This document shows, piece after piece, positions 1 to 64,000 of a DNA stretch of 64,000 bases. The stretch lies in the NCBI GenBank assembly GCA_019096065.1, contig JAGUCH010000004.1:124001-188000 (forward strand), written 5' to 3'. The position numbers and the translations under genes are program-made. The notes beneath the pieces are model-generated. The model ran no database searches, had not been told where the DNA came from, and saw nothing but the letters and a program-made list of their open reading frames with translations. How positions within the stretch are numbered: the stretch's first letter is position 1; each line of letters starts with the position of its first letter. Source of the stretch: Paracyclopina nana. Its lineage: Eukaryota; Arthropoda; Copepoda; Cyclopoida; Cyclopettidae.

Positions 1-260
1 CAAAAAGTATCAGAAATGTATCAGAACTAATATGGTTTTTTTAAATGTTTCAGATAAAAAAATCAGGCCAGAATTCGTCAAGAAAGTATTTTAAAAAGTT
101 AGCTAGTGCATGAGATTGGAAATGATCGCTGTCACATCCGGGCATTTATTGCCAAGACAGCTCTACTTCAAAAAGCATAACTGGCAAATCCAAAACCTTC
201 AGGTCCGAAATTTTCCACTTGTCGAGAGGACATTTGAAAGTAATGAGGGTTGAATGTTAC

Positions 261-1400
261 CTTGAGGTGTTGTGTGGTCGCTCGCTCCTTTTCTCAGAGA
301 CTGGTTGATCATCGTCCGGATTGACCGGATAGCTCTGGATGTCATGGACGCAACACCATTCGGTGGACCGTTCAGCATTGGCGTTTCGCGAGGGATCCGG
401 GCTGACGTTTCTGGAGGCTGCCACCCACCCCATGGGATGCAACTGGAGGCTGCTCACCACTTCTGGATCATGTCCAGGCGCAAAGTCCGACACCAGTTCC
501 ACCCTGTTCCGCTTGGCATGAAACAAGGGTGTGGAGTTGAGGGCGACTCGCAGGGGATCTCCAGACCACTGGAGCAGCCTGTACATGTTGGGCTTGAAGC
601 CGGTCAAGTCTGCAGCCAGGTTGTCCAGGCAAAGGTCATGGATGATGATCAGGTACCCGTTGACCGTGCTGATGACCATTTTGTCGCTGCTCGGAGTCAG
701 CCTCATTCGCATGAGGCCACCAGTGTAGAAGATCTTGGAGGCCTCATTCCTCTCAGTGAACCTGAAAAGAGAAACCAATGACAAGTCTAAGGATTGGAAT
801 GAAAATTTCAAGTACTTGTTGATGTCCCAAGCGTAGACGGCTCCATCGAAGCCCGAGGTGACTAGGTAGTTGTTTTTGGCCGAGTACTCAATGTTCTTCA
901 CCCAATTGGAGTGGCCTCTCATGGAGCGGATTTTCTTCTTGAGGAAGCGCGCGTCCCACAGAGCCACAGTGGTGTCATCGGAGCACGTGGCAAAGAGTCG
1001 GTTGTCCAAGAATCGGATGCAATTCACGCAGTCCTCGTGAGCTTGTCTGACAATCGAGGTCTGCTTTTTCGACCTCGGATCAAAGAGCAACACGCACTTC
1101 CTCTCACAAGCTGCGCCCAACAGAGTCCTTGATTAAGAAAGAAGTGGCTAAAATTGAGAATATAAAAGAAAAAAGGGCTCACGAGTCGGGGTTGAAGTCA
1201 ATGTTGAAAATGCCCCCGGAATCCGTGTCTGACTCGTTGTTCCACAGAGTGGCACCAGAGGACTCGGGCCTGCGCAAAATGTCACGGTAGAGCCGCTTGT
1301 GCAGCTTGAACTTGGACACCACGTGCGGCCTCACATGGAGGCCGTTTCGCTCCGCGAGGCCAAGGCGCCGATTTTCAGTGAAGTTGATGTACGGGTTCAT
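261..1400 (-). CDS. DCAF10: DCAF10 (WDR32)-like WD40 protein, partial, runs off left edge
   Basis: WD40 substrate receptor of CUL4-DDB1 ubiquitin ligases by family. Three exons are seen: 1400-1183, 1127-816 and 761-261. The joins restore the family reading: F-N-P-D-S-T-L-L-G-A-A-C-E at the first junction and W-D-I-N-K-F-T-E-R at the second. Diagnostic blocks are L-L-F-D-P-R-S, A-H-E-D-C-V-N-C-I-R-F-L-D-N-R-L-F-A-T-C-S-D-D-T, G-H-S-N-W-V-K-N-I-E-Y, S-G-F-D-G, L-M-R-M-R-L-T-P and L-Q-L-H-P-M-G-W. The model uses the ATG at 1400; an in-frame stop lies upstream, so either this is the start or a further 5' exon exists. Exon 3 ends at a good donor (CAAG|gtaaca, 261), so the C-terminal exons lie beyond position 1. 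The family identity is very secure; the start is less so. Confidence 0.93.
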
Positions 1401-1739
1401 GCTTTTCTTGGCCAAGATTCGATTTTGAACAGCCAAAACCTAAACATCAACAAATCGCGATTTCGACCCGTCATTTTGACGAGAAAATGAAAAATAAAAC
1501 TGTGCGCTCCGTCATTTAACGACTTTTTTCAAAATTAATTCCGTTAAATTGCTCCTTTGTTTTGAATCATCCGAATTAACGGAAAATCAGTTTTCATTTT
1601 GCGCAGAATTGGAAATAAATAAAACATTTCAGGTAAGAATGGCCCCAAAAATGAAGGAACGATTTAGTGGATGAATTTCTGGGTTTATAAATTATAAGCT
1701 CGAAATTCACTTAACATAAAAGGACTTGCATAATTTGTA

Positions 1740-1745
1740 TTTATT
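1740..1745 (-). terminator. Polyadenylation signal AATAAA of the mL64 gene
   Basis: AATAAA on the minus strand lies about 10 bases past the mL64 stop codon. It is the canonical hexamer; the very short 3' UTR is unusual but plausible. Confidence 0.55.
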
Positions 1746-1753
1746 TAGGTTGA

Positions 1754-2676
1754 TCAGCTGGAAGTTTGGGCTTTCTTGGACTCGATAAATTGCTGCTGCT
1801 GCAACTTCTTCTCGGCCTTCTTGGCCTTGGAAATGGCCTTTTCTTTCTCGGCAATCTTCTCTGCGAACTGAGGATCATTCGGGTTGATATCATAGCCAAA
1901 TTCCTCGCGGAGCTGGAAGCAAAAAAAGTTAAAAACCACAATTTGAGCAAGAAATAAAAAAGAGTCAACAACCTCAAGCAAAATCTGCTCTCTTTTCTGC
2001 TTTTCTCGGTCAGCAAAAACATTCCTGGATTCCACCCGTTTTTGCCATGCTTTTAATTGCTCTTCTTGCTTCGCCATTTTGGCGGCAATCTCCTTTTCGC
2101 GCTTCAAAATCGCTTCCTCCCTCTCCTTGGATTCCTCCTGAGCTTTCTTGATCAGCTCTGGCAAAGTGAGGCCATCATAGAGGACCTTTTCGTACTCTTT
2201 TTGCTCCTCAACTTCCTCATCGGTCGGCCACGCAACAGAAGGATCAATTTTCGTCTTGGCCCCAAACCTGTCAAAAAATTCCAAAGTCAAAAATCAACTA
2301 AAGAATCCCAAAGAAATCGAAATTACCTTGCAAGCATCATAGCCTTGAATTCTCTGCTTTTGTGCTCGTCATTCTTCTCCCATTCGATGCCAGCTTGAGG
2401 CATTTGATCCTTGATCAAAAGTCGGTCGGAGTAAAAGAGCCGAGATCTCCTTTTGGCCGTATCGATCTCGCGTTCGCGGGCTTCAGCCTCCATTTCGCTC
2501 TGCATCTGGATCTCGGCCTTTTGAGCAATTTCGGCCTCGATGGCGGCCAAGTCGGCCTGGGCATTTCGCTTGAAAATCCGCTTGTAAAATGGCACACTTT
2601 CCTCGCTTGTTGCGTAGCTTCTAACCAAAACAATTTGACGCGATGTCATTTGACGCACAAAACGCCGAGAGATCAT
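1754..2676 (-). CDS. GADD45GIP1: Mitochondrial ribosomal protein mL64 (GADD45GIP1/CRIF1)
   Basis: Three exons, 2676-2327, 2267-1973 and 1912-1754, give 267 residues. By family this is the mitoribosome large-subunit protein mL64. The N-terminus (M-I-S-R-R-F-V-R-Q-M-T ... V-R-S-Y-A) looks like a mitochondrial presequence rich in Arg and Ser. The middle has S-R-L then R-F-G-A-K-T-K-I-D-P-S-V-A-W-P, matching the Y-G-x-x-S-x-V-x-P-x-x-x-W-P block of the family. The C-terminus has E-F-G-Y-D-I-N-P-N-D-P-Q-F (family: E-L-L-G-Y-x-V-D-P-R-x-x-x-F), then a long highly charged coiled-coil helix. Introns are 59 and 60 bases with clean GT-AG ends. It lies between DCAF10 and tyrosine hydroxylase in the same orientation. 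Confidence 0.88.
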
Positions 2677-3059
2677 TTTTATTTCCTATTTTTTGTTTGT
2701 TTACAAAGTAAATGTAAACATTGCTTCGGAAGTGGCCCGATCCTCTAAAATTGCCCTATTTTTCCCGTTTCGACACTCTGCTGAGCGAAACTGAGCGAAA
2801 TTGACCGCTGAGTTAGTCAGCTGCAATTTCGCATGTTTTGATGTTGTGAAATTCAAATTTCGCGAGGAAGACAAAAAATGTGGAAAAATCTGCAATTTGA
2901 AGGTAAGCAAGAAGTTTTCCTTTCTCAGCTTTTTAAGGGATTTTGTGAATCCGGATTTTAGTTCAGGAATCAAATATGAACACGCAGAAATAGGTTTTTC
3001 AAGTTATATTTAAAAACATGGAACAAGGAAAGCCCCTTTGTAGTTAGCAACAGTAGTAA
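2677..3059. other. Short intergenic stretch between mL64 and tyrosine hydroxylase
   Basis: AT-rich, with no convincing gene. It must hold the mL64 promoter and the tyrosine hydroxylase 3' UTR. A copied TGAGCGAAA motif near 2780-2797 is the only local repeat seen. Confidence 0.5.
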
Positions 3060-6000
3060 TTATTTTTTGACATTGATTCTGGAGACAACATTGTTGAAGA
3101 GCAACATTTCCATCCGGAGCTGGCCAATGAGGTTTTCCATGCCTCTCACTGAGTCAATGGCTTCAATGGTCTGTGTGTATGGGTTGAACCTCATCTCCAC
3201 TGACCTCGTCAAATTTCGGTACACCCACCTCCTGTGAAATAATTCATTGACAATTACCTGAACTCAGTACATTGTGTAATCATGATTTCAGAACACTCAG
3301 TGCTTTATTGCACTCATTGCTTTAGAATCCAGAATGCTCTTTTACTTCAGAACACTCGTTGCTTTGGATCACTCATTAAATGAGAACAACTCGTTTTTTC
3401 AGAATGTTGGTATTTTCAGAACACTAGTTTTTTCAGAACACTCGTTTTGTAAGAACACACGTTTTGTAAGAACACTCGTTTTGTAAGAACACTCGTTTTG
3501 TAAGAACACTCGTTTTGTAAGAACACTCGTTTTGTAAGAACACTCGTTTTGTAAGAACACTCGTTTTGTAAGATCGCTCGTTTTTTCAGAACCCTCGTTT
3601 TTTCAGAACACTCGTTTTTTCAGAACACTCGTTTTTTCAGAACACTCGTTTTTTCAGAACACTCGTTTTTTCAGAACACTCGTTTTTTCAGAACACTCGT
3701 TTTTTCAGAACACTCATTGGTTCAGAACACTCATTGGTTCAGAACACTCATTGGTTCAGAACACTCTTTGGTTCAGAACACTCTTTGGTTCAGAACACTC
3801 TTTGGTTCAGAACACTCTTTGGTTCAGAACACTCGTTTTTTCAGAAACTCAGAGCTTCAGAATGCTCTGTGCTTCAGAACTCTCAGTGCTTTAGAACACT
3901 CGTAGCCTCAGAACACCAATTGGTTCAGAACACTCATTGTTTCATAACATACATTGCTTCTGAAAGCACAAATTGCTCTGAACACTCATTATTTTAGAGC
4001 ACTCATTGCTTCAGAACACTCATTTATCCAGTACACTCTTAGTTTCAGAACACTCATTGCTTCACACAAATTTGCAGAAGGGTCACTCCTAACTAAAAGG
4101 CATATGCATTTTTAAGAAACCACAGAACAAGGGACCATTGTATTGGAAATTCGGCTTCAAACTTCAAAATTACTGTCCTTTTTGTTTTTGGGTTGCAAAA
4201 ATATCAAGTTCTCAAATATTTTCAATGTATTCCATGCAAAATGGTTGGTTGAAAAGTAAGGAAAAAATAACTTTTCTCCAGATCCCTTGGTTTTTAACAC
4301 TCCACAAAAGTACTTTATAAAAAACACCATTTGGACACCTTGGAAGAATTGAATGCCTCACTTGTCATTATAGTATAAGTTTATCTTTGCTTATCTTTCT
4401 ATAATATTTACTTATGAGGATCCCTGGTTTACACCACCAATCACTTCAGGCTTATCTTATATATTATTATATAGAACTCAGAGAACAATAAAGAGGCTTG
4501 TTATACCTGAACTTCTCCATCATGTCTTCAAAGGACTCTGCCACATAATAGATGTCTTGGTAAGCTTGGTCATCATACTCTTGAACAGCTGCAGAAGCAG
4601 GATCAAAGGGCCTGTATTCAGGCTTGTCTGAGAGGGCATGCAACAATTCCCCATAGCTTGAGAGCAAGCCAGCACCATAAGCTCGGATTTCCCCCTGCTC
4701 CTTGCACAGCCCAAACTCCACTGTGAACCAGTACAGCTATGTGAAAAAATTGGATTACAAAAAGTACTCTGAGAATTATGCAGTTATTTAAGTACAGTGG
4801 CCAGCTTTTCAATTTCCTCATCTGTGGCTCCCAGGGAGGCCAGGCCAATTTCCTGGGAAAACTGGGCAAACAAAGGGTCAGCAAACATTGGTGTATGCCC
4901 CAAAAGCTCATGAATGACATCCCTGCAACAAAATAGGAATAGGATGAAACTACTAATTCACTAGGTTCACTTTCTTGAATTGATGCTTAGAGTAAGTAAA
5001 TTTCAAAGCACTCTGTAGAAATCTATCAAACTATTTACTTTATTTGTGTAAGAGCTCATCATTCAGAAAAATAGTTGAGACCACTCATTATTTTAAAAAC
5101 ACTTACTACCTTGGAACACTCTTCACTTCAGAACACTCATTGCACCTATTCACTTTTTGCTTAAGTTATTATTTCAGAATGCTCATTTCTTCAGAGTACT
5201 CATTACCCAAAAACACTTATTAATTTGGAACTCTTTCTGCTTGAGGACACGCTTTACTTGAGAACACTCATTTCTTGAGAACACTCATTACTTGAGAACA
5301 CTCATTACTTGAGAACACTCATTACTTGAGAACACTCATTACTTGAGAACGCTTATCACTTGAAAACTCTCATTTCTTGAGAACGCTCATTCCCTGAGAA
5401 CACTCATTGCTTGAGAACACTCATTACTTGAGAACACTCATTACTTTACAAAACTAATTGATTTGGAACGCTCATTGATTCAGAACACTCATTGATTCAG
5501 AACACTCATTGATTCAGAACACTCATTGATTCAGAACACTCATTGATTCAGAACACTCATTGATTCAGAACACTCATTGATTCAGAACACTCATTGATTC
5601 AGAACACTCATTGATTCAGAACACTCATTGATTCAGAACACTTATTGATTCAGAACACTCATTGATTCCAGAACACTCATTGATTCAGAACACCCATTGA
5701 TTCAGAACTTACATCCAACTTAGATCCAACTGAAGGTAAGGCGAAACATTTAGTGGGGCTCATTGACTCAGAACACTCATTACCCAAGAATGCTTCTTGG
5801 GAACACTCATCACTTGAGAACACTCATTTCTTGATAGCGCACATAGCTTGAGATGACTCATTGCTTAAGAACTCTTATTATTTGAGAACACTCATTACTT
5901 TACAAAACTAATTGATTTGGAACGCTCATTGATTCAGAACACTCATTACTTGAGAACAATCATTTCTAGAGAACTCTCATAACTTTACAAAATTCACAGA

Positions 6001-9000
6001 ACGCTCATTGATTCAGAACACTCATTACTTCAGAGCACAATTTACTTTAGAACACTCTTGGCTACAGAGTATTCATTCATTCTGGACGCTCATTACTTGA
6101 GACTGTTCATTGCTTACAAAAATAATAGATTTGTAACTTTCATTGATGCAGAACTCTCAATACTTGAGAATGTTTTATTACTTTACAAAAATGATTGATT
6201 TGTAGCATAGATTCAGAGCACTCATTACTTCAGAAGATTCTTAACTTAAAAACATTCATAAGTTTCAGAAAACTCATAACTTCAGAAAACTCTTTGTCTC
6301 ATCAAATGTTTGAGTTGGTCTCAATTCTAAAGTATGTACTCTCATTATTTGTATCACTCTCAGAGTGGCACTTGGTGATGTTCGACATTCAGTGAACTCA
6401 CTTGTGTACCTTAATTCACTTTGAGTGCACTACACTCATCCCTTGAGTACAAATCTTCTGTAAATTCAATGATCCATAATTATAAGTGCTCAATCTCACA
6501 AGAAAAAAACCATAAGTAATTAGGTCACAACTAGAAACTCAGACACAATATGCACATTAGGAAAGGTCAGTAATCAGCTTACGGCTCAGGAGAATGGTGG
6601 GGACTTGAGCCATGCCTCACATATTGAGTACACTGGAACACCCTGAAGGCCAGGCTGGCCAGGAAGTCTCTGGCAGTGACCAGGCCTGCAGCTGGTCTCA
6701 AGGAGAACCCAGAAGTCTCTAAGCAAAAGAAGATACTGCAATAAAATTAATTCAGTAATTAGAAAGCCCTACTTTTGAGGTATTGAGAGACATCTTCCAT
6801 TTGTGGAATATTGTCTGGTGAGAATCCACACTCCTTCATCATTTGCTCCAGGGCTCTCCTGTGCACAGTGGATGCCTTGCCAGGCAAAAGTTCCACCACC
6901 TTGAGGTACACCTCCCTCCAGGTGGCCTTTTCCACCTCAGTGTATTCCACCCTGGGTATTGGCTGCCCACTGTGAAATGGTGATGAGTCAGCAGAAAAAA
7001 GGAGAAAAGTAGTAGTGAGCTTACTAAGAATAGTTGAAAGACAGGTCAGCAATTTCCTTCCTTCTCAGCCTGTAGATGGGGTCACTCCATCCAGGATGAT
7101 CCATGTCCAAGTCAGGCTCAAACTTGGTCATCAGATGGTTGCACTGATCCAACTCTGAGATGTGCTTTGGATACCAAGCAACTGCAAGTACACCAATCCA
7201 ATCAAGTCTCCTTCAAAATCAAATTAAGATTGAGTACTTTTTGTAATGTGCCTAACTGGAAAATTACCTGTATGTACCAGATTGCTTTTACCTTAACTGA
7301 GATATCTACTATGCTACTATAGTATATAGACATCAGTGTCAAAACAACAGCAATGACTTAGAGCGCCCCTGGTGGGATTTTAGGGCAACACTTGGGAGCT
7401 AACGGAAGCTGCTGTGCAATAATGAAAAACGTGCCTAAACATTCACACAATTCTTAAAAAATTAGTAAAATAAAAAAAACCAATTTATTCAGCTAAATAT
7501 ATCAACGATAGGTATTGAAACCTACAATATAAACAGTGAGTTAATATACTCATTATCAAATACTGAAACAAAGATGCGTCTTAACCAAAGCAGATCAATG
7601 AACTCAAGACAATATATATAGTTTTAGAAAAATTCCACTTCCTTTTACTCCCAAGTGTTGCTGTGAAATGTCGCTAGATGGCGCTCCTTCTAGTTCTTAT
7701 GTTATTCTAATCTCTATGAATTACATTTGAGGTTGGTGCTTTTGCTGGATAGCAGATGGACATTGGTCAAAAAGCTGCTTCTCTTGAGGCTTTTGAGAAA
7801 GTGGATTAGGGCTCCATGTTTGATGTCCACTTTGAGTAACACATCCAATTTTGAGTGATGTTGCATCATCAAAGGTGAATTGGAAGCAGAAGACTCTCTT
7901 GTTTCCACGTGGACAACAGACCCATTGTTTACCTAATTGGACAACATTAGCTAGGTGCTTACCCAAGTAATTAGAGACATTTCAAGAGCAGCCAAATTGT
8001 GGCATTGACAGCTCAGGAAAGTCATTAATTAGGTCTTACTTCAATGATCTTGATGACTTTGGCCAGAGCTGCTGTGGTGGAGTCCTTCAAGGTCAGGATC
8101 AGAGTCACTCTCAAGTTGTCTTCATCATTCTTCTTGGCCTCAGCTATGGACTCAAGGACAAACACATCATCCTCACCCAAGTCTTCATCAGCCAACTCTG
8201 GAAAGCAATCCTAGCATATGAAATTTGAGGCCTTCTTGGCAAAGGTCAACACTGAGGCCTACTTTAGGCCTTCATTTTTCAATTAGCAAAATAGAAATAT
8301 TCACTTTTTAAGCCTCTTTTCCTCCTCAATTAAGTCAAGTGAAAAAGAGTCTAATCCTCAAAAAGTGGAGATTTCTTTTATTTTTAGAAATCAGCCTGAA
8401 TTAAATAAAAAATAATAGCATCACCATTCAAATTCTAATTTCCCATTTTTTAAAGTTTTTAAAATTAGAAATGTCACCTTCAGTTTGTTGCCTCACAAGT
8501 TGCACCCAATTGCGTTTATTCTCCTCATTGACCCGAGTCTCAAATTTGGCATCATCCACCAAATTTCTGGTGTTGCCCTTGTAGCCATTCTGAAATTGAA
8601 CCAATAAGGCAAAGGCGTAAAGTAGCTAGATTCGCAGCGCCATCTATTTTTGCAACTTGAGCAAGTACACTTGTCATAGCTGCGCTACATAAATGATCAA
8701 AAATTGGCAATTGTTCGGCTTTGGCATTTCTAGTGTCGAAAACTTCATTAACACAAAATAATCCACATACAAAGCGCTACCCTTTCAAGCCAAAAAACTA
8801 TTTTCGACTCACTCATATTTCTGAGCTTTTCATCGTTGAAAGCAAATTTTTGTAGCGTGGCTCCAAAGTTCAGCCAATCGAATTTCAGATCCTAATCACG
8901 TGACAAGTTTGGCGTGCAAATGTTTGTCCAAAAACACTTGCTCAAAAAGCGCCATCTGTCGAAAAAGTTTGTCCCTCCACTGGCTTATTAAAAATATAAG

Positions 9001-9170
9001 CAAAAGAAGCAAACCTCAATGCTGTAGGACTTGTTGATGGCAAATCTCTCCCTGTTTTTCTTGGCTGCAATCTCAGCAAATCCATCATCCTCTTCCAAGT
9101 AATCATTTACAGCACTTTCAGCTGTACCATTCAACTGGTTAATGGGCTCAGCTTTCTTGGCATCATCCAT
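3060..9170 (-). CDS. ple/TH: Tyrosine hydroxylase (tyrosine 3-monooxygenase), complete, 10 coding exons
   Basis: Iron- and tetrahydrobiopterin-dependent enzyme that makes L-DOPA for dopamine, cuticle and melanin. Coding exons are 9170-9015, 8589-8478, 8197-8040, 7932-7725, 7181-7025, 6969-6773, 6718-6583, 4922-4796, 4736-4507 and 3231-3060, for 550 residues with all phases matching. The N-terminus has [14 protein letters not shown] like insect TH, whose serine is a known phosphorylation site. An acidic stretch and an ACT-like regulatory part ([10 protein letters not shown]) follow. The catalytic core shows [26 protein letters not shown] and H-E-L-L-G-H (the two iron-binding histidines), then [18 protein letters not shown], and the insect-like tail R-R-W-V. 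The start is the first ATG in the exon; an acceptor-like TTCAG just upstream suggests a 5' UTR intron. TH is favoured over phenylalanine hydroxylase by D-P-A-S-A-A-V-Q-x-Y and the insect N- and C-termini. Confidence 0.96.
3290..4065. repeat. 17-bp minisatellite in the last tyrosine hydroxylase intron
   Basis: Tandem array of units around the core AGAACACTC. Three sub-arrays are stacked: a TTTTGTAAGAACACTCG type (about 3425-3570), a TTTTTTCAGAACACTCG type (about 3590-3712) and a TTGGTTCAGAACACTC(A/T) type (about 3713-3835). Ragged older units lie on both sides. The unit length is 17 bases in the regular parts. Confidence 0.93.
5045..6290. repeat. Related 17-bp minisatellite in another tyrosine hydroxylase intron
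   Basis: The same AGAACACTC core in a second intron (between exons 6718-6583 and 4922-4796). Sub-types are TTGAGAACACTCATTAC (about 5255-5440) and ATTCAGAACACTCATTG (about 5475-5705, at least a dozen near-identical units), with scattered decayed units out to 6290. It is in the same orientation as the array at 3290-4065. Confidence 0.93.
7358..7688. mobile_element. Small inverted-repeat element (MITE-like) in a tyrosine hydroxylase intron
   Basis: The left end (about 7358-7397) and right end (about 7649-7688) are imperfect inverted repeats. Both read GAGCGCC, then about 20 loosely matched bases, then GCAACACTTGGGAG when oriented outside-in. The length is about 330 bases, AT-rich inside, with no coding capacity. 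I could not define a clean target duplication, so the class is not assigned. Confidence 0.6.
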
Positions 9171-10113
9171 GATGTCCAGCCACTTGGCCAAGGTCCGGAT
9201 CACTGAATTTGATTTGAGGGCCTCAATGATGAGACATTAACTCCACACTCTCTATGACCCAACTGAATTAGAAAGCTGCTCCTTTTTTCTGCCAAAGCGC
9301 GCCCTGAAGAAGAAGAAGATCTCAAGATTTTTAACGCCCTGCACTTTCCCACCAAAAATATTCAGCTTTTTTCAAAATATTCCAAATTGCAACTCATCTT
9401 CACAAAATTAAATTATGTCCTTGAAAGAAATTTTTTTTGTAATAAAATTATTCAAAATTGTTGTTCCAACTTCAAATATTGCATTATTTGCTTGCAAAAA
9501 ATTCATTAAAATATTCTAACTTCAGCCTAAAAATTGATTGTTATTTATATTGAAATATTCAAAAGTGCTGCTCCAACATAAAAAATTGAATTGTTTGCTT
9601 GTCCAATATTGATTTTTATTGAAATATTCCAAATTGAAACTCCTAGTTAAATAATGAAATGCTTTGGCTAGTTACAAGTTAATAAGCAAGTACTTTGAAG
9701 ATTTGTTTTTTTTTGCCAGTTAAGGGTACAAAAAAGAAAAATATTGGCTCAAATTCTCCAATAGTGACCACATTTTACCAGCCATTTTTCTCCAATCTCA
9801 ATCAGAAAGCAATGAGTGTGTCAAAAGTGGAGGGGAAAAGAAAGAAGTCATGGCCAATTGGGGCCACTAATGGCTTCCGGGGCCCATTATGGCCAAAAAT
9901 CACTACACAAAGGGACTGAGCAAGTAACTTTCCATCTGCAATCTTCTGCCTAAAGCCCTAATCCCATTGAGAAAGAAGGATTTGGCCTAAACCTCAAAAA
10001 TGATTAAAAAGAGGAGATGAGCTGGGGTAATTTTCCAAATCTGGTTTATTTGACAATGAACCTTGGCAGAAACTAGACTCATGTTTGTTCATTCAAAATG
10101 TATGGGTTCAGCA
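9171..10113. other. Intergenic, 5' side of tyrosine hydroxylase to the first PAN gene
   Basis: Very AT-rich between 9350 and 9680, with poly-A/T runs and repeated ATATTCAAA/TTGAAATATT words. No open frame with recognisable content. The tyrosine hydroxylase 5' UTR exon and promoter should be here, and the PAN gene 3' UTR at the right end. Confidence 0.5.
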
Positions 10114-11905
10114 TTAACATTGTCCCATTGCTTGAAGGCAATCTGAATAATGTTTGAATCCAAAAATTTCGGCTTCTGAATTCACTCTGCCAGTCAATGT
10201 GACATCCTTGCTCAGTAGCCAACATGTTTTGATGTTGTAGTCCACTTCTTCGAAAGGAACATGCATCAGATGTTCGACATATCGAAACACAAAACACCCA
10301 TCAGTGGCTTGGCATAATTCATGGCAATGGCACACATTTTTGACGGAATACTCTGGCCCAATCATGACAGCGTCAAAGTTTTTCACATTTCCATGAATGA
10401 ATGCAGTTGCTCCTGCACCCTTGCAGAAATCAACATCGACATTACATGAACTTCTTCCAGAAACAACCTGCACTTTTCCCTAAGTTATCAATTTGTTTAC
10501 GACAAACATTGATAAAAATGTCTATTAAGTATCGTGCTTTCTTACCACCAAGTGTTTTTGTTCGCAATAAGGATACAACTTGCAGTCATTTGTTGAGTAG
10601 TCAAAAGTGTAATAAGAGCAGGTGGAACTTTCATGGCAGGATTTTTGGCACTCATCGGCTGATGTCTTTCCAGGAACATTGAGCAACATTGGGCCTACAC
10701 ATTCAGTGCCACAAAATCTACATTCACTTTTTTCACATTGGACTTCTTGATTAACTATGGGATGTGGTAACGTTGTCTCTGGACTTTTGCCCTTGCTGGT
10801 TTGCTCCCTTTCTGTTTGCCCTTGAATATTTGCCCTTGTGGACAGATGCCCTTCTTGGACATTTGCCCTTGTAGACTGCTGCCCTTGTCCTGTTTGCCCT
10901 TGTTGGACATTTGCCCTTGTGGACATTTGCCCTTGGTTATTTGCCCCTGTGGATAGTTGCCCTTCTTTGACATTTGCCCTTGTCGACTTTTGCTCTAGAC
11001 CTGTTTGCCCTTGGATATTTGCCCTTATTGACAATTGCAGTTGCCTGGTTCGTCCTTGAAGACATTTGTAGGTGAAAAGAAACTGTGTAAAGACTATAAA
11101 GTTTTTTTTAAAGAAATGTCCATTTCAGCAAACATTCAAATGGGCATCGGGCAAAAGGGCTAAGGGTAATTGGGCCAAGGGCAGAAGGGCCAAGGGCAGA
11201 AGGGCCAAGGGCAGAAGGGCCAAGGGTAAAAGGGCCAAGGGCAAATTGTTCAAGGGATAAAGGGCCATGGGCAAAAGGGCCAAGGGCAAAATGGCCAAGA
11301 ACAAAATGGCCAGGGGCAAAAGGGCCAAGAACAAAAGGGCCAAGGGCAAAAGGGCCAAGGGCATAAGGGCAAAGGGCATAAGGGCAAAGGGCAAAGGGCA
11401 AAAAGGCCAAGGGCAAAAGGGCCAATGGGCCAAGCCAAAAAAGCCAAAGGCCAATGGGCAAAAAGGTCACGGGCAAAAGGGCAAAGGGCCAACAAGCCAA
11501 GCCAAAAGGGCCAATGGGCCAAGGCAAAGGGGCCAATGTGCCAAGCCAAAAGGGCCAATAGGCCAAGCCAAAAAAGCCAAGGGCCAATGGGCAAAAAGGG
11601 CCAATGGGCAAAAAGGGCAAAAGGCACGAGGGCAAATGTTAACATGGTGAAAAATGCTAAGGGCAAAAGGAACAGTACTAGAAAATCTAGCATGTCTTCA
11701 GAGTACTTTCAAATGAAATATTTTATTGCTCATTTCTTATTTTAGCAGTCTCCATGATGACTTTCTTACCCCTGTTTGTGGATTTGTTGGTTGATGTTTC
11801 TGGATCTTTTAATGAATTATTTTCATTGGCTTTTCCACTGCGAGCCTTTGCAGGGCATTGCAATCCTTGATGAATGCAAGCAAAAAAGAATAGCAGGATT
11901 CTCAT
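10114..11905 (-). CDS. Secreted protein with repeat linker and two PAN/Apple-type domains
   Basis: Exons 11905-11770, 11054-10546 and 10479-10114 give 336 residues with phases matching. Exon 1 encodes a signal peptide (M-R-I-L-L-F-F-F-A-C ... L-Q-C). Exon 2 starts with a low-complexity linker of about 100 residues made of S-T-R-A-N-V-Q and Q-G-Q repeats, encoded by a minisatellite. It then has Apple domain 1: C-R-F-C-G-T-E-C, D-E-C-Q-K-S-C, C-S-Y-Y-T-F-D-Y, C-K-L-Y-P-Y-C-E. Exon 3 has Apple-like domain 2: F-C-K-G, C-H-C-H-E-L-C-Q, C-F-V-F, C-W-L-L and F-G-F-K-H-Y-S-D-C. PAN domains bind proteins or carbohydrates outside cells. It is the only member here with a repeat linker. The ligand is unknown. 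Confidence 0.8.
10787..11050 (-). repeat. Coding minisatellite in the PAN gene linker
   Basis: On the coding strand, units of roughly 15-18 bases built on AAGGGCAAATGTCCA with AAGGGCAAACAG variants. All spacings keep the reading frame, giving S-T-R-A-N-V-Q / Q-G-Q repeats. Confidence 0.85.
11140..11655 (+). repeat. GGGCAAAAGGGCCAA minisatellite inside intron 1 of the PAN gene
   Basis: About 500 bases of short tandem units GGGCAAAAGGGCCAA / GGGCAGAAGGGCCAA / GGGCCAATGGGCCAAG on the plus strand. It shares the word AAGGGCAAA with the coding array next door, but on the opposite strand. Long open frames across it are repeat artefacts. Confidence 0.9.
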
Positions 11906-12044
11906 TTTGAATGTAACAAGAGAAGTGACTCTTTGATGAATTGAATTATTGCTTCGAGTCAAGAGAAAAATTAGGTTTATTTGCAAATGAACTTTTACAG
12001 AAACTAGGTGGATGTTAGTGAGGGCAAAATTGATGGGTTCATCA

Positions 12045-12912
12045 TTAGCATTTGTCCTGCATGAATAGGCACTCCGAATAGTGTTTGTATCCAAAGGTTT
12101 TGCAGTGTCGATCATTTCCAGTATCGAGAATGACATCCTTGTTCATGAGCCAACAGTTCAAACTGTGTTGGGGATTATGGACATCCCAAGCTCCCATGAA
12201 CCCAAACATGTAGCACTTTGGATCCGCTTGGCAAAACTCATGGCAATGGCACACATTTTTAGCGCTGTATGGTCCACCAATATAGGCAGCGTCAATGTTT
12301 CTCACACATCCACCAAAGTAAGCAGGTTGATCTGCGCCCTTGCAGAAATGTTTGCTTTCAGTGCATGAACTTCTTCCGGAAACAACATGCACTTCTCCCT
12401 ACAGGAACAATTTTTCATTCCGGACAATGCTTAGTATTGACACTTTCGTATTGCAATTACTTCAATTTTTTTCTGTTCGCAGTACGGATACATTTTGCAT
12501 TCATTTGTCGCATAATCGAAAGAGTAGTATGAGCAATCCTTGATCTGATCATAGCACACAGTTTGGCATTCATCAGCTGATGTCAAGTTAGGCATATTTT
12601 CTAACAATGATCCTTCACATTCAGTTCCACAAAATCTACATTCACTTTGCTGACATTCAAAACCTGGTTCGCCTTAAAGCAATAATTTTATATCATCTTT
12701 TCAAATTGTTGACATTAATGAATATTTCCTTCAATACCTCCTTCATTTGCTGAAATGAAGCCACTTGAGAAAAGATTTCTTAGAATTATGAGTTTAATAA
12801 TTTTACTTGGTTGATTTGTGTGGTCACTTGCTTTCAGATCTTCAACTGATTGCTTAGATGGGCACCCTTTTGCTATGCCAAGTTGGAATAAAAGCAATGG
12901 CACCAATGTCAT
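12045..12912 (-). CDS. Secreted two-domain PAN/Apple protein
   Basis: Exons 12912-12807, 12672-12461 and 12398-12045 give 223 residues, with the same three-exon plan and intron phases (1, then 0) as the neighbouring PAN genes. Exon 1 is a signal peptide (M-T-L-V-P-L-L-L-F-Q-L-G-I-A-K-G-C). Exon 2 is Apple domain 1: C-R-F-C-G-T-E-C, D-E-C-Q-T-V-C, C-S-Y-Y-S-F-D-Y, C-K-M-Y-P-Y-C-E-Q. Exon 3 opens with G-E-V-H-V-V-S-G-R-S-S-C and is Apple-like domain 2 with C-H-C-H-E-F-C-Q, C-W-L-M and F-G-Y-K-H-Y-S-E-C. It lacks the repeat linker of the gene to its left. Tandem duplicate, same strand. Specific function unknown. Confidence 0.82.
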
Positions 12913-13324
12913 TATGGCACTGGCTAAATAAAATCAGTCATATCAATTGTTTTGCTCCACTCAAATAATACAAGCCATTCCCTTGGACATCTATTGCAAC
13001 AATGCAATTCAAAGTGGAATTGTTTGAAGCCTTCAACTTCAAAGGCATCTTTTCAAATTGATTTAATATTGCAAATACAACATGAAATGGTCACTTTTGC
13101 TGCTTTTTTGGCCTTTCAAGCAAAATCAGATTTCTTAAATTCCCTTCAAGCTAAAAAATAATGCTAATAGTTTATAAATAATAAGGATCTGTTTTTTTGC
13201 CAACATCATGAAGCATTTTTAAAGCAGAATTAGCACAATTTGGTTTGGGATTTATTAGGATTTGATGGATATAACCAATTTTTCTACCACTAAGGAATCC
13301 AAGTTCCAAAGAATTTTGAAAGCA

Positions 13325-13397
13325 GGGAAGGGATGGATTCGAACCACAGTTAGTTGGATACAGAAACCTACGCCCTAACCACTGAGCTATGGAAACT
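13325..13397 (-). repeat. tRNA-like (SINE-type) sequence with A and B boxes
   Basis: On the minus strand TAGCTCAGTGGTTAGGGCG (13389-13371) matches a pol III A box and GGTTCGAATCC (13345-13335) a B box. The T arm and acceptor stem pair poorly, so this looks like a tRNA-derived repeat or dead tRNA rather than a working tRNA gene. Confidence 0.55.
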
Positions 13398-13474
13398 TCA
13401 TGCAATTCGGTTGGTATTACAGAACGATTTAACATTATTCAAGCCTTATGATGAAATTAGAAAAAAAATAAGGG

Positions 13475-13522
13475 CACCCTGAACCTCAAATGGCTGAAAC
13501 ACTCTAACCATTGAGCCATAGG
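13475..13522 (-). repeat. Second tRNA-like promoter fragment, also in block B
   Basis: On the minus strand GGCTCAATGGTTAGAGTG (A-box-like) is followed by GAGGTTCAGGGTGCCC (weak B box). The same sequence sits at about 44835-44878 in the duplicated block, next to the same AAAAAAATAAGGGCACC word. Probable tRNA-derived SINE remnant. Confidence 0.45.
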
Positions 13523-13903
13523 AACATAGCTTTTAAGAGTAAAAAGTATATTTTATTACGCCCAAGCCAAATGATGATGAGGATAAAAAACTAGTAAAAT
13601 TACAGCCCTCACAAGGTCGGGCTTGTAAAGCTGTACTCGTGTTAGTAACCCTGGCTAGCGGATTAGGTCATTAGGATAAAATTCTCTCATAATATTCCTT
13701 AGTGCATTTTTTTCTGACTTCACCAAGTCATTCTTTAACAAAAACATACAACTTTCTCTTTTAACTATTACAATTCTTCCTATGCAATTTTTTATGAAGT
13801 CCAGATTTGAATTGTATATTTTTAATGAATGATTTAAAACTTTGCACATCTGCTTATTTGTAAACTTTTTTGATTTGTTATAATTTTTTGTGCAGTCATT
13901 TTT

Positions 13904-15306
13904 ATGATTTACGGCAATCTTTATTTATGGCTCTTGTTGACAATGACATCTGGCAGCAGTCTTATCCTCACTTTTCTACTACTTATTCAGTACATAACCG
14001 CTCAAAAATTTGTGACTAGCATTGAGATACTACCATGTTTGGATGATGGCTCTGGTACAAGCGATGCAACATGGGTTACTATAACAGCCAATGGCTCAAC
14101 ATGCAAAACTGAAAATTTAATATTAGGTATCAATTAATAAACAAGCAGCAACAAGCATGCATGTTTTTCATGCGATAAAATAATATTTAGAGGGAGGTCT
14201 TTATCCTGGAAAATGGCGTGAATTTTATGGCATGGGTACTTGCTTTGCTCTTGACCTGGAAAATGAAGTGAGAAAGCTTTCAGGATATGGCAACACTATA
14301 ATGAAAAAAAATTGCAGAAAAGTATCGCTGCTGGAATAAAAAGCTCTGGCAGCTGTATTGCAAGCATTGGAGTTATAATTGGCAATCAAATGGCTGCATC
14401 TTATAAATGCGATTTTGATGTTGACCTAGATGGCCAAGAGGAAACGCGTCCTTGCAAACTTATGGACGGTGTGTCTAGATTGTGGATTGTAGTTTCAGAT
14501 GAGGAAGGGAGTGGAACTGATAGTGACGTATCTGTGGAATTCATATCATATCCTGTAAAATGCAAGACAAGCATTTTGGATAATGTTGGCAATGATCTAG
14601 AACGTGGGACAATGAATGTGTTTAGGCATGATTTATTCCCTGATTGTACATTCAGCAAGTTTGAAGCTCATGAATGTGCTCAAGGCATTCCTTGCTTTAT
14701 CATGAATGTAAGATTGAAAAGTACCTCATTCATCTCTTTTGATCATATTTTATCATTGATCTTATTTCATTACTGAAAAGAGTTTATGCTCAACAATGCT
14801 TTTATTTGCTGCAGTTTACAAATCATGGATATGGTAATCAAAAACTAGGGAAATTATCATATTTGTATTCATGCTGTGTTTAGATCAAATTGCAGTTGGA
14901 AGCATTGAGGTTGCTTTGAGTCATGAAGGCAAAGTCCAAGTATTTTACTGCAAACATCCTGATACCTATAGCCCATCATTCTATTCTGTTCTTTCTACCA
15001 TTCCGTAAGTTTGCCTTACCAGTTTGGATTGGGTGTGCAGTAATACATTCAGTCTTGATTTTTAGACTGGTTTGCTCCTTAAGACAAAAAAGGAAAAGTG
15101 CATTTCGCTGCCTTACTTTCAATGAGCAATTTATGCCTCAAACATGCAATGATGGGAAATGCTGTGTGTCAACAAACATCACTTTACTTCAAAACTATTC
15201 AAAGAAAAGAATTTACAATGTGGATTTTGATTGTCGCAATAATCGTGCTAATGAGTTCTTTGTTTATGGCAATGCCATTAGAGACAGAGATTGCTTTGAA
15301 AAGTAA
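13904..15306 (+). CDS. Secreted Cys-rich 356-aa protein with PLAT-like segments, copy A1 (intact)
   Basis: Six exons: 13904-14126, 14191-14267, 14318-14707, 14815-14833, 14884-15004 and 15066-15306, all GT-AG and in phase. A hydrophobic N-terminus ends L-L-I-Q-Y-I-T-A-Q; the second ATG (13946) would give a more compact signal peptide. Exon 3 contains G-S-G-T-D-S-D-V-S-V-E-F then L-D-N-V-G-N-D-L-E-R-G-T-M-N-V-F, which resembles the G-x-G-T-D-x-x-V ... N-D-F-E-R-G-x-x-D-x-F pattern of PLAT/LH2 domains. Exon 1 (G-S-G-T-S-D-A-T-W-V) may begin a second such unit. Exon 6 is Cys-rich and ends R-D-C-F-E-K. I do not recognise a named gene. Copies are at 45203 and 56358. The splice model is strongly supported by three copies of equal length; the PLAT link is only a pattern match. 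Confidence 0.8.
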
Positions 15307-16080
15307 AATTGCCTCAAAATAATGAAAATAGGATTATCTTGTTGCTGAATCATTACTCTAGGTCCAAGTTTGTTGATATGCATGGGAACAAGTTGAACTG
15401 CAGTCTATCATTTGAAAGCCAATCAATGCCAAGAATAGCATTCAACTGTATGTAGCCAAATATACTTTCAATTTTATAAGCGTCTGATTGAGTCATGACT
15501 AATAAAATGGGAACATGAAGCAATTTTGCTTGGGTCTTAATTTCAAACTATTTCTCAAGTTGCAAAAGCATGTTTCCTAAGTATTTAGTCTTTCGACCTC
15601 AACCTAAGCAATGTTTTGCATATGGCTATGTCACATAGGACTGTGAATGTGTGACATAGAACTATATCACATAGGAGAGTGTCGCATAGCAAAGTGTCAC
15701 ATAGCAATGTGATGCTATGGACTCCATTTCATTTAATTTATGAGTGAATTGGTCAAGTGGAATTATAGTGTGTTCATTATTTGCTTGATCATTCCATATA
15801 AGACTGTTGCTTGCCATCATCATTGACAAAAGCCATTGACAGAGATGATTTTAAATCAGGAAATTGATTAAAAAATATTTTGATTACAAATATAGAAATT
15901 ACTCTTGTAGTAAAAGTACTACATTAATTTCAGAACAAAATAAATCATGGACTTCATCACAATTGCACAGAAAGTTTTCCAAAAAGTTCTTGTTTGATTT
16001 AAGCTAGGCTGAGAGGATTTAGAAAAAAGAAGAGTACTCACTTTCTGCTTGAACATTCCTAGCCTAGTTTGGGCTCTCAT
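15307..16080. other. Spacer between the 356-aa gene and the PAN gene in block A
   Basis: No gene seen. It holds short imperfect repeats around TGTCACATAG (about 15640-15710). It also has the single-copy word AAAAGTACT (15912-15920), which is the empty insertion site for the foldback element found at 46907-47951 in block B. Confidence 0.7.
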
Positions 16081-16081
16081 A

Positions 16082-16376
16082 GTTTATTCTGGTTGATGTT
16101 TGTGCATGGTTTATAATGTTCAATGCAATCACTCAAATGTTAATATCCATACAATATGCTAAAATTTACGTCCTGAATGACAGTTGCCTCCTCATTATGG
16201 AGCCAGCAAAGTTTGCCTGATGCATCATATTGGAACAAGTAACAAACAGGGTGCTGTTGGCATAATTCATGACAAGCGCAAATACTTTTTGTGGGATGTC
16301 CTTCCTTCATTCCATAAGAATTAGCTGATGTCACTTTTCCAGTTATGAAAGGGATAGCTTTTAAGGTCTAACATAG
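16082..16376 (-). pseudogene. Extra copy of the PAN gene last exon (Apple-like domain 2)
   Basis: Directly repeats most of the last exon of the PAN gene at 16441-17508: C-A-C-H-E-L-C-Q-Q-H-P-V-C-Y-L-F-Q-Y-D, L-C-W-L-H-N-E-E-A-T-V-I and S-I-L-Y-G-Y. An in-frame TAA follows G-Y, where the intact copy has AAA (Lys). There is no acceptor-led start for the exon, so it is a decayed domain duplication, possibly used as a skipped exon. Confidence 0.7.
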
Positions 16377-16440
16377 TTTATTCTGGTTTGATGTTCGAAC
16401 ATGGTTTATAATGTTCAATGCAGTCACTCAGACGTTTGTA

Positions 16441-17508
16441 TCAATTTGACAATAATCTAGAAGTGCCTGCCTGAGAGGCAGTTGCCTCCTGATTATGAAG
16501 CCAACAATTTTTTCTACCATCATAATAACCCTGATCATATTGGAACAAGTAACAAACAGGGTGCTGTTGGCATAATTCATGACATTCGCAAATACTTTTT
16601 CCAGGATGTCCTTCCTTCATTCCATCAGCAAAAATATTATCTGATGTATCTGATGTCACTGTTCCTCTTATGAAAGGGATAGCTTTTAGAGCCTTACAAA
16701 AGTTTTCATCGCAAGTGCTCCTTCCAGCAACGACTCGAACCTTGCCCTACATTGCAAGTAAATGCAGATTTTTCTATTGTTGGATGTCTTTAAAATTGAT
16801 ACTTCAATTTTTTTCTTCTCACAATAGCGATAGAATTTGCACACATTGGTATCATAGTTGAATACATAGTATGAACACTCCGTATCATTAGCACAAGATT
16901 GTTGGCATGCATCAGCAGAGTCCAGTCCATCCAATTTTTTCCACAGCGGGCCAATGCATTCAGTTCCACATAATCGACAGTCACTTTCATTACACTCTAT
17001 ACTAGTTGGTGGGGGCTCTAACCAAAGAATAAATGACTGGCATTAGGATTGCCTTCAATAAAGTACACTTATTTTGAGGAAAACTTGCAGATCAGCCCAC
17101 CCATCATTTGGGAAAGCTATAAATCTAATGAGCTCTTTCCAAAAGAAAGGTGCAAGTTATAAGCCATGATTTAAAAAGTCCTACAAAATGTAAAGATAAG
17201 TTTGCTGAATTATGACAGGATGAAATTGTTGTGGAGTGTACAAATTGTTGAACCTATCCAAACTTGCCATAAACTGACTTTTTTCAAATGAAAATTTGTT
17301 TCATGTTGGTAAGAAAAGAAAATATACTTACTTATCTTCTAGCTTATTAGCACAATTGCAGCTAGCTGCTCATATAAAATTAAAGGAATCTTTTTTTACC
17401 TGTTGCTGGAGGTGTAGTAGGTTGAATTGTGGTGGATCTGCCAACCTTCGCAGAACATCCCCATGCTTGCATAGGGAAGCAAAATAGCAGCAAAAATAAC
17501 CATGTCAT
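16441..17508 (-). CDS. Two-domain PAN/Apple secreted protein, block A copy, C-terminus shortened by a stop
   Basis: Exons 17508-17400, 17017-16803 and 16746-16441 give 209 residues. Exon 1 is a signal peptide (M-T-W-L-F-L-L-L-F-C-F-P-M-Q-A-W-G-C), then a Thr/Pro-rich linker (T-T-I-Q-P-T-T-P-P-A-T). Exon 2 is Apple domain 1 (C-R-L-C-G-T-E-C-I-G-P ... D-A-C-Q-Q-S-C ... C-S-Y-Y-V-F-N-Y ... C-K-F-Y-R-Y-C-E-K). Exon 3 is domain 2 (C-E-C-H-E-L-C-Q-Q-H-P-V-C-Y-L-F-Q-Y-D, C-W-L-H-N-Q-E-A-T). The frame stops at a TGA (16441-16443); homologous copies have CGA there. About 20 further codons including a conserved Asp-Cys remain readable to a TAA at 16378-16380. Its near-intact homologue is at 54821-55927 in inverted orientation. 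Confidence 0.75.
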
Positions 17509-17637
17509 GATGTATTTGCTAAGTAACTGCAATTTGAGAAGTCCTCTTTGAAGTTCAAGTCTTCAAACAAGTCCACTTAGTCTTGCATTGTTGTTGGGAT
17601 TTTTTTACAAAATTTTTTTTTATTTATAAATATGTTT
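17509..17637. other. Spacer shared by both duplicated blocks
   Basis: Poly-T-rich; its reverse complement lies at about 54700-54820. It sits between the divergent PAN gene and the broken 356-aa gene and probably contains the PAN promoter. Confidence 0.5.
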
Positions 17638-18965
17638 AGAGGGAGGTCTCCCAGCTGAAGCTTGATGAGTGAATACTATGGCATGGGTAGTTGCTCCTCT
17701 CTTGACCTAGAAAATCAAGTGAGAAAACCACAGGCATGAATCATGTCGAATGAAAAGTAAGTTGCACAGAAAAGTATCGGTGTTGGAATAGAAAACTCTG
17801 AGGTTTGTATTGCAAGCACTGAAATTCTAATGACCAAACAAATGGCTGCATCTTATGAATGCACAGTGGATCAAAAAGCCGATTTTACGCGCACGAGAAA
17901 TTACGTCAAATCGCAGATTTCCGATTTTAGCACCCATTTTTAGCTTCTAATTTGTAGGACTTCTAGGCTATCTGAAGAGCACAAATTAATGTTTATTGAC
18001 AGATAAAGGTTCAAATTTGGTGAGGAAAACATAATTTTTGGGCAAAAGTTGATTTTGGCGAATTCAGTAGAACAGCAACTTTGCACAATTTGAGCAAAAA
18101 TGAAATCTCCCATAACTTTTGAATCCAAACGACTCCAATTGCGTGACCAAGTCAGGGAAGTCAAGCTTATAGCATAAATTGATAATCCACCAGAATTGGC
18201 TGCTCTTACTTGCTCTCCCGGGTGCCAGGATGGCATATTTTTAGCTTACCACTAATGAGAAAAAGGTGCTACGTTGATTTCGCGACTTTTTCCGTGCGCG
18301 TGAAATCGGCAAATAAACCCACTGTGGAATGTGATTTTGGCCTTGGCCTTCATGGCCAAATGGAAACATGCCCTTGTAAACCTAAATAGATGGTGTGCTG
18401 AGATTGTGGATTGCAGCTTAAGATAAGGATTGGGGTGGAACTGATAGTGACATAACTGTGGGCCAGATTCAATTCGAATGATGGAGAATGCACGTCTACA
18501 GTTTTGGATGATGTTGGCAATGACTATGAACATGAAACAGTGAATTTTTATGGTCATGATTTATTTTCTGAGTGTACATTCAAACTCACTTCCCACGTCA
18601 CAATGAAAGTATTTTCTGAAGAATGATTTTTTTGTTATAGTTTACAAACCATAGAAGTGGTAATGACACTTTATGGAAGACTCTTACATTTGTATTCACT
18701 CTTTGTTTAGATCAAATTGCAGACCGAAGAATAGATGTTGCTTTGAGCAATGAATTTAAAGTTCAAGGATATCACTGTATACATCCAGATAAGTATGTGC
18801 TAACATTTTATGCTGAAGATTCAACTGCTCCGTAAATTCAACAAAGCAATACAAAGCAGGTTTTTGCAATGCATTCAATATTAATTTGCAGACTTGTTTG
18901 CCACTTAAGACAAAAAAGGAAAAAGAACATTTTTTTGCCTTACTTTTTATGAGCAGTTTTGAACG
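17638..18965 (+). pseudogene. Broken copy (A2) of the 356-aa PLAT-like gene, split by a Transib-like element
   Basis: Recognisable decayed exons follow the family order: exon 2 (from about 17638, with a stop), exon 3 (about 17770, interrupted at 17861 by the element, resuming at 18332), exon 4 (about 18641), exon 5 (about 18713-18833) and the start of exon 6 (about 18894). Exon 1 and the Cys-rich end are missing. Its reverse-complement partner is at 50677-51455 plus 54467-54730. Confidence 0.8.
17862..18326. mobile_element. Transib-like miniature element with CACAGTG ends, 465 bp
   Basis: The termini are inverted: the left begins CACAGTGGATCAAAAAGCC, the right ends CCCACTGTG, with further matched bases ATTTTACGCGCACG / CGTGCGCGTGAAAT. 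It is flanked on both sides by GAATG (17857-17861 and 18327-18331), a 5-bp target duplication. Intact homologous genes (14402, 45701) show the uninterrupted site. No transposase. The CACAGTG terminus plus 5-bp duplication is the hallmark of the Transib superfamily. Confidence 0.8.
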
Positions 18966-18974
18966 GAAAGAAGT

Positions 18975-19290
18975 CCTATTAAGTCGTCATGAGTTTTGAA
19001 ATTACTAAAATTGCATTTTCGGCCTTGCATTGGACAAATGAAAGTTTCTTATTTTATGACTCAAGTCAAGTTTCCCTCTTTTCAACTTGGTCATTTTGGC
19101 CTAATTAACAGGTATAATTAAGTCGTTATGAGTCTTAAAATCATTGAAATTGCATTTTCGGCCTTGCATTGGACAAATGAAAGTTTCTTATTTTATGACT
19201 CAAGTCAAGTTTCCCTCTTGTTCAACTTGGTCATTTTGGCCTAATTAACAGGTATAATTAAGTCGTTATGAGTCTTAAAATTCCTGAAAG
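18975..19290. repeat. 139/140-bp tandem repeat, about 2.2 units
   Basis: Units start at TTAAGTCG, positions 18979, 19118 and 19258. The first two are nearly identical through GCATTTTCGGCCTTGCATTGG and AGTTTCCCTCTT. Confidence 0.9.
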
Positions 19291-19692
19291 TTGTAAATAA
19301 AGAGAGTGTCATGTGTGTCTCCATCAGCTGCACATTTTTGGCAATGAAGGGATGGCAATGCCTGCATCTACAGATCCCATTTGAGAAGAAGCAGCCCATG
19401 TCTACGCATGGAAAGAAAGGGCTGAAATTGGTAAAGTCAACAAAATAGTTAGACATTAAAGATTACATTAGAACCACAACTGTACAGATAGGTGATTTTT
19501 CTTGAAGTATGCTGGTGAACAGTGGTTGAGTCTTTTGCTGTGCATTTTCAGCAATGCATCAGTCAAAATGATTTCTCAGCAATTAATTCCGTCACGCAAT
19601 AAACCCCTATTAACCAATCATTTAGGCAAAATTCTGGTTGGGTTACATCAGTGGCCTGATTCAAATTATGACAATCTATTTCATGGTTAAAT
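19291..19692. other. No gene recognised
   Basis: Short open frames only; I see nothing that can be supported here. Confidence 0.5.
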
Positions 19693-20385
19693 GTGAATTT
19701 GGCTGAAAACTGAGAAAAATGCGGCAGGTTTGTGGTTATTGCTATACTGCTTTACTATAAAAACGTGAAAAAAGCCAAGTTGTCAGCTGAAAGTCAGCTG
19801 ATGAAAAAACTGAGTAGGCTATCCATTCAGTTTGGCCCCAGATACTTCCAATTCAACTTTGGCTGATTTTGGCTGAAAACTGAGAAAAATGCGGCAGGTT
19901 TGTGGTTATTGCTATACTGCTCTAGTATTAAAACGTCAAAAAAGCCAAGTTGACAGATGAAAATCAGCTGATCAAAAAACTGAACTGGCTATCCATTCAG
20001 TTTGGCCCCAGGTGCTTCCAATTCAAATTTGGCTGATTTTGGCTCAAAACTGAGAAAATGTCGGCAGGTTTGTGGTTATTGCTATACTGCTCTAGTATAA
20101 AAACCTGGAAAATGCCAAGTTAACAGCTGAAGGTCAGCTGATCAAAAAACTGAACTGGCTATCCATTCAGTTTGGCCCCAGGTGCTTCCAATTCAAATTT
20201 GGCTGATTTTGGCTGAAAACTGAGAAAATTGCGGCAGGTTTGTGGTTATTGCTATACTGCTCTCCTATAAAAACCTGGAAAATGCCAAGTTGACAGCTGA
20301 AGGTCAGCTGATGAAAAAACTGAGCTGGCTATCCATTCAGTTTGGCCTCAGGAGCTTGCAATTCAAATTTGGTTTGATTCTGATC
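19693..20385. repeat. 170-bp satellite-like tandem array, four units
   Basis: The phrase GGCTGAAAACTGAGAAAA recurs at 19701, 19871, 20041 and 20211, an exact 170-bp spacing. Units also share GCGGCAGGTTTGTGGTTATT, TGCCAAGTT and ATCCATTCAGTTTGGCC. The array fades into TTTGTGCTGG short repeats at about 20420-20450. Confidence 0.93.
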
Positions 20386-21992
20386 ATAAATGGTGAAGTT
20401 ATTAGAGGTTTGTGGTTTATTATGTAGGTTTGTGCTGGTTTGTGCTGGTTTGTGGTATTTAGTCACTCCCATTATAAGCAGATGAATTATGAATATTAAA
20501 AACTGATTGTAGATATTTAAGACGAATAGTCATCAACTTTAGTTGCAAAGTACGACAAAATTGTTGTGCAATTGTTGTGTAAACGATGAATGCTGGAATT
20601 TAACTGAGGTTTTATTCACTGAGAAACAGTATCGTTGATTGACTGAGAATGATGTTGAGGTCGGAAGGGAAAAATACAAAGAGCGGGAATATTCAAATAC
20701 AGTAGCGAGATATTTCAGACATCGACAACTGAGGTCTCATTGTAATATCAATATTAATAGCAGTGGAAGTTCATGGAGAAGTACTTCTGAATGTGTCAGC
20801 AATTCTGATGTTATTCTCGAAGAAGATGAAAACACCGATGCTTAAAATGGCTTATTTTGCAAGAATATTGTTTTCCAGAAAATATGACTTTAATAAAATT
20901 GATATTTTGGCCAAAAATTAATTAGGCTTAGAATGGCTTGCTCAAGCCTATTTCTGTTTTCAGTTAAAGACAACTTTACCTAGGGAGAAATCCTGGATGT
21001 TGAGAAATCCGGATTCTGTGTGGGCTGATTCATGTTTTTTCTGAAGATCCACATTTGGCACCAGTTCCAGGATCGGCTCCAATAATTGAAGAAAGGCTCC
21101 AGATTCATATACTTTCAAGTACAATGGTTTAGTTCCAGGTCTAGGATGAGCTCAGGTTCCACATATTTGGATCCTGATCCAGGTTTGGATACCGCTAAAA
21201 CAAGTGGTGATTGGCTCCAGATTAAGGTGGGCTCGGGATCTAGGTTCTGATTCGGATTCCCATCAAGGTTTAGCCGGCTAAGACTGGATACCCAGCCAAC
21301 AAATGCAAGCAAAACTTTAGCATAAGAATACTGTAGAACAAAAGCAACATTGCGAACAATGCGAACATAACATTTTTGGCTATTTCGGGAAAAAGTGACA
21401 AAATAGCCACATTTTAAGGTGTTATCAATATGATAATAAATATTGTGATCCAATTTTCATGATTCCATTGTTGAGGATGAATAAATAAAAAGTCAAATTA
21501 AAATAAATTAAAGAAAAAAAGGGTCTAAAATGATAGATTTTTCGAGAATATTTAAAAATGTTCAAATTCATAGTACAATTAGTTGCAATTTTGATAAAAG
21601 AAAAGATTTCTTAATAAATAGCCGTAAAGTATATCTTTTATGGAGGCCAAAGTTGGTGCCTGGATTGTGAAACTACTCAACCAATTGAGACCACTCTAGA
21701 AAACTTGACAGCAAACTATTTAAATGTTGGTGTTGGAGAATGATGATTCTGGGAGTCCTTTGACCAAGTTGATGTCTGTTTTGTTGGGGAGCATCACAAA
21801 ATTACCTAGAAGAGGGCCAATCTGCCAAAGTCACAATGCTTTTGGAAGATTCATCATGATTTATCTAAAATGTAAATTGATGCAGGTATCATTGTTTTCA
21901 AATATTAAGCTTTCAGCCATATTTATATTCTGCATGATCACAAATTAGTACATTATATGTATATAGCATAACCAACATTTAGAGGATTGTTC
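20386..21992. other. Intergenic between the satellite and small Maf
   Basis: No gene can be supported. There is an AATAAA at about 20891, a stretch of GGTTCCA/GGCTCCAG-type short repeats at 21060-21250, and AT-rich sequence to 21990. Confidence 0.4.
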
Positions 21993-22698
21993 CTAATGCT
22001 CTTCACAAATCTTCTCAAATCTGATCTCAGGTTTGGAGGCTAGCAGGCTCTCTACAGAATTGTAACCTCTTAGGTAAAATTTAGCTATATCAGCAGCAAT
22101 AGTGGGCGGCATAGTGGGCTTGAATCTTAATCTTGACAAAGCTGTATCTGTAGCTGCTTTCTGTCCAAGAGCCTCTGGTGCCCTGATCAGCTGAGATGCT
22201 TTGTTCCTCAATGCTTCCAATTCTTCCAACTCTTTGATAATTTGATGATCAGGAGTGATTGAAACATTCAACAACTGAATTTCGACATAAGCTGCCTCGA
22301 GTTTCTGGGCGAGCTCTTCAATTTCAGCTTTGTTCCTCTTGTCAATGTTTTCCCTTTTGACTCTGCTATTGGCAGCGTATATGCGATTCTTCAAGGTTCT
22401 TCTCTCATTCTTAATTGTCCTTGCTCCTTCTTTGCTGAAGAAAGAATTTAAAAATTAAAGTGGAAACTTTAACAATGCTTAGTACAGGTCTGAACCTTAT
22501 TCCTCTCTTTTCAATCAGTTTGTTAAGTTGCTTCGTAGACAACACAATGAGGTCTCGGTCAGAGATTCCAATATCATTCAATATCATGTCCTATTTGTAA
22601 AAAAGATAGTGAAAAATATTTTATAGTTTTAAGAAGCTCTCATTTACCAAGTCATCAATGTCCCTTTCAAATTCTCCATCTTGAGATGAAGTTGTCAT
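21993..22698 (-). CDS. maf-S: Small Maf bZIP transcription factor
   Basis: Exons 22698-22648, 22590-22496 and 22434-21993 give 195 residues. The extended homology region reads I-S-D-R-D-L-I-V-L-S-T-K-Q-L-N-K-L. The basic region reads E-R-R-T-L-K-N-R-I-Y-A-A-N-S-R-V-K-R-E. The R-R-T-L-K-N-R-x-Y-A-A core is diagnostic of Maf proteins; vertebrate small Mafs have G for I and S-C for N-S. A leucine-zipper-like helix follows (A-E-I-E-E-L-A-Q-K-L-E-A-A-Y-V-E-I-Q-L-L). No transactivation domain is seen, as in small Mafs. These bind MARE sites as homodimers or with CNC bZIP partners in oxidative-stress responses. The tail of about 90 residues (to K-I-C-E-E-H) is longer than usual. An acceptor-like site 9 bases before the ATG suggests a 5' UTR exon. 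Confidence 0.85.
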
Positions 22699-23724
22699 GG
22701 AAGTGTCTGAAAGAGAGTCTATCTCAAAAGGAGGTTCTGGTAATTTGTTCAAATAACAGCTTGATAATTACCCATGGCCATGCTAAGCTTAAGCAACACT
22801 TTCACAAAGAGCTGCTTTGTTTTGTATTGCTTAGCAGTCTAAAAAGGTTCAGGCTTGCGTTTTTTGCTCACCCTGGCCCTGCCAAAGCTGCCCCTTTTTG
22901 CAAGCCTGCCTTACAGCATAGCTGTGGTAAAGTGCAGGCAGACTAATTCAGTTTTGCACTAGCCAATCGTCAGCCTTGCAAAAACTGTTTCGAAAATATT
23001 AAGGCTTTGATCTTGTCCCTCCTTGCTTCACTGGAAATGGTGAAAAGGCTATGTTTCTATTTGAAAAAGCTGTTTCTTAATCAGGTTTCACTGGGCTTGA
23101 ATTTTGTTATGATTGTGAAATTTGAGTTCACTTGATGAAGCCAGGGGTAAAACTGGATTGCCCAAGCAAAAAAGGGGAGAAATCAAGATAATTGAACTGC
23201 GCAATCTGCCACAAAGGGAAAAAAATGGAAAAACTTCACTACTCACTTTTTGCCATTTCGAAAGCTGGTAGTTCCATTGTATGATTGATCTGGCTAACCT
23301 AGGCCATTGTCCAGACTTCATTTACTTTTTGAGGCAACAAAGGCTTTAATATAATGTTAGGGCTGCGAATCTCAACATTCCTCCATGTAATCACCCAACC
23401 TCAATTTATTGTCAAGTGCTTGAGAGTGATGTCAACTAATAGTTGCTGAAAATAAACGTTGCGGCAATGCATGCGATCCAGCAGGTTTTTTTTTCATTCC
23501 TACTCGTTTTTTGGCCTGTGCACATTTGGGCCAATGGGAGGGCGAGAAACTGCACAAGCAAAGTCGGAGTGGAGCGAAAGCTATTGCGCACACGCACGCA
23601 ATTTTGAAAACCTAGACACGTGCACTGGTCGCCGCGCGCGGCCCCACTTGGCCGCGACCGGCGGCGACCTCCAGCCCAATCCACCGCCGGCTGGGTTTTG
23701 CAAGCTTTTTTGCAAGCTGCCGTG
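22699..23724. other. Intergenic, becoming CpG-rich to the right
   Basis: 22.7-23.45 kb is AT-rich with no gene seen. 23.54-23.72 kb is abruptly GC/CpG-rich and includes a phrase (CACCGCCGGCTGGGTTTTGC..., about 23681-23724) repeated directly at 24192-24235 on the far side of the Transib-like copy. Confidence 0.5.
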
Positions 23725-24191
23725 CACAGTGGGTTTATTTGCCAATTTCACGCGCACGGAAAAAGTCGCGAAATCAACGTAGCACCTTTTTCTCATTAGT
23801 GGTAAGCTAAAAGTATGCCATCCTGGCACCCGGGAGAGCAAGTAAGAGCAGCCAATTCTGGTGGATTATAAATTTATGCTGTAAGCTTGATTTCCCTGAC
23901 TTGGTCACTCAATTGGAGTCGTTTGGAATCAAAAGTTATGACACAGATTCAATTTTTGCTCAAATTGTGCAAAGTTGCTGTTCTACTGAATTCGCCAAAA
24001 TCAACTTTTGCCCAAAAATTATGTTTTCTTCACCAAAATTGAACCTTTATCTGTCAATAAACATTAATTTGTGCTCTTTAGGTAGCCTAGAAGTCCTACA
24101 AATTAGAAGCTGAAAATGGGTGCTAAAATCGGAAATCTGCGATTTAACGTAATTTCTCGTGCGCGTAAAATCGGCTTTTTGACCCACTGTG
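23725..24191. mobile_element. Transib-like miniature element, second copy, 467 bp
   Basis: Same family as 17862-18326: starts CACAGTGGGTTTATTTGCC, ends TTTTTGACCCACTGTG. The flanking 5 bases differ (CCGTG left, CACCG right). Instead the element is bracketed by a direct repeat of about 44 bp, so its boundary was rearranged or the site was duplicated. Confidence 0.8.
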
Positions 24192-24820
24192 CACCGCCGG
24201 CTGGGTTTTGCAAGCTTTTTTGCAAGCTGCCGTGGCAAAGGGGGGCGCGGGCGCTCGAGTGCGCACGCGCGCTTGCACATGGCAACAATCAGCCAAGTCA
24301 CTAGTCAGGCTGGCCCGGGAATGCACTTTAAACACCCTGGGGAGGCAGGACCGGCGAAGCCCTCTCCCTGCCATCCATCTCCCGCCCCCTCGGTGGCGTT
24401 ATTGGCGCCTGATAGGCGAGGGCTTTTGGGGCCCCAGCCCCCGGCGTGAACGTCTGGCCTCTTTTCGCTACGTCAGCATCGTGCATGGAATTGGCGACGG
24501 CGCGCGCGCGGTCACGGCGGTTCCTTTGTTTTTTGGCGTTTGCGCTAGCAAGACATACGACTACAGTCCCGCTGTTAAAGTCGCAAGGTGGCAACCCTCA
24601 TCATCATCCTCTCCGTGGGGTAAGTGGCGAAATGACGTACACCGAGGCCGATCCCACCCTCATTCGTATCGTGAGCCGAGGCCTCCTCTGCGCGCTCGGC
24701 GAGCGGCTCATGCAACTGAGGCGATGGAAAGCCTCCGCCAACTTTCGCGAGTTTCATTTTTGCCCTTTTCCAAAAAACGCACGCGCCAATTTTGCATTTT
24801 GGTACCGAAAAGCAAAGTGC
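24192..24820. other. CpG-rich unique stretch between two transposons
   Basis: Much richer in GC and CpG than its surroundings. It has open frames on both strands, but none with recognisable domains, biased codons or a splice pattern. It could be a promoter or first-exon CpG island, or foreign or repetitive DNA. Confidence 0.4.
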
Positions 24821-25308
24821 TAGTGATGGAACGAGTTTCAGCTTGGCTTGTAAGCTTGAAGCTGAAACCTAGCTTGAGCTACATAAGCAAAAAGCTTGGG
24901 ATCGCTCGAACCAAATTTTGAAAAGCTTGTAAAAGCTTGAACCCAAAAAATGCAAAGCTCGAATAAGCTTGACACCAAAAAATTTCAAAACTTGATTTTT
25001 AATCAAAACAAAAAAGGGCTGATCTTAAAATCAGCAAATACTTGAGGGTGTGAAGTACTTAAATCTAAGTTAAAGCTATTTCTTTATGTCTTTATTTGCG
25101 CTTTTTGGGTAATTTTGTCTAATCTGGTGACTTATCGCCATTTTTTATGTCAAAATACTAAAAAAGTGAAAAGGTTGAAAAAAGCTTGAAATTTGAAATT
25201 TTGAGCTTGAAAAAGCTTGATGATTTTTTTCAAAAGCTTGGGATCGCTCGAACACTTTTCTAAAAGCTTGAAGCTTGATCAAGCTGAAAACGGCTCGTTC
25301 CATCACTA
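24821..25308. mobile_element. hAT-type miniature element, 488 bp, with 8-bp target duplication
   Basis: Terminal inverted repeats TAGTGATGGAACGAG ... CTCGTTCCATCACTA, flanked by CAAAGTGC on both sides (24813-24820 and 25309-25316). The 8-bp duplication is the hAT signature. The interior is packed with AAGCTTG / CAAGCTT words on both strands. No transposase. Confidence 0.9.
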
Positions 25309-25606
25309 CAAAGTGCATCGTTACGCGAGGCCTTTTCGCTCGGCGACAACCTACAAAATAATCACGCGCGTTTGCCCGCATCGATTGCATCATGGCACAG
25401 AAGGGACACTCCTAACAAAAAAAGTCGCATCTATTTTATAGAAACCGTATCAAAAAAGACCATTAGAAATTTGTCTCTAATTTGCTACCAAAGCTTCAAA
25501 ATTACTTTCTTTTATGTTTATGGGTTGCTAAAATGTTCAGTTTTATTGAAAAAAAGGAAAAAATAATTTTTATTTGCGCTCGCTTGTGGGCATGTGGATG
25601 CCAGTT

Positions 25607-25892
25607 TTTATTTGAAACTTCATGTGGCGCAGTGGCTCAGTGGCGCAGATGTCAATTTTGATGAATAATCATGGTGCCGTCACTAAGGTCAAACTTTGGC
25701 CTTTGTCAAAAAATGCAATTTTGCTCTTGCAATTATTCATGTTACGCGATTTTCGCTCCCAGGTTAAAAAAATGCCCGAAAACTGCTAGTTTCAGTTCTA
25801 ATTTTGGACTAGGAGACCATTCTTGTCAAAACTAGATGGAAGAAAGACCTCTGCGCCACTGAGCCACTGCGCCACATGAAGTTTCAAATAAA
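25607..25892. mobile_element. Foldback element with perfect 43-bp inverted arms
   Basis: The left arm 25607-25649 and right arm 25850-25892 are exact reverse complements. The arm contains TGGCGCAGTGGCTCAGTGG, close to a pol III A box repeated twice. Interior about 200 bases, no coding capacity. No target duplication found. Confidence 0.8.
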
Positions 25893-26545
25893 ACTCATTC
25901 ATTTGAGTCCTATGCCGACTGATGGCACAAATTTCGCGATTTCTGTGTCGCTGGACACCTGGCCACTGCCCAAAAAATGGATAGATAAAGTTTCTTCATA
26001 TGGTTGTGAGAGGGGTCCAAAGTTTTTCTTCATAATATTTTCCCAATATTTTTCAATAAAGCTTATCATAGACCATTGCGCGTGGGTGCGGTGCTTCGAC
26101 GAAACTTTGATTCATTTTTTGGCTATTGTCATGCCCACTGTGTTTCAAGGGGCAAAATGCGAATTTTAGGGGTTAACTTTGGAGCAAAATTGAGGGAGCT
26201 TCCCCCGGATGAATTTTGTTCATTTTTTGCATAGAGTCAGTCAAAGATGAGTACGGGTGCCGTCACTAAGGCCGAAAATGAGGTGGGTTTTAGGATCTAA
26301 AATCAAAGTGGGTTTTACGATCTTACAAATTGGGTTTTAAAGCCTACAGATTTGGCATCAGAGTACTAAGATCTAAGTGGAAAAATCGGATAATCTCTTT
26401 CAGCCATTGCTTGGCCCTCCTTTTGAATTCCACTTTGATTCCCATCAGAATGGCAGCGACAACGCGCAGTGCGTGCGCAGAACTCCGCCAGTTCCTTATT
26501 GTCTGGCTAGAATGCATAATTCAGCCTGGTAAAAGGACTCGCGGA
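25893..26545. other. Repeat-rich intergenic stretch
   Basis: Words such as CTTCATATGGTTGTGAGA and CCAAAAAATGGATAGAT recur in the same orientation at about 27440-27510, and GGGGCAAAATGCGAATTTTA recurs inverted at about 27340-27365. These are fragments of a dispersed repeat; no gene seen. Confidence 0.6.
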
Positions 26546-27871
26546 GGGTACATTCTGAATACCGCACGCAAACGCAACGCAACGCACTCTACCAAATATT
26601 GCACACTACTTTTTATATTATATCAATGAACTTATGAGACTGGTTGGAGGAAAACACAAGTTATTTTTTAATGACTAGACACACAAGTAAGCATGGATAC
26701 ATATAATAATGTGTGAATCCTGGTAGCCGTTGTTTGCTGTTTTTTTAAAGTGTGTGCCCCACCGGATCTGTGCATAGATAGGATAGTTGTGATACATCTT
26801 TGAAATATTTCTGTGCATTGAATAGAAAATTTGATATTTGAACTTGACAATTGACAAAATTACAAATATGGGGTATAAGGAGCAACTTTAATTATTGTCA
26901 TACTTAGGTGTTCTCAATTTTAGGGGCAGTTATTCGAAAAAAAAAAAACTAATACACTTACAGTTAAAGTAGCCCCAAAAATGATCCAACACTATCATGA
27001 CAAAAATAAAAGTTGTTTAGTATTCCACATATGTAATTCTTGGAAGTAGCACCAATTTTTCAAAAATTAATAAACTTCCTATTAAGGAAGTACTCCCAGA
27101 TGCTGCCAAAACAAAAAATGACCATAATAAATATGTTTAGGTCAGGAATCTCAAGTCTGATAAACAAAGTTATATTGGCTAAAATTAGCCAAACTTTGAC
27201 AGACAATGTCTGGCTCCAAACAAAAAGGGACCATTTTTTATTTTTTTTATTTGAAAGTACTCATCTTTGAATGACTCTGTGCAAAAAATGAACAAAATTC
27301 ATCTGGGGGAAGTTTCCTCAATTTTGCTCCGAAGTTAACCCATAAAATTTGCATTTTGCCCCTTGGAGTACAGTGGGCATACAAGATGACAACTTTAATC
27401 CCATTTCCAAAGACACCCTTAGGGGGCCTAACAATGGCCAAAAAATGGATAGATGCTTGGAAATGATGGAAAGTTGCTTCATATGGTTGTGAGATGGGTC
27501 CAAAGTTTTACTTCATAATAATTTTCCAAAACTTTGAGGACCAATATCTACCCTCCCAGGGGTCCAAGGGCAAAACCCTTTGTCATGTTGACTATCTAGG
27601 GGTAGACCCTCAAGATTGTCCATTCGATTTTCAAAAAGCTCGGGGTGCCGCTAGAGTGGTTATTGAAAATTCTGCGAAGGTTTTCCTTAATTAGCAGTGT
27701 AAAGCACTAAGTGAAAACAATTTATTTGAATTATGAGTGTATTAGAATAATTGCCTGCCTAATTTTTTTAAAAGCATTTCTATTTACTTCTGCTGTGTGC
27801 GTTATTTAGAAGTGAACTGTATTTAGTAGTGCGCGTTGCGTTGCGTTTGTGTGCGGTATTTAGTATATACG
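26546..27871. mobile_element. Foldback/Mutator-like element copy 3, 1326 bp, diverged
   Basis: The right end GCGGTATTTAGTATATACG and left end GGGTACATTCTGAATACCGC are imperfect inverted repeats, followed inward by ACGCAAACGCAACGCAACGC-type words on both sides. Flanks are ACTCGCGGA (26537-26545) and ACTCGGGGA (27872-27880), a 9-bp duplication with one mismatch. The right terminus matches the family at 46907 and 51718. No intact transposase. Confidence 0.7.
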
Positions 27872-28656
27872 ACTCGGGGAGCATACAGAAACGCGCCTTT
27901 GTCGGCTGGATCGCATCCAAGGATCAGAAAGGGCCAAAAAAGCTGGCTTTTGCCCATTTTCCCTCATATAACATCGCCTCAACGCCCGCCGTGACGAGAT
28001 CGGCAGACAGATAGCCGAAGAAATTGTTAAGAAAGAAGTGCGTCGCGTCTGAAAAACATGGCAATATATGCGACCGATGAACTAAGCTGCTGAGTTCGTC
28101 AATCGACTTCCATGAGCTTTGCATGTCGGCCAAATTGCCATGAATTGCGTCTCGGTGAACCTTTGAAATGTATCTGCATAAGACTTCAATTCTTTCGCAT
28201 TCGCAGCACAAAAAGGAGAGTTAGGCATGTGTTGGCTGCCCGCAAGCACACACAATGCATTTACTTTGTGCCAAACCCGTCGTTTCTCAAATTATTCGAC
28301 GTGTCTGTGCTACAAATTAACAAATGGCATGTTCTTTGTTATCTTCCTAGCCTTGCCCGAATCGCAGTGCGGATGAGAATTGAATCAATTCTGCTCTGCT
28401 TTTCGCGAATAGATTATCGCACTACTGAAGCAATTTATCCCTTGGCTTTCTCTCAAGCCTGACGCATGGCCAAGTTGCGGCGCTGCGCTTGCTGACTTTG
28501 AAACTTGCCTAGAGCCTGTGCACTTCTTTGGTCTTGTTGCGCACAAACTCCTCCACCACCGCATACATCTTCTTCATGAAAATTGCACATCTGTCCACAT
28601 GCACACGATGCATTCTTATCATTTATCATCCCGTATTTTTTTTAGATCAATGCAAG
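27872..28656. other. Upstream region of the bZIP-like gene
   Basis: CpG-containing, with a 95-codon minus-strand open frame (28211-27924) that I could not match to anything. An acceptor-like TTTTTTTAG 12 bases before the ATG at 28657 suggests a spliced 5' UTR. Confidence 0.4.
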
Positions 28657-29899
28657 ATGGCGGGAGCAATTCCAAAAAAGATTTCTGTGCTCAACCCCGA
28701 TGTGGGGTACAAGTCTCCACCCACCCCCGATCTATATGCCTATAACCACAAAAAGTACAACAAGCACCGCAAGGGGTTGGCCATGGTGAGCTGCTCTCAG
28801 GACAATTCCACTTCAAATGATTCGAATGCAAAGCCCACTCTCTGGTCATTGAGTCCACCACCCATGAGAAGGTATGAGCATCAGCCAGTTCAAGATCAGG
28901 ACCATGGCACCAACACCTTCCAACAACCAGCCCAGATATGGTTTCAAATCAACTTGGAGCAGGACATAGACAGGCTGCGCATCAACCACAAGATTCCCTC
29001 TGAAATGAAGCTGGAACCGGACTTGAGGTCTGCATCGATCCCCCTGGCTTGGACACCAGCATGGCAGCTGCAGAGTCATTTCCAACCTCCATCCAGTGCA
29101 GCCAGCTTCATGTTCCCAAGGCCCCAAATGTACCCCTTTATTCACCCCATAATACTCCATTCGTTTGTTCCCCCTCATGCCACTGTCCACCCCCTCAAAA
29201 GAGCCCAGCCTCCCCCATTAAGCCATGCTTTTCATATCCCGGCTGAAACCACTCTCACGCCTGTGGAGGAGCCTCAAATTCCAAAGCCAGCACCTCAAGA
29301 AGAGCATCAAGCAAGCTACTTGCACAGCCCAGCAACATCTGATGACAACTCCTCCCAATCCATCTCATATGGTGTAGACGATGCCAGCTCAGGAGCGGGC
29401 AGCTCAGTCAGGGGCGTGGACAGTGGCAGGAAAAGCCCAAAGAGCAGGGAAATTATTCCCGACTGGGTCAAAGTGAGCGCTGCTCTGGCTTGATGGTGCA
29501 TTTTAAATTAATTCATTCCATCATCACGTTGCAGGTGAAAAGTGTGGAAGAGTTTAAAAGGCTCTGCAAATTAAATTGCAGCACAGAGGAGCAGGCCAAG
29601 CACATGAAGATACTTAGGAGAAAAGTTCAGAACAGAGTGAGTGAATAAAGAATTCCTCATGTTTCTTATCACCTTGCTCAACTTGTTAGGATTCCGCTGA
29701 GAGTCATAGGCAGAAGCAGATGAAGGACTCGGATGACTTGAAAACCACAAAGGCTATCCTCAGTGAGAAGTTCAAACATGCTCAAGACTTCCTCAATAAT
29801 TACAGGCAATATTGTGAGGATCAGAGTAGGGCCATTGAGATGATCAAGGCTGAAATAGCCTTCTACAAAGACGCTCTCATCCTTGCTGGAAAAATTTGA
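28657..29899 (+). CDS. Protein with divergent bZIP-like C-terminus
   Basis: Exons 28657-29472, 29535-29636 and 29690-29899 give 375 residues. The start ATG has a good context (CAAGATGG). The N-terminus has K-I-S-V-L-N-P-D-V-G-Y-K-S and H-K-K-Y-N-K-H-R-K-G-L, which is copied at 30.7 kb. The centre is Pro/Ser-rich (P-P-H-A-T-V-H-P, T-P-V-E-E-P-Q-I-P-K-P-A-P), as in transactivation regions. The C-terminus reads R-R-K-V-Q-N-R-D-S-A-E-S-H-R-Q-K-Q, then a helix with hydrophobic heptads to A-G-K-I. The N-x3-A-x3-R spacing resembles a bZIP basic region, and an intron falls inside it (Q-N-R | D-S-A), as in several bZIP genes. I cannot name a family; a non-bZIP coiled coil remains possible. Confidence 0.7.
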
Positions 29900-29958
29900 A
29901 AAGAAAACATTCTACATTAGAGTCCCACTAAGAATGCCTGAGAACTTGTCGTCTTTCA
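29900..29958. other. 3' end of the bZIP-like gene
   Basis: Short untranslated stretch before the inverted-repeat element; no canonical AATAAA noticed. Confidence 0.3.
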
Positions 29959-30713
29959 ATTACGATCGCCGTCATTTAGCGCTAAAAGTTACAAAAAATG
30001 CAAAATAGAGGGCGTATCAACCCTAGTGCAAACTCACGGCAACATTTTCGCGCAAAAATTAAGAGGGCGGAGCTTAATATAGGATCCAGATGTGGCAATT
30101 TGAATTAGGTGTCAAACTGGCATTTTTGTCAATTAATCAACAGAATCGTACTGCAGCACTGATCAAATTGAGAGCTTCCTTACAAAAGTTTGGGCAATTT
30201 TAAGAGCAAGTTCGAGCTCAAAAGTTGTTTTTTAGTTCCAAATGGCATTTTTTCAGTGTTTTCTGACCCAGAGGCTTGAATTTTGGGTGTTTTGTTTCAT
30301 TGACTTTTCAAATAGAGCTATGACTCCAACAGAATCTACCCAAATGCCTATTAAGTGGGCTCCATAAATCCCAGATCGAGGTCATTTTCGATCCGTCTAT
30401 TCTACTCAGTGCAAGCTGCTGGGAAGAAACTGCCCCTTAAAATGAGCGCGATGCTCAAGATCATCACTGATATGAAGCTTGTATCCGCCAATTGGCCTCA
30501 ACTATGACCAATTTTTAAGAAAATCATACCAAAATAATCACTGTAAATCAAGGATCTTTTTTATCAAGCTGAATATCTTTGAATTAAGAGAATTCTCAAA
30601 ATTATTTTCAAGCTTTTTTGTTTATGTTTGATGACGTCACATCTGCAAATGCTTTTACCGCCATCTGTTGCAGGCCTTTTAACTAAAATGTTGAGTTTGA
30701 CGGCGATCGTAAT
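29959..30713. mobile_element. Inverted-repeat element with perfect 16-bp termini, 755 bp
   Basis: Left ATTACGATCGCCGTCA (29959-29974), right TGACGGCGATCGTAAT (30698-30713), exact reverse complements. The interior is AT-rich with no coding frame. Target duplication not resolved. It lies exactly between the bZIP-like gene and the fragment of its paralogue. Confidence 0.75.
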
Positions 30714-30724
30714 ACCCAACAGCC

Positions 30725-30943
30725 ATGTTCAATGCATCCATGTCTAGCCATAAACATTACTGCAAGATTTCTGTGCTCAACCCCGACAAGGCATACAAGC
30801 CTCTGCCAACCTCAGATCTTGATGCCTACGTCCACAAAAAGTACAGTAAGCATCGCAAAGGGTTGGCTGCCGTGAGCTGCTCTCAGGACGATTCCGCAGC
30901 AAATAGAAGCAATGAACTTGTCCATTTATTATACAAATGTTAA
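30725..30943 (+). pseudogene. 5' fragment of a bZIP-like gene paralogue
   Basis: The open frame repeats the N-terminal block of the gene at 28657: K-I-S-V-L-N-P-D-K-A-Y-K, D-L-D-A-Y-V-H-K-K-Y-S-K-H-R-K-G-L and A-V-S-C-S-Q-D-D-S. It then loses similarity and stops at L-L-Y-K-C. No downstream exons were found. Either a truncated duplicate or a short gene with only the N-terminal module. Confidence 0.75.
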
Positions 30944-31107
30944 ATAAGCCAATATCAAGTATCAGTCATCGATTGATCAAAGTTGCACTTAAAAGTTTGC
31001 GGAAATACAATACCTGCCAAAACTTTAAAATACAAAATGGCTGATGATGCCTTTCCCATTAGCTGCAGTTTTTGCAAAGTTTCCTTTTGCTGAGCAGAAA
31101 GTAGGGA

Positions 31108-32211
31108 ATTAAATGAGCTTTATGACATGTTCATTTGCCTGCTTGCAAACATTAAACTGCATAGGCTTCAAATTTCATGGGTCCAATTGTAACTTGACCA
31201 ATCATATCCCAGTCAAAGCAATTGAGATGTCAGCAAATAAGGTTGAGCTATGGCTATCATCCGAAGCCAAGCCAGGTTTGTAGAACTACTCTATTTAAGC
31301 ATAATTGAGAAAAACCCTGAGGTTAAACTCTCTTTCAGCTCCTCATTACCTTGTCATAGCAGCAAAAAGTGGTGACATATATGATATAAGTACATCAGAG
31401 TCATTGAGTTTGCCTGCTGTATTTAACGCAACTTGGCTCATTGCTGGAGGCTAGCCCATTCATACTAGGCTCAAATAATATGCTTAGAGCATGGCCAATG
31501 CAGATTGGTAGCACAAAATATGTAGAATGGAATATAGGGGAATCTACTGTGTCACAAATTGATTCAGAAATAACATTAATTCAGCAATCAGGCAAAGCTT
31601 GGTGGGCTTCTATGGATGAAGCAATGTTTGTTATTGGACCAGGATGTATGTATTTAAGATACACTCATATAATGTTAGCTTCTCCACTGCATTATATGCA
31701 TGTTGCAGCTACCGAAACTGAGGCCTGGGGATACATTAATGGCAAATGGAAACAGCTTCGATCATTTTCCAAATCTATACAATACACATGTGCTGCCTTT
31801 GTTCCTGGTGATACCAACTCTGCATACTTTATGGGTGGTTGTAATGATGCATCCTTATATAAATACTCCTTCAGTCAAAATGCATATTCTACTCCTTATC
31901 TGGACAATTCAAAAGTGCTTAATTATATGGGATGCACTGGATACATGGTTGCTAGGGGAAATAGGTATTATGTTCGAGTAGGAGGAGGGATTTTGGGACA
32001 GGGAACAATCAAAGAAGCGGAAACATTTTGTGTTAGCTGCAATTCCCCTAGTTGGACCTCTTTGCCCAATTACCCTCTACCTGTGTTCGGTTCAGCAGTC
32101 GTTGAAAAAGATGGAATTATTTACAGCTTTGGGGGAACAACTGTTGTTGGCAATTCAGTTTTAAGAGTCTACAAACTGGACTTGAGATCAGGCCAGCAAT
32201 GGACTCTTTAA
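31108..32211 (+). pseudogene. PAN plus kelch-like secreted protein gene, frame-broken
   Basis: A PAN-like part (M-T-C-S-F-A-C-L-Q-T-L-N-C-I-G-F-K-F ... S-N-C-N-L-T) is joined across an intron (about 31275-31339) to P-H-Y-L-V-I-A-A. The frame then meets TAG at about 31453 and continues one base shifted as an ORF (31441-32211). That ORF holds kelch-like units: A-A-F-V-P-G-D ... Y-F-M-G-G-C, W-T-S-L-P-N-Y-P-L-P-V-F-G-S-A-V-V ... I-I-Y-S-F-G-G. No signal exon was seen upstream. The single frameshift could be real decay or a sequencing error; the downstream part is very well kept. Confidence 0.65.
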
Positions 32212-32897
32212 AGGGACTTGACATTTGAATTGAAGAAGAATGGTCATTACATTGTATCTTATGGATAATTAGTGCTTTTGGTTAATCAACAAAAATGAGC
32301 ACCCTTCAATAAAAGCAACTGTTTTTGGAATCCAAGATAAGACTAATGGTTTTTTTTTCTGCAATGGGATTTAGTTCTTGGACATTGTCCTGGTCCAATT
32401 TCTTGGTGTCAATCAATAAAGTACTTTATAATGTGTGTCATTGATAAAGTAAAACGTCAGAGCTTTTATATATGTGAAGTTATATGAACTAAGACGAATT
32501 GGTAAACTGAATTATTCATGCAAAAATTGCTTTCCATCATATAAATAGATATTTCAGTCTTTTTGTCTTTTGCAGCTTCTAGATGCAACTAGATTCATGT
32601 GCATCATGAGCCTTTACTAATGTTTTTAAAAGCCAATCATTCAGATTGTGGCAGAATTAGTGACATGTTTTAGCAAAAGTGCTTTCTATTATTTATTGAG
32701 CCATTTCAAGGGCTGAGGCAAATCATTAAAGACAATGTTGGCAAATCAAGAAGAGATGTAATCAAGTTCTTAAGTGGCATGGTCAAATTATTAACAGTTT
32801 CAGGCAAATCAAGAAGATATTGAGTTAACTTAGTTCTCTCAATATTAGAGTGGGCCAATACTGTTCATTGTGTCAGAAAAATGACCTATGTGAAAGG
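32212..32897. other. 3' region of the PAN-kelch gene up to the LTR element
   Basis: An AATAAA at 32308-32313 is a likely poly(A) signal. The rest is AT-rich without gene signals. Confidence 0.5.
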
Positions 32898-33097
32898 TGT
32901 AGCAGGAACGCGGGTATACGGGTGTGCTCGTGGGCGCGCACTGAGCGCCACGTCCCGGTGAAGCTAATTGTATAGAGCAGTTAATAAACGGACGCATTCG
33001 AGTAAACACCTCGACTAGTTTCTTGGTAGCATGTTCTTCCATCGCTACCCCGCGGGCGCGCGTGTCACCCTCGGGGGGTCTACACGAACCTCCTACA
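32898..33097 (+). repeat. 5' LTR, 200 bp
   Basis: Begins TGTAGCAGGAACGCGGG, ends GAACCTCCTACA. It contains a short AATAAA (about 32982) usable as a processing signal. Pairs with 42671-42870. Confidence 0.95.
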
Positions 33098-33100
33098 AGT

Positions 33101-33118
33101 TGGCGCGGTCGGAAGGAC
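33101..33118 (+). other. Primer-binding site
   Basis: TGGCGCGGTCGGAAGG starts 3 bases after the 5' LTR. It begins with TGG, as expected for complementarity to a tRNA 3' CCA. Which tRNA is not determined. Confidence 0.65.
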
Positions 33119-34391
33119 AACTCCCCAAGTTACCGACACCTTCGCCCCCAACAAAACCCGCAAATAAGGGACAGCAATATGGCTAAGCAAACAGCCAAAT
33201 GGGCGTGGCAAAGGGCCACACCCACATGCAGGCGACTATCAGAAGCCACGGGCGATGCCGACAGCGAGTCATTGCCCTCGTACCCAGTCAAGCATTCGTG
33301 CCACGAATCCACCCCAGGTCGAGGCCACTTGAGGCCGTATGCCCGGATCGCATGGAGGTGTTGTGGCAGTAGGCATCGCGACACTACAGCAGAAAATCGC
33401 GAATACGCTGCCAGCCGGCTATCGTACGCCGAGCAACCTCGTCCTCGGCTGAGGTCACGCCACAGAGAACGGCGGGCATCACCAGGAGAGCACGGGCCCT
33501 CAGGCAGCAGGACCGCTGTACACCTGAGTCGCCATAATCACCTCGTCCTCGCAATAAGGCCACTCTTGGAGCCGTCGCAGGGAGGCCGCGTTACTAAGCA
33601 GAAAAACGGGCATGTTGTCAGAACGATCCATGTTAATGATTGCATTAAGATGAATAAACAGCAACTAATTACACGCTCCCAAACACTGTGCGCGCGCGCA
33701 GTCGATAGAAAAAGAAATCAGGCCACGACTACCGAGAGCTGGTCAAGGATTGTTAAGCAATGTACTAACGAGAAGGGTTAATCCCTCGACCCGTAGATGG
33801 GTCGGCCCTAGACACTTATCAATAATCCTGCTCGTGGTCACTTTCGAGATCTAATATTGTTGGGCACAAAAATACGGTCGTAAATGGTTGCTCCTGAGAC
33901 CTAGCATTGTTGTTGCACAAATACGGTCGTAAACAGTCCAAAGATTCTGGCCTCTTTATGGCCAAGCTCCCAAGGTTGGTCCTAGTAACAAGGGAGATCA
34001 ATCGCTATTTGCAGCTGCTAGAAGTTGTAAACTAAACTTCACATCCTGTTTGTAATGGAGCTCTTGCTAATGGCCACATAGCTAAAATTGGCCGTCTAAA
34101 TCTTCGGTCATAAACCAGATCGCGTAAACAATCTCGAGAGTGTCATTTTAAAACAATTTGTCAGAGAGGCCAGAAATCCTCTGCTGGCCGTTAGAGCAGC
34201 CGTTGTGCTGATACGGTGACTATAAAGAGCGAGCTGATCAGGGAGCCGAGCACAGTTCTTTGGAATCTCCCAAGGCTATTACACCCCCAATAATCTCGCT
34301 TTGCACCATCTCACCGCTGGTAAAAACGCAACACTTTCGATTGCTTGTAAGCTTAAGCTGACCTCTTTTGTATAGAACATAAGGTACCATC
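33119..34391 (+). other. Untranslated leader of the LTR element
   Basis: About 1.27 kb between primer-binding site and gag. Open frames here lack recognisable retroviral content. Unusually long for this element class; it may hold packaging or internal regulatory sequence. Confidence 0.5.
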
Positions 34392-35773
34392 ATGCCTGTC
34401 GGTCGATCACCGCTGCACTCGTCCTCCGCCAATGAAGGCGCCGAGAACCCCTTCGACGTGGGCCAGTCAGTCGACCCGCACCGGGAACCGGTCGAGGTTC
34501 TCACGCCACCCGGGGGTGGTGGGGCCCAAGGGGGGAACCCCCTCAGAGCTCAGGGCGGGGCCTGCCCATGCTCGGGCACGCCATTAGGGGGAAGCGGCAA
34601 TTCTGCTGGAGGACCCTCGCGGCCCCAACCGGCCGGGCCAGGCGATGCGCCCCCAGCCCCAGGGGACATGCAGACCATGATGCTCCAGATCCTCCGTGGG
34701 TTCGAGGCCCAGCGCCATGCCGACCTCGAAACCAGGCAAAGGGAGGCTGAGCTATGGCAGGTAGAGGCGGAGGCCCAACGCCTCGAGGCCGAGGCTGCTG
34801 CAGCCCACGCCGGCCGCAAACGGAAGCTCGAGAAGTTTGAAGAAACTGAGGCCGATAAATGGCTCAACTTCCGTCTGCATGTGGAGGCTACCTTCTTTGG
34901 CTCAACTGCCTCGGAGGCCACCAAGAAAATGGAAATTAAGCATGTCATGGTCGGAGTGGCGCTCCGAACGGTCAATGAGGTCGACCTCCGACCAGAGGAT
35001 GAAGCCTTCACCGACATGCACCTGTTGGATGCCTATGAAAAGTTCTTTGTCACCGCTACATCCTCTCAGGTGGCTCGCATTGCCTTGGAGACCGCTCAGC
35101 AGAAGTCGGATGAGGCCATCCCTCAATGGCACGCCCGCCTGAGAAGTATCTTTGTGAGAGCCAGACCAGAGCTTGCCAAGGAGGTCGAGACGTACCCTGA
35201 CCTCATCCGCATCTTTGTAAGAAGATGCACCGTGAGGACGTAATGATGGGCCTTGCCGGGCATAAGTTTACCACCATGGCCGACGCCCTGGAGGCGGCCG
35301 GCCAAGCCAAGTGCTGGATGACGATTGGGCACAGTAAAGGCCGGGTGGCCGCCCTGCATTCCTCCAATGCCGACGCCAACATCACATGTTTCTACTGCGA
35401 GAGGAAAGGCCATCGCCGGGCTGAGTGTCGCGCCCTCGATCAGGACAAGCTCAACAACCGCTACAATCCCAAGACCAACCAGTGGCACCGAGCTGCAAGC
35501 CAACTGCAGCAGCGCTCCTCCTCCTCGGGCAAGTGGGGTTCGACCCAGCCCTCGGACCGCAAGCGGTCCTCTGACCCCAACTTGTCCAACTGCAAGCAAT
35601 CCGCCGGTAAGCGACCCAAGGTCAACAATTTAGTGAGGCCAGCCCCGAGGTCGAGTCTGAAGCCACTGGGAACGTGCCGGAGGGAAACGACCCGACCCGG
35701 TTGTAGAGGGCTCCGCCCGGATCACTCCAGCTTCCCTCATCTTGGCCGCATTAGACCACATCACCCAGCATAA
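34392..35773 (+). pseudogene. gag: gag of the LTR element, broken by a frameshift
   Basis: Starts at the ATG 34392. A Pro/Gly-rich N-terminus and a charged Ala/Glu-rich helix (about residues 95-150) precede a capsid-like part (W-L-N-F-R-L-H-V-E-A-T-F, L-D-A-Y-E-K-F-F). The frame runs to 35243, but homology continues in another frame from about 35215 to 35773. That part contains the nucleocapsid zinc knuckle C-F-Y-C-E-R-K-G-H-R-R-A-E-C (CX2CX4HX4C). So there is at least one indel near 35215-35225. Gag would form the particle and bind RNA. Confidence 0.85.
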
Positions 35774-38700
35774 ACAATTTCCAACTCAAGTGCCAGTGCT
35801 CATCGGCTGTGTCAAAATGCGAGCCCTAGTGGACAGCAGGAACAGTTGGCGCACCTGCATCTCTGAGGACTTCGCTCAGCGACTGGGAGTCCTCCCCCAC
35901 GGGCTACGACCCTTGGAGGACATGACCTCCGTGGGCACGGTCCACACCCGCCATCGGTTGCAAGTGCTGGGGGAGCTCAAGCAGCCCCTACGAGTGCAGT
36001 TTGGGGAGCACCCTCACGTGTTCTCCATTCGTCCTGCAGTGGTGCGCAACCTGTCAATGGACTTCAATCTCTCAGGGCCTTTCTTGAGCCATCACCGGAT
36101 AGACCAGCTCAACTCGCGAGGTGCCCTGAGAATTCATGGTCAATGCGTCCCATTGGTCGGGTCCCTGCTAGCCTCCACCCAGCCTCTCCCAGGGGAATAT
36201 CCGATACGTGTCCTCCGGCCGGCTACCGTCCCGCCAAGGACAGCCATCCTCGTCGCTGCCCTCGCAGCGTTATGGCCTCATGGCGGCGCAAAACCCGCGG
36301 CCCTGGAGGCTGAAAGGCGGTTTGCTGAGGAAACCCAGCAAGCCCCATGGCTGAACGCCGTGGTCCAACCCGCCGCCGGGGGCCACCTCATGGTGGGGCG
36401 GCGGAACCCACTGGCCCACCCTCTGCAGGCAAAAGGGGGCACTCTCTATGGTGTTCTGCGGGAATATGAGCCAATGGAGGCCGCCGCCTCTGCTGCTCCT
36501 ACCTCGCACCTACAGGCTATCCGGGCCGCAGAGCCGCCGGGACTACCCCCTGAAGCCAGCCCGCAGGAGAAGATCGAGCTTGCGATCCAGGCATTCGAGC
36601 TGAAAGAGAATGACCTCCTCCGTCGGCGCTCCAAACGCCAAAATGCAGCCGCGTCTCTGCTGGCCGCGTACCTGGGGGCTTTCTCCTTTGATGGCCGCAC
36701 CGGGCAGACCAAGCTGGTGGAGCACGCGATCGACCTCAAACCCGGCGCTCGGCCTATTAACACCCGGCAGAGGCCCATCAACCCCAACCCGGAGGCCTCC
36801 CTGAAGTAGCAGATCCATAAATGGCTGGAAGTAGAAGTCATCACACCAATCTCGTCCCCGTGGTCGGCCCCTCTGGTTCCGGTACGCAAAAAGGATGGCA
36901 ACCTGAGATGGTGTGTTGATTATCGTGAACTCAACAAGATCATGGTAGTTGACTCCCACCCCATTGGGGGAGTCCGGGACAACCTGAGCCGCTCCACCAT
37001 GTTCTCCACCCTGGACGTAGTAGGCGCCTTCAATGTAGTGCCGATCTGCGCCGAAGACGTGGAAAAGACTACCTTCTACACCGGGGACGGCTCGTACGCT
37101 TTCCTGAAGATGCCCTTCGGGCTGAATAACGCCCCTAAGACTTATAGCCGCTTAAACTGCTTAGTACTGGAAGGCGTGCCGTGGGACGTGGCCTTGCCCT
37201 ACTTGGACTACTGCTTGGTTCACTCTCCCGACTTCGAGTCGCACTTGAAGAACCTCAAGATCGTCCTCCAGGCACATCAAAAGGCAGGGCTGTTGCTCAA
37301 GCCCACTAAGTGCCACCTCTTCCAGGCCAGGGTTACATACCTTGGGCATGTCGTCACCCCAAAAGGTCTGGAAGTCATGCCAGCCTACATAGATCTCATT
37401 CGCAAGTGGCCGCTGCCAAACACCCGCAAGCTCCTTCGAGTATTCATGGGCAAGGCTAATTATTACCGAGCCTTCATCGAGAAGTACCAACACATTGCTG
37501 CTCCGTTGACGGCACGGCTATCCAAGGAAGACGGCACCTCCGACACCCAGGTCTTGGAGCCGTCTCTGGAGTACCGCAACGCCTTCGAAGAGATCAAGAG
37601 GCGGCTGGTGTTGGCCCTGGTTCTTGCTTACCCCTACTTCGGGTCCCCGAACCCGTTCATCTTGGACACCGATTTCTCCCAAGAGAACCAGGCTGTGGGG
37701 GCGGTCTTGTCCCAGGTGCAGGGAGGCAAGGAGCGAGTCATCCTGTATGGGGCGAAGAAGTTAACCCCGGCACAGAGCAACTACTCCGCCAACCAGGGAG
37801 AACTGGTCGCCGTCATCATCTTCATTAACCAGTTCAAATACTACTTGCAGCATCGACGGTTCATTCTCCGAACTGATCATCGGGCTTTATTATGGATTCG
37901 CTCCATGGAGGCCCCGACGGGCATGCTGGCCAGGTGGCTCAACACCATCTCCAACTACGACTTCGAGGTCGTCCAGGACCAAGCGGGAGACCACATCAGC
38001 GCTGAGGTCTCTGATGACGACTTCTTCCGCGTGGCCAGCCTGAAGCTCATCCCTACAAAGCCGGAATTATGGGCTGAAGCTCAGGAGGAAGACGACGACC
38101 TGGTGATGCTTCGCCAACTGGTCCGACTCCAGCAAGCTACCTCCAGAGCCCACCTTGATGCCGCTTCCGCCTGAGGGCGGGTTCTCATGGAACAATTCGA
38201 CAGTCTGTGCCTAGATCGACAAGGAGCCCTCCGGCTGCGCGACCCTCAGGGCGGGCCCTCAACTTGGCTCATTGTACCCCGCAAATGGGAAGAGGCCAGC
38301 CTGAGGCATGTGCATGAAACCCTGGGGCACCAAGGCCTTGACAACCTGATCCACCGGGCAGCTCAACACTTTTATTTTCCCAATATGGCCAAGATGGCTG
38401 ACGAGGTTGTGAAATCATGCCTGCTATGCCAGAAGACGAAACCGGCTGCCTCAGACCAACGACACACCTTAGTTCCTTGCCATGCAGGGTTTCCGTTCCA
38501 AGTTCTTAGCCAAGTTCTATGAAGGGCCATTCAAGCCTAGATCCAATCAACACCGGTACCTGTTTACGGCCAAATGTGTGTTCAGCAGTCCAATGACGCC
38601 GAGACCGCGGTGCGGTTTCTCACCACAGAGATCATCCCCTGATTCGGGCTGCCTGAGCGTCTGCACACTGACCAGGGTACGCACTTCACGGCGCACCTCA

Positions 38701-40049
38701 TGAGAGAGGTGTGCACGGCCCTGGGCATTAAGGCCACCACCACGCCGTCATATAACCCGAAGAGTAATCCGGTGGAGCGAGCCCATCGGGACCTCAATGA
38801 GCTCATACGTAAGATGATCAAGGGACATTATGCCAAATGGGCTGAAGTCGTGCCGTTCGCACTATTCATTTTGTGTACTACCAAAAACCGCTCCACTGGG
38901 CTAGCCCCATACGAAATTGTGTTCGGCAGGCAACCTACCACCAACCTCGACCTCATCTTTGGGGACCCACAGCCTGCCGTGCACAAGGCGACAGAAGCCG
39001 GCCATTTTGCCAAGCAATTGCGAGAAGGAATACAGCTCGCGCACGAATGGGCTCGCATAAACATCTCGGCATCTATCGAGCGGCAAAGACGTGCCTATCA
39101 CATGGATAAACAGGCTTTTTTGCCAGGCCAAAAGGTATGGTTGTTTACGCCAAAGGTTGTGCGGTTAGTATCCAAGAAACTGCAAACCTTCTGGACCGGC
39201 CCTTGGACCATAGAGAAAAGAATCAATGAGCTCACATATGAAATCTCGCCAGACCCTTCATGGCCCCCAACCAAGAAGCAAGTCGTCTCGGTGGACCGAC
39301 TAAAACTGTACGTCGCCCCCTCCGATCCACAAGCGGAAACGATCTCAGCCCCTCCAGTGGAGAACATGGATTTCAACATGCCAGGAGATGAGTCCGCCGA
39401 GCACATGCACTCCACCGACACACCCTCCAAAGAACAGCCAAGTGATACCACATACTCGTTCGAATATGCAGTAGCACCTACGGATCGTGAATATGGGTTT
39501 CCGCATGCCAAGGACAGTCCTATTCCACTGTTCAACGATGATCCAACCATTCCACAATACGACTGCACCATGTTCGATCCAAATTCAGATGAATCCCAAG
39601 ATGACACTGATATTCCGCTGGATGCAAATGACGCTCAAAACCAGATCATCCTTAATGACAGTAATGACGACACACCGCCGCAATCGCCTAAAGCTCAAGC
39701 ACCAACCAGGAAAAGCAGAACGGGCACAGAAATGCTGCAAGAATACTCACAGCAAATATTAGGGGGCCCAGACAAACTTGTGGAGACATCACGCTCCAGA
39801 ACTAGAAGTGGTGACAAACAATCACGTCACGACAAGACGTTACTGCCTCTGCAGCAAGAAGCGGCTGCACCCGCTTTGCCGGAAACAACAAGGTACTTGC
39901 TGCCGCCGCTAGAGCCGCTGCCCCCGCCAATAAGACCATCAATCCCTTCACCGATACGAGAAGTATCGCGATCACAAACATCATTATCATCATCGCAAGG
40001 GCAACAGTCTAACGTATCAACATCAACCTCCGACAATGTATTTAATTAA
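35742..40049 (+). pseudogene. pol: pol of the LTR element (protease, RT, RNase H, integrase), with several lesions
   Basis: Almost all in one frame. Protease: the expected D-S-G triad reads D-S-R (35832-35840). Reverse transcriptase: TAG at 36807-36809; then W-C-V-D-Y-R-E-L-N-K, M-P-F-G-L-N-N-A-P. The active-site Y-x-D-D reads Y-L-D-Y (second Asp to Tyr at 37209-37211). RNase H follows (L-D-T-D-F-S, R-T-D-H-R-A-L). TGA at 38172-38174, then the integrase zinc finger (H-x3-5-H ... C-L-L-C). A damaged stretch at about 38500-38700 shifts frame, has a TGA at 38640-38642 and lacks the first core Asp. Later H-T-D-Q-G-T-H-F and N-P-V-E-R-A-H keep the other two core residues. A long Ser/Thr/Pro-rich tail runs to 40049. 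Confidence 0.92.
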
Positions 40050-40255
40050 CGTGCATATTGCTGCCCCTCATACAAAAGTTTGGGGGGGTGGCATCACACA
40101 AAACAAAATCAATAATAGTGTAAATCAAAACTTTCGCATTCTGGCCGCTAAATTATGACAGCTCAATAACTTACTACCTTCTCTCTTACAGTTCTGAGTA
40201 CCAGTGCTAACCATTGTAATTCGCCAACATAGAGACTGTTTATAATTCACAAATC

Positions 40256-42158
40256 ATGACGCCACTAAGCTGCCATCTCTGTCCTTCTGTGTACCTGATG
40301 GCCTTCTTCATGTACTCATACTGGGTACTGTTCAGCAAGCTGGCTCAGGCTGCTGTGGCTCAAGGAACACCACCCAGGAGCCGCACCGCCAACCTCTACA
40401 CCCCGGACGCAAAGGTCACTTCGTGACCTAAGCCAGCCGGAACTCTGTGAGGACATCAGGAGTGCATACCAGGCCAGCGTCAACATCACGGTTCAAGTAC
40501 TCCAAAACACTTCAACCCTATCGATCAAGGCTTTCCGGTGCCGGGTGCACTTGTCCAGACAGGTGACAAGGAGCAGGTATGACAGCATCAGCTACAGCAG
40601 TCAGATGACAGACGTCAACAGGCCTTATTTGGTGACCCCGCAAGCTTGCTGGGAGGTCGCTGAGAGACACTACCTAATCGTGGAAAACAAGAAGGTGGCG
40701 GTATCTTTAAATAATCCGACTTCTCTCTCCTACTTCTCCAAAGGAGGACTGGACAAGGACCATAAGTGTACCACCACCACCTTCACCAGCGGAGGCGTGA
40801 CGTTCAACAAGTCCTACGAGACCACTACGATTCACATGCTGGTCGAGCCGATCTACAGGAAGTTGAACACGGCCAACGGGTGGGTAGTGTTCTCCAATCA
40901 CCTGGTGGCAAACTTTCAAGACCTCATTGTGCAAGATGACGCTGAGGGCACCATTGAGTGGCCCAAACGCAAGTCGCCTCGCTGCGAGGATGAACTCAGT
41001 GAGGTCTATCGGGGACCCGCCGTGCTCTACCCACATCGGAATGCCACCAGCCTAATGGGAGGAACCGGGCATCTTGGCGACCTCCTCCTGCTAGCCCATG
41101 AGAAAAGAATCGAGGTTTCCGGGATTCGTCCTCAAGGGCGTGCAGTCGATATGCCAGCGGAAGTTGTTCACCACCCAGCTGAGGGACTTTGCCATCCTCT
41201 TGGTGGGACCCGGAGAAGGACCCCTCCAGGCCAAATACCTGCACCCGGAAGATATGGATGGGGCCAATATTCAGACGCAGCTCGCGTTTGTGCACTCCCA
41301 ACATGCGCTGCATATTCAGGACCGGTTTAAATTCCTGCAGGAGCTAATTTGCAAGAACGAGCGTGCAATTCTCCATTCCAAGTTACAGAGCATGGCCTCA
41401 GGATCGTCGTCATACGCCACGTTGGACAGCCATGGGCCCGGCCATCTCGTCACGCGGGCGGGAGCTGTGGCCTATGTGACCTCGTGCTACCCAGTACAGG
41501 CGGTCACCCGGTCCATCGACAACTGCACCCAGGAGATCCCTGTACTGGTGAACAACGAGACCCGATTCGCGGACCCATTGTCGTTCATCCTGACTGATCG
41601 ACCCAGCATTGTCCCGTGTGATTCCATCACGCCCATCAAGTGGCGCATACACAACCAATGGATGTGCGCCACGCCCCAGATTCACGCCTGCATCGCACCG
41701 TCCCAGCTCAACCCCATGTCCAACGCGGCCCCGCGCAGCCATCAATACGACATCAGCAGCGGGTTGGGTGGTGGTGTGTTCTCCGCAGAGCAGCGGGCCA
41801 ACCACATCTTATACCTTCACCTCTTCAGCAGCCAAGAGGCGGTGGTCAACACGATCACCAGCAACATGTTGCACAACTCCCTGATCACCTGCAGTCGCTC
41901 CACCACCTTCTGGTCTCAGGAGGACATTGAGAAGGAAGCGCGATTATTCCCCTCTTCAGTTCCGTCGGGAAATACTATTCGTACTTCACTGGATTCCTCA
42001 TCACTGTGGGCCTCCTGAAGCTGATCCTTGGCGACGTGCTGCGCATGATCATTCTGTACCGCCGACTTGGCTTCGGGTGGTGGATGCTGCTGGCAATTTG
42101 GCATACGGCGTTCCTGATGGTGGAGATGCCGTGGAGAATGATGACCAACTTGGGTTAG
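40256..42158 (+). pseudogene. env: env-like glycoprotein region of the LTR element, broken
   Basis: Follows integrase directly, where envelope genes lie in env-bearing Ty3/gypsy elements. A candidate ATG with a hydrophobic leader is at 40256, but a stop follows within about 60 codons. Coding content then lies in three successive frame segments (about 40545-41100, 41100-41930, 41930-42158), so at least two frameshifts are present. The ectodomain part is Cys- and Thr-rich with N-x-S/T sites. The last segment has a long hydrophobic stretch fitting a membrane anchor. It loosely recalls glycoproteins of arthropod negative-strand viruses that LTR elements have captured, but I cannot prove that against other env types. 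Not functional as it stands. Confidence 0.6.
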
Positions 42159-42660
42159 GATCAGATCCTTTTCCCTGGAGGTGACAGCGACGATGAGTGG
42201 CCCTCTAGCCGGGGACGTCGCCACCCGGGGGGCGGTGCTACGCAAGCATTCCGCCTGGCCAACTTGGGCAGCTCTGATGATGAGGATGATGACGATGATG
42301 CACCACCCAAGTATGCAACGGCAGCTGCCAGTGCAGCAGGTGCAGCGGAGGCCAATGCCGCTCCCGGCACCAGATGCGGATTCCGCCAGCCACTGCGAGA
42401 GGCCCTCTCCCAAGAGCAGGATTCGGTCTAGAAAAACCTGCAGGCACAAGTGGATGTGCTGGCTTGGCAGAACGAGTCGATGCACAATTACCTGATGACA
42501 GTGCTGCCTGCCGCTACGGTACCCTCCGCCACGTCTACTCCCCTGAAACCGTTCCCGGAAGTTGAGGCTGCGGCGGCACCACCCATCTCCCCGGTTAGAC
42601 CTGCTACGCCCAGACAACGGACCATGGGCCCCCATCGTGAGGACACGACAACCCTTCAGT
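42159..42660 (+). other. Tail region after env: acidic, PPxY-containing frame remnant
   Basis: In frame with the membrane segment but after a TAG. The readable frame has an acidic run (S-D-D-E-D-D-D-D-D) followed by P-P-K-Y, a PPxY-type motif, then Ala-rich sequence to a stop at about 42430. It could be a cytoplasmic tail cut off by the TAG or a separate small frame. Confidence 0.4.
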
Positions 42661-42669
42661 AGGGGGAAG
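42661..42669 (+). other. Polypurine tract
   Basis: AGGGGGAAG lies immediately before the 3' LTR, where the plus-strand primer is expected. Confidence 0.75.
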
Positions 42670-42670
42670 T

Positions 42671-42870
42671 TGTAGCAAGAACGCGGGTATACGGGTGTGC
42701 TCGTGGGCGTGCACTGAGCGCCACGTCCCGGTGAAGCTAATTGTATAGAGCAGTTAATAAACGGACGTATTCGAGTAAACACCTCGACTAGTTTCTCGGT
42801 AGCATGTTCTTCCATCGCTACCCCGCGGGCGCACGTGTCACCCTTGGGGGGTCTACATGAACCTCCTACA
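42671..42870 (+). repeat. 3' LTR, 200 bp
   Basis: Begins TGTAGCAAGAACGCGGG, ends GAACCTCCTACA; same length as the 5' LTR with 7 transitions. Confidence 0.95.
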
Positions 42871-43475
42871 AAGGGGTTGGATGAGTCCGGCCTCAGAGGC
42901 CTAGCTAAGTACTCTGCACTCTGAGGGAACTCTAACCTCCTTTTAGACAAGCGGCCTCTACTGCTCTAGTCTACCACTCTGGTCCTCTCCTGGGTAGAAA
43001 GTACGACAGTCCTGGTCGGCCTTTCTGGGCTCTATAGCGTCTCTGCACTTCCTCACCCAAAGACGAGACTCTGGAACAGCAAATAGCGCGCACCGTAGGA
43101 TCACTACAGGTCTGATGGCCTCTAGATGAACTTAGGCCTCAGCCTGCGAAGTGTGAACAGCTTGGGTTGAAAGGCCAAGCTTGATGATGAAATCTGTTCA
43201 TTAAACGCACTGTTTTATCGTTCAATGAGCTGCTTTATTTGCTATCTCCCCGACACATGGTAACTTTGGTGGAAACCAGAGTCTGCAAATCTCGAAGTAC
43301 AGCTAGACTTCTTGGGTGGACATCACTCTTCGGCGTCCCTGGAGCGACTCCTTGAGTTCTTCTCCTCGTAGTTGCATGATAGTGGCGACGTCTCGCATCT
43401 CCTAAGGCAGCCGCCTGCTTGCCTTGGCCTGCTCTTGCGTTCTATCTGGACCCCACCAGATATCACATATCAAGT
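42871..43475. other. Flank of the LTR element, no gene recognised
   Basis: Moderately GC-rich with many CTCT/GAGG words; no open frame of note. Confidence 0.4.
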
Positions 43476-44745
43476 CACTTTTTGGAAAAGGCACCTACAT
43501 AAATTGGCACTACTATAAAAGGCACCATACAATATTAGCACTTAAATAAAAGGCACTATATTATATTGGCACCCCTAGTATAAGCCACCCATCTCATTCA
43601 TTTGATCATTTTGGATTTTAAAAAATCTGTGTTTTCAGATACACTTGGCTGAAATGACATTAGATTGGTCAACATATGAAAGATCTCAATTAAATACTTG
43701 ATTGCTTGGAGTAAGCTTTATTTTAAGCCCAGTTGCGGCGCTAGGGGGCGCTGCTAAAATTCGAACACCAAATTTTGGCGTATGAAGCGGGTTCATAGAA
43801 GTTTCCGCTTTTCTTGATTCTTTCATGAATAGTCAGAGTAATAAAAGGTTACATTACAATCTTTCTAGCACCATTGAAGTAGATCAGACCCGAAAAAAGC
43901 AAAAAATCCAAAATATGGGCTCAAATTACCATAAAAAAGATTGCCATTCCCACTCACACAAATGCAGACAGACAATTATTCAGCCACTACAGATATCTTT
44001 AAGAAGTTATTTCTTTCCCTTTTTGCAAATTTCTTGCTGTGATATAATATTTTCAGGAATTCACTACAGAAAAAGTTCAAAATTGCAATTTAGGTTTAGT
44101 TTAGATTATTACGTAACCTAATGGCTTTAAGAGCGCCAATCATCTAACGCCATCTGTGGCGGTTTCGACAACTAAATCGGCACAGTGCAAGCAATCAAGT
44201 ATTGGCTGGAAACAATACTTGATTTGCTGAGAGGCCTTATGCTTTGAAAGTGTAGATTCAAAAACCTTGGTTGGGTAGTGTAAAGTTGGTCTATCAATGA
44301 AAAAAAATACGTTATGGCACCAGTACATTTTCCAGTTTTTGTGATTTTCTTGTCATAGACAAAGTTATGATCAGAAATGTTAACATCGGACATTTTGCCA
44401 AATGAAACTATCATAGCAAACTGACACTCAAGAACAGGAAAATTTCTCTTTTTGCGCTAAAAATCATGAGATGTTGGTCACTTACCTTGACATTGAGCGC
44501 ATGCAGGCAAATCTTGCAAACTTTGCAAACACCTCAGCAAGCTATTTGCCCCCCAAAAATACCATGTCACCACCTTGCGGAATTGTGAGTCCTTGATAAA
44601 GCTCATTTGTCTTGCTTGCTATTAGTTGTGGCAGTGCCTTTTATGAATGGTGCCTTTTATTGCAGTGCCATTGTACAATAGTGCCAATTGTTGCAGTGCC
44701 AATTTATGTAGGTGCCTTTCACAAAAAGTGCCTTTTACTAGCAGA
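43476..44745. mobile_element. Inverted-repeat element with GGCAC-repeat arms, about 1.27 kb
   Basis: The left arm (about 43476-43580) and right arm (about 44633-44745, inverted) both consist of repeated AAAAGGCACC and AATTGGCACT words, sharing GGCACCTACATAAATTGGCACT-like sequence near both ends. No transposase frame was recognised inside. It abuts the start of duplicated block B (about 44752). The class is not assigned; no target duplication was found. Confidence 0.6.
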
Positions 44746-45202
44746 GCCGAAATTTCATGCAATTCAGTTGGTATTACAGATCCATTTAACATTATTCTAG
44801 CCTTTTGATGAAATTAGAAAAAAAATAAGGGCACCCTGAACCTCAATTGGCTGAAACACTCTAACCATTGAGCCAAAGTAAATAAACTTTTATAAAATGA
44901 CAATTACAGCCCTCACAAGGTTGGGCAAGTAAAGCTGTAGTAACCCTGGCTATCGGATTAGGTCATTAGGATAATATTATCTCATAGTATTATTCCATAG
45001 TGCATTTTTTTCTGACTTCAACAAGTCATTCTTAAACAAAATCATACAACTTTCTCTTTTAGCTATTACAATTCTTCCTGTGCAATTTTTTATGAAGTCT
45101 AGATTTGAATCATCTATTTTTAAAGCTTGATTTAAAACTTTTCGCATCTGCTTTATTTGTAAACTTTTTTGATTTGTTATAATTTTTTGTGCAGTCATTT
45201 TT

Positions 45203-46605
45203 ATGATTTACAGCAATCTTTATTTATGGCTCTTGTTGACAATGACATCTGGCAGCAGTCTTATCCTCAATTTTCTACTACTTATTCAGTTCATAACTGC
45301 TCAAAAATTTGTGACTGGCATTGAGATACTACCATGTTTGGATGATGGCTCTGGTACTAGCGATGCAACATGGGTTACTATAACAGCCAATGGCTCCACA
45401 TGCAAAACTGAAAATTTAATATTAGGTATCAATTAATAAACAAGCAGCAACAAGCATGCATGTTTTTCATGCGATAAAATAATATTTAGAGGGAGGTCTT
45501 TATCCTGGAAAATGGCGTGAATTTTATGGCATGGGTACTTGCTTTGCTCTTGACCTGGAAAATGAAGTGAGAAAGCTTTCAGGATATGGCAACACTATAA
45601 TGAAAAAAAATTGCAGAAAAGTATCGCTGCTGGAATAAAAAGCTCTGGCAGCTGTATTGCAAGCATTGGAGTTATAATTGGCAATCAAATGGCTGCATCT
45701 TATAAATGCGATTTTGATGTTGACCTAGATGGCCAAGTGGAAACACGTCCTTGCAAACTTATGGATGGTGTGTCTAGATTGTGGCTTGTAGTTTCAGATG
45801 AGGAAGGGAGTGGAACTGATAGTGACGTATCTGTGGAATTCTCATCAAAGAGTGGAGAATGCAAGTCAAGCGTTTTGGATAATGTTGGCAATGACCTAGA
45901 ACGTGGGACAATGAATATGTTTAGGCAGGATTTATTCCCTGATTGTATATTTAGCAAGTTTAAAGCTCATCCATGTGTTAGAGGCATTCCTTGCTTTAAC
46001 ATGAAGGTAAGAGTGAAAAGTACCACATTCAGGACTTTTCATTGTGTTTTATCATTGCTCTTATTACATTACTAAAAAGAGTTTATGCTCAACAATGTTT
46101 TTGTTTGCTGCAGTTTACAAATCATGGATATGGTAATGATAACCTCAAGAAATTATCATATTTGTATACATGCTGTGTTTAGATCAAATTGCAGTTAGAA
46201 GCATTGAGGTTGCTTTGAGTAATGAAGGCAAAGTCCAAGTTTTTTATTGCAAACATCCTGATAACTTTCGACCATCATTCTATTCTGTTCGTTCTACCGT
46301 TCCGTAAGTTTGTCTTACCATTATGGTTGGGGTGTGCAGTAATACGTGCAGTCTTGATTTTTAGACTGGTTTGCAGCTTAAGGCAAAAAAGGAGAAGTGC
46401 ATTTCGCTGCCTTACTTTCAATGAGCAATTTATGCCTCAAACATGCAATGATGGGAAATGCTGTGTATCAACAAACATCACTTTACTTCAAAACTATTCA
46501 AAGAAAAGGATATACGATGTGGATTTTGACTGTCGCATTAATCCTGCTAATGAGTTCTTTATTTATGGCAATGCCATTAGAGACAGAGATTGCTTTGAAA
46601 AGTAA
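45203..46605 (+). CDS. Secreted Cys-rich 356-aa protein with PLAT-like segments, copy B1 (intact)
   Basis: Exons 45203-45425, 45490-45566, 45617-46006, 46114-46132, 46183-46303 and 46365-46605. Every boundary is offset exactly 31,299 from copy A1, with no indels and no stops. Residue changes cluster in exon 3: after D-V-S-V-E-F the A1 residues I-S-Y-P-V-K-C-K-T are S-S-K-S-G-E-C-K-S here. Several changes are also seen in the exon 5 part. An intact frame in a recent duplicate suggests it is maintained. Role unknown; secretion is inferred from the hydrophobic N-terminus. Confidence 0.8.
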
Positions 46606-46906
46606 AATTGCCTCAAAATAATGAAAATAGGATTATCTTGTTGCTGAATCATTACTCTAGGTCCAAGTTTGTTGATATGCATGGGAACAAGTTGAACTGC
46701 AGTCTATCATTTGAAAGCCAATCAATGCCAAGAATAGCATTCAATTGCACGTAGCCAAATTTACTTCAATCATTCAATAAAAAGACTGATGGCTTGCCAT
46801 CATCATCATTGACAAAAGCCATTCACAAAGAGGAATTTGAATCAGGAAATTGTTTAAAAAATATTTTAATTACAAATATAGAAATTACTCTTGTAGTAAA
46901 AGTACT

Positions 46907-47951
46907 CGTATATACTAAATACTGCCCACAATCGCGCAGTTTTAGGAGTATCAACAAATTGCTTAGTAGAGCCCATGTACTGACAGTAGCAGGCATAAAA
47001 TAGAAATACAAAAATGAGTCATTTACTCACTTCTGAGACCTGACTCAGCATTCTTGACCCAATGCTGAGTTCTGCTGAGAATTTGAGGTACCTGAGTTAA
47101 CCCCAACCTGTAGATTAAGCAAGGATCTACAAAATCCGTTTTTTGGCTGCCCTGAAACGTCCACAGTAGTACTTTTTTTCAGCTAAGTTCAGTCTCAGCA
47201 TTCTAGACCCTTTACTGAGCTCTGCTGAAAATTTGAGGCAGCTGAGTCAATTTTAAGGGCCAAACTCAGCATTTTTGACCCAATGCTGGTCTCAGAAGTA
47301 AATGACTCATTTTTGTATTTCCATTTTATGCCTGTCAACTATTAGTACATGGGCAGAAGTTAGCAGCTTGTTGGTACTCCTGAAATCGGCCCTTAAAATT
47401 GACTCAGCTGCCTCAAATTTTCAGCAGAGCTCAGCAAAGGGTCAAGAATGCTGAGACTGCTCTTAGCTGAAAAAAAGTACTACTGTGGACGTTTCAGGGC
47501 AGCCAAAAAACGGATTTTGTAGATCCTTGCTTAATCTACAGGTTGGGGTTGACTCAGGTACCTCAAATTCTCAGCAAAACTCAGCATTGGGTCAAGAATG
47601 CTGAGTCAGCTCTTAGTTGAGATTTAAGCATCCCGAATTTAAAAAAAAATATAGGAAAAAAAAGTTAATGTCGAAAAGTGGTGTAGCGGTTTTTTACCTT
47701 AGAGTTGACAACATTGTACTGTTGTTGTTGTTGTTTAATAAGGGTTACTTTAAGTATATTTGACTCTTATTCATTTTTATCTCTTAATTATAATCTCTGG
47801 GCAGTATTTAGATTGTGCGCGTTTGTGCGCATTTTTGCGCATTTTGATTCATGGGCAGTTTTTAGTATTTGCACGATTGTGCGCGATCGTGCGCGATTGT
47901 GCGCGTTTGTGCGCGATAGTGCGCGATCGTGGGCAGTATTTAGTATGGGCC
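46907..47951. mobile_element. Foldback/Mutator-like element copy 1, 1045 bp, with 9-bp target duplication
   Basis: Starts CGTATATACTAAATACTGCC, ends CAGTATTTAGTATGGGCC; flanked by AAAAGTACT on both sides (46898-46906, 47952-47960). The empty site is present once in block A (15912-15920). Sub-terminal GCGCGATCGTGCGCG-type words follow each end. The interior is a large imperfect palindrome (about 47020-47330 against 47330-47640) built on CTCAGCATTCTTGACCC and TGAGTCA words. No transposase. The 9-bp duplication fits the Mutator superfamily. Confidence 0.88.
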
Positions 47952-48122
47952 AAAAGTACTACATTAATTTCAGAACAAAATAAATCATGGACTTCATCAA
48001 AAATGCACAGAAAGTTTTCCAAAAAGTTCTTGTTTTGATTTAAGCTAGGCTGAGAGGATTTATAAAAAAAGAGTACTCACTTTCTGCTTGAACATTCCTA
48101 GCCTAGTTTGGGCTCCCATAGT

Positions 48123-48270
48123 TTATTCTGGTTTGATGTTTGAGCATGGTTTATAATTTTCAATGCAATCACTCAAATGTTTATATCCATACAATATGCT
48201 AAAATTTACGCCCGGAATGACAGTTGCCTCCTCATTATGGAGCCAGCAAAGTTCGCCTGATGTATCATCA
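48123..48270 (-). pseudogene. Fragment of PAN gene last exon
   Basis: L-C-W-L-H-N-E-E-A-T-V-I-P-G-V, Y-G-Y-K-H-L-S-D-C and C-S-N-I-K-P-E-stop are readable. Upstream it is fused to part of the 356-aa gene, so only the tail of Apple-like domain 2 is present. Confidence 0.75.
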
Positions 48271-48284
48271 ATCATGCAACTGAC

Positions 48285-48798
48285 ACTACATAAAATGATG
48301 AAAAATAATATGATGGAGCCATTTGATTGCCAATTAGAATTCCGATGTAGGAAATACAACTGGAAGAGCCCTGTACACCAGCAGTGATGCTTTCCTGCAC
48401 AACTAATTAACATCAAGGCCTGCTTCTCACTAAAAGTTTTCTCACTTCATTTTCCAGGTCAAAAGTAAAGCAAGCACCCATGCCAAAATACTCATGCCAT
48501 TCTCCTCGCCAAAGATCTCCCTCTAAATATTATTTTTTTTTTGCATAAAAATCATGCGCCATTTACTGATGATACCTGCTATTAAATTGTCAGTTTTGCA
48601 TGAGGTGCCATTGGCAGTTATAGTGACCCATGTTGCCTCATTAGTACCAGAACCAAGATCGAAGCATGGTCGAATCTCGATTCCAGTCACAAATTTTTGA
48701 GCTTTGCAGTACTGAAGAAGATGCAGAAAAGTGAAGATAAGGCTGCTGCTAGGCGTCATCATCAACAAGAGCCATAAATTAAGATTGCTGTAAATCAT
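48285..48798 (-). pseudogene. Truncated copy (B2) of the 356-aa PLAT-like gene
   Basis: Exon 1 (48798-48576), exon 2 (48522-48446) and the start of exon 3 (from 48394) match copy B4 almost exactly. After Q-M-A-P-S-Y-Y the sequence jumps into what is normally the promoter side of the gene (CATCATTTTATGTA), and then into the PAN fragment. The rearrangement junction is near 48300-48315. Confidence 0.8.
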
Positions 48799-49059
48799 GC
48801 AACTGACATTACATAAAATGATGAAAAATACTTTCACTGCAATATTTTGCAAACATTAGCACTAACCAAGTTTGCCTCACCAAGATATTGGATCCAAACA
48901 TGATCATGAAAGTTTGTTCATGGGTGACGGGTCCTTTCTAGTTCCAAGAGCACCAGGTTTGGGTATCTACTTATTATTTGCAGTAGTGCATATTGTACTA
49001 AGTATTTTGAACCACTGTGATATAACTATTGTTTATTCTGGTTTGATACTGTTACACCT

Positions 49060-49190
49060 ATGATAATTTTCAATGCAATCACTCAAATGTTTATATCGAT
49101 ATAATAAGCTAGAAGTGCCTGCCTGAAATAAAAGTTGCCTCCTCATTATGGAGCCAACAATTTGGGCCTGATCTACAATAGTTGACCTCA
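49060..49190 (-). pseudogene. Second PAN tail fragment
   Basis: T-S-S-L-L-Y-R-Y-K-H-L-S-D-C-I-E-N-Y is readable, with a shifted frame before it. The inverted copy lies at about 55955-56125. A relic of a domain duplication next to the PAN gene. Confidence 0.6.
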
Positions 49191-49228
49191 TATTGGAACA
49201 TTCCTAGCCTAGTTTGGGTTCCCATAGT

Positions 49229-50420
49229 TTATTCTGGTTTGATGTTTGAGCATGGTTTATAATTTTCAATGCAATCACTCAAATGTTTATATCCATACAA
49301 TATGCTAAAATCTACGCCCGGAATGACAGTTGCCTCCTCATTATGGAGCCAACAATTTGGGCCTGATGTATCATATTGGAACAAGTAACAAACAGGGTGC
49401 TGTTGGCATAATTCATGACAAGCGCAAATACTTTTTGCGGGATGTCCTTCCTTCATTCCATCAGCAAAAGTATTATCTGATTTCACTTTTCCAGTTATGA
49501 AAGGGATAGCTTTTAAGGTCTTGCAAAAAAGTTTGCATCGCAAGTGCTCCTTCCGGCAATGACTCGAACCATGCCCTACATTGCAAGTAAATGCAGATTT
49601 TTCAGTAGTTAGATGTCTTAAAAATAGATACTTCAATTTTTTTCTTCTCACAATAGTGATAGAATTTACAAACGTTGGTATCATAGTTGAAGACATAGTA
49701 TGAACACTCCGTATCATTAGCACAAGATTGTTGGCATGCATCAGCAGAGTCCAGTCCATCCAATTTTTTCCACAGCGGGCCAATGCATTCAGTTCCACAA
49801 AATCGACAGTCTCTTTCATCACAATGCACTGCAGCTTCACCTTGTAAGCAATGATTTCAGTACACTCTTTTTCCATTTGGAAATAAGTTGGATCATGAAT
49901 CTCATAGAGCTAACAATACTTGTTACTGGAGGAGTTATTGAAGAAGTTGATTGGCGTATTGTACTAGGAGATTCATGCTTATGAGATTCACTTGGAGAAG
50001 TTGAGACATGTGCAGTTGAGTTGAAGTTGCTCACAATTCTCGTCTCAATAGAACCTAACAAGTGTAGAGTCTTTAAAAGCTCTAAACTTGTGAGCAATTA
50101 TGTTTGTTAAGGGAGATTCTAAACTCGTGGAAGCTCAATCTTTTGTTTCTTTAATTTCCTCCAGCTGCTTTGCCCAAAAGTTTTAAGAATATTCTTACCT
50201 GAATTGGTTGTCATTCCATGATTTACTCTGTCCTCATCATCAGCTAAAATTACAAATTTCGAACACAAAAAAGACTACTGCCCTTGTGATGAAGCTTTTT
50301 AATACTTGAGTCATTTGAAGGGTGTTCATGGCTGTTCCCATGATTTTTAGGTACAAGCTGTTTAGAGGGACAGCCAGTCGCAATGTGACAAAGGATAAGG
50401 AGCAACAAGATTGATTTCAT
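49229..50420 (-). pseudogene. Two-domain PAN/Apple gene, block B copy 2, frameshifted in the last exon
   Basis: Four exons: 50420-50279 (signal peptide M-K-S-I-L-L-L-L-I-L-C-H-I-A-T-G-C, then a His/Lys-rich stretch), 50243-50199 (15-codon mini-exon, D-D-E-D-R-V-N-H-G), 49840-49632 (Apple domain 1, C-R-F-C-G-T-E-C) and 49575-49229 (domain 2). The phases fit until a run of six T (49525-49530 on the plus strand reads six A) where the intact homologue has four. The two extra bases stop the frame about 20 codons into the last exon; past it the domain is intact to N-I-K-P-E. The run may be polymorphic or a sequence error. Its first exons differ from the other PAN genes, so it is a distinct paralogue. 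Confidence 0.75.
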
Positions 50421-50676
50421 CTTTAATTTAGCTGCTCTTTGAAGGCCTTTTGAAAACTTTAAAAAATGTTCTTTGATCTTGTGATTGTTGCCAAAGTTGC
50501 AGCTGTCTACTAGCTATGTCATTGTCATCTTATGATACAGGAAATTACTCTGAGAATGGAGGATCTTTAATCTTTTTCAATTCTCAATGTAGGTATTGTA
50601 AGTCTATATAGTGTTAAGTATTGTCATGATAGACACTTGACTCAAACATAATACATGCTTTTTATAACTGTTGCTC

Positions 50677-51455
50677 TTGTCATTGCCAAAAATAAAGAAC
50701 TAACTCATTAGCTGGGTTGTTGCGACATTCAAAATCCACATTGGATATCCTTTTCTTTGAATAGTTTGGAAGTAAAGTGATGCTAGTACATATGCAGCAT
50801 TTCCAATCATTGCATGTTTGAGGCATAAACTGCTCATAAAAAGTAAGGCGAAAAAATGTTCTTTTCCTTTTTTGTCTTATGTGGCAAACAAGTCTGCAAA
50901 TTAATATTGAATGCATTGCTAAAAACCTGCTTAGTATTGCTTTTATGAATTTATGGAACAGTAGAATCTTCAGCATAAAATGTTAGTGGATAGCTATCTG
51001 GATGTATACAGTGATATCCTTGAACTTTAAATTCATTGCTCAAAGCAACATCTATTCCTCGGTCTGCAATTTGATCTAAACATAGAGTGAATACAAATGT
51101 AAGAGTCTTCCATAAAGTGTCATTATCACTTCTATGGTTTGTAAACTATAACAAAAAAATCATTCTTCAGAAAATACTTTCATTGTGACGCGGGAAGTGA
51201 GTTTGAATGTACACTCAGAAAATAAATCATGACCATAAACATTCACTGTGTCACGTTCGAAGTCATTGCCAACATCATCCAAAACTGTAGACTTGCATTC
51301 TCCATTATTCGAATTGAATCCCACAGTTATGTCACTATCAGTTCCACCCCAATCCTTATCTTAAGCTGCAATCCACAATCTCAGCACACCATCTATTTAG
51401 GTTTACAAGGGCATGTTTCCATTTGGCCATGAAGGCCAAGGCCAAAATCACATTC
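50677..51455 (-). pseudogene. Broken copy (B3) of the 356-aa PLAT-like gene, 3' part
   Basis: Reverse complement of the block A pseudogene A2, but it keeps more of exon 6: F-Y-E-Q-F-M-P-Q-T-C-N-D, Y-S-K-K-R, N-V-D-F and N-P-A-N-E are readable. The 5' part continues at 54467-54730 beyond the inserted transposons. Confidence 0.78.
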
Positions 51456-54400
51456 CACAGTGGGTTTATTTGCCGATTTCACGCGCACGGAAAAAGTCGC
51501 GAAATCAACGTAGCACCTTTTTCTCATTAGTGGTAAGCTAAAAATATGCCATCCTGGCACCCGGGAGAGCAAGTAAGAGCAGCCAATTCTGGTGGATTAT
51601 CAATTTATGCTATAAGCTTGACTTCCCTGACTTGGTCACTCAATTGGAGTCGTTTGGAATCAAAAGTTATAGGAGATTTCATTTTTGCTCAAATTGTGCA
51701 AAGTTGCTGTTCTACTGGGCCCATACTAAATACTGCCCACGATCGCGCACTATCGCGCACTATCGCGCACAATCGCGCACAAACGCGCAACTACTAAAAA
51801 CTGCCCATGGATCAAAACGCGCACAAACGCGCACAAACGCGCACAATCTTAATACTGCCCAGAGATGATAATTAAGAGATAAAAAAAGAATAAGAGTAGA
51901 AATACAAAAATGAGTCATTTACTCACTTCTGAGACTTGACTCAGTATTCTTGACCCAATGCTGATTTTTGCTGAGAATTTGAGGCACCTGAGTCAACCCC
52001 AACCTGTAGATTAAGCAAGGATCTACAAAATCCGTTTTTTGGCTGCCCTGAAACGTCCACAGTAGTACTTTTTTTCAGCTAAGTGCAGTCTCAGCATTCT
52101 TGACCCTTTGCTGAGCTCTGCTGAAAATTTTAGGTACCTGAGTCAACCCCAGCCTGTAGATTAAGCAAGGATCGACAAAATCCGTTTTCTGGCTGCCCTG
52201 AAACGTCCACAGTAGTACTTTTTTTCAGCTAAGTGCAGTCTCAGCATTTTTGACCCAATGCTGAGTTTTGCTGAGAATTTTAGGTACCTGAGTCAACCCC
52301 AACCTGTAGATTAAGCAAGGATCTACAAAATCCGTTTTTTGGCTGCCCTGAAACGTCCACAGTAGTACTTTTTTTCAGCTAAGTGCAGTCTCAGCATTCT
52401 TGGCCCTTTGCTGAGCTCTGCTGAAAATTTGAGGCAGCTGAGTCAATTTTAAGGGCCGATTTTAGGAATACCAACAAGCTGCTAACTTCTGCCCATGTAC
52501 TGAAAGTTGACAGGCATAAAATGGAAATACAAAAATGAGTCAGTTACTCACTTCTGAGACCTGACTCAGCATTCTTGACCCAATGCTGAGTTTTGCTGAG
52601 AATTTGAGGTACCTGAGTCAACCCCAGCCTGTAGATTAAGCAAGGATCTACAAAATCCGTTTTCTGGCTGCCCTGAAACGTCCACAGTTGTACTTTTTTC
52701 AGCTAAGTGCAGTCTCAGCATTCTTGGCCCTTTGCTGAGCTCTGCTGAAAATTTGAGGCAGCTGAGTCAATTTTAAGGGCCGATTTCTGGAGTATCAACA
52801 ATTGCTAAGTAAAGCCCATGTACTGAAAGTTTACAGGCATAAAATAGAAATACAAAAATACAAAAATGCTGAGTCAAGTCTCAGAAGTGAGTAAATGACT
52901 CATTTTTGTATTTCTACTTTATGCTGGTCAACTATTAGTACATGGGCTTTACTTAGCAATTTGTTGGTACTCCAGAAATCGGCCCTTAAAATTGACTCAG
53001 CTGCCTCAAATTTTCAGCAGAGCTCAGCAAAGGGTCAAGAATGCTGAGACTACTAACTGAAAAAGCTACTGTGGACGTTTCAGGGCAGCCAGAAACGGAT
53101 TTAGATCATGCTAATCTACAGGTTGGTGACTCAGGTACCTCAAATTCTCAGCAAACTCAGCATTGAGTCAAAAATGCTGAGTCAGGTCTCAGAAATGAGT
53201 AACTGACTCATTTTGTATTTCCATTTTATGCCTGTCAACTTTCAGTACATGGGCTTTTACCAGTTTGTTGATGCTCCAAAATCGGCCTTAAAGTGACTCA
53301 GCTACCTCAAATTTCAGCAGAGCTCGGCAAAGGGCCAGAATACTGAGACTGCTTAGCTGTACTACTGTGAACGTTTCAGGGCAGCCAGAAAACGGATTTT
53401 ATAGATCACTGCTTAATCTACAGGAATTGACTCCAGGTACCTAAAATTTTCAGCAGAGCTCAGCAAAGGGTCAAGAATGCTGAGACTCACTGTAAAAAAG
53501 TACTACTGTGGAACGTTTCAGGCAACCAAAAGCATTTTGCAGATCTTTGCCTAATCTACAGGTTGGGGTTGACTCAGGTACCTCAAATTCTCAGCAAAAC
53601 TCAGCATTGGGTCAAGAATGCTGAGTCAAGTCTCAGAAGTGAGTAAATGACTCATTTTTGTATTTCTACTTTATGCTGGTCACCTATTAGTACATGGGCT
53701 TTACTTAGCAATTTGTTGGTACTCCTGAAATCGGCCCTTAAAATTGACTCAGCTGCCTCAAATTTTCAGCAGAGCTCAGCAAAGGGTCAAGAATGCTGAG
53801 ACTGCACTTAGCTGAAAAAAAGTACTACTGTGGACGTTTCAGGGCAGCCAGAAAACGGATTTTGTAGATCCTTGCTTAATCTACAGGTTGGGGTTGACTC
53901 AGGTACCTCAAATTCTCAGCAAAACTCAGCATTGGGTCAAGAATGCTGAGTCAGGTCTCAGAAGTGAGTAACTGACTTATTTTTGTATTTCCTTTTTATG
54001 CCTGTCAACTTTCAGTACATGGGCTTTACTTGGCAATTTGTTGATGCTCCTAAAATCGCAGTATTTAATAGTCATTTTGTTGATCCTTTTGAATATACAG
54101 GTTGGGGTTGACTCAGGCGCCCTTAACTCAAAAATATGAGTTTCTTATCATTTGTGGGCAGTATTTAGTATTTGCGCGTTTGGGTGCGATAGTGCGCGTT
54201 CGTGCACGTTCGTGCGCGTTTGCGCGCGATTGTGGGCAGTATTTAGTATATACGGTTCTACTGAATTCGCCAAAATCAACTTTTGCCCAAAAATTATGTT
54301 TTCCTCACCAAATTTGAACCTTTATCTGTCAATAAACATTAATTTGTGCTCTTCAGATAGCCTAGAAGTCCTACAAATTAGAAGCTAAAAATGGGTGCTA

Positions 54401-54466
54401 AAATCGGAAATCTGCGATTTGACGTAATTTCTCGTGCGCGTAAAATCGGCTTTTTGATCCACTGTG
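51456..54466. mobile_element. Transib-like element, third copy, split by a nested foldback element
   Basis: Ends CACAGTGGG (51456) and CCACTGTG (54466), flanked by CATTC on both sides (51451-51455, 54467-54471), the reverse complement of the GAATG duplication in block A. It is the same insertion inherited through the duplication. The Transib part itself is 51456-51717 plus 54264-54466. Confidence 0.82.
51718..54254. mobile_element. Foldback/Mutator-like element copy 2, 2537 bp, nested, 9-bp target duplication
   Basis: Starts GGCCCATACTAAATACTGCC, ends CAGTATTTAGTATATACG: the same termini as copy 1 in opposite orientation. Flanked by GTTCTACTG (51709-51717, 54255-54263), which is single in block A (18065-18073). 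The interior is a long inverted arrangement: several direct units of about 200-240 bp (51900-52850), then inverted ones (52870-54060), all with TGAGTCA, CTCAGCATT and CTGAAACGTCCACAGTAGTAC words. No transposase seen. Confidence 0.88.
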
Positions 54467-54820
54467 CATTCATAAGATGCAGCCATTTGATTGGTCATTA
54501 GAATTTCAGTGCTTGCAATACAAACCTCAGAGTTTTCTATTCCAACACCGATACTTTTCTGTGCAACTTACTTTTCATTCGACATGATTCATGCCTGTGG
54601 TTTTCTCACTTGATTTTCTAGGTCAAGAGAGAAGCAACTACCCATGCCATAGTATTCACTCATCAAGCTTCAGCTGGGAGACCTCCCTCTAAACATATTT
54701 ATAAATAAAAAAAAATTTTGTAAAAAAAATCCCAACAACAATGCAAGACTAAGTGGACTTGTTTGAAGACTTGAACTTCAAAGAGGACTTCTCAAATTGC
54801 AGTTACTTAGCAAATACATC

Positions 54821-55927
54821 ATGACATGGTTATTTTTGCTGCTATTTTGCTTCCCTATGCAAGCATGGGGATGTTCTGCGAAGGTTGGCAGATCCACCAC
54901 AATTCAACCTACTACACCTCCAGCAACAGGTAAAAAAAGATTCCTTTAATTTTATATGAGCAGCTAGCTGCAATTGTGCTAATAGGCTAGAAGATAAGTA
55001 AGTATATTTTCTTTTCTTGCCAACATGAAACAAATTTTCATTTGAAAAAAGTCAGTTTATGGCAAGTTTGGATAGGTTCAACAATTTGTACACTGCACCA
55101 CAATTTCATCCTGTCATAATTCAGCAAAATTATCTTTACATTTTGTAGGACTTTTTAAATCATGGCTTATAACTTGCACCTTTCTTTTGGAAAGAGCTCA
55201 TTAGATTTATAGCTTTCCCAAATGATGGGTGGGCTGATCTGCAAGTTTTCCCCAAAATAAGTGTACTTTATTGAAGGCAATCCTAATGCCAGTAATTTAT
55301 TCTTTGGTTAGAGCCTCCACCAACTAGTATAGAGTGTAATGAAAGTGACTGTCGATTTTGTGGAACTGAATGCATTGGCCCGCTGTGGAAAAAATTGGAT
55401 GGACTGGACTCTGCTGATGCATGCCAACAATCTTGTGCTGATGATACAGAGTGTTCATACTATGTCTTCAACTATGATACCAACGTTTGTAAATTCTATC
55501 ACTATTGTGAGAAGAAAAAAATTGAAGTATCTATTTTTAAGACATCTAACTACTGAAAAATCTGCATTTACTTGCAATGTAGGGCATGGTTCGAGTCATT
55601 GCCGGAAGGAGCACTTGCGATGCAAACTTTTGCAAGACCTTAAAAGCTATCCCTTTCATAACTGGAACAGTGACATCAGATAATACTTTTGCTGATGGAA
55701 TGAAGGAAGGACATCCCACAAAAAGCATTTGCGCTTGTCATGAATTATGCCAACAGCACCCTGTCTGTTACTTGTTCCAATATGATACATCAGGCCCAAA
55801 TTGTTGGCTCCATAATGAGGAGGCAACTGTCATTCCGGGCGTAGCTTTTAGCATATTGTATGGATATAAACATTTGAGTGATTGCATTGAAAATTATAAA
55901 CCATGCTCAAACATCAAACCAGAATAA
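54821..55927 (+). CDS. Two-domain PAN/Apple secreted protein, block B copy 3 (intact)
   Basis: Exons 54821-54929, 55312-55526 and 55583-55927 give 222 residues with all phases right. Signal peptide M-T-W-L-F-L-L-L-F-C-F-P-M-Q-A-W-G-C, Thr/Pro-rich linker, Apple domain 1 (C-R-F-C-G-T-E-C-I-G-P, D-A-C-Q-Q-S-C-A-D-D, C-S-Y-Y-V-F-N-Y, C-K-F-Y-H-Y-C-E), domain 2 (F-C-K-T-L-K, C-A-C-H-E-L-C-Q-Q-H-P-V-C-Y-L-F, C-W-L-H-N-E-E-A-T-V-I-P, Y-G-Y-K-H-L-S-D-C-I-E) and the tail N-I-K-P-E. Full length, unlike the block A copy. It lies directly upstream of the intact 356-aa gene on the same strand, so the two could be co-regulated. Confidence 0.83.
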
Positions 55928-55954
55928 ACTATGGGAACCCAAACTAGGCTAGGA

Positions 55955-56125
55955 ATGTTCCAATATGAGGTCAACTATTGTAGATCAGGCCCAAATTGTT
56001 GGCTCCATAATGAGGAGGCAACTTTTATTTCAGGCAGGCACTTCTAGCTTATTATATCGATATAAACATTTGAGTGATTGCATTGAAAATTATCATAGGT
56101 GTAACAGTATCAAACCAGAATAAAC
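55955..56125 (+). pseudogene. PAN tail fragment, mirror of 49060-49190
   Basis: Repeats part of the last exon (N-C-W-L-H-N-E-E-A-T-F-I-S ... Y-R-Y-K-H-L-S-D-C-I-E-N-Y) just 3' of the intact PAN gene. No start or splice site of its own. Confidence 0.6.
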
Positions 56126-56357
56126 AATAGTTATATCACAGTGGTTCAAAATACTTAGTGCAATATGCACTACTGCAAATAATAAGTAGATACCCAAACC
56201 TGGTGCTCTTGGAACTAGAAAGGACCCGTCACCCATGAACAAACTTTCATGATCATGTTTGGATGCAATATCTTGGTGAGGCAAACTTGGTTAGTGCTAA
56301 TGTTTGCAAAATATTGTAGTGAAAGTATTTTTCATCATTTTATGTAATGTCAGTTGC

Positions 56358-57751
56358 ATGATTTACAGCAATCTTAATTTATGGCTCTTGTTGATGATGG
56401 CGCCTAGCAGCAGCCTTATCTTCACTTTTCTGCATCTTCTTCAGTACTGCAAAGCTCAAAAATTTGTGACTGGGATCGAGATTCGACCATGCTTCGATCT
56501 TGGTTCTGGTACTAATGAGGCAACATGGGTCACCATAACTGCCAATGGCACCTCATGCAAAACTGACAATTTAATAGCAGGTATCATCAGTTAATGGTGC
56601 ATGATTTTTATGCAAAAAAAAATAATATTTAGAGGGAGATCTTTGGCGAGGAGAATGGCATGAGTATTTTGGCATGGGTGCTTGCTTTGCTTTTGACCTG
56701 GAAAATGAAGTGAGAAAACTTTTTAAGTGTGAAGCAGGCCTTGATGTTAATTAGTTGTGCAGGAAAGCATCACTGCTGGTGTACAGGGCTCTTCCAGTTG
56801 TATTTCCTACATCGGAATTCTAATTGGCAATCAAATGGCTCCATCATATTATTGTTATTTTGAAGTTGACTTAAATGGCCAATTGGAAACACGTCCTTGC
56901 AAACGTGTAGATGGTGTGTCTAAAATATGGATTGCAGTTATAAATGAGGACTGGGGTGGAACTGATAGTGACATAACTGTGGAATTCAAATCAAATCCTG
57001 TACAATGCAAGACAAGCATTTTGGATAATGTTGGCAATGACCTAGAACGTGGGACAATGAATGTGTACAGACATGATGTATTCCCTGATTGTACATTCAG
57101 CAAGTTTGAAGCTCATGAATGTGGTCAAGGCATTCCTTGCTTTAACATGAATGTAAGATTGAAAAGTACCACATTCAGCTCTTTTCATCATATTTTATCA
57201 TTGCTCTTATTTCATTACTGAAAAGAGTTTATGCTCAACAATGCTTTTGTTTGCTTCAGTTTACAAATCATGGATATGGTAATGATAACCTCAGGAAATT
57301 GTCATATTTGTATTCATGCTGTGTTTAGATCAAATTGCAGTTGGAAGCATTGAGGTTGCTCTGAGTCATGAAGGCAAGGTCCAAGTATTTTTCTGCAAAC
57401 ATCCAGAGAACTTTCGACCATCATTCTATTCTGTTCGTTCCACCATTCCGTAATATTGCCTAATCAGCATGAAGCTATTATGCAGAAATGCATTCAGTCT
57501 TGATTTTTAGACTGATTTGCAGCTTAAGGCAAAAAAGGAGAAGTGCATTTCGCTGCCTTACTTTCAATGAGCAATTTATGCCTCAAACATGCAACGATGG
57601 GAAATGCTGTGTATCAACAAACATCACTTTACTTCAAAACTATTCAAAGAAAAGGATATATGATGTGGATTTTGACTGTCGCAATAATCCTGCTAATGAG
57701 TTCTTTGTTTATGGCAATGTCAAGAGAGACAGGGATTGTTTTGAAAAGTAA
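56358..57751 (+). CDS. Secreted Cys-rich 356-aa protein with PLAT-like segments, copy B4 (intact)
   Basis: Exons 56358-56580, 56633-56709, 56763-57152, 57260-57278, 57329-57449 and 57511-57751; the same six-exon plan and same 356-residue length as A1 and B1. More diverged: exon 2 reads E-G-D-L-W-R-G-E-W-H-E-Y-F, exon 3 has G-G-T-D-S-D-I-T-V-E-F and the shared L-D-N-V-G-N-D-L-E-R-G-T. The hydrophobic N-terminus ends L-L-Q-Y-C-K-A-Q; an in-frame ATG at 56304 would add 18 residues. The conserved length, splice sites and cysteines across three copies argue for a working secreted protein. Confidence 0.8.
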
Positions 57752-58266
57752 ATTTACCACTCACAAGGTTGAACTTAAAGCTGAATTGATTGTTCAAGGG
57801 CCAAGTTTGTTGATTTGCATGGAAACATTTTGAACTGCAGCCCATCAAATGAAAGACAATCATCATTGCCAGGAATGGTATTCAATTGTGTTTAGTTTTG
57901 AAGATACTGTCTGTATTTTTCAAATGTTTTTTACATAACTAAGTCATGTCTCACTGTACAGTCCGGTTCAGAGGATTAATGAACGCCTCTGTTGTAGGTA
58001 ACAGCAGAAGTGTCGACTATTTTCTAAATCATTCTGTACACAAATAAACAAAACGTCATTAAGTAGCCAATGCCAGGCCAATTCTTTAAATAGAACCTTT
58101 AACCATCTTTTAAAAATAACTTTTTTCAAAAAAAGTACTTTTTCAAATAGTTTTGTTTTGACATTACAATCAACAAAATAGAAAAAATAGCCAAAGCTAC
58201 TAATTTTCGATCTAAAATTATGATTCTTACTTTTCAAATAACAAAAGCTGCTGAGTCACTGATCAC
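57752..58266. other. 3' flank of block B, no gene recognised
   Basis: AT-rich. Similarity to the other blocks fades near 57900. Confidence 0.5.
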
Positions 58267-59142
58267 CAGTGTTGCCAACGGATTTTTTGGCTTCTGACCA
58301 CTTTTTTTCGCAAAAACGACCACTTTTGTGACCACAATTTTTCAATGAATCCAAAAACGACCAATTTTGCGACCAGTAGCCAAAGAACAGCAAAATAGGT
58401 GCATTTTTTGGCCCAAAATTGGCTTTTTGGCTTTCTGTTTTGTGTTTGGAGGCCTGAATAGTGATCCAAAACAAAAAAATCCAAACATATTTGCATAAAA
58501 ATATAGCCACTTCATGGGCGGAGCTTAGTTCCACAAACTGGCTGTTCCCTCATGTAAAAATAGTATTTTACTTGCTGCTTTTCGGGACTGAGAAGGTAAG
58601 TAAAAATTGCCCTAGGTGAGTAAATGAAACCAAGCCGAATCTTGAACGGAGCGAAGCGAGGGGAATAGTGAGGCGAGGTTTTATTTTACTCACCGAGGGC
58701 ATTATTTACGTTACCTTCGAAGTCCCGAGAAGCAGCAAGTCAAATTTTATTAACTGTGACCGATTTTCCGAGCGAAATGAACTTGCCGGAATGCCATGTT
58801 GTGACGTCACGGGGTTTGCAAAAAGCTGACACGATCGGCAAAGTGAATTTACTCGCGAGTAATACCGGTTACAGTTAGTAAAAAATTTTTTTGTCTTCAT
58901 GCTATTTTCAAATATTTTTGCCAATTTTTGGATTTGAGTTCATGGCCAACGTCAAATTCATCAATTCAGATATAAAAAATTCCGTACTTTTTGAAAAAAT
59001 GGCAAAATTAAGCTATTTTTTCGTATTTTTTGGCACTTTCCAAAAGAACCACTTTTGCGACCACCGACCACCAAAAAATTTCCGACTAAATTAACTCAAA
59101 AACGACCACATTGGTCGTTTCTGACCACCGTTGGCAACACTG
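58267..59142. mobile_element. hAT-like element with perfect 15-bp termini, 876 bp
   Basis: Starts CAGTGTTGCCAACGG and ends with its exact reverse complement. Many GACCAC / GTGGTC words lie near both ends. The termini fit hAT elements, but I find no 8-bp target duplication. No transposase frame. Confidence 0.75.
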
Positions 59143-59730
59143 AATTCAGTTGAGTCTGGATCCCTTGGACTTGAGCATTCCTCAAAGTTCCTTTCAAAAA
59201 CTTCAGTTGGACACCTTGGAAAAATTTAGTACCCATGTTGTGTTCATATATCTGCAATCTTATGATATTTGGAGGAGTTTTTGCAAACCAAACTTGTGGC
59301 CATTTCTATTGGAATGCTTTTTATCAATTTAGGCAATTGAATGCCTAAAAACCTAATGTCTTTACATTTTTCTAGATTAAGAATGAATTTCATATGATTT
59401 AGAGAGGGATTTATCTATAGGTAATGCCAATTTTTGGCATCCTTGAACGCCATCTAGCACTCTCTTTTGTTTCCCCAAACTGAACAACACCGTACAAATC
59501 CCCTTGCACCAAGTCTAAATGCCTGATACAGCTCCCAAAAATTATAATTCAGAAAAAATCAACGTTTTCTGCAAAAATACAGCCTACAATTTTTCCAAAC
59601 AGCCCCAGGCTTAGCGCATGTTTAGTTAACCCAGTTAATGGTGAAAGCTGAGTAGTTTAGTAGAGTTCACTAAATCCTTTGAAATTGGAGTCTCACCGCA
59701 AATCAAAGAATCGAATATATTACTTTAAAA
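59143..59730. other. Upstream region of the lectin cluster
   Basis: No gene. The last 90 bases before 59731 resemble the stretch before 61073, so the promoter was duplicated with the gene. Confidence 0.5.
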
Positions 59731-60503
59731 ATGATTTTAAGAGCTATGCTATTTTTTTCTTATATGCCCACAGCCTTGTGTTGCTCAAGACAGACTACCG
59801 ACCGAACAGGTTAAATTTTCTTCAAAGCTACTTCTGCGCTAACAATTTCACCCAAAAATGTTTTTATTTAACGCAGACCCTCCGCCCTCAGCAGGCAATG
59901 AAGAAGAACCATCAGAATCATCATCTGTAGGAAGTGAGCATTAATTATTAAAGTTTCAAAATCATAAACACTGAGCTTTGTTTCAAGCAACATTAAAGGT
60001 ACCTAAAGACAAGGCAATATCATACAGTGCTTCAACAAGTACAATGAATTGGTTCGATGCACTTAGTGTAAGTTACATTAATATTCTTCCTTAAAATTAA
60101 TGCACCATTATTTCTATCATAATTATTACCAATTTAACAGTATTGCAATGTACACAATGGAACTTTGGCCATGGTAAAGGACAAAGATATTGCATCTAGA
60201 GTTGACGGTTACTTGAGAGCATTTGATCCCTATGGCAAAAAACGATTCTGGATCGGGTTGAGTGACCTTGCTCTAAAGGGAGATTATTATTGGGTAGATT
60301 CATCTGAAGCAGATTACTCAAATTGGTATCCAGGTGAACCCAATCATGCTCTAGAGCTATCTTTTTGTGTCTTCATTGAGCCAATCGATCATAATCACCA
60401 ATGGAACGATGATGATTGCAGAAAGAGTGACATCAATGCTTTGTGCCAAATGATGTCGAATAATGAAAAGTTTGTAAAAATAGACAACTCCCAAACTGCT
60501 TAA
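59731..60503 (+). CDS. Secreted C-type lectin-like protein 1
   Basis: Exons 59731-59809, 59877-59933, 59988-60067 and 60141-60503 give 192 residues. Signal peptide M-I-L-R-A-M-L-F-F-S-Y-M-P-T-A-L-C-C, an acidic Ser/Glu linker, then a C-type lectin domain starting M-N-W-F-D-A-L-S-Y-C-N-V-H-N-G-T-L-A. It has W-I-G-L, W-V-D, the Ca2+-binding E-P-N motif (Y-P-G-E-P-N), and W-N-D before the third Cys. E-P-N predicts mannose-type sugar preference in this family. Four domain cysteines are present. A tail of about 18 residues follows the domain. Confidence 0.88.
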
Positions 60504-61072
60504 AAGTGGGACTTGAAATTGCTTTTTGAGCATAAAAATTGTGAATATTTTTGTTTTGACTTTACTCCAGTGTTGGGCCCTTTAAAAACTAAGTTATCAA
60601 AACTCAACACAGCCATCAGTGCTTAAGTTTTCCAAGTTACCAAAACGTCAAGTCTCAGCACACAGCACAAGTCAGATGGACAATTAACAAAAAGTCTTCT
60701 TCATCAAGAGCTACCACACTAAACAGAAAGTCATTTATAACATAAAAACGGAGCTTTCGAAATAAAAGGGGGATAAATGAAATAAGTTTAAAAAGCAAAG
60801 TTTGCCTTGTTTCTTGTACGTTGCATTCCCATCATGATGTTTAGTATGTTTAGCAAAACAAGTTAATGGAGAAAGCAAGATGATCTTTGCTTATAAGGTG
60901 AGTTTTATTAGCGCCACCGCACCTAAGTCGGATTCAGTAATTTTAGCATGCAAAACTTGCATCAAGAACTCACTTACGAGATTCTGCTGGGTGAAAGCTG
61001 AATACTTTTTAAAAATCTTTGAAATTGGACTCTGTTCTTGAATCAAAGATTCAATTATATATTTCTTCAAGA
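60504..61072. other. Spacer between lectin genes 1 and 2
   Basis: No gene seen. The right end (about 60985-61072) resembles the promoter side of lectin gene 1. Confidence 0.5.
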
Positions 61073-61790
61073 ATGATTTTACGTGCTATGCTACTTTGTT
61101 CATCTTTGTCAACAGGATTGTGCTGCTCTGGACGAACTCCCAACCAAACAGGTTAAATCTTCTTTTAAACTACTTCTGCTCTATTTTCATCCAGAAATGT
61201 GCTTATTTACAGTAAAGCCTCCTCCCTCAACAGGCGAGACAGAACATCCATCAAAATCACCCGCAGAAAGTAAATATATTTGTCTTCAATGGTCTCTCAG
61301 AATCATTAAGACTAAGCCTTGATTAAAGCTACCTCAGAGGTGCCAAAAGACATGAAAATATCTTATAGAGCATCAACTATTACAATGGATTGGTTTGATG
61401 CAGAACGTGTAAGCTACATAAATTCTTCTTTTGTAGTCATGAATTAATTTTTAAACAAAACAGTACTGCGAAGTAAACAATGGAACTTTGGCCATGGTAA
61501 AGGACAAAGATATTACATATAGGGTGGACAATTACTTGAGAATGTTTGATCCCTATGGCAAGAAACGCTTCTGGATTGGGCTGAGTGACCTTGATGCCAA
61601 GGGCTTTTATTTTTGGGTAGATGGTACACAAGTAGCTTACACAGATTGGCATCCAGGTGAACCCAATCATGCTCGTGAGCTATCTTTCTGTGTCTTTATT
61701 GAGACAGTTCAAAAATACCATCAATGGAACGATGATGACTGCACAATAACTGACATCAATGCTTTGTGTCAAATGATTGAGCCAGCTTAA
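61073..61790 (+). CDS. Secreted C-type lectin-like protein 2
   Basis: Exons 61073-61151, 61213-61269, 61329-61408 and 61464-61790 give 180 residues; the first three exons are exactly as long as in lectin 1 (79, 57, 80). Signal peptide M-I-L-R-A-M-L-L-C-S-S-L-S-T-G-L-C-C, Pro/Ser linker, lectin domain with Y-C-E-V-N-N-G-T-L-A, W-I-G-L-S-D, H-P-G-E-P-N (E-P-N motif) and W-N-D-D-D-C. It ends soon after the last domain Cys (L-C-Q-M-I-E-P-A). Tandem duplicate of lectin 1. Confidence 0.88.
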
Positions 61791-61879
61791 TAAAGAAAAG
61801 ATAGCAAAAAAGATTACTTCCAATAAACTGCTTTGAAGTAGGATCAAAGAATTGAAACTGCTTAGTGTTCGTTAAAATT

Positions 61880-62663
61880 ATGAATATATTTATTTTGACT
61901 CTATTATTTTCTGTAGCAACATCTTGCTCAAGAACAAGAAGGAAAAAAAGAGACAATGGAGAAATTTGATATGGTTAGTAGCTCTTATGCATATTTTTGC
62001 AACTTAAAAAGAAATGTATACTTTTAGAGACAATAGATTCGCCTTCTACTGAGGAGTCAGGTCGGACTGGCAGTTCAATAAAAAGTAACTCCTAAATTGA
62101 AATCTAATATTCAAGAAACAAGTAACATCGCTACCTTTCAAGCTTCAATAACACCCTGGTGGGGCACACTCGGTCCAGGGACTCATCCTACCTTCTTTGC
62201 CTCAAATGCTACAATGACCTGGACAGATGCTGTTGAGGTAAATTGCAATTCATTAATGGTAACATTTTCTAAAAATTGATCATTAACAAAAACGCAGTAC
62301 TGCAAAGCTCAAGGCTACTTCATAGCTTTGGTAGACACTCCTGATGCTCAGCGCAAGGTCATTACATATTTGGGTAATGTGGATATTTTTGGTACCAAAA
62401 CGCTTTGGATTGGACTCTCGGCCGAGGACAAAACTTTGGATTTCCGCTGGGTTAGTGGAAGCGTTCTTGGTTACAGGAATTGGTACCCTGGAGAGCCGAA
62501 TACTGGCCATAGTTATTCCAACTGCGTCCTTATTGATGATACTTTTCACTTACCCAAATGGAGGAATGAGATATGCTTTCACCCGCATTCAGTATTGTGT
62601 CAAAAAACGTTGAGTGAAAATAAACGCGACGAATTTAAGCTACCGCAATTATATGTCAAATGA
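61880..62663 (+). pseudogene. C-type lectin-like gene 3, stop codon in the signal exon
   Basis: Exons 61880-61973, 62028-62084 (57 bases, as in the sisters), 62116-62237 and 62298-62663. Phases fit throughout, but exon 1 has an in-frame TGA (61967-61969) two codons before its donor, after M-N-I-F-I-L-T-L-L-F-S-V-A-T-S-C. The lectin domain is complete (M-T-W-T-D-A-V-E-Y-C, W-I-G-L-S, Y-P-G-E-P-N) and extended at the C-terminus (F-K-L-P-Q-L-Y-V-K). The W-N-D site is W-R-N, so calcium binding may be altered. Either a fresh pseudogene or a gene using another first exon. Confidence 0.72.
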
Positions 62664-63126
62664 AATTGACATTAAGTTTGCGCGCGCGCATGCTCAGTGT
62701 GCGTGCCTTTCCATATAATACTTTCAGCTGATTTGTGCCAGAGCAGTAAATTGAGTAAAGAGTATAATAATCTCAGTTTGGCTAACAACAACAAGTACTA
62801 ACAAAAAAAGAGCGTATGCGTTGGGCCACTTAAATGTAGCCTTATATCTTGCCTTAAGCAAGAAAATGTCCCCGCTTTTTCTTCTTCTGTCCCTCAAAAT
62901 GATGAATGGATCTAAAAAAACTTGGATTACGATTCTAGAATTGAAAATATGAGCTCTAAAAAATTTGTTTTCTTTTTTGAATTTCCCACTAAAATTGATG
63001 TGCAGTCTTGTCAGAGTTATCTGTATGGTTTTTTACAACAATCGACTTTTTGTTTGGAAAAAAGCCAATTGCTTTGATTAACTGGGCTTAAAGAAACCAC
63101 ATCTGAAACACTGTTATCAACAAAAT
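62664..63126. other. 3' flank of the lectin cluster
   Basis: Nothing recognised apart from a GCGCGCGC run at about 62680. Confidence 0.5.
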
Positions 63127-63590
63127 TCACGTGCGTGTCAGAGACTTATATAACAAGAGAAGTGCTACTGGGCGAGGCTTAAGGGGGTGCGTTTGCAGAT
63201 CTGCTGCGCGCTCCAAAAGAGACTACAATGGAATATTGGTCGCGGCTGCCTGAACTTGGGCCGGGGCAGACTTTTGGTTGCTAATAACTCCTAAATGAGT
63301 CCACTTAGCCAAAATATTCCTATTTTACAAGCTGTTCAATTTTGCTAGGGCTATCTTTTGTCTTTTATAAATATTTCCCCAACTATTAGGAATTAAAAGT
63401 TGTAAAACAGAGGTGCTAGTTGGCGTTTTCTTTTCTGGATCAATACAGCCCGCTGACTATTTTATTAGAACAGCTGACCCAAACGTTTTCAAAATCACTT
63501 GTAGCACTTGGCGCGCGCTCGCGTGCAGTGAGAATGCAAGAAGTAGCACTTCTCTTTCTATATAAGTCTCTGGTGCGTGTAAGCGCGCGT
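63127..63590. repeat. Inverted repeat pair around a CpG-containing core
   Basis: The left arm (about 63127-63168) GTGCGTGTCAGAGACTTATA...AAGAGAAGTGCTACT matches the right arm (about 63541-63590) inverted, with small gaps. About 370 bases lie between. It could be a transposon remnant; outer ends were not found. Confidence 0.6.
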
Positions 63591-64000
63591 GGCAATTGCG
63601 AAAAAATAGTGCTTATGACTAAAAGTAAACAAAACGTTTTTTGGAATTGTTGGGAACAAAATGGCAAAGAAAGTGCTCATTTTGAGCTTGTAACAGCACA
63701 ATTGATTCAAGGAACAGATTGGTACCATTTTGAGTAAGATTCATGAAAGTCAAGGAATTTTGGATCATGAGTCACATCATATCCAGACCTGAGCATGATG
63801 GATCAAATCAGAAGAAATAGCCTTACTTTTTGTAGCTCTGCTCTTTGTGAGTTCAAAACAAAAAGTTCATCTGGTGTGGATTGAATAAAATGGCCAATTT
63901 TTCAGCAAATAAGCCATTACTTGTAATAAGTTGAGGAAACAAAATTTTCTGGTAATCATGATTGCCATGCTATAGTTGTTGTACTGGCATGGAAAAACTG
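63591..64000. other. Right edge of window, no gene recognised
   Basis: AT-rich; short open frames only. Confidence 0.5.

Follow-up and report, generated by a model that had tools for sequence, protein, structure and literature searches.

PLAT domains (PF01477, PLAT/LH2) are named after polycystin-1, lipoxygenase and alpha-toxin. A described parallel to the locus considered here comes from spider mites, where the available excerpts of the published account (PMC6288829) place a family of single-PLAT-domain proteins in clusters, in both orientations and in transposable-element-rich surroundings, and list PAN-domain proteins alongside PLAT among the responsive families. Those excerpts (PMC6288829) report no sequence similarity of these PLAT proteins outside tetranychid mites among eukaryotes and, within a limited literature search, describe no PAN/PLAT gene pair. 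Here we analyse a 64,000-nucleotide stretch of the copepod Paracyclopina nana (the whole stretch is called the window). As far as the excerpted account goes (PMC6288829), its PLAT-like genes resemble those of spider mites in forming a small clustered family of mixed orientation, with transposable elements and PAN families alongside, whereas the spider-mite proteins are single-domain and the window proteins are tandem-repeat. We interpret the locus as a probable local birth-and-death cluster whose products would be secreted and bind lipids or other ligands.

Organisation of the duplicated locus

Self-BLAST of the window recovers the two blocks about 31 kb apart that the sequence-only reading had described, with gene B offset from gene A by 31,299 bp, and confirms that the PLAT-like and PAN genes occur in direct and inverted copies. 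Direct matches join 13392-15472 to 44749-46770 (90.8%) and 13873-15455 to 56327-57895 (83.2%). Inverted matches join 16372-18073 to 55933-54255 (94.4%) and 18065-18959 to 51717-50827 (96.3%), in addition to the most similar inverted repeat (Table 1). An Rfam search over 9000-64000 gave no match above threshold.

Table 1. Positions in the window of the PLAT-like and PAN genes, their relics and associated repeats
Feature	Position	Strand	Exons and remarks
P1, intact-looking PAN gene	10114..11905	-	by eye; first exon 11905-11770 (by eye); P5 similarity E 2.4e-21
P2, intact-looking PAN gene	12046..12912	-	by eye, ends approximate; P5 similarity E 6.6e-18
PAN leader-region relic	12997..13110	+	82% to 17593-17480 inverted
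Gene A, PLAT-like, 356 aa	13904..15306	+	13904-14126, 14191-14267, 14318-14707, 14815-14833, 14884-15004, 15066-15306
P3, PAN gene	16380..17508	-	three exons as in P5: 17508-17400, 17017-16803, 16746-about 16380
PLAT-like pseudogene	17628..18959	+	first exon unmatched, internal stops
Gene B, 356 aa	45203..46605	+	45203-45425, 45490-45566, 45617-46006, 46114-46132, 46183-46303, 46365-46605
TIR element, 1.0 kb	46907..47951		9-bp target-site duplication; empty site at 15912-15920
PAN relic, 3' part only	47952..48268	-	95% to 15912-16228
Gene C truncated copy (5' part)	48301..48829	-	within 98.3% inverted repeat
Most similar inverted repeat, left arm	48301..49823		98.3% to 56856-55335 (self-BLAST)
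P4, PAN copy	49230..50420	-	own first exon at 50420 (MKSILLLLILCHIATGCPSK...)
Inverted copy of the same PLAT-like pseudogene	50678..54700	-	2.5-kb TIR element inside, about 51718-54254
P5, intact two-PAN-domain gene, 222 aa	54821..55927	+	54821-54929, 55312-55526, 55583-55927
Most similar inverted repeat, right arm	55335..56856		self-BLAST
Gene C, 356 aa	56358..57751	+	56358-56580, 56633-56709, 56763-57152, 57260-57278, 57329-57449, 57511-57751

Genes A, B and C are, as first read, three intact 356-aa genes with identical exon lengths. Each has six exons (223, 77, 390, 19, 121 and 241 nt), unchanged in length over 1,071 nt, and all introns are GT-AG; intron 1 (64, 64 and 52 nt in A, B and C) and intron 2 (50, 50 and 53 nt) differ in length. 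The proteins share 18 cysteines at identical positions and are built alike, with a hydrophobic leader followed by two PLAT-like repeats in tandem and, at the C-terminus, a shorter cysteine-rich segment. The members had been called secreted and disulfide-rich; their cysteine richness is plain, and the call of secretion for the cluster proteins comes from hydrophobic N-termini judged by eye, from which we consider the PLAT-like proteins probably secreted.

The PAN identity of the second family was correct: P5 matches Pfam PAN_1 over two stretches (2e-10, 40.8 bits; cut-off 21.4). It shares these two stretches with PAN/apple proteins (PF00024) and differs from them in that Pfam returned no other domain and in its distance from solved members, the best PDB match being coagulation factor XI (E 0.0022). 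No homologue of P5 was found at E <= 0.01 in a set of 5.8 billion proteins. That there is one intact PAN gene holds inside the blocks (P5); P1 and P2, just upstream (10.1-11.9 and 12.0-12.9 kb), had been missed. P1 has a repeat-encoded linker, and its last exon alone falls below the Pfam cut-offs (PAN_4 24.5 of 27 bits, PAN_1 15.7 of 21.4). We propose that the PAN proteins are separate, putative two-domain adhesive or ligand-binding molecules.

The broken copies are indeed graded. P3 carries a premature stop in its last exon, P4 shares exons 2 and 3 with P5 through the 98.3% inverted arm and is frameshifted in exon 3, and each of the three PLAT-like relics is either broken or truncated, that at 17628-18959 being split by a TIR element of ~470 bp (about 17860-18326). 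In the second block, 9-bp target-site duplications flank two TIR elements, and for two TIR-element insertions the empty site was found in another copy. As to a TIR-element transposase, the longest frame in element L057 was 133 aa, and element L059 had no frame of at least 150 aa. A bidirectional promoter between P3 and the adjoining PLAT-like relic was considered and rejected because the relic shows no first exon.

Relationship to PLAT domains and to an ApoL/PLAT-like protein

The PLAT-like character first proposed is supported by a profile of repeat 2, though the best Pfam score, that of gene B repeat 2, is 22.2 bits, 0.8 below the cut-off of 23 (profile positions 3-100 of 117). Other PLAT scores were 16.5 bits for A repeat 2, 13.9 for whole A and 13.0 for P0002; repeat 2 of C and whole C gave no Pfam PLAT match, and the PF01477 cut-off was reached by none of the pieces tried. 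A PLAT family search of the genome returned four places, all of them outside the window and outside the gene on contig C2 (the C2 gene), and NCBIfam gave no match with A and two C2 stretches. Gene C had no homologue at E <= 0.01 among the 5.8 billion proteins and, alone, no PDB match at E <= 10. At the same threshold, all eight PDB matches of the repeat-2 profile were phospholipase C/alpha-toxin or lipoxygenase chains, with weak E-values (0.0032-0.55). We take the matched stretches to be the PLAT domains of those chains. The repeat-1 profile alone found ten unrelated sequences and no PLAT protein (E 0.89-1.4), which shows the noise level, and the P0002 repeat-2 stretch alone found a single lipoxygenase at E 0.69 and a single unrelated enzyme at E 0.84. 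The two repeat profiles match each other with a probability of 85% (E 6e-6, 103 columns). PLAT/LH2 domains form an eight-stranded beta-sandwich; AlphaFold models were of poor quality, with a mean pLDDT of 41.0 for exon 3 and 37.5 for P0002. Repeat 2 of gene B thus resembles PLAT/LH2 (PF01477) in its Pfam match and in PDB profile matches confined to these two kinds of chain, whereas the window repeats fall below the Pfam cut-off, are strongly cysteine-braced and stand in tandem.

A further relative is an ApoL/PLAT-like protein, represented by the gene at the C2 locus (L049), P0001 and P0002. Gene B is colinear through both repeats with P0001 (207 alignment columns, E 2e-19) and P0002 (282 columns, E 2e-20) at 24-27% identity, and six repeat-1 cysteines are invariant across an alignment of five sequences (A, C, P0001, P0002 and the C2 gene; B left out). 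The C2 gene has in addition an N-terminal ApoL-type domain and, by eye, further repeats; the window genes instead carry a short hydrophobic leader. The ApoL match reaches 27.4 bits in the C2 gene and 38.1 in P0002 (cut-off 25.9), falls below the cut-off in P0001 (24.7), and was not found by Pfam in A or C, the two genes of the window that were tested. Sequence comparison thus identifies the 356-aa proteins as predicted PLAT-like repeats that lack an ApoL part and otherwise match, colinearly, the C-terminal half of the ApoL/PLAT-like protein, a relationship that is new here.

Coding constraint

Neutral dN/dS in all copies, which would have counted against the sequence-only reading, was not found. 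dN/dS is 0.47 for A-C (one-sided p = 1e-4) and 0.63 for B-C (one-sided p = 0.013), and 0.68 for A-B (p = 0.10), where neutrality could not be distinguished; P5-P3 gives 0.35 (one-sided p = 1.6e-4). Synonymous divergence is about 0.07 between A and B and about 0.2-0.25 for their split from C. Exon 3 alone gives 1.3 (A-B) and 1.05 (B-C). Given these exon 3 ratios and the non-significant A-B constraint, gene B could therefore be losing function or diversifying. Any diversification of repeat 2 would be read from the exon 3 ratios near 1 for the pairs with B.

Origin and possible roles of the cluster

Intact and broken paralogues of graded divergence lie at one locus, and the duplications, relics and constraint on at least some copies support the compact birth-and-death cluster first suggested. 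The PLAT-like gene and neighbouring PAN genes would have been copied by direct segmental duplication and, in the 98.3% arms, by inverted duplication, accompanied by TIR-element insertion and decay of surplus copies. The two families share a neighbourhood because they were copied together. Most likely, the PLAT-like proteins work outside the cell as modules braced by disulfides, binding lipid surfaces or other ligands. As gene-family turnover the cluster is of an ordinary kind, and one of its protein families is unusual. That family is small and probably secreted, its body is shared with one half of a multidomain protein, and at a single locus its genes have been copied, inverted and disrupted.

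The sequence-only reading went further and suggested a recognition, adhesion or secretory system, which was not supported. In such a system the PLAT-like and PAN proteins would be co-expressed in joint recognition, adhesion or a secreted matrix, with their adjacency kept by selection. Both families look secreted and cysteine-rich, each block holds copies of both, whether intact or broken, P2 and A lie ~1 kb apart, and coupling is possible where gene C starts 430 bp downstream of P5 on the same strand. However, orientation varies between copies (convergent for A and P3, tandem for P5 and C, divergent for P2 and A), and the PAN copies in the block of gene B are all broken. Moreover, in the own genome 24 of the 26 PLAT-like matches at E <= 0.01 fall in the window and the other two at one C2 locus, while the P5 matches divide between the window (18/30), C5 (8/30) and elsewhere (4/30). 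In these searches C5 had no PLAT-like match and C2 none to P5, and no PAN match lies within at least 1.4 Mb of the C2 locus. Neither linkage at independent loci nor a fixed orientation was found, and co-duplication accounts for the adjacency without selection. We therefore regard joint function as unlikely, and the two families would be functionally uncoupled neighbours.

Similarly unlikely is that the 356-aa proteins act as secreted decoys lacking ApoL, soluble versions of the C-terminal half that tune or compete with the ApoL/PLAT-like protein. The colinearity of both repeats, the invariant cysteines and the ApoL matches of the C2 gene and P0002, against none in A and C, are consistent with this, whereas the low identity and the sub-threshold P0001 match argue against it. 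In its fullest form, a lineage-specific soluble ligand-binding set would derive from that C-terminal half, with repeat 2 diversifying and the members of the set acting as decoys for the parent or regulating it, which we hold equally doubtful. Should the decoy reading prove correct, it would imply a regulated ApoL-type system, and the ApoL/PLAT-like gene would for that reason merit attention over the duplication. The ApoL/PLAT-like parent protein is possibly pore-forming.

That all copies are relics or declining, with the open frames recent leftovers, is very unlikely. A dying cluster of this kind fits the A-B ratio indistinct from 1 and the six broken copies that the blocks contain (the three PLAT-like relics, P3, P4 and the PAN relic at 47952-48268), but the significant A-C and B-C constraint and the unchanged exon lengths of three genes speak against it. 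Lastly, the 98.3% inverted arms may mislead assemblers, but an assembly artefact or unpurged haplotypes are scarcely credible given longer copies that diverge by 1.7-17%, the two TIR-element insertions with empty sites and an inverted orientation inconsistent with haplotype duplication. Within the birth-and-death cluster, the copies, empty transposon sites and relics remain similar enough to be placed in order.

Results and Discussion

The window (C4:124001-188000) carries an ordinary birth-and-death locus of PLAT-like and PAN genes. A sequence-only reading had described the same genes in direct and inverted copies, and self-comparison of the window bears this out with matches of 83.2-98.3% (Table); chance is far from accounting for self-matches of such identity and length. 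Moreover, A, B and C are indeed three intact PLAT-like genes, each of 356 codons, that have identical exon lengths (223, 77, 390, 19, 121 and 241 nt) and GT-AG introns; introns 1 and 2 of C differ in length. All three have 18 cysteines at identical positions after a putative hydrophobic leader ending near residue 34 (by eye), and C has one more within the leader. The claim of a single intact PAN gene holds for P5 (three exons, 222 aa, two PAN stretches and 19 cysteines past the leader) and had overlooked P1 and P2 at 10-12.9 kb, intact-looking by eye. The graded series of broken copies is likewise present: P3 keeps all three exons and has a premature stop codon, P4 combines a leader exon of its own (50420) with exons 2 and 3 from inside the 98.3% arm common to P5, the third being frameshifted, and there are PLAT-like and PAN relics and further, smaller PAN end fragments. 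As an observation, the earlier description was right and made well.

Features of the cluster and its surroundings (window positions unless a contig is given)
Feature	Position	Copy or match	Remark
17-bp repeat array	3346-4055		~42 copies
17-bp repeat array	5240-6057		~49 copies
PAN gene P1	10114-11905
111-bp repeat	10815-11038		within coding exon; P1 linker, STRANVQ-type repeats (by eye)
15/30/45-bp array	11149-11633
PAN gene P2	~12046-12912
PAN leader relic	12997-13110		self-comparison
Direct copy, A-B	13392-15472	44749-46770	90.8%
Direct copy, A-C	A	56327-57895	83.2%
PLAT-like gene A	13904-15306
Inverted copy	16372-18073	55933-54255	94.4%
PAN copy P3	~16380-17508
PLAT-like relic	17628-18959		self-comparison
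TIR element, ~470 bp	17860-18326	23725-24193	inverted, 95.7%; ends CACAGTGG.../...CCACTGTG
Inverted copy	18065-18959	51717-50827	96.3%
Open frame, weak kelch-type matches	31408-32208		best 23.1 bits (cut-off 50)
Retroelement-like stretch	32894-42871
PLAT-like gene B	45203-46605
PAN relic	47952-48268		self-comparison
PLAT-like relic	48301-48829		self-comparison
Inverted copy	48301-49823	56856-55335	98.3%
PAN copy P4	49230-50420
PLAT-like relic	50678-54700		split by 2.5-kb element; self-comparison
PAN gene P5	54821-55927
PLAT-like gene C	56358-57751
Self-match	59640-60564	60990-61903	73%
C-type lectin domain	60138-60500		Pfam Lectin_C, 1.5e-14
C-type lectin domain	62280-62660		Pfam Lectin_C, 1.5e-11
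L049, ApoL/PLAT-like locus	C2:7130001-7139000
L050, PAN locus	C5:7552001-7559000
L051, PAN locus	C5:7617001-7623000

The second block contains two elements with similar ends, of 1.0 kb and 2.5 kb. Each has a 9-bp target-site duplication, reminiscent of Mutator-like elements, and its empty site is intact in the first block. The terminal sequence occurs at least 39 times at up to 2 mismatches in the 92-Mb, 10-contig eukaryotic assembly searched, against 0 for a reversed control, and the elements are therefore a dispersed family. No long open frame was seen in the two other element copies scanned.

Nei-Gojobori estimates with a one-sided Fisher test gave dN/dS of 0.68 for A-B (dS 0.073, p = 0.10), 0.47 for A-C (dS 0.248, p = 1e-4) and 0.63 for B-C (dS 0.206, p = 0.013), these pairs being non-independent. 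In the same order, values were 0.38, 0.52 and 0.57 for exons 1-2, 1.3, 0.67 and 1.05 for exon 3, and 0.42, 0.24 and 0.26 for exons 4-6. P5-P3 gave 0.35 (dS 0.225, p = 1.6e-4), with the P3 stop read through and gaps and stops dropped.

Against Pfam PLAT (cut-off 23 bits), the second repeat scored 22.2 in B and 16.5 in A, and the whole protein 13.9 in A; C gave no match in either search. The PLAT family itself found at least 4 places in the genome, none, among the matches listed, in the window or the ApoL/PLAT-like gene on contig C2. A repeat-2 profile was built from five rows, namely A, B and C plus two stretches from the C2 gene. At E <= 10 it hit eight sequences in the PDB, each of them an alpha-toxin/phospholipase C or a lipoxygenase (E 0.0032-0.55). 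The repeat-1 profile gave 10 matches to unrelated sequences (E 0.89-1.4), and the repeat-2 stretch of P0002, a relative of the C2 gene, gave a lipoxygenase (E 0.69) and an unrelated enzyme (E 0.84). The two repeat profiles match each other (probability 85%, E 6e-6).

Among the genome matches listed, PLAT-like sequence beyond the cluster lies on C2 only (at least 26 rows, 24 in the window and 2 on C2). The C2 locus encodes an ApoL-type domain and, by eye, about four cysteine-rich PLAT-like repeats after it; its N-terminus scores 27.4 bits as ApoL (cut-off 25.9). The related proteins P0001 and P0002 align with residues 400-640 of the C2 open frame (76% and 52%) and have ApoL scores of 24.7 and 38.1 bits. 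Across the two repeats B is colinear with P0001 (27% identity, E 2e-19) and P0002 (24% identity, E 2e-20). Members of the window family therefore resemble an ApoL/PLAT-like protein's C-terminal half, with the ApoL part absent. Since the ApoL form has close relatives elsewhere, whereas gene C had no homologue at E <= 0.01 in protein collections seemingly poor in this lineage, we infer that the ApoL form was the parent. The less ordinary aspect of the cluster is its tandem cysteine-braced PLAT-like repeats, apparently sharing a source with an ApoL/PLAT-like gene.

That the PLAT-like and PAN genes form a paired recognition or secretory system, as had been proposed, is not supported. P5 and C do lie on the same strand, separated by 430 bp, and P2 and A are divergent with ~1 kb between them. 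However, orientation varies from copy to copy, and all PAN copies in the block of intact B are broken. Nor are the families linked elsewhere among the matches listed, in searches whose counts are lower bounds: P5 had at least 30 rows, 18 in the window, 8 on contig C5 (7554-7620 kb) and 4 elsewhere, with no PLAT-like match listed on C5, and the PAN_1 match closest to the C2 gene, among the 150 of 158 candidates scored, was 1.4 Mb off. Co-duplication suffices to account for the closeness of the two families. In PAN domain 1, identity of P3-P5 amounts to 46-56% with the C5 copies and 53-59% with P1/P2 (eight sequences, the stop of one C5 copy written X), and the PAN family therefore probably predates the cluster. 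L050 and L051 form a second two-domain PAN locus with open and interrupted copies.

Lastly, open frames resembling gag, reverse transcriptase and integrase (by eye) lie in the retroelement-like stretch, which has 205-bp direct repeats at its ends (96% alike). Its GC content is 46-59%, compared with 39% in the 30-32 kb interval and 36% in the 44-46 kb interval. The lectin-domain stretches at 59640-61903 and 62280-62660 are another family, possibly secreted, adjoining the cluster.
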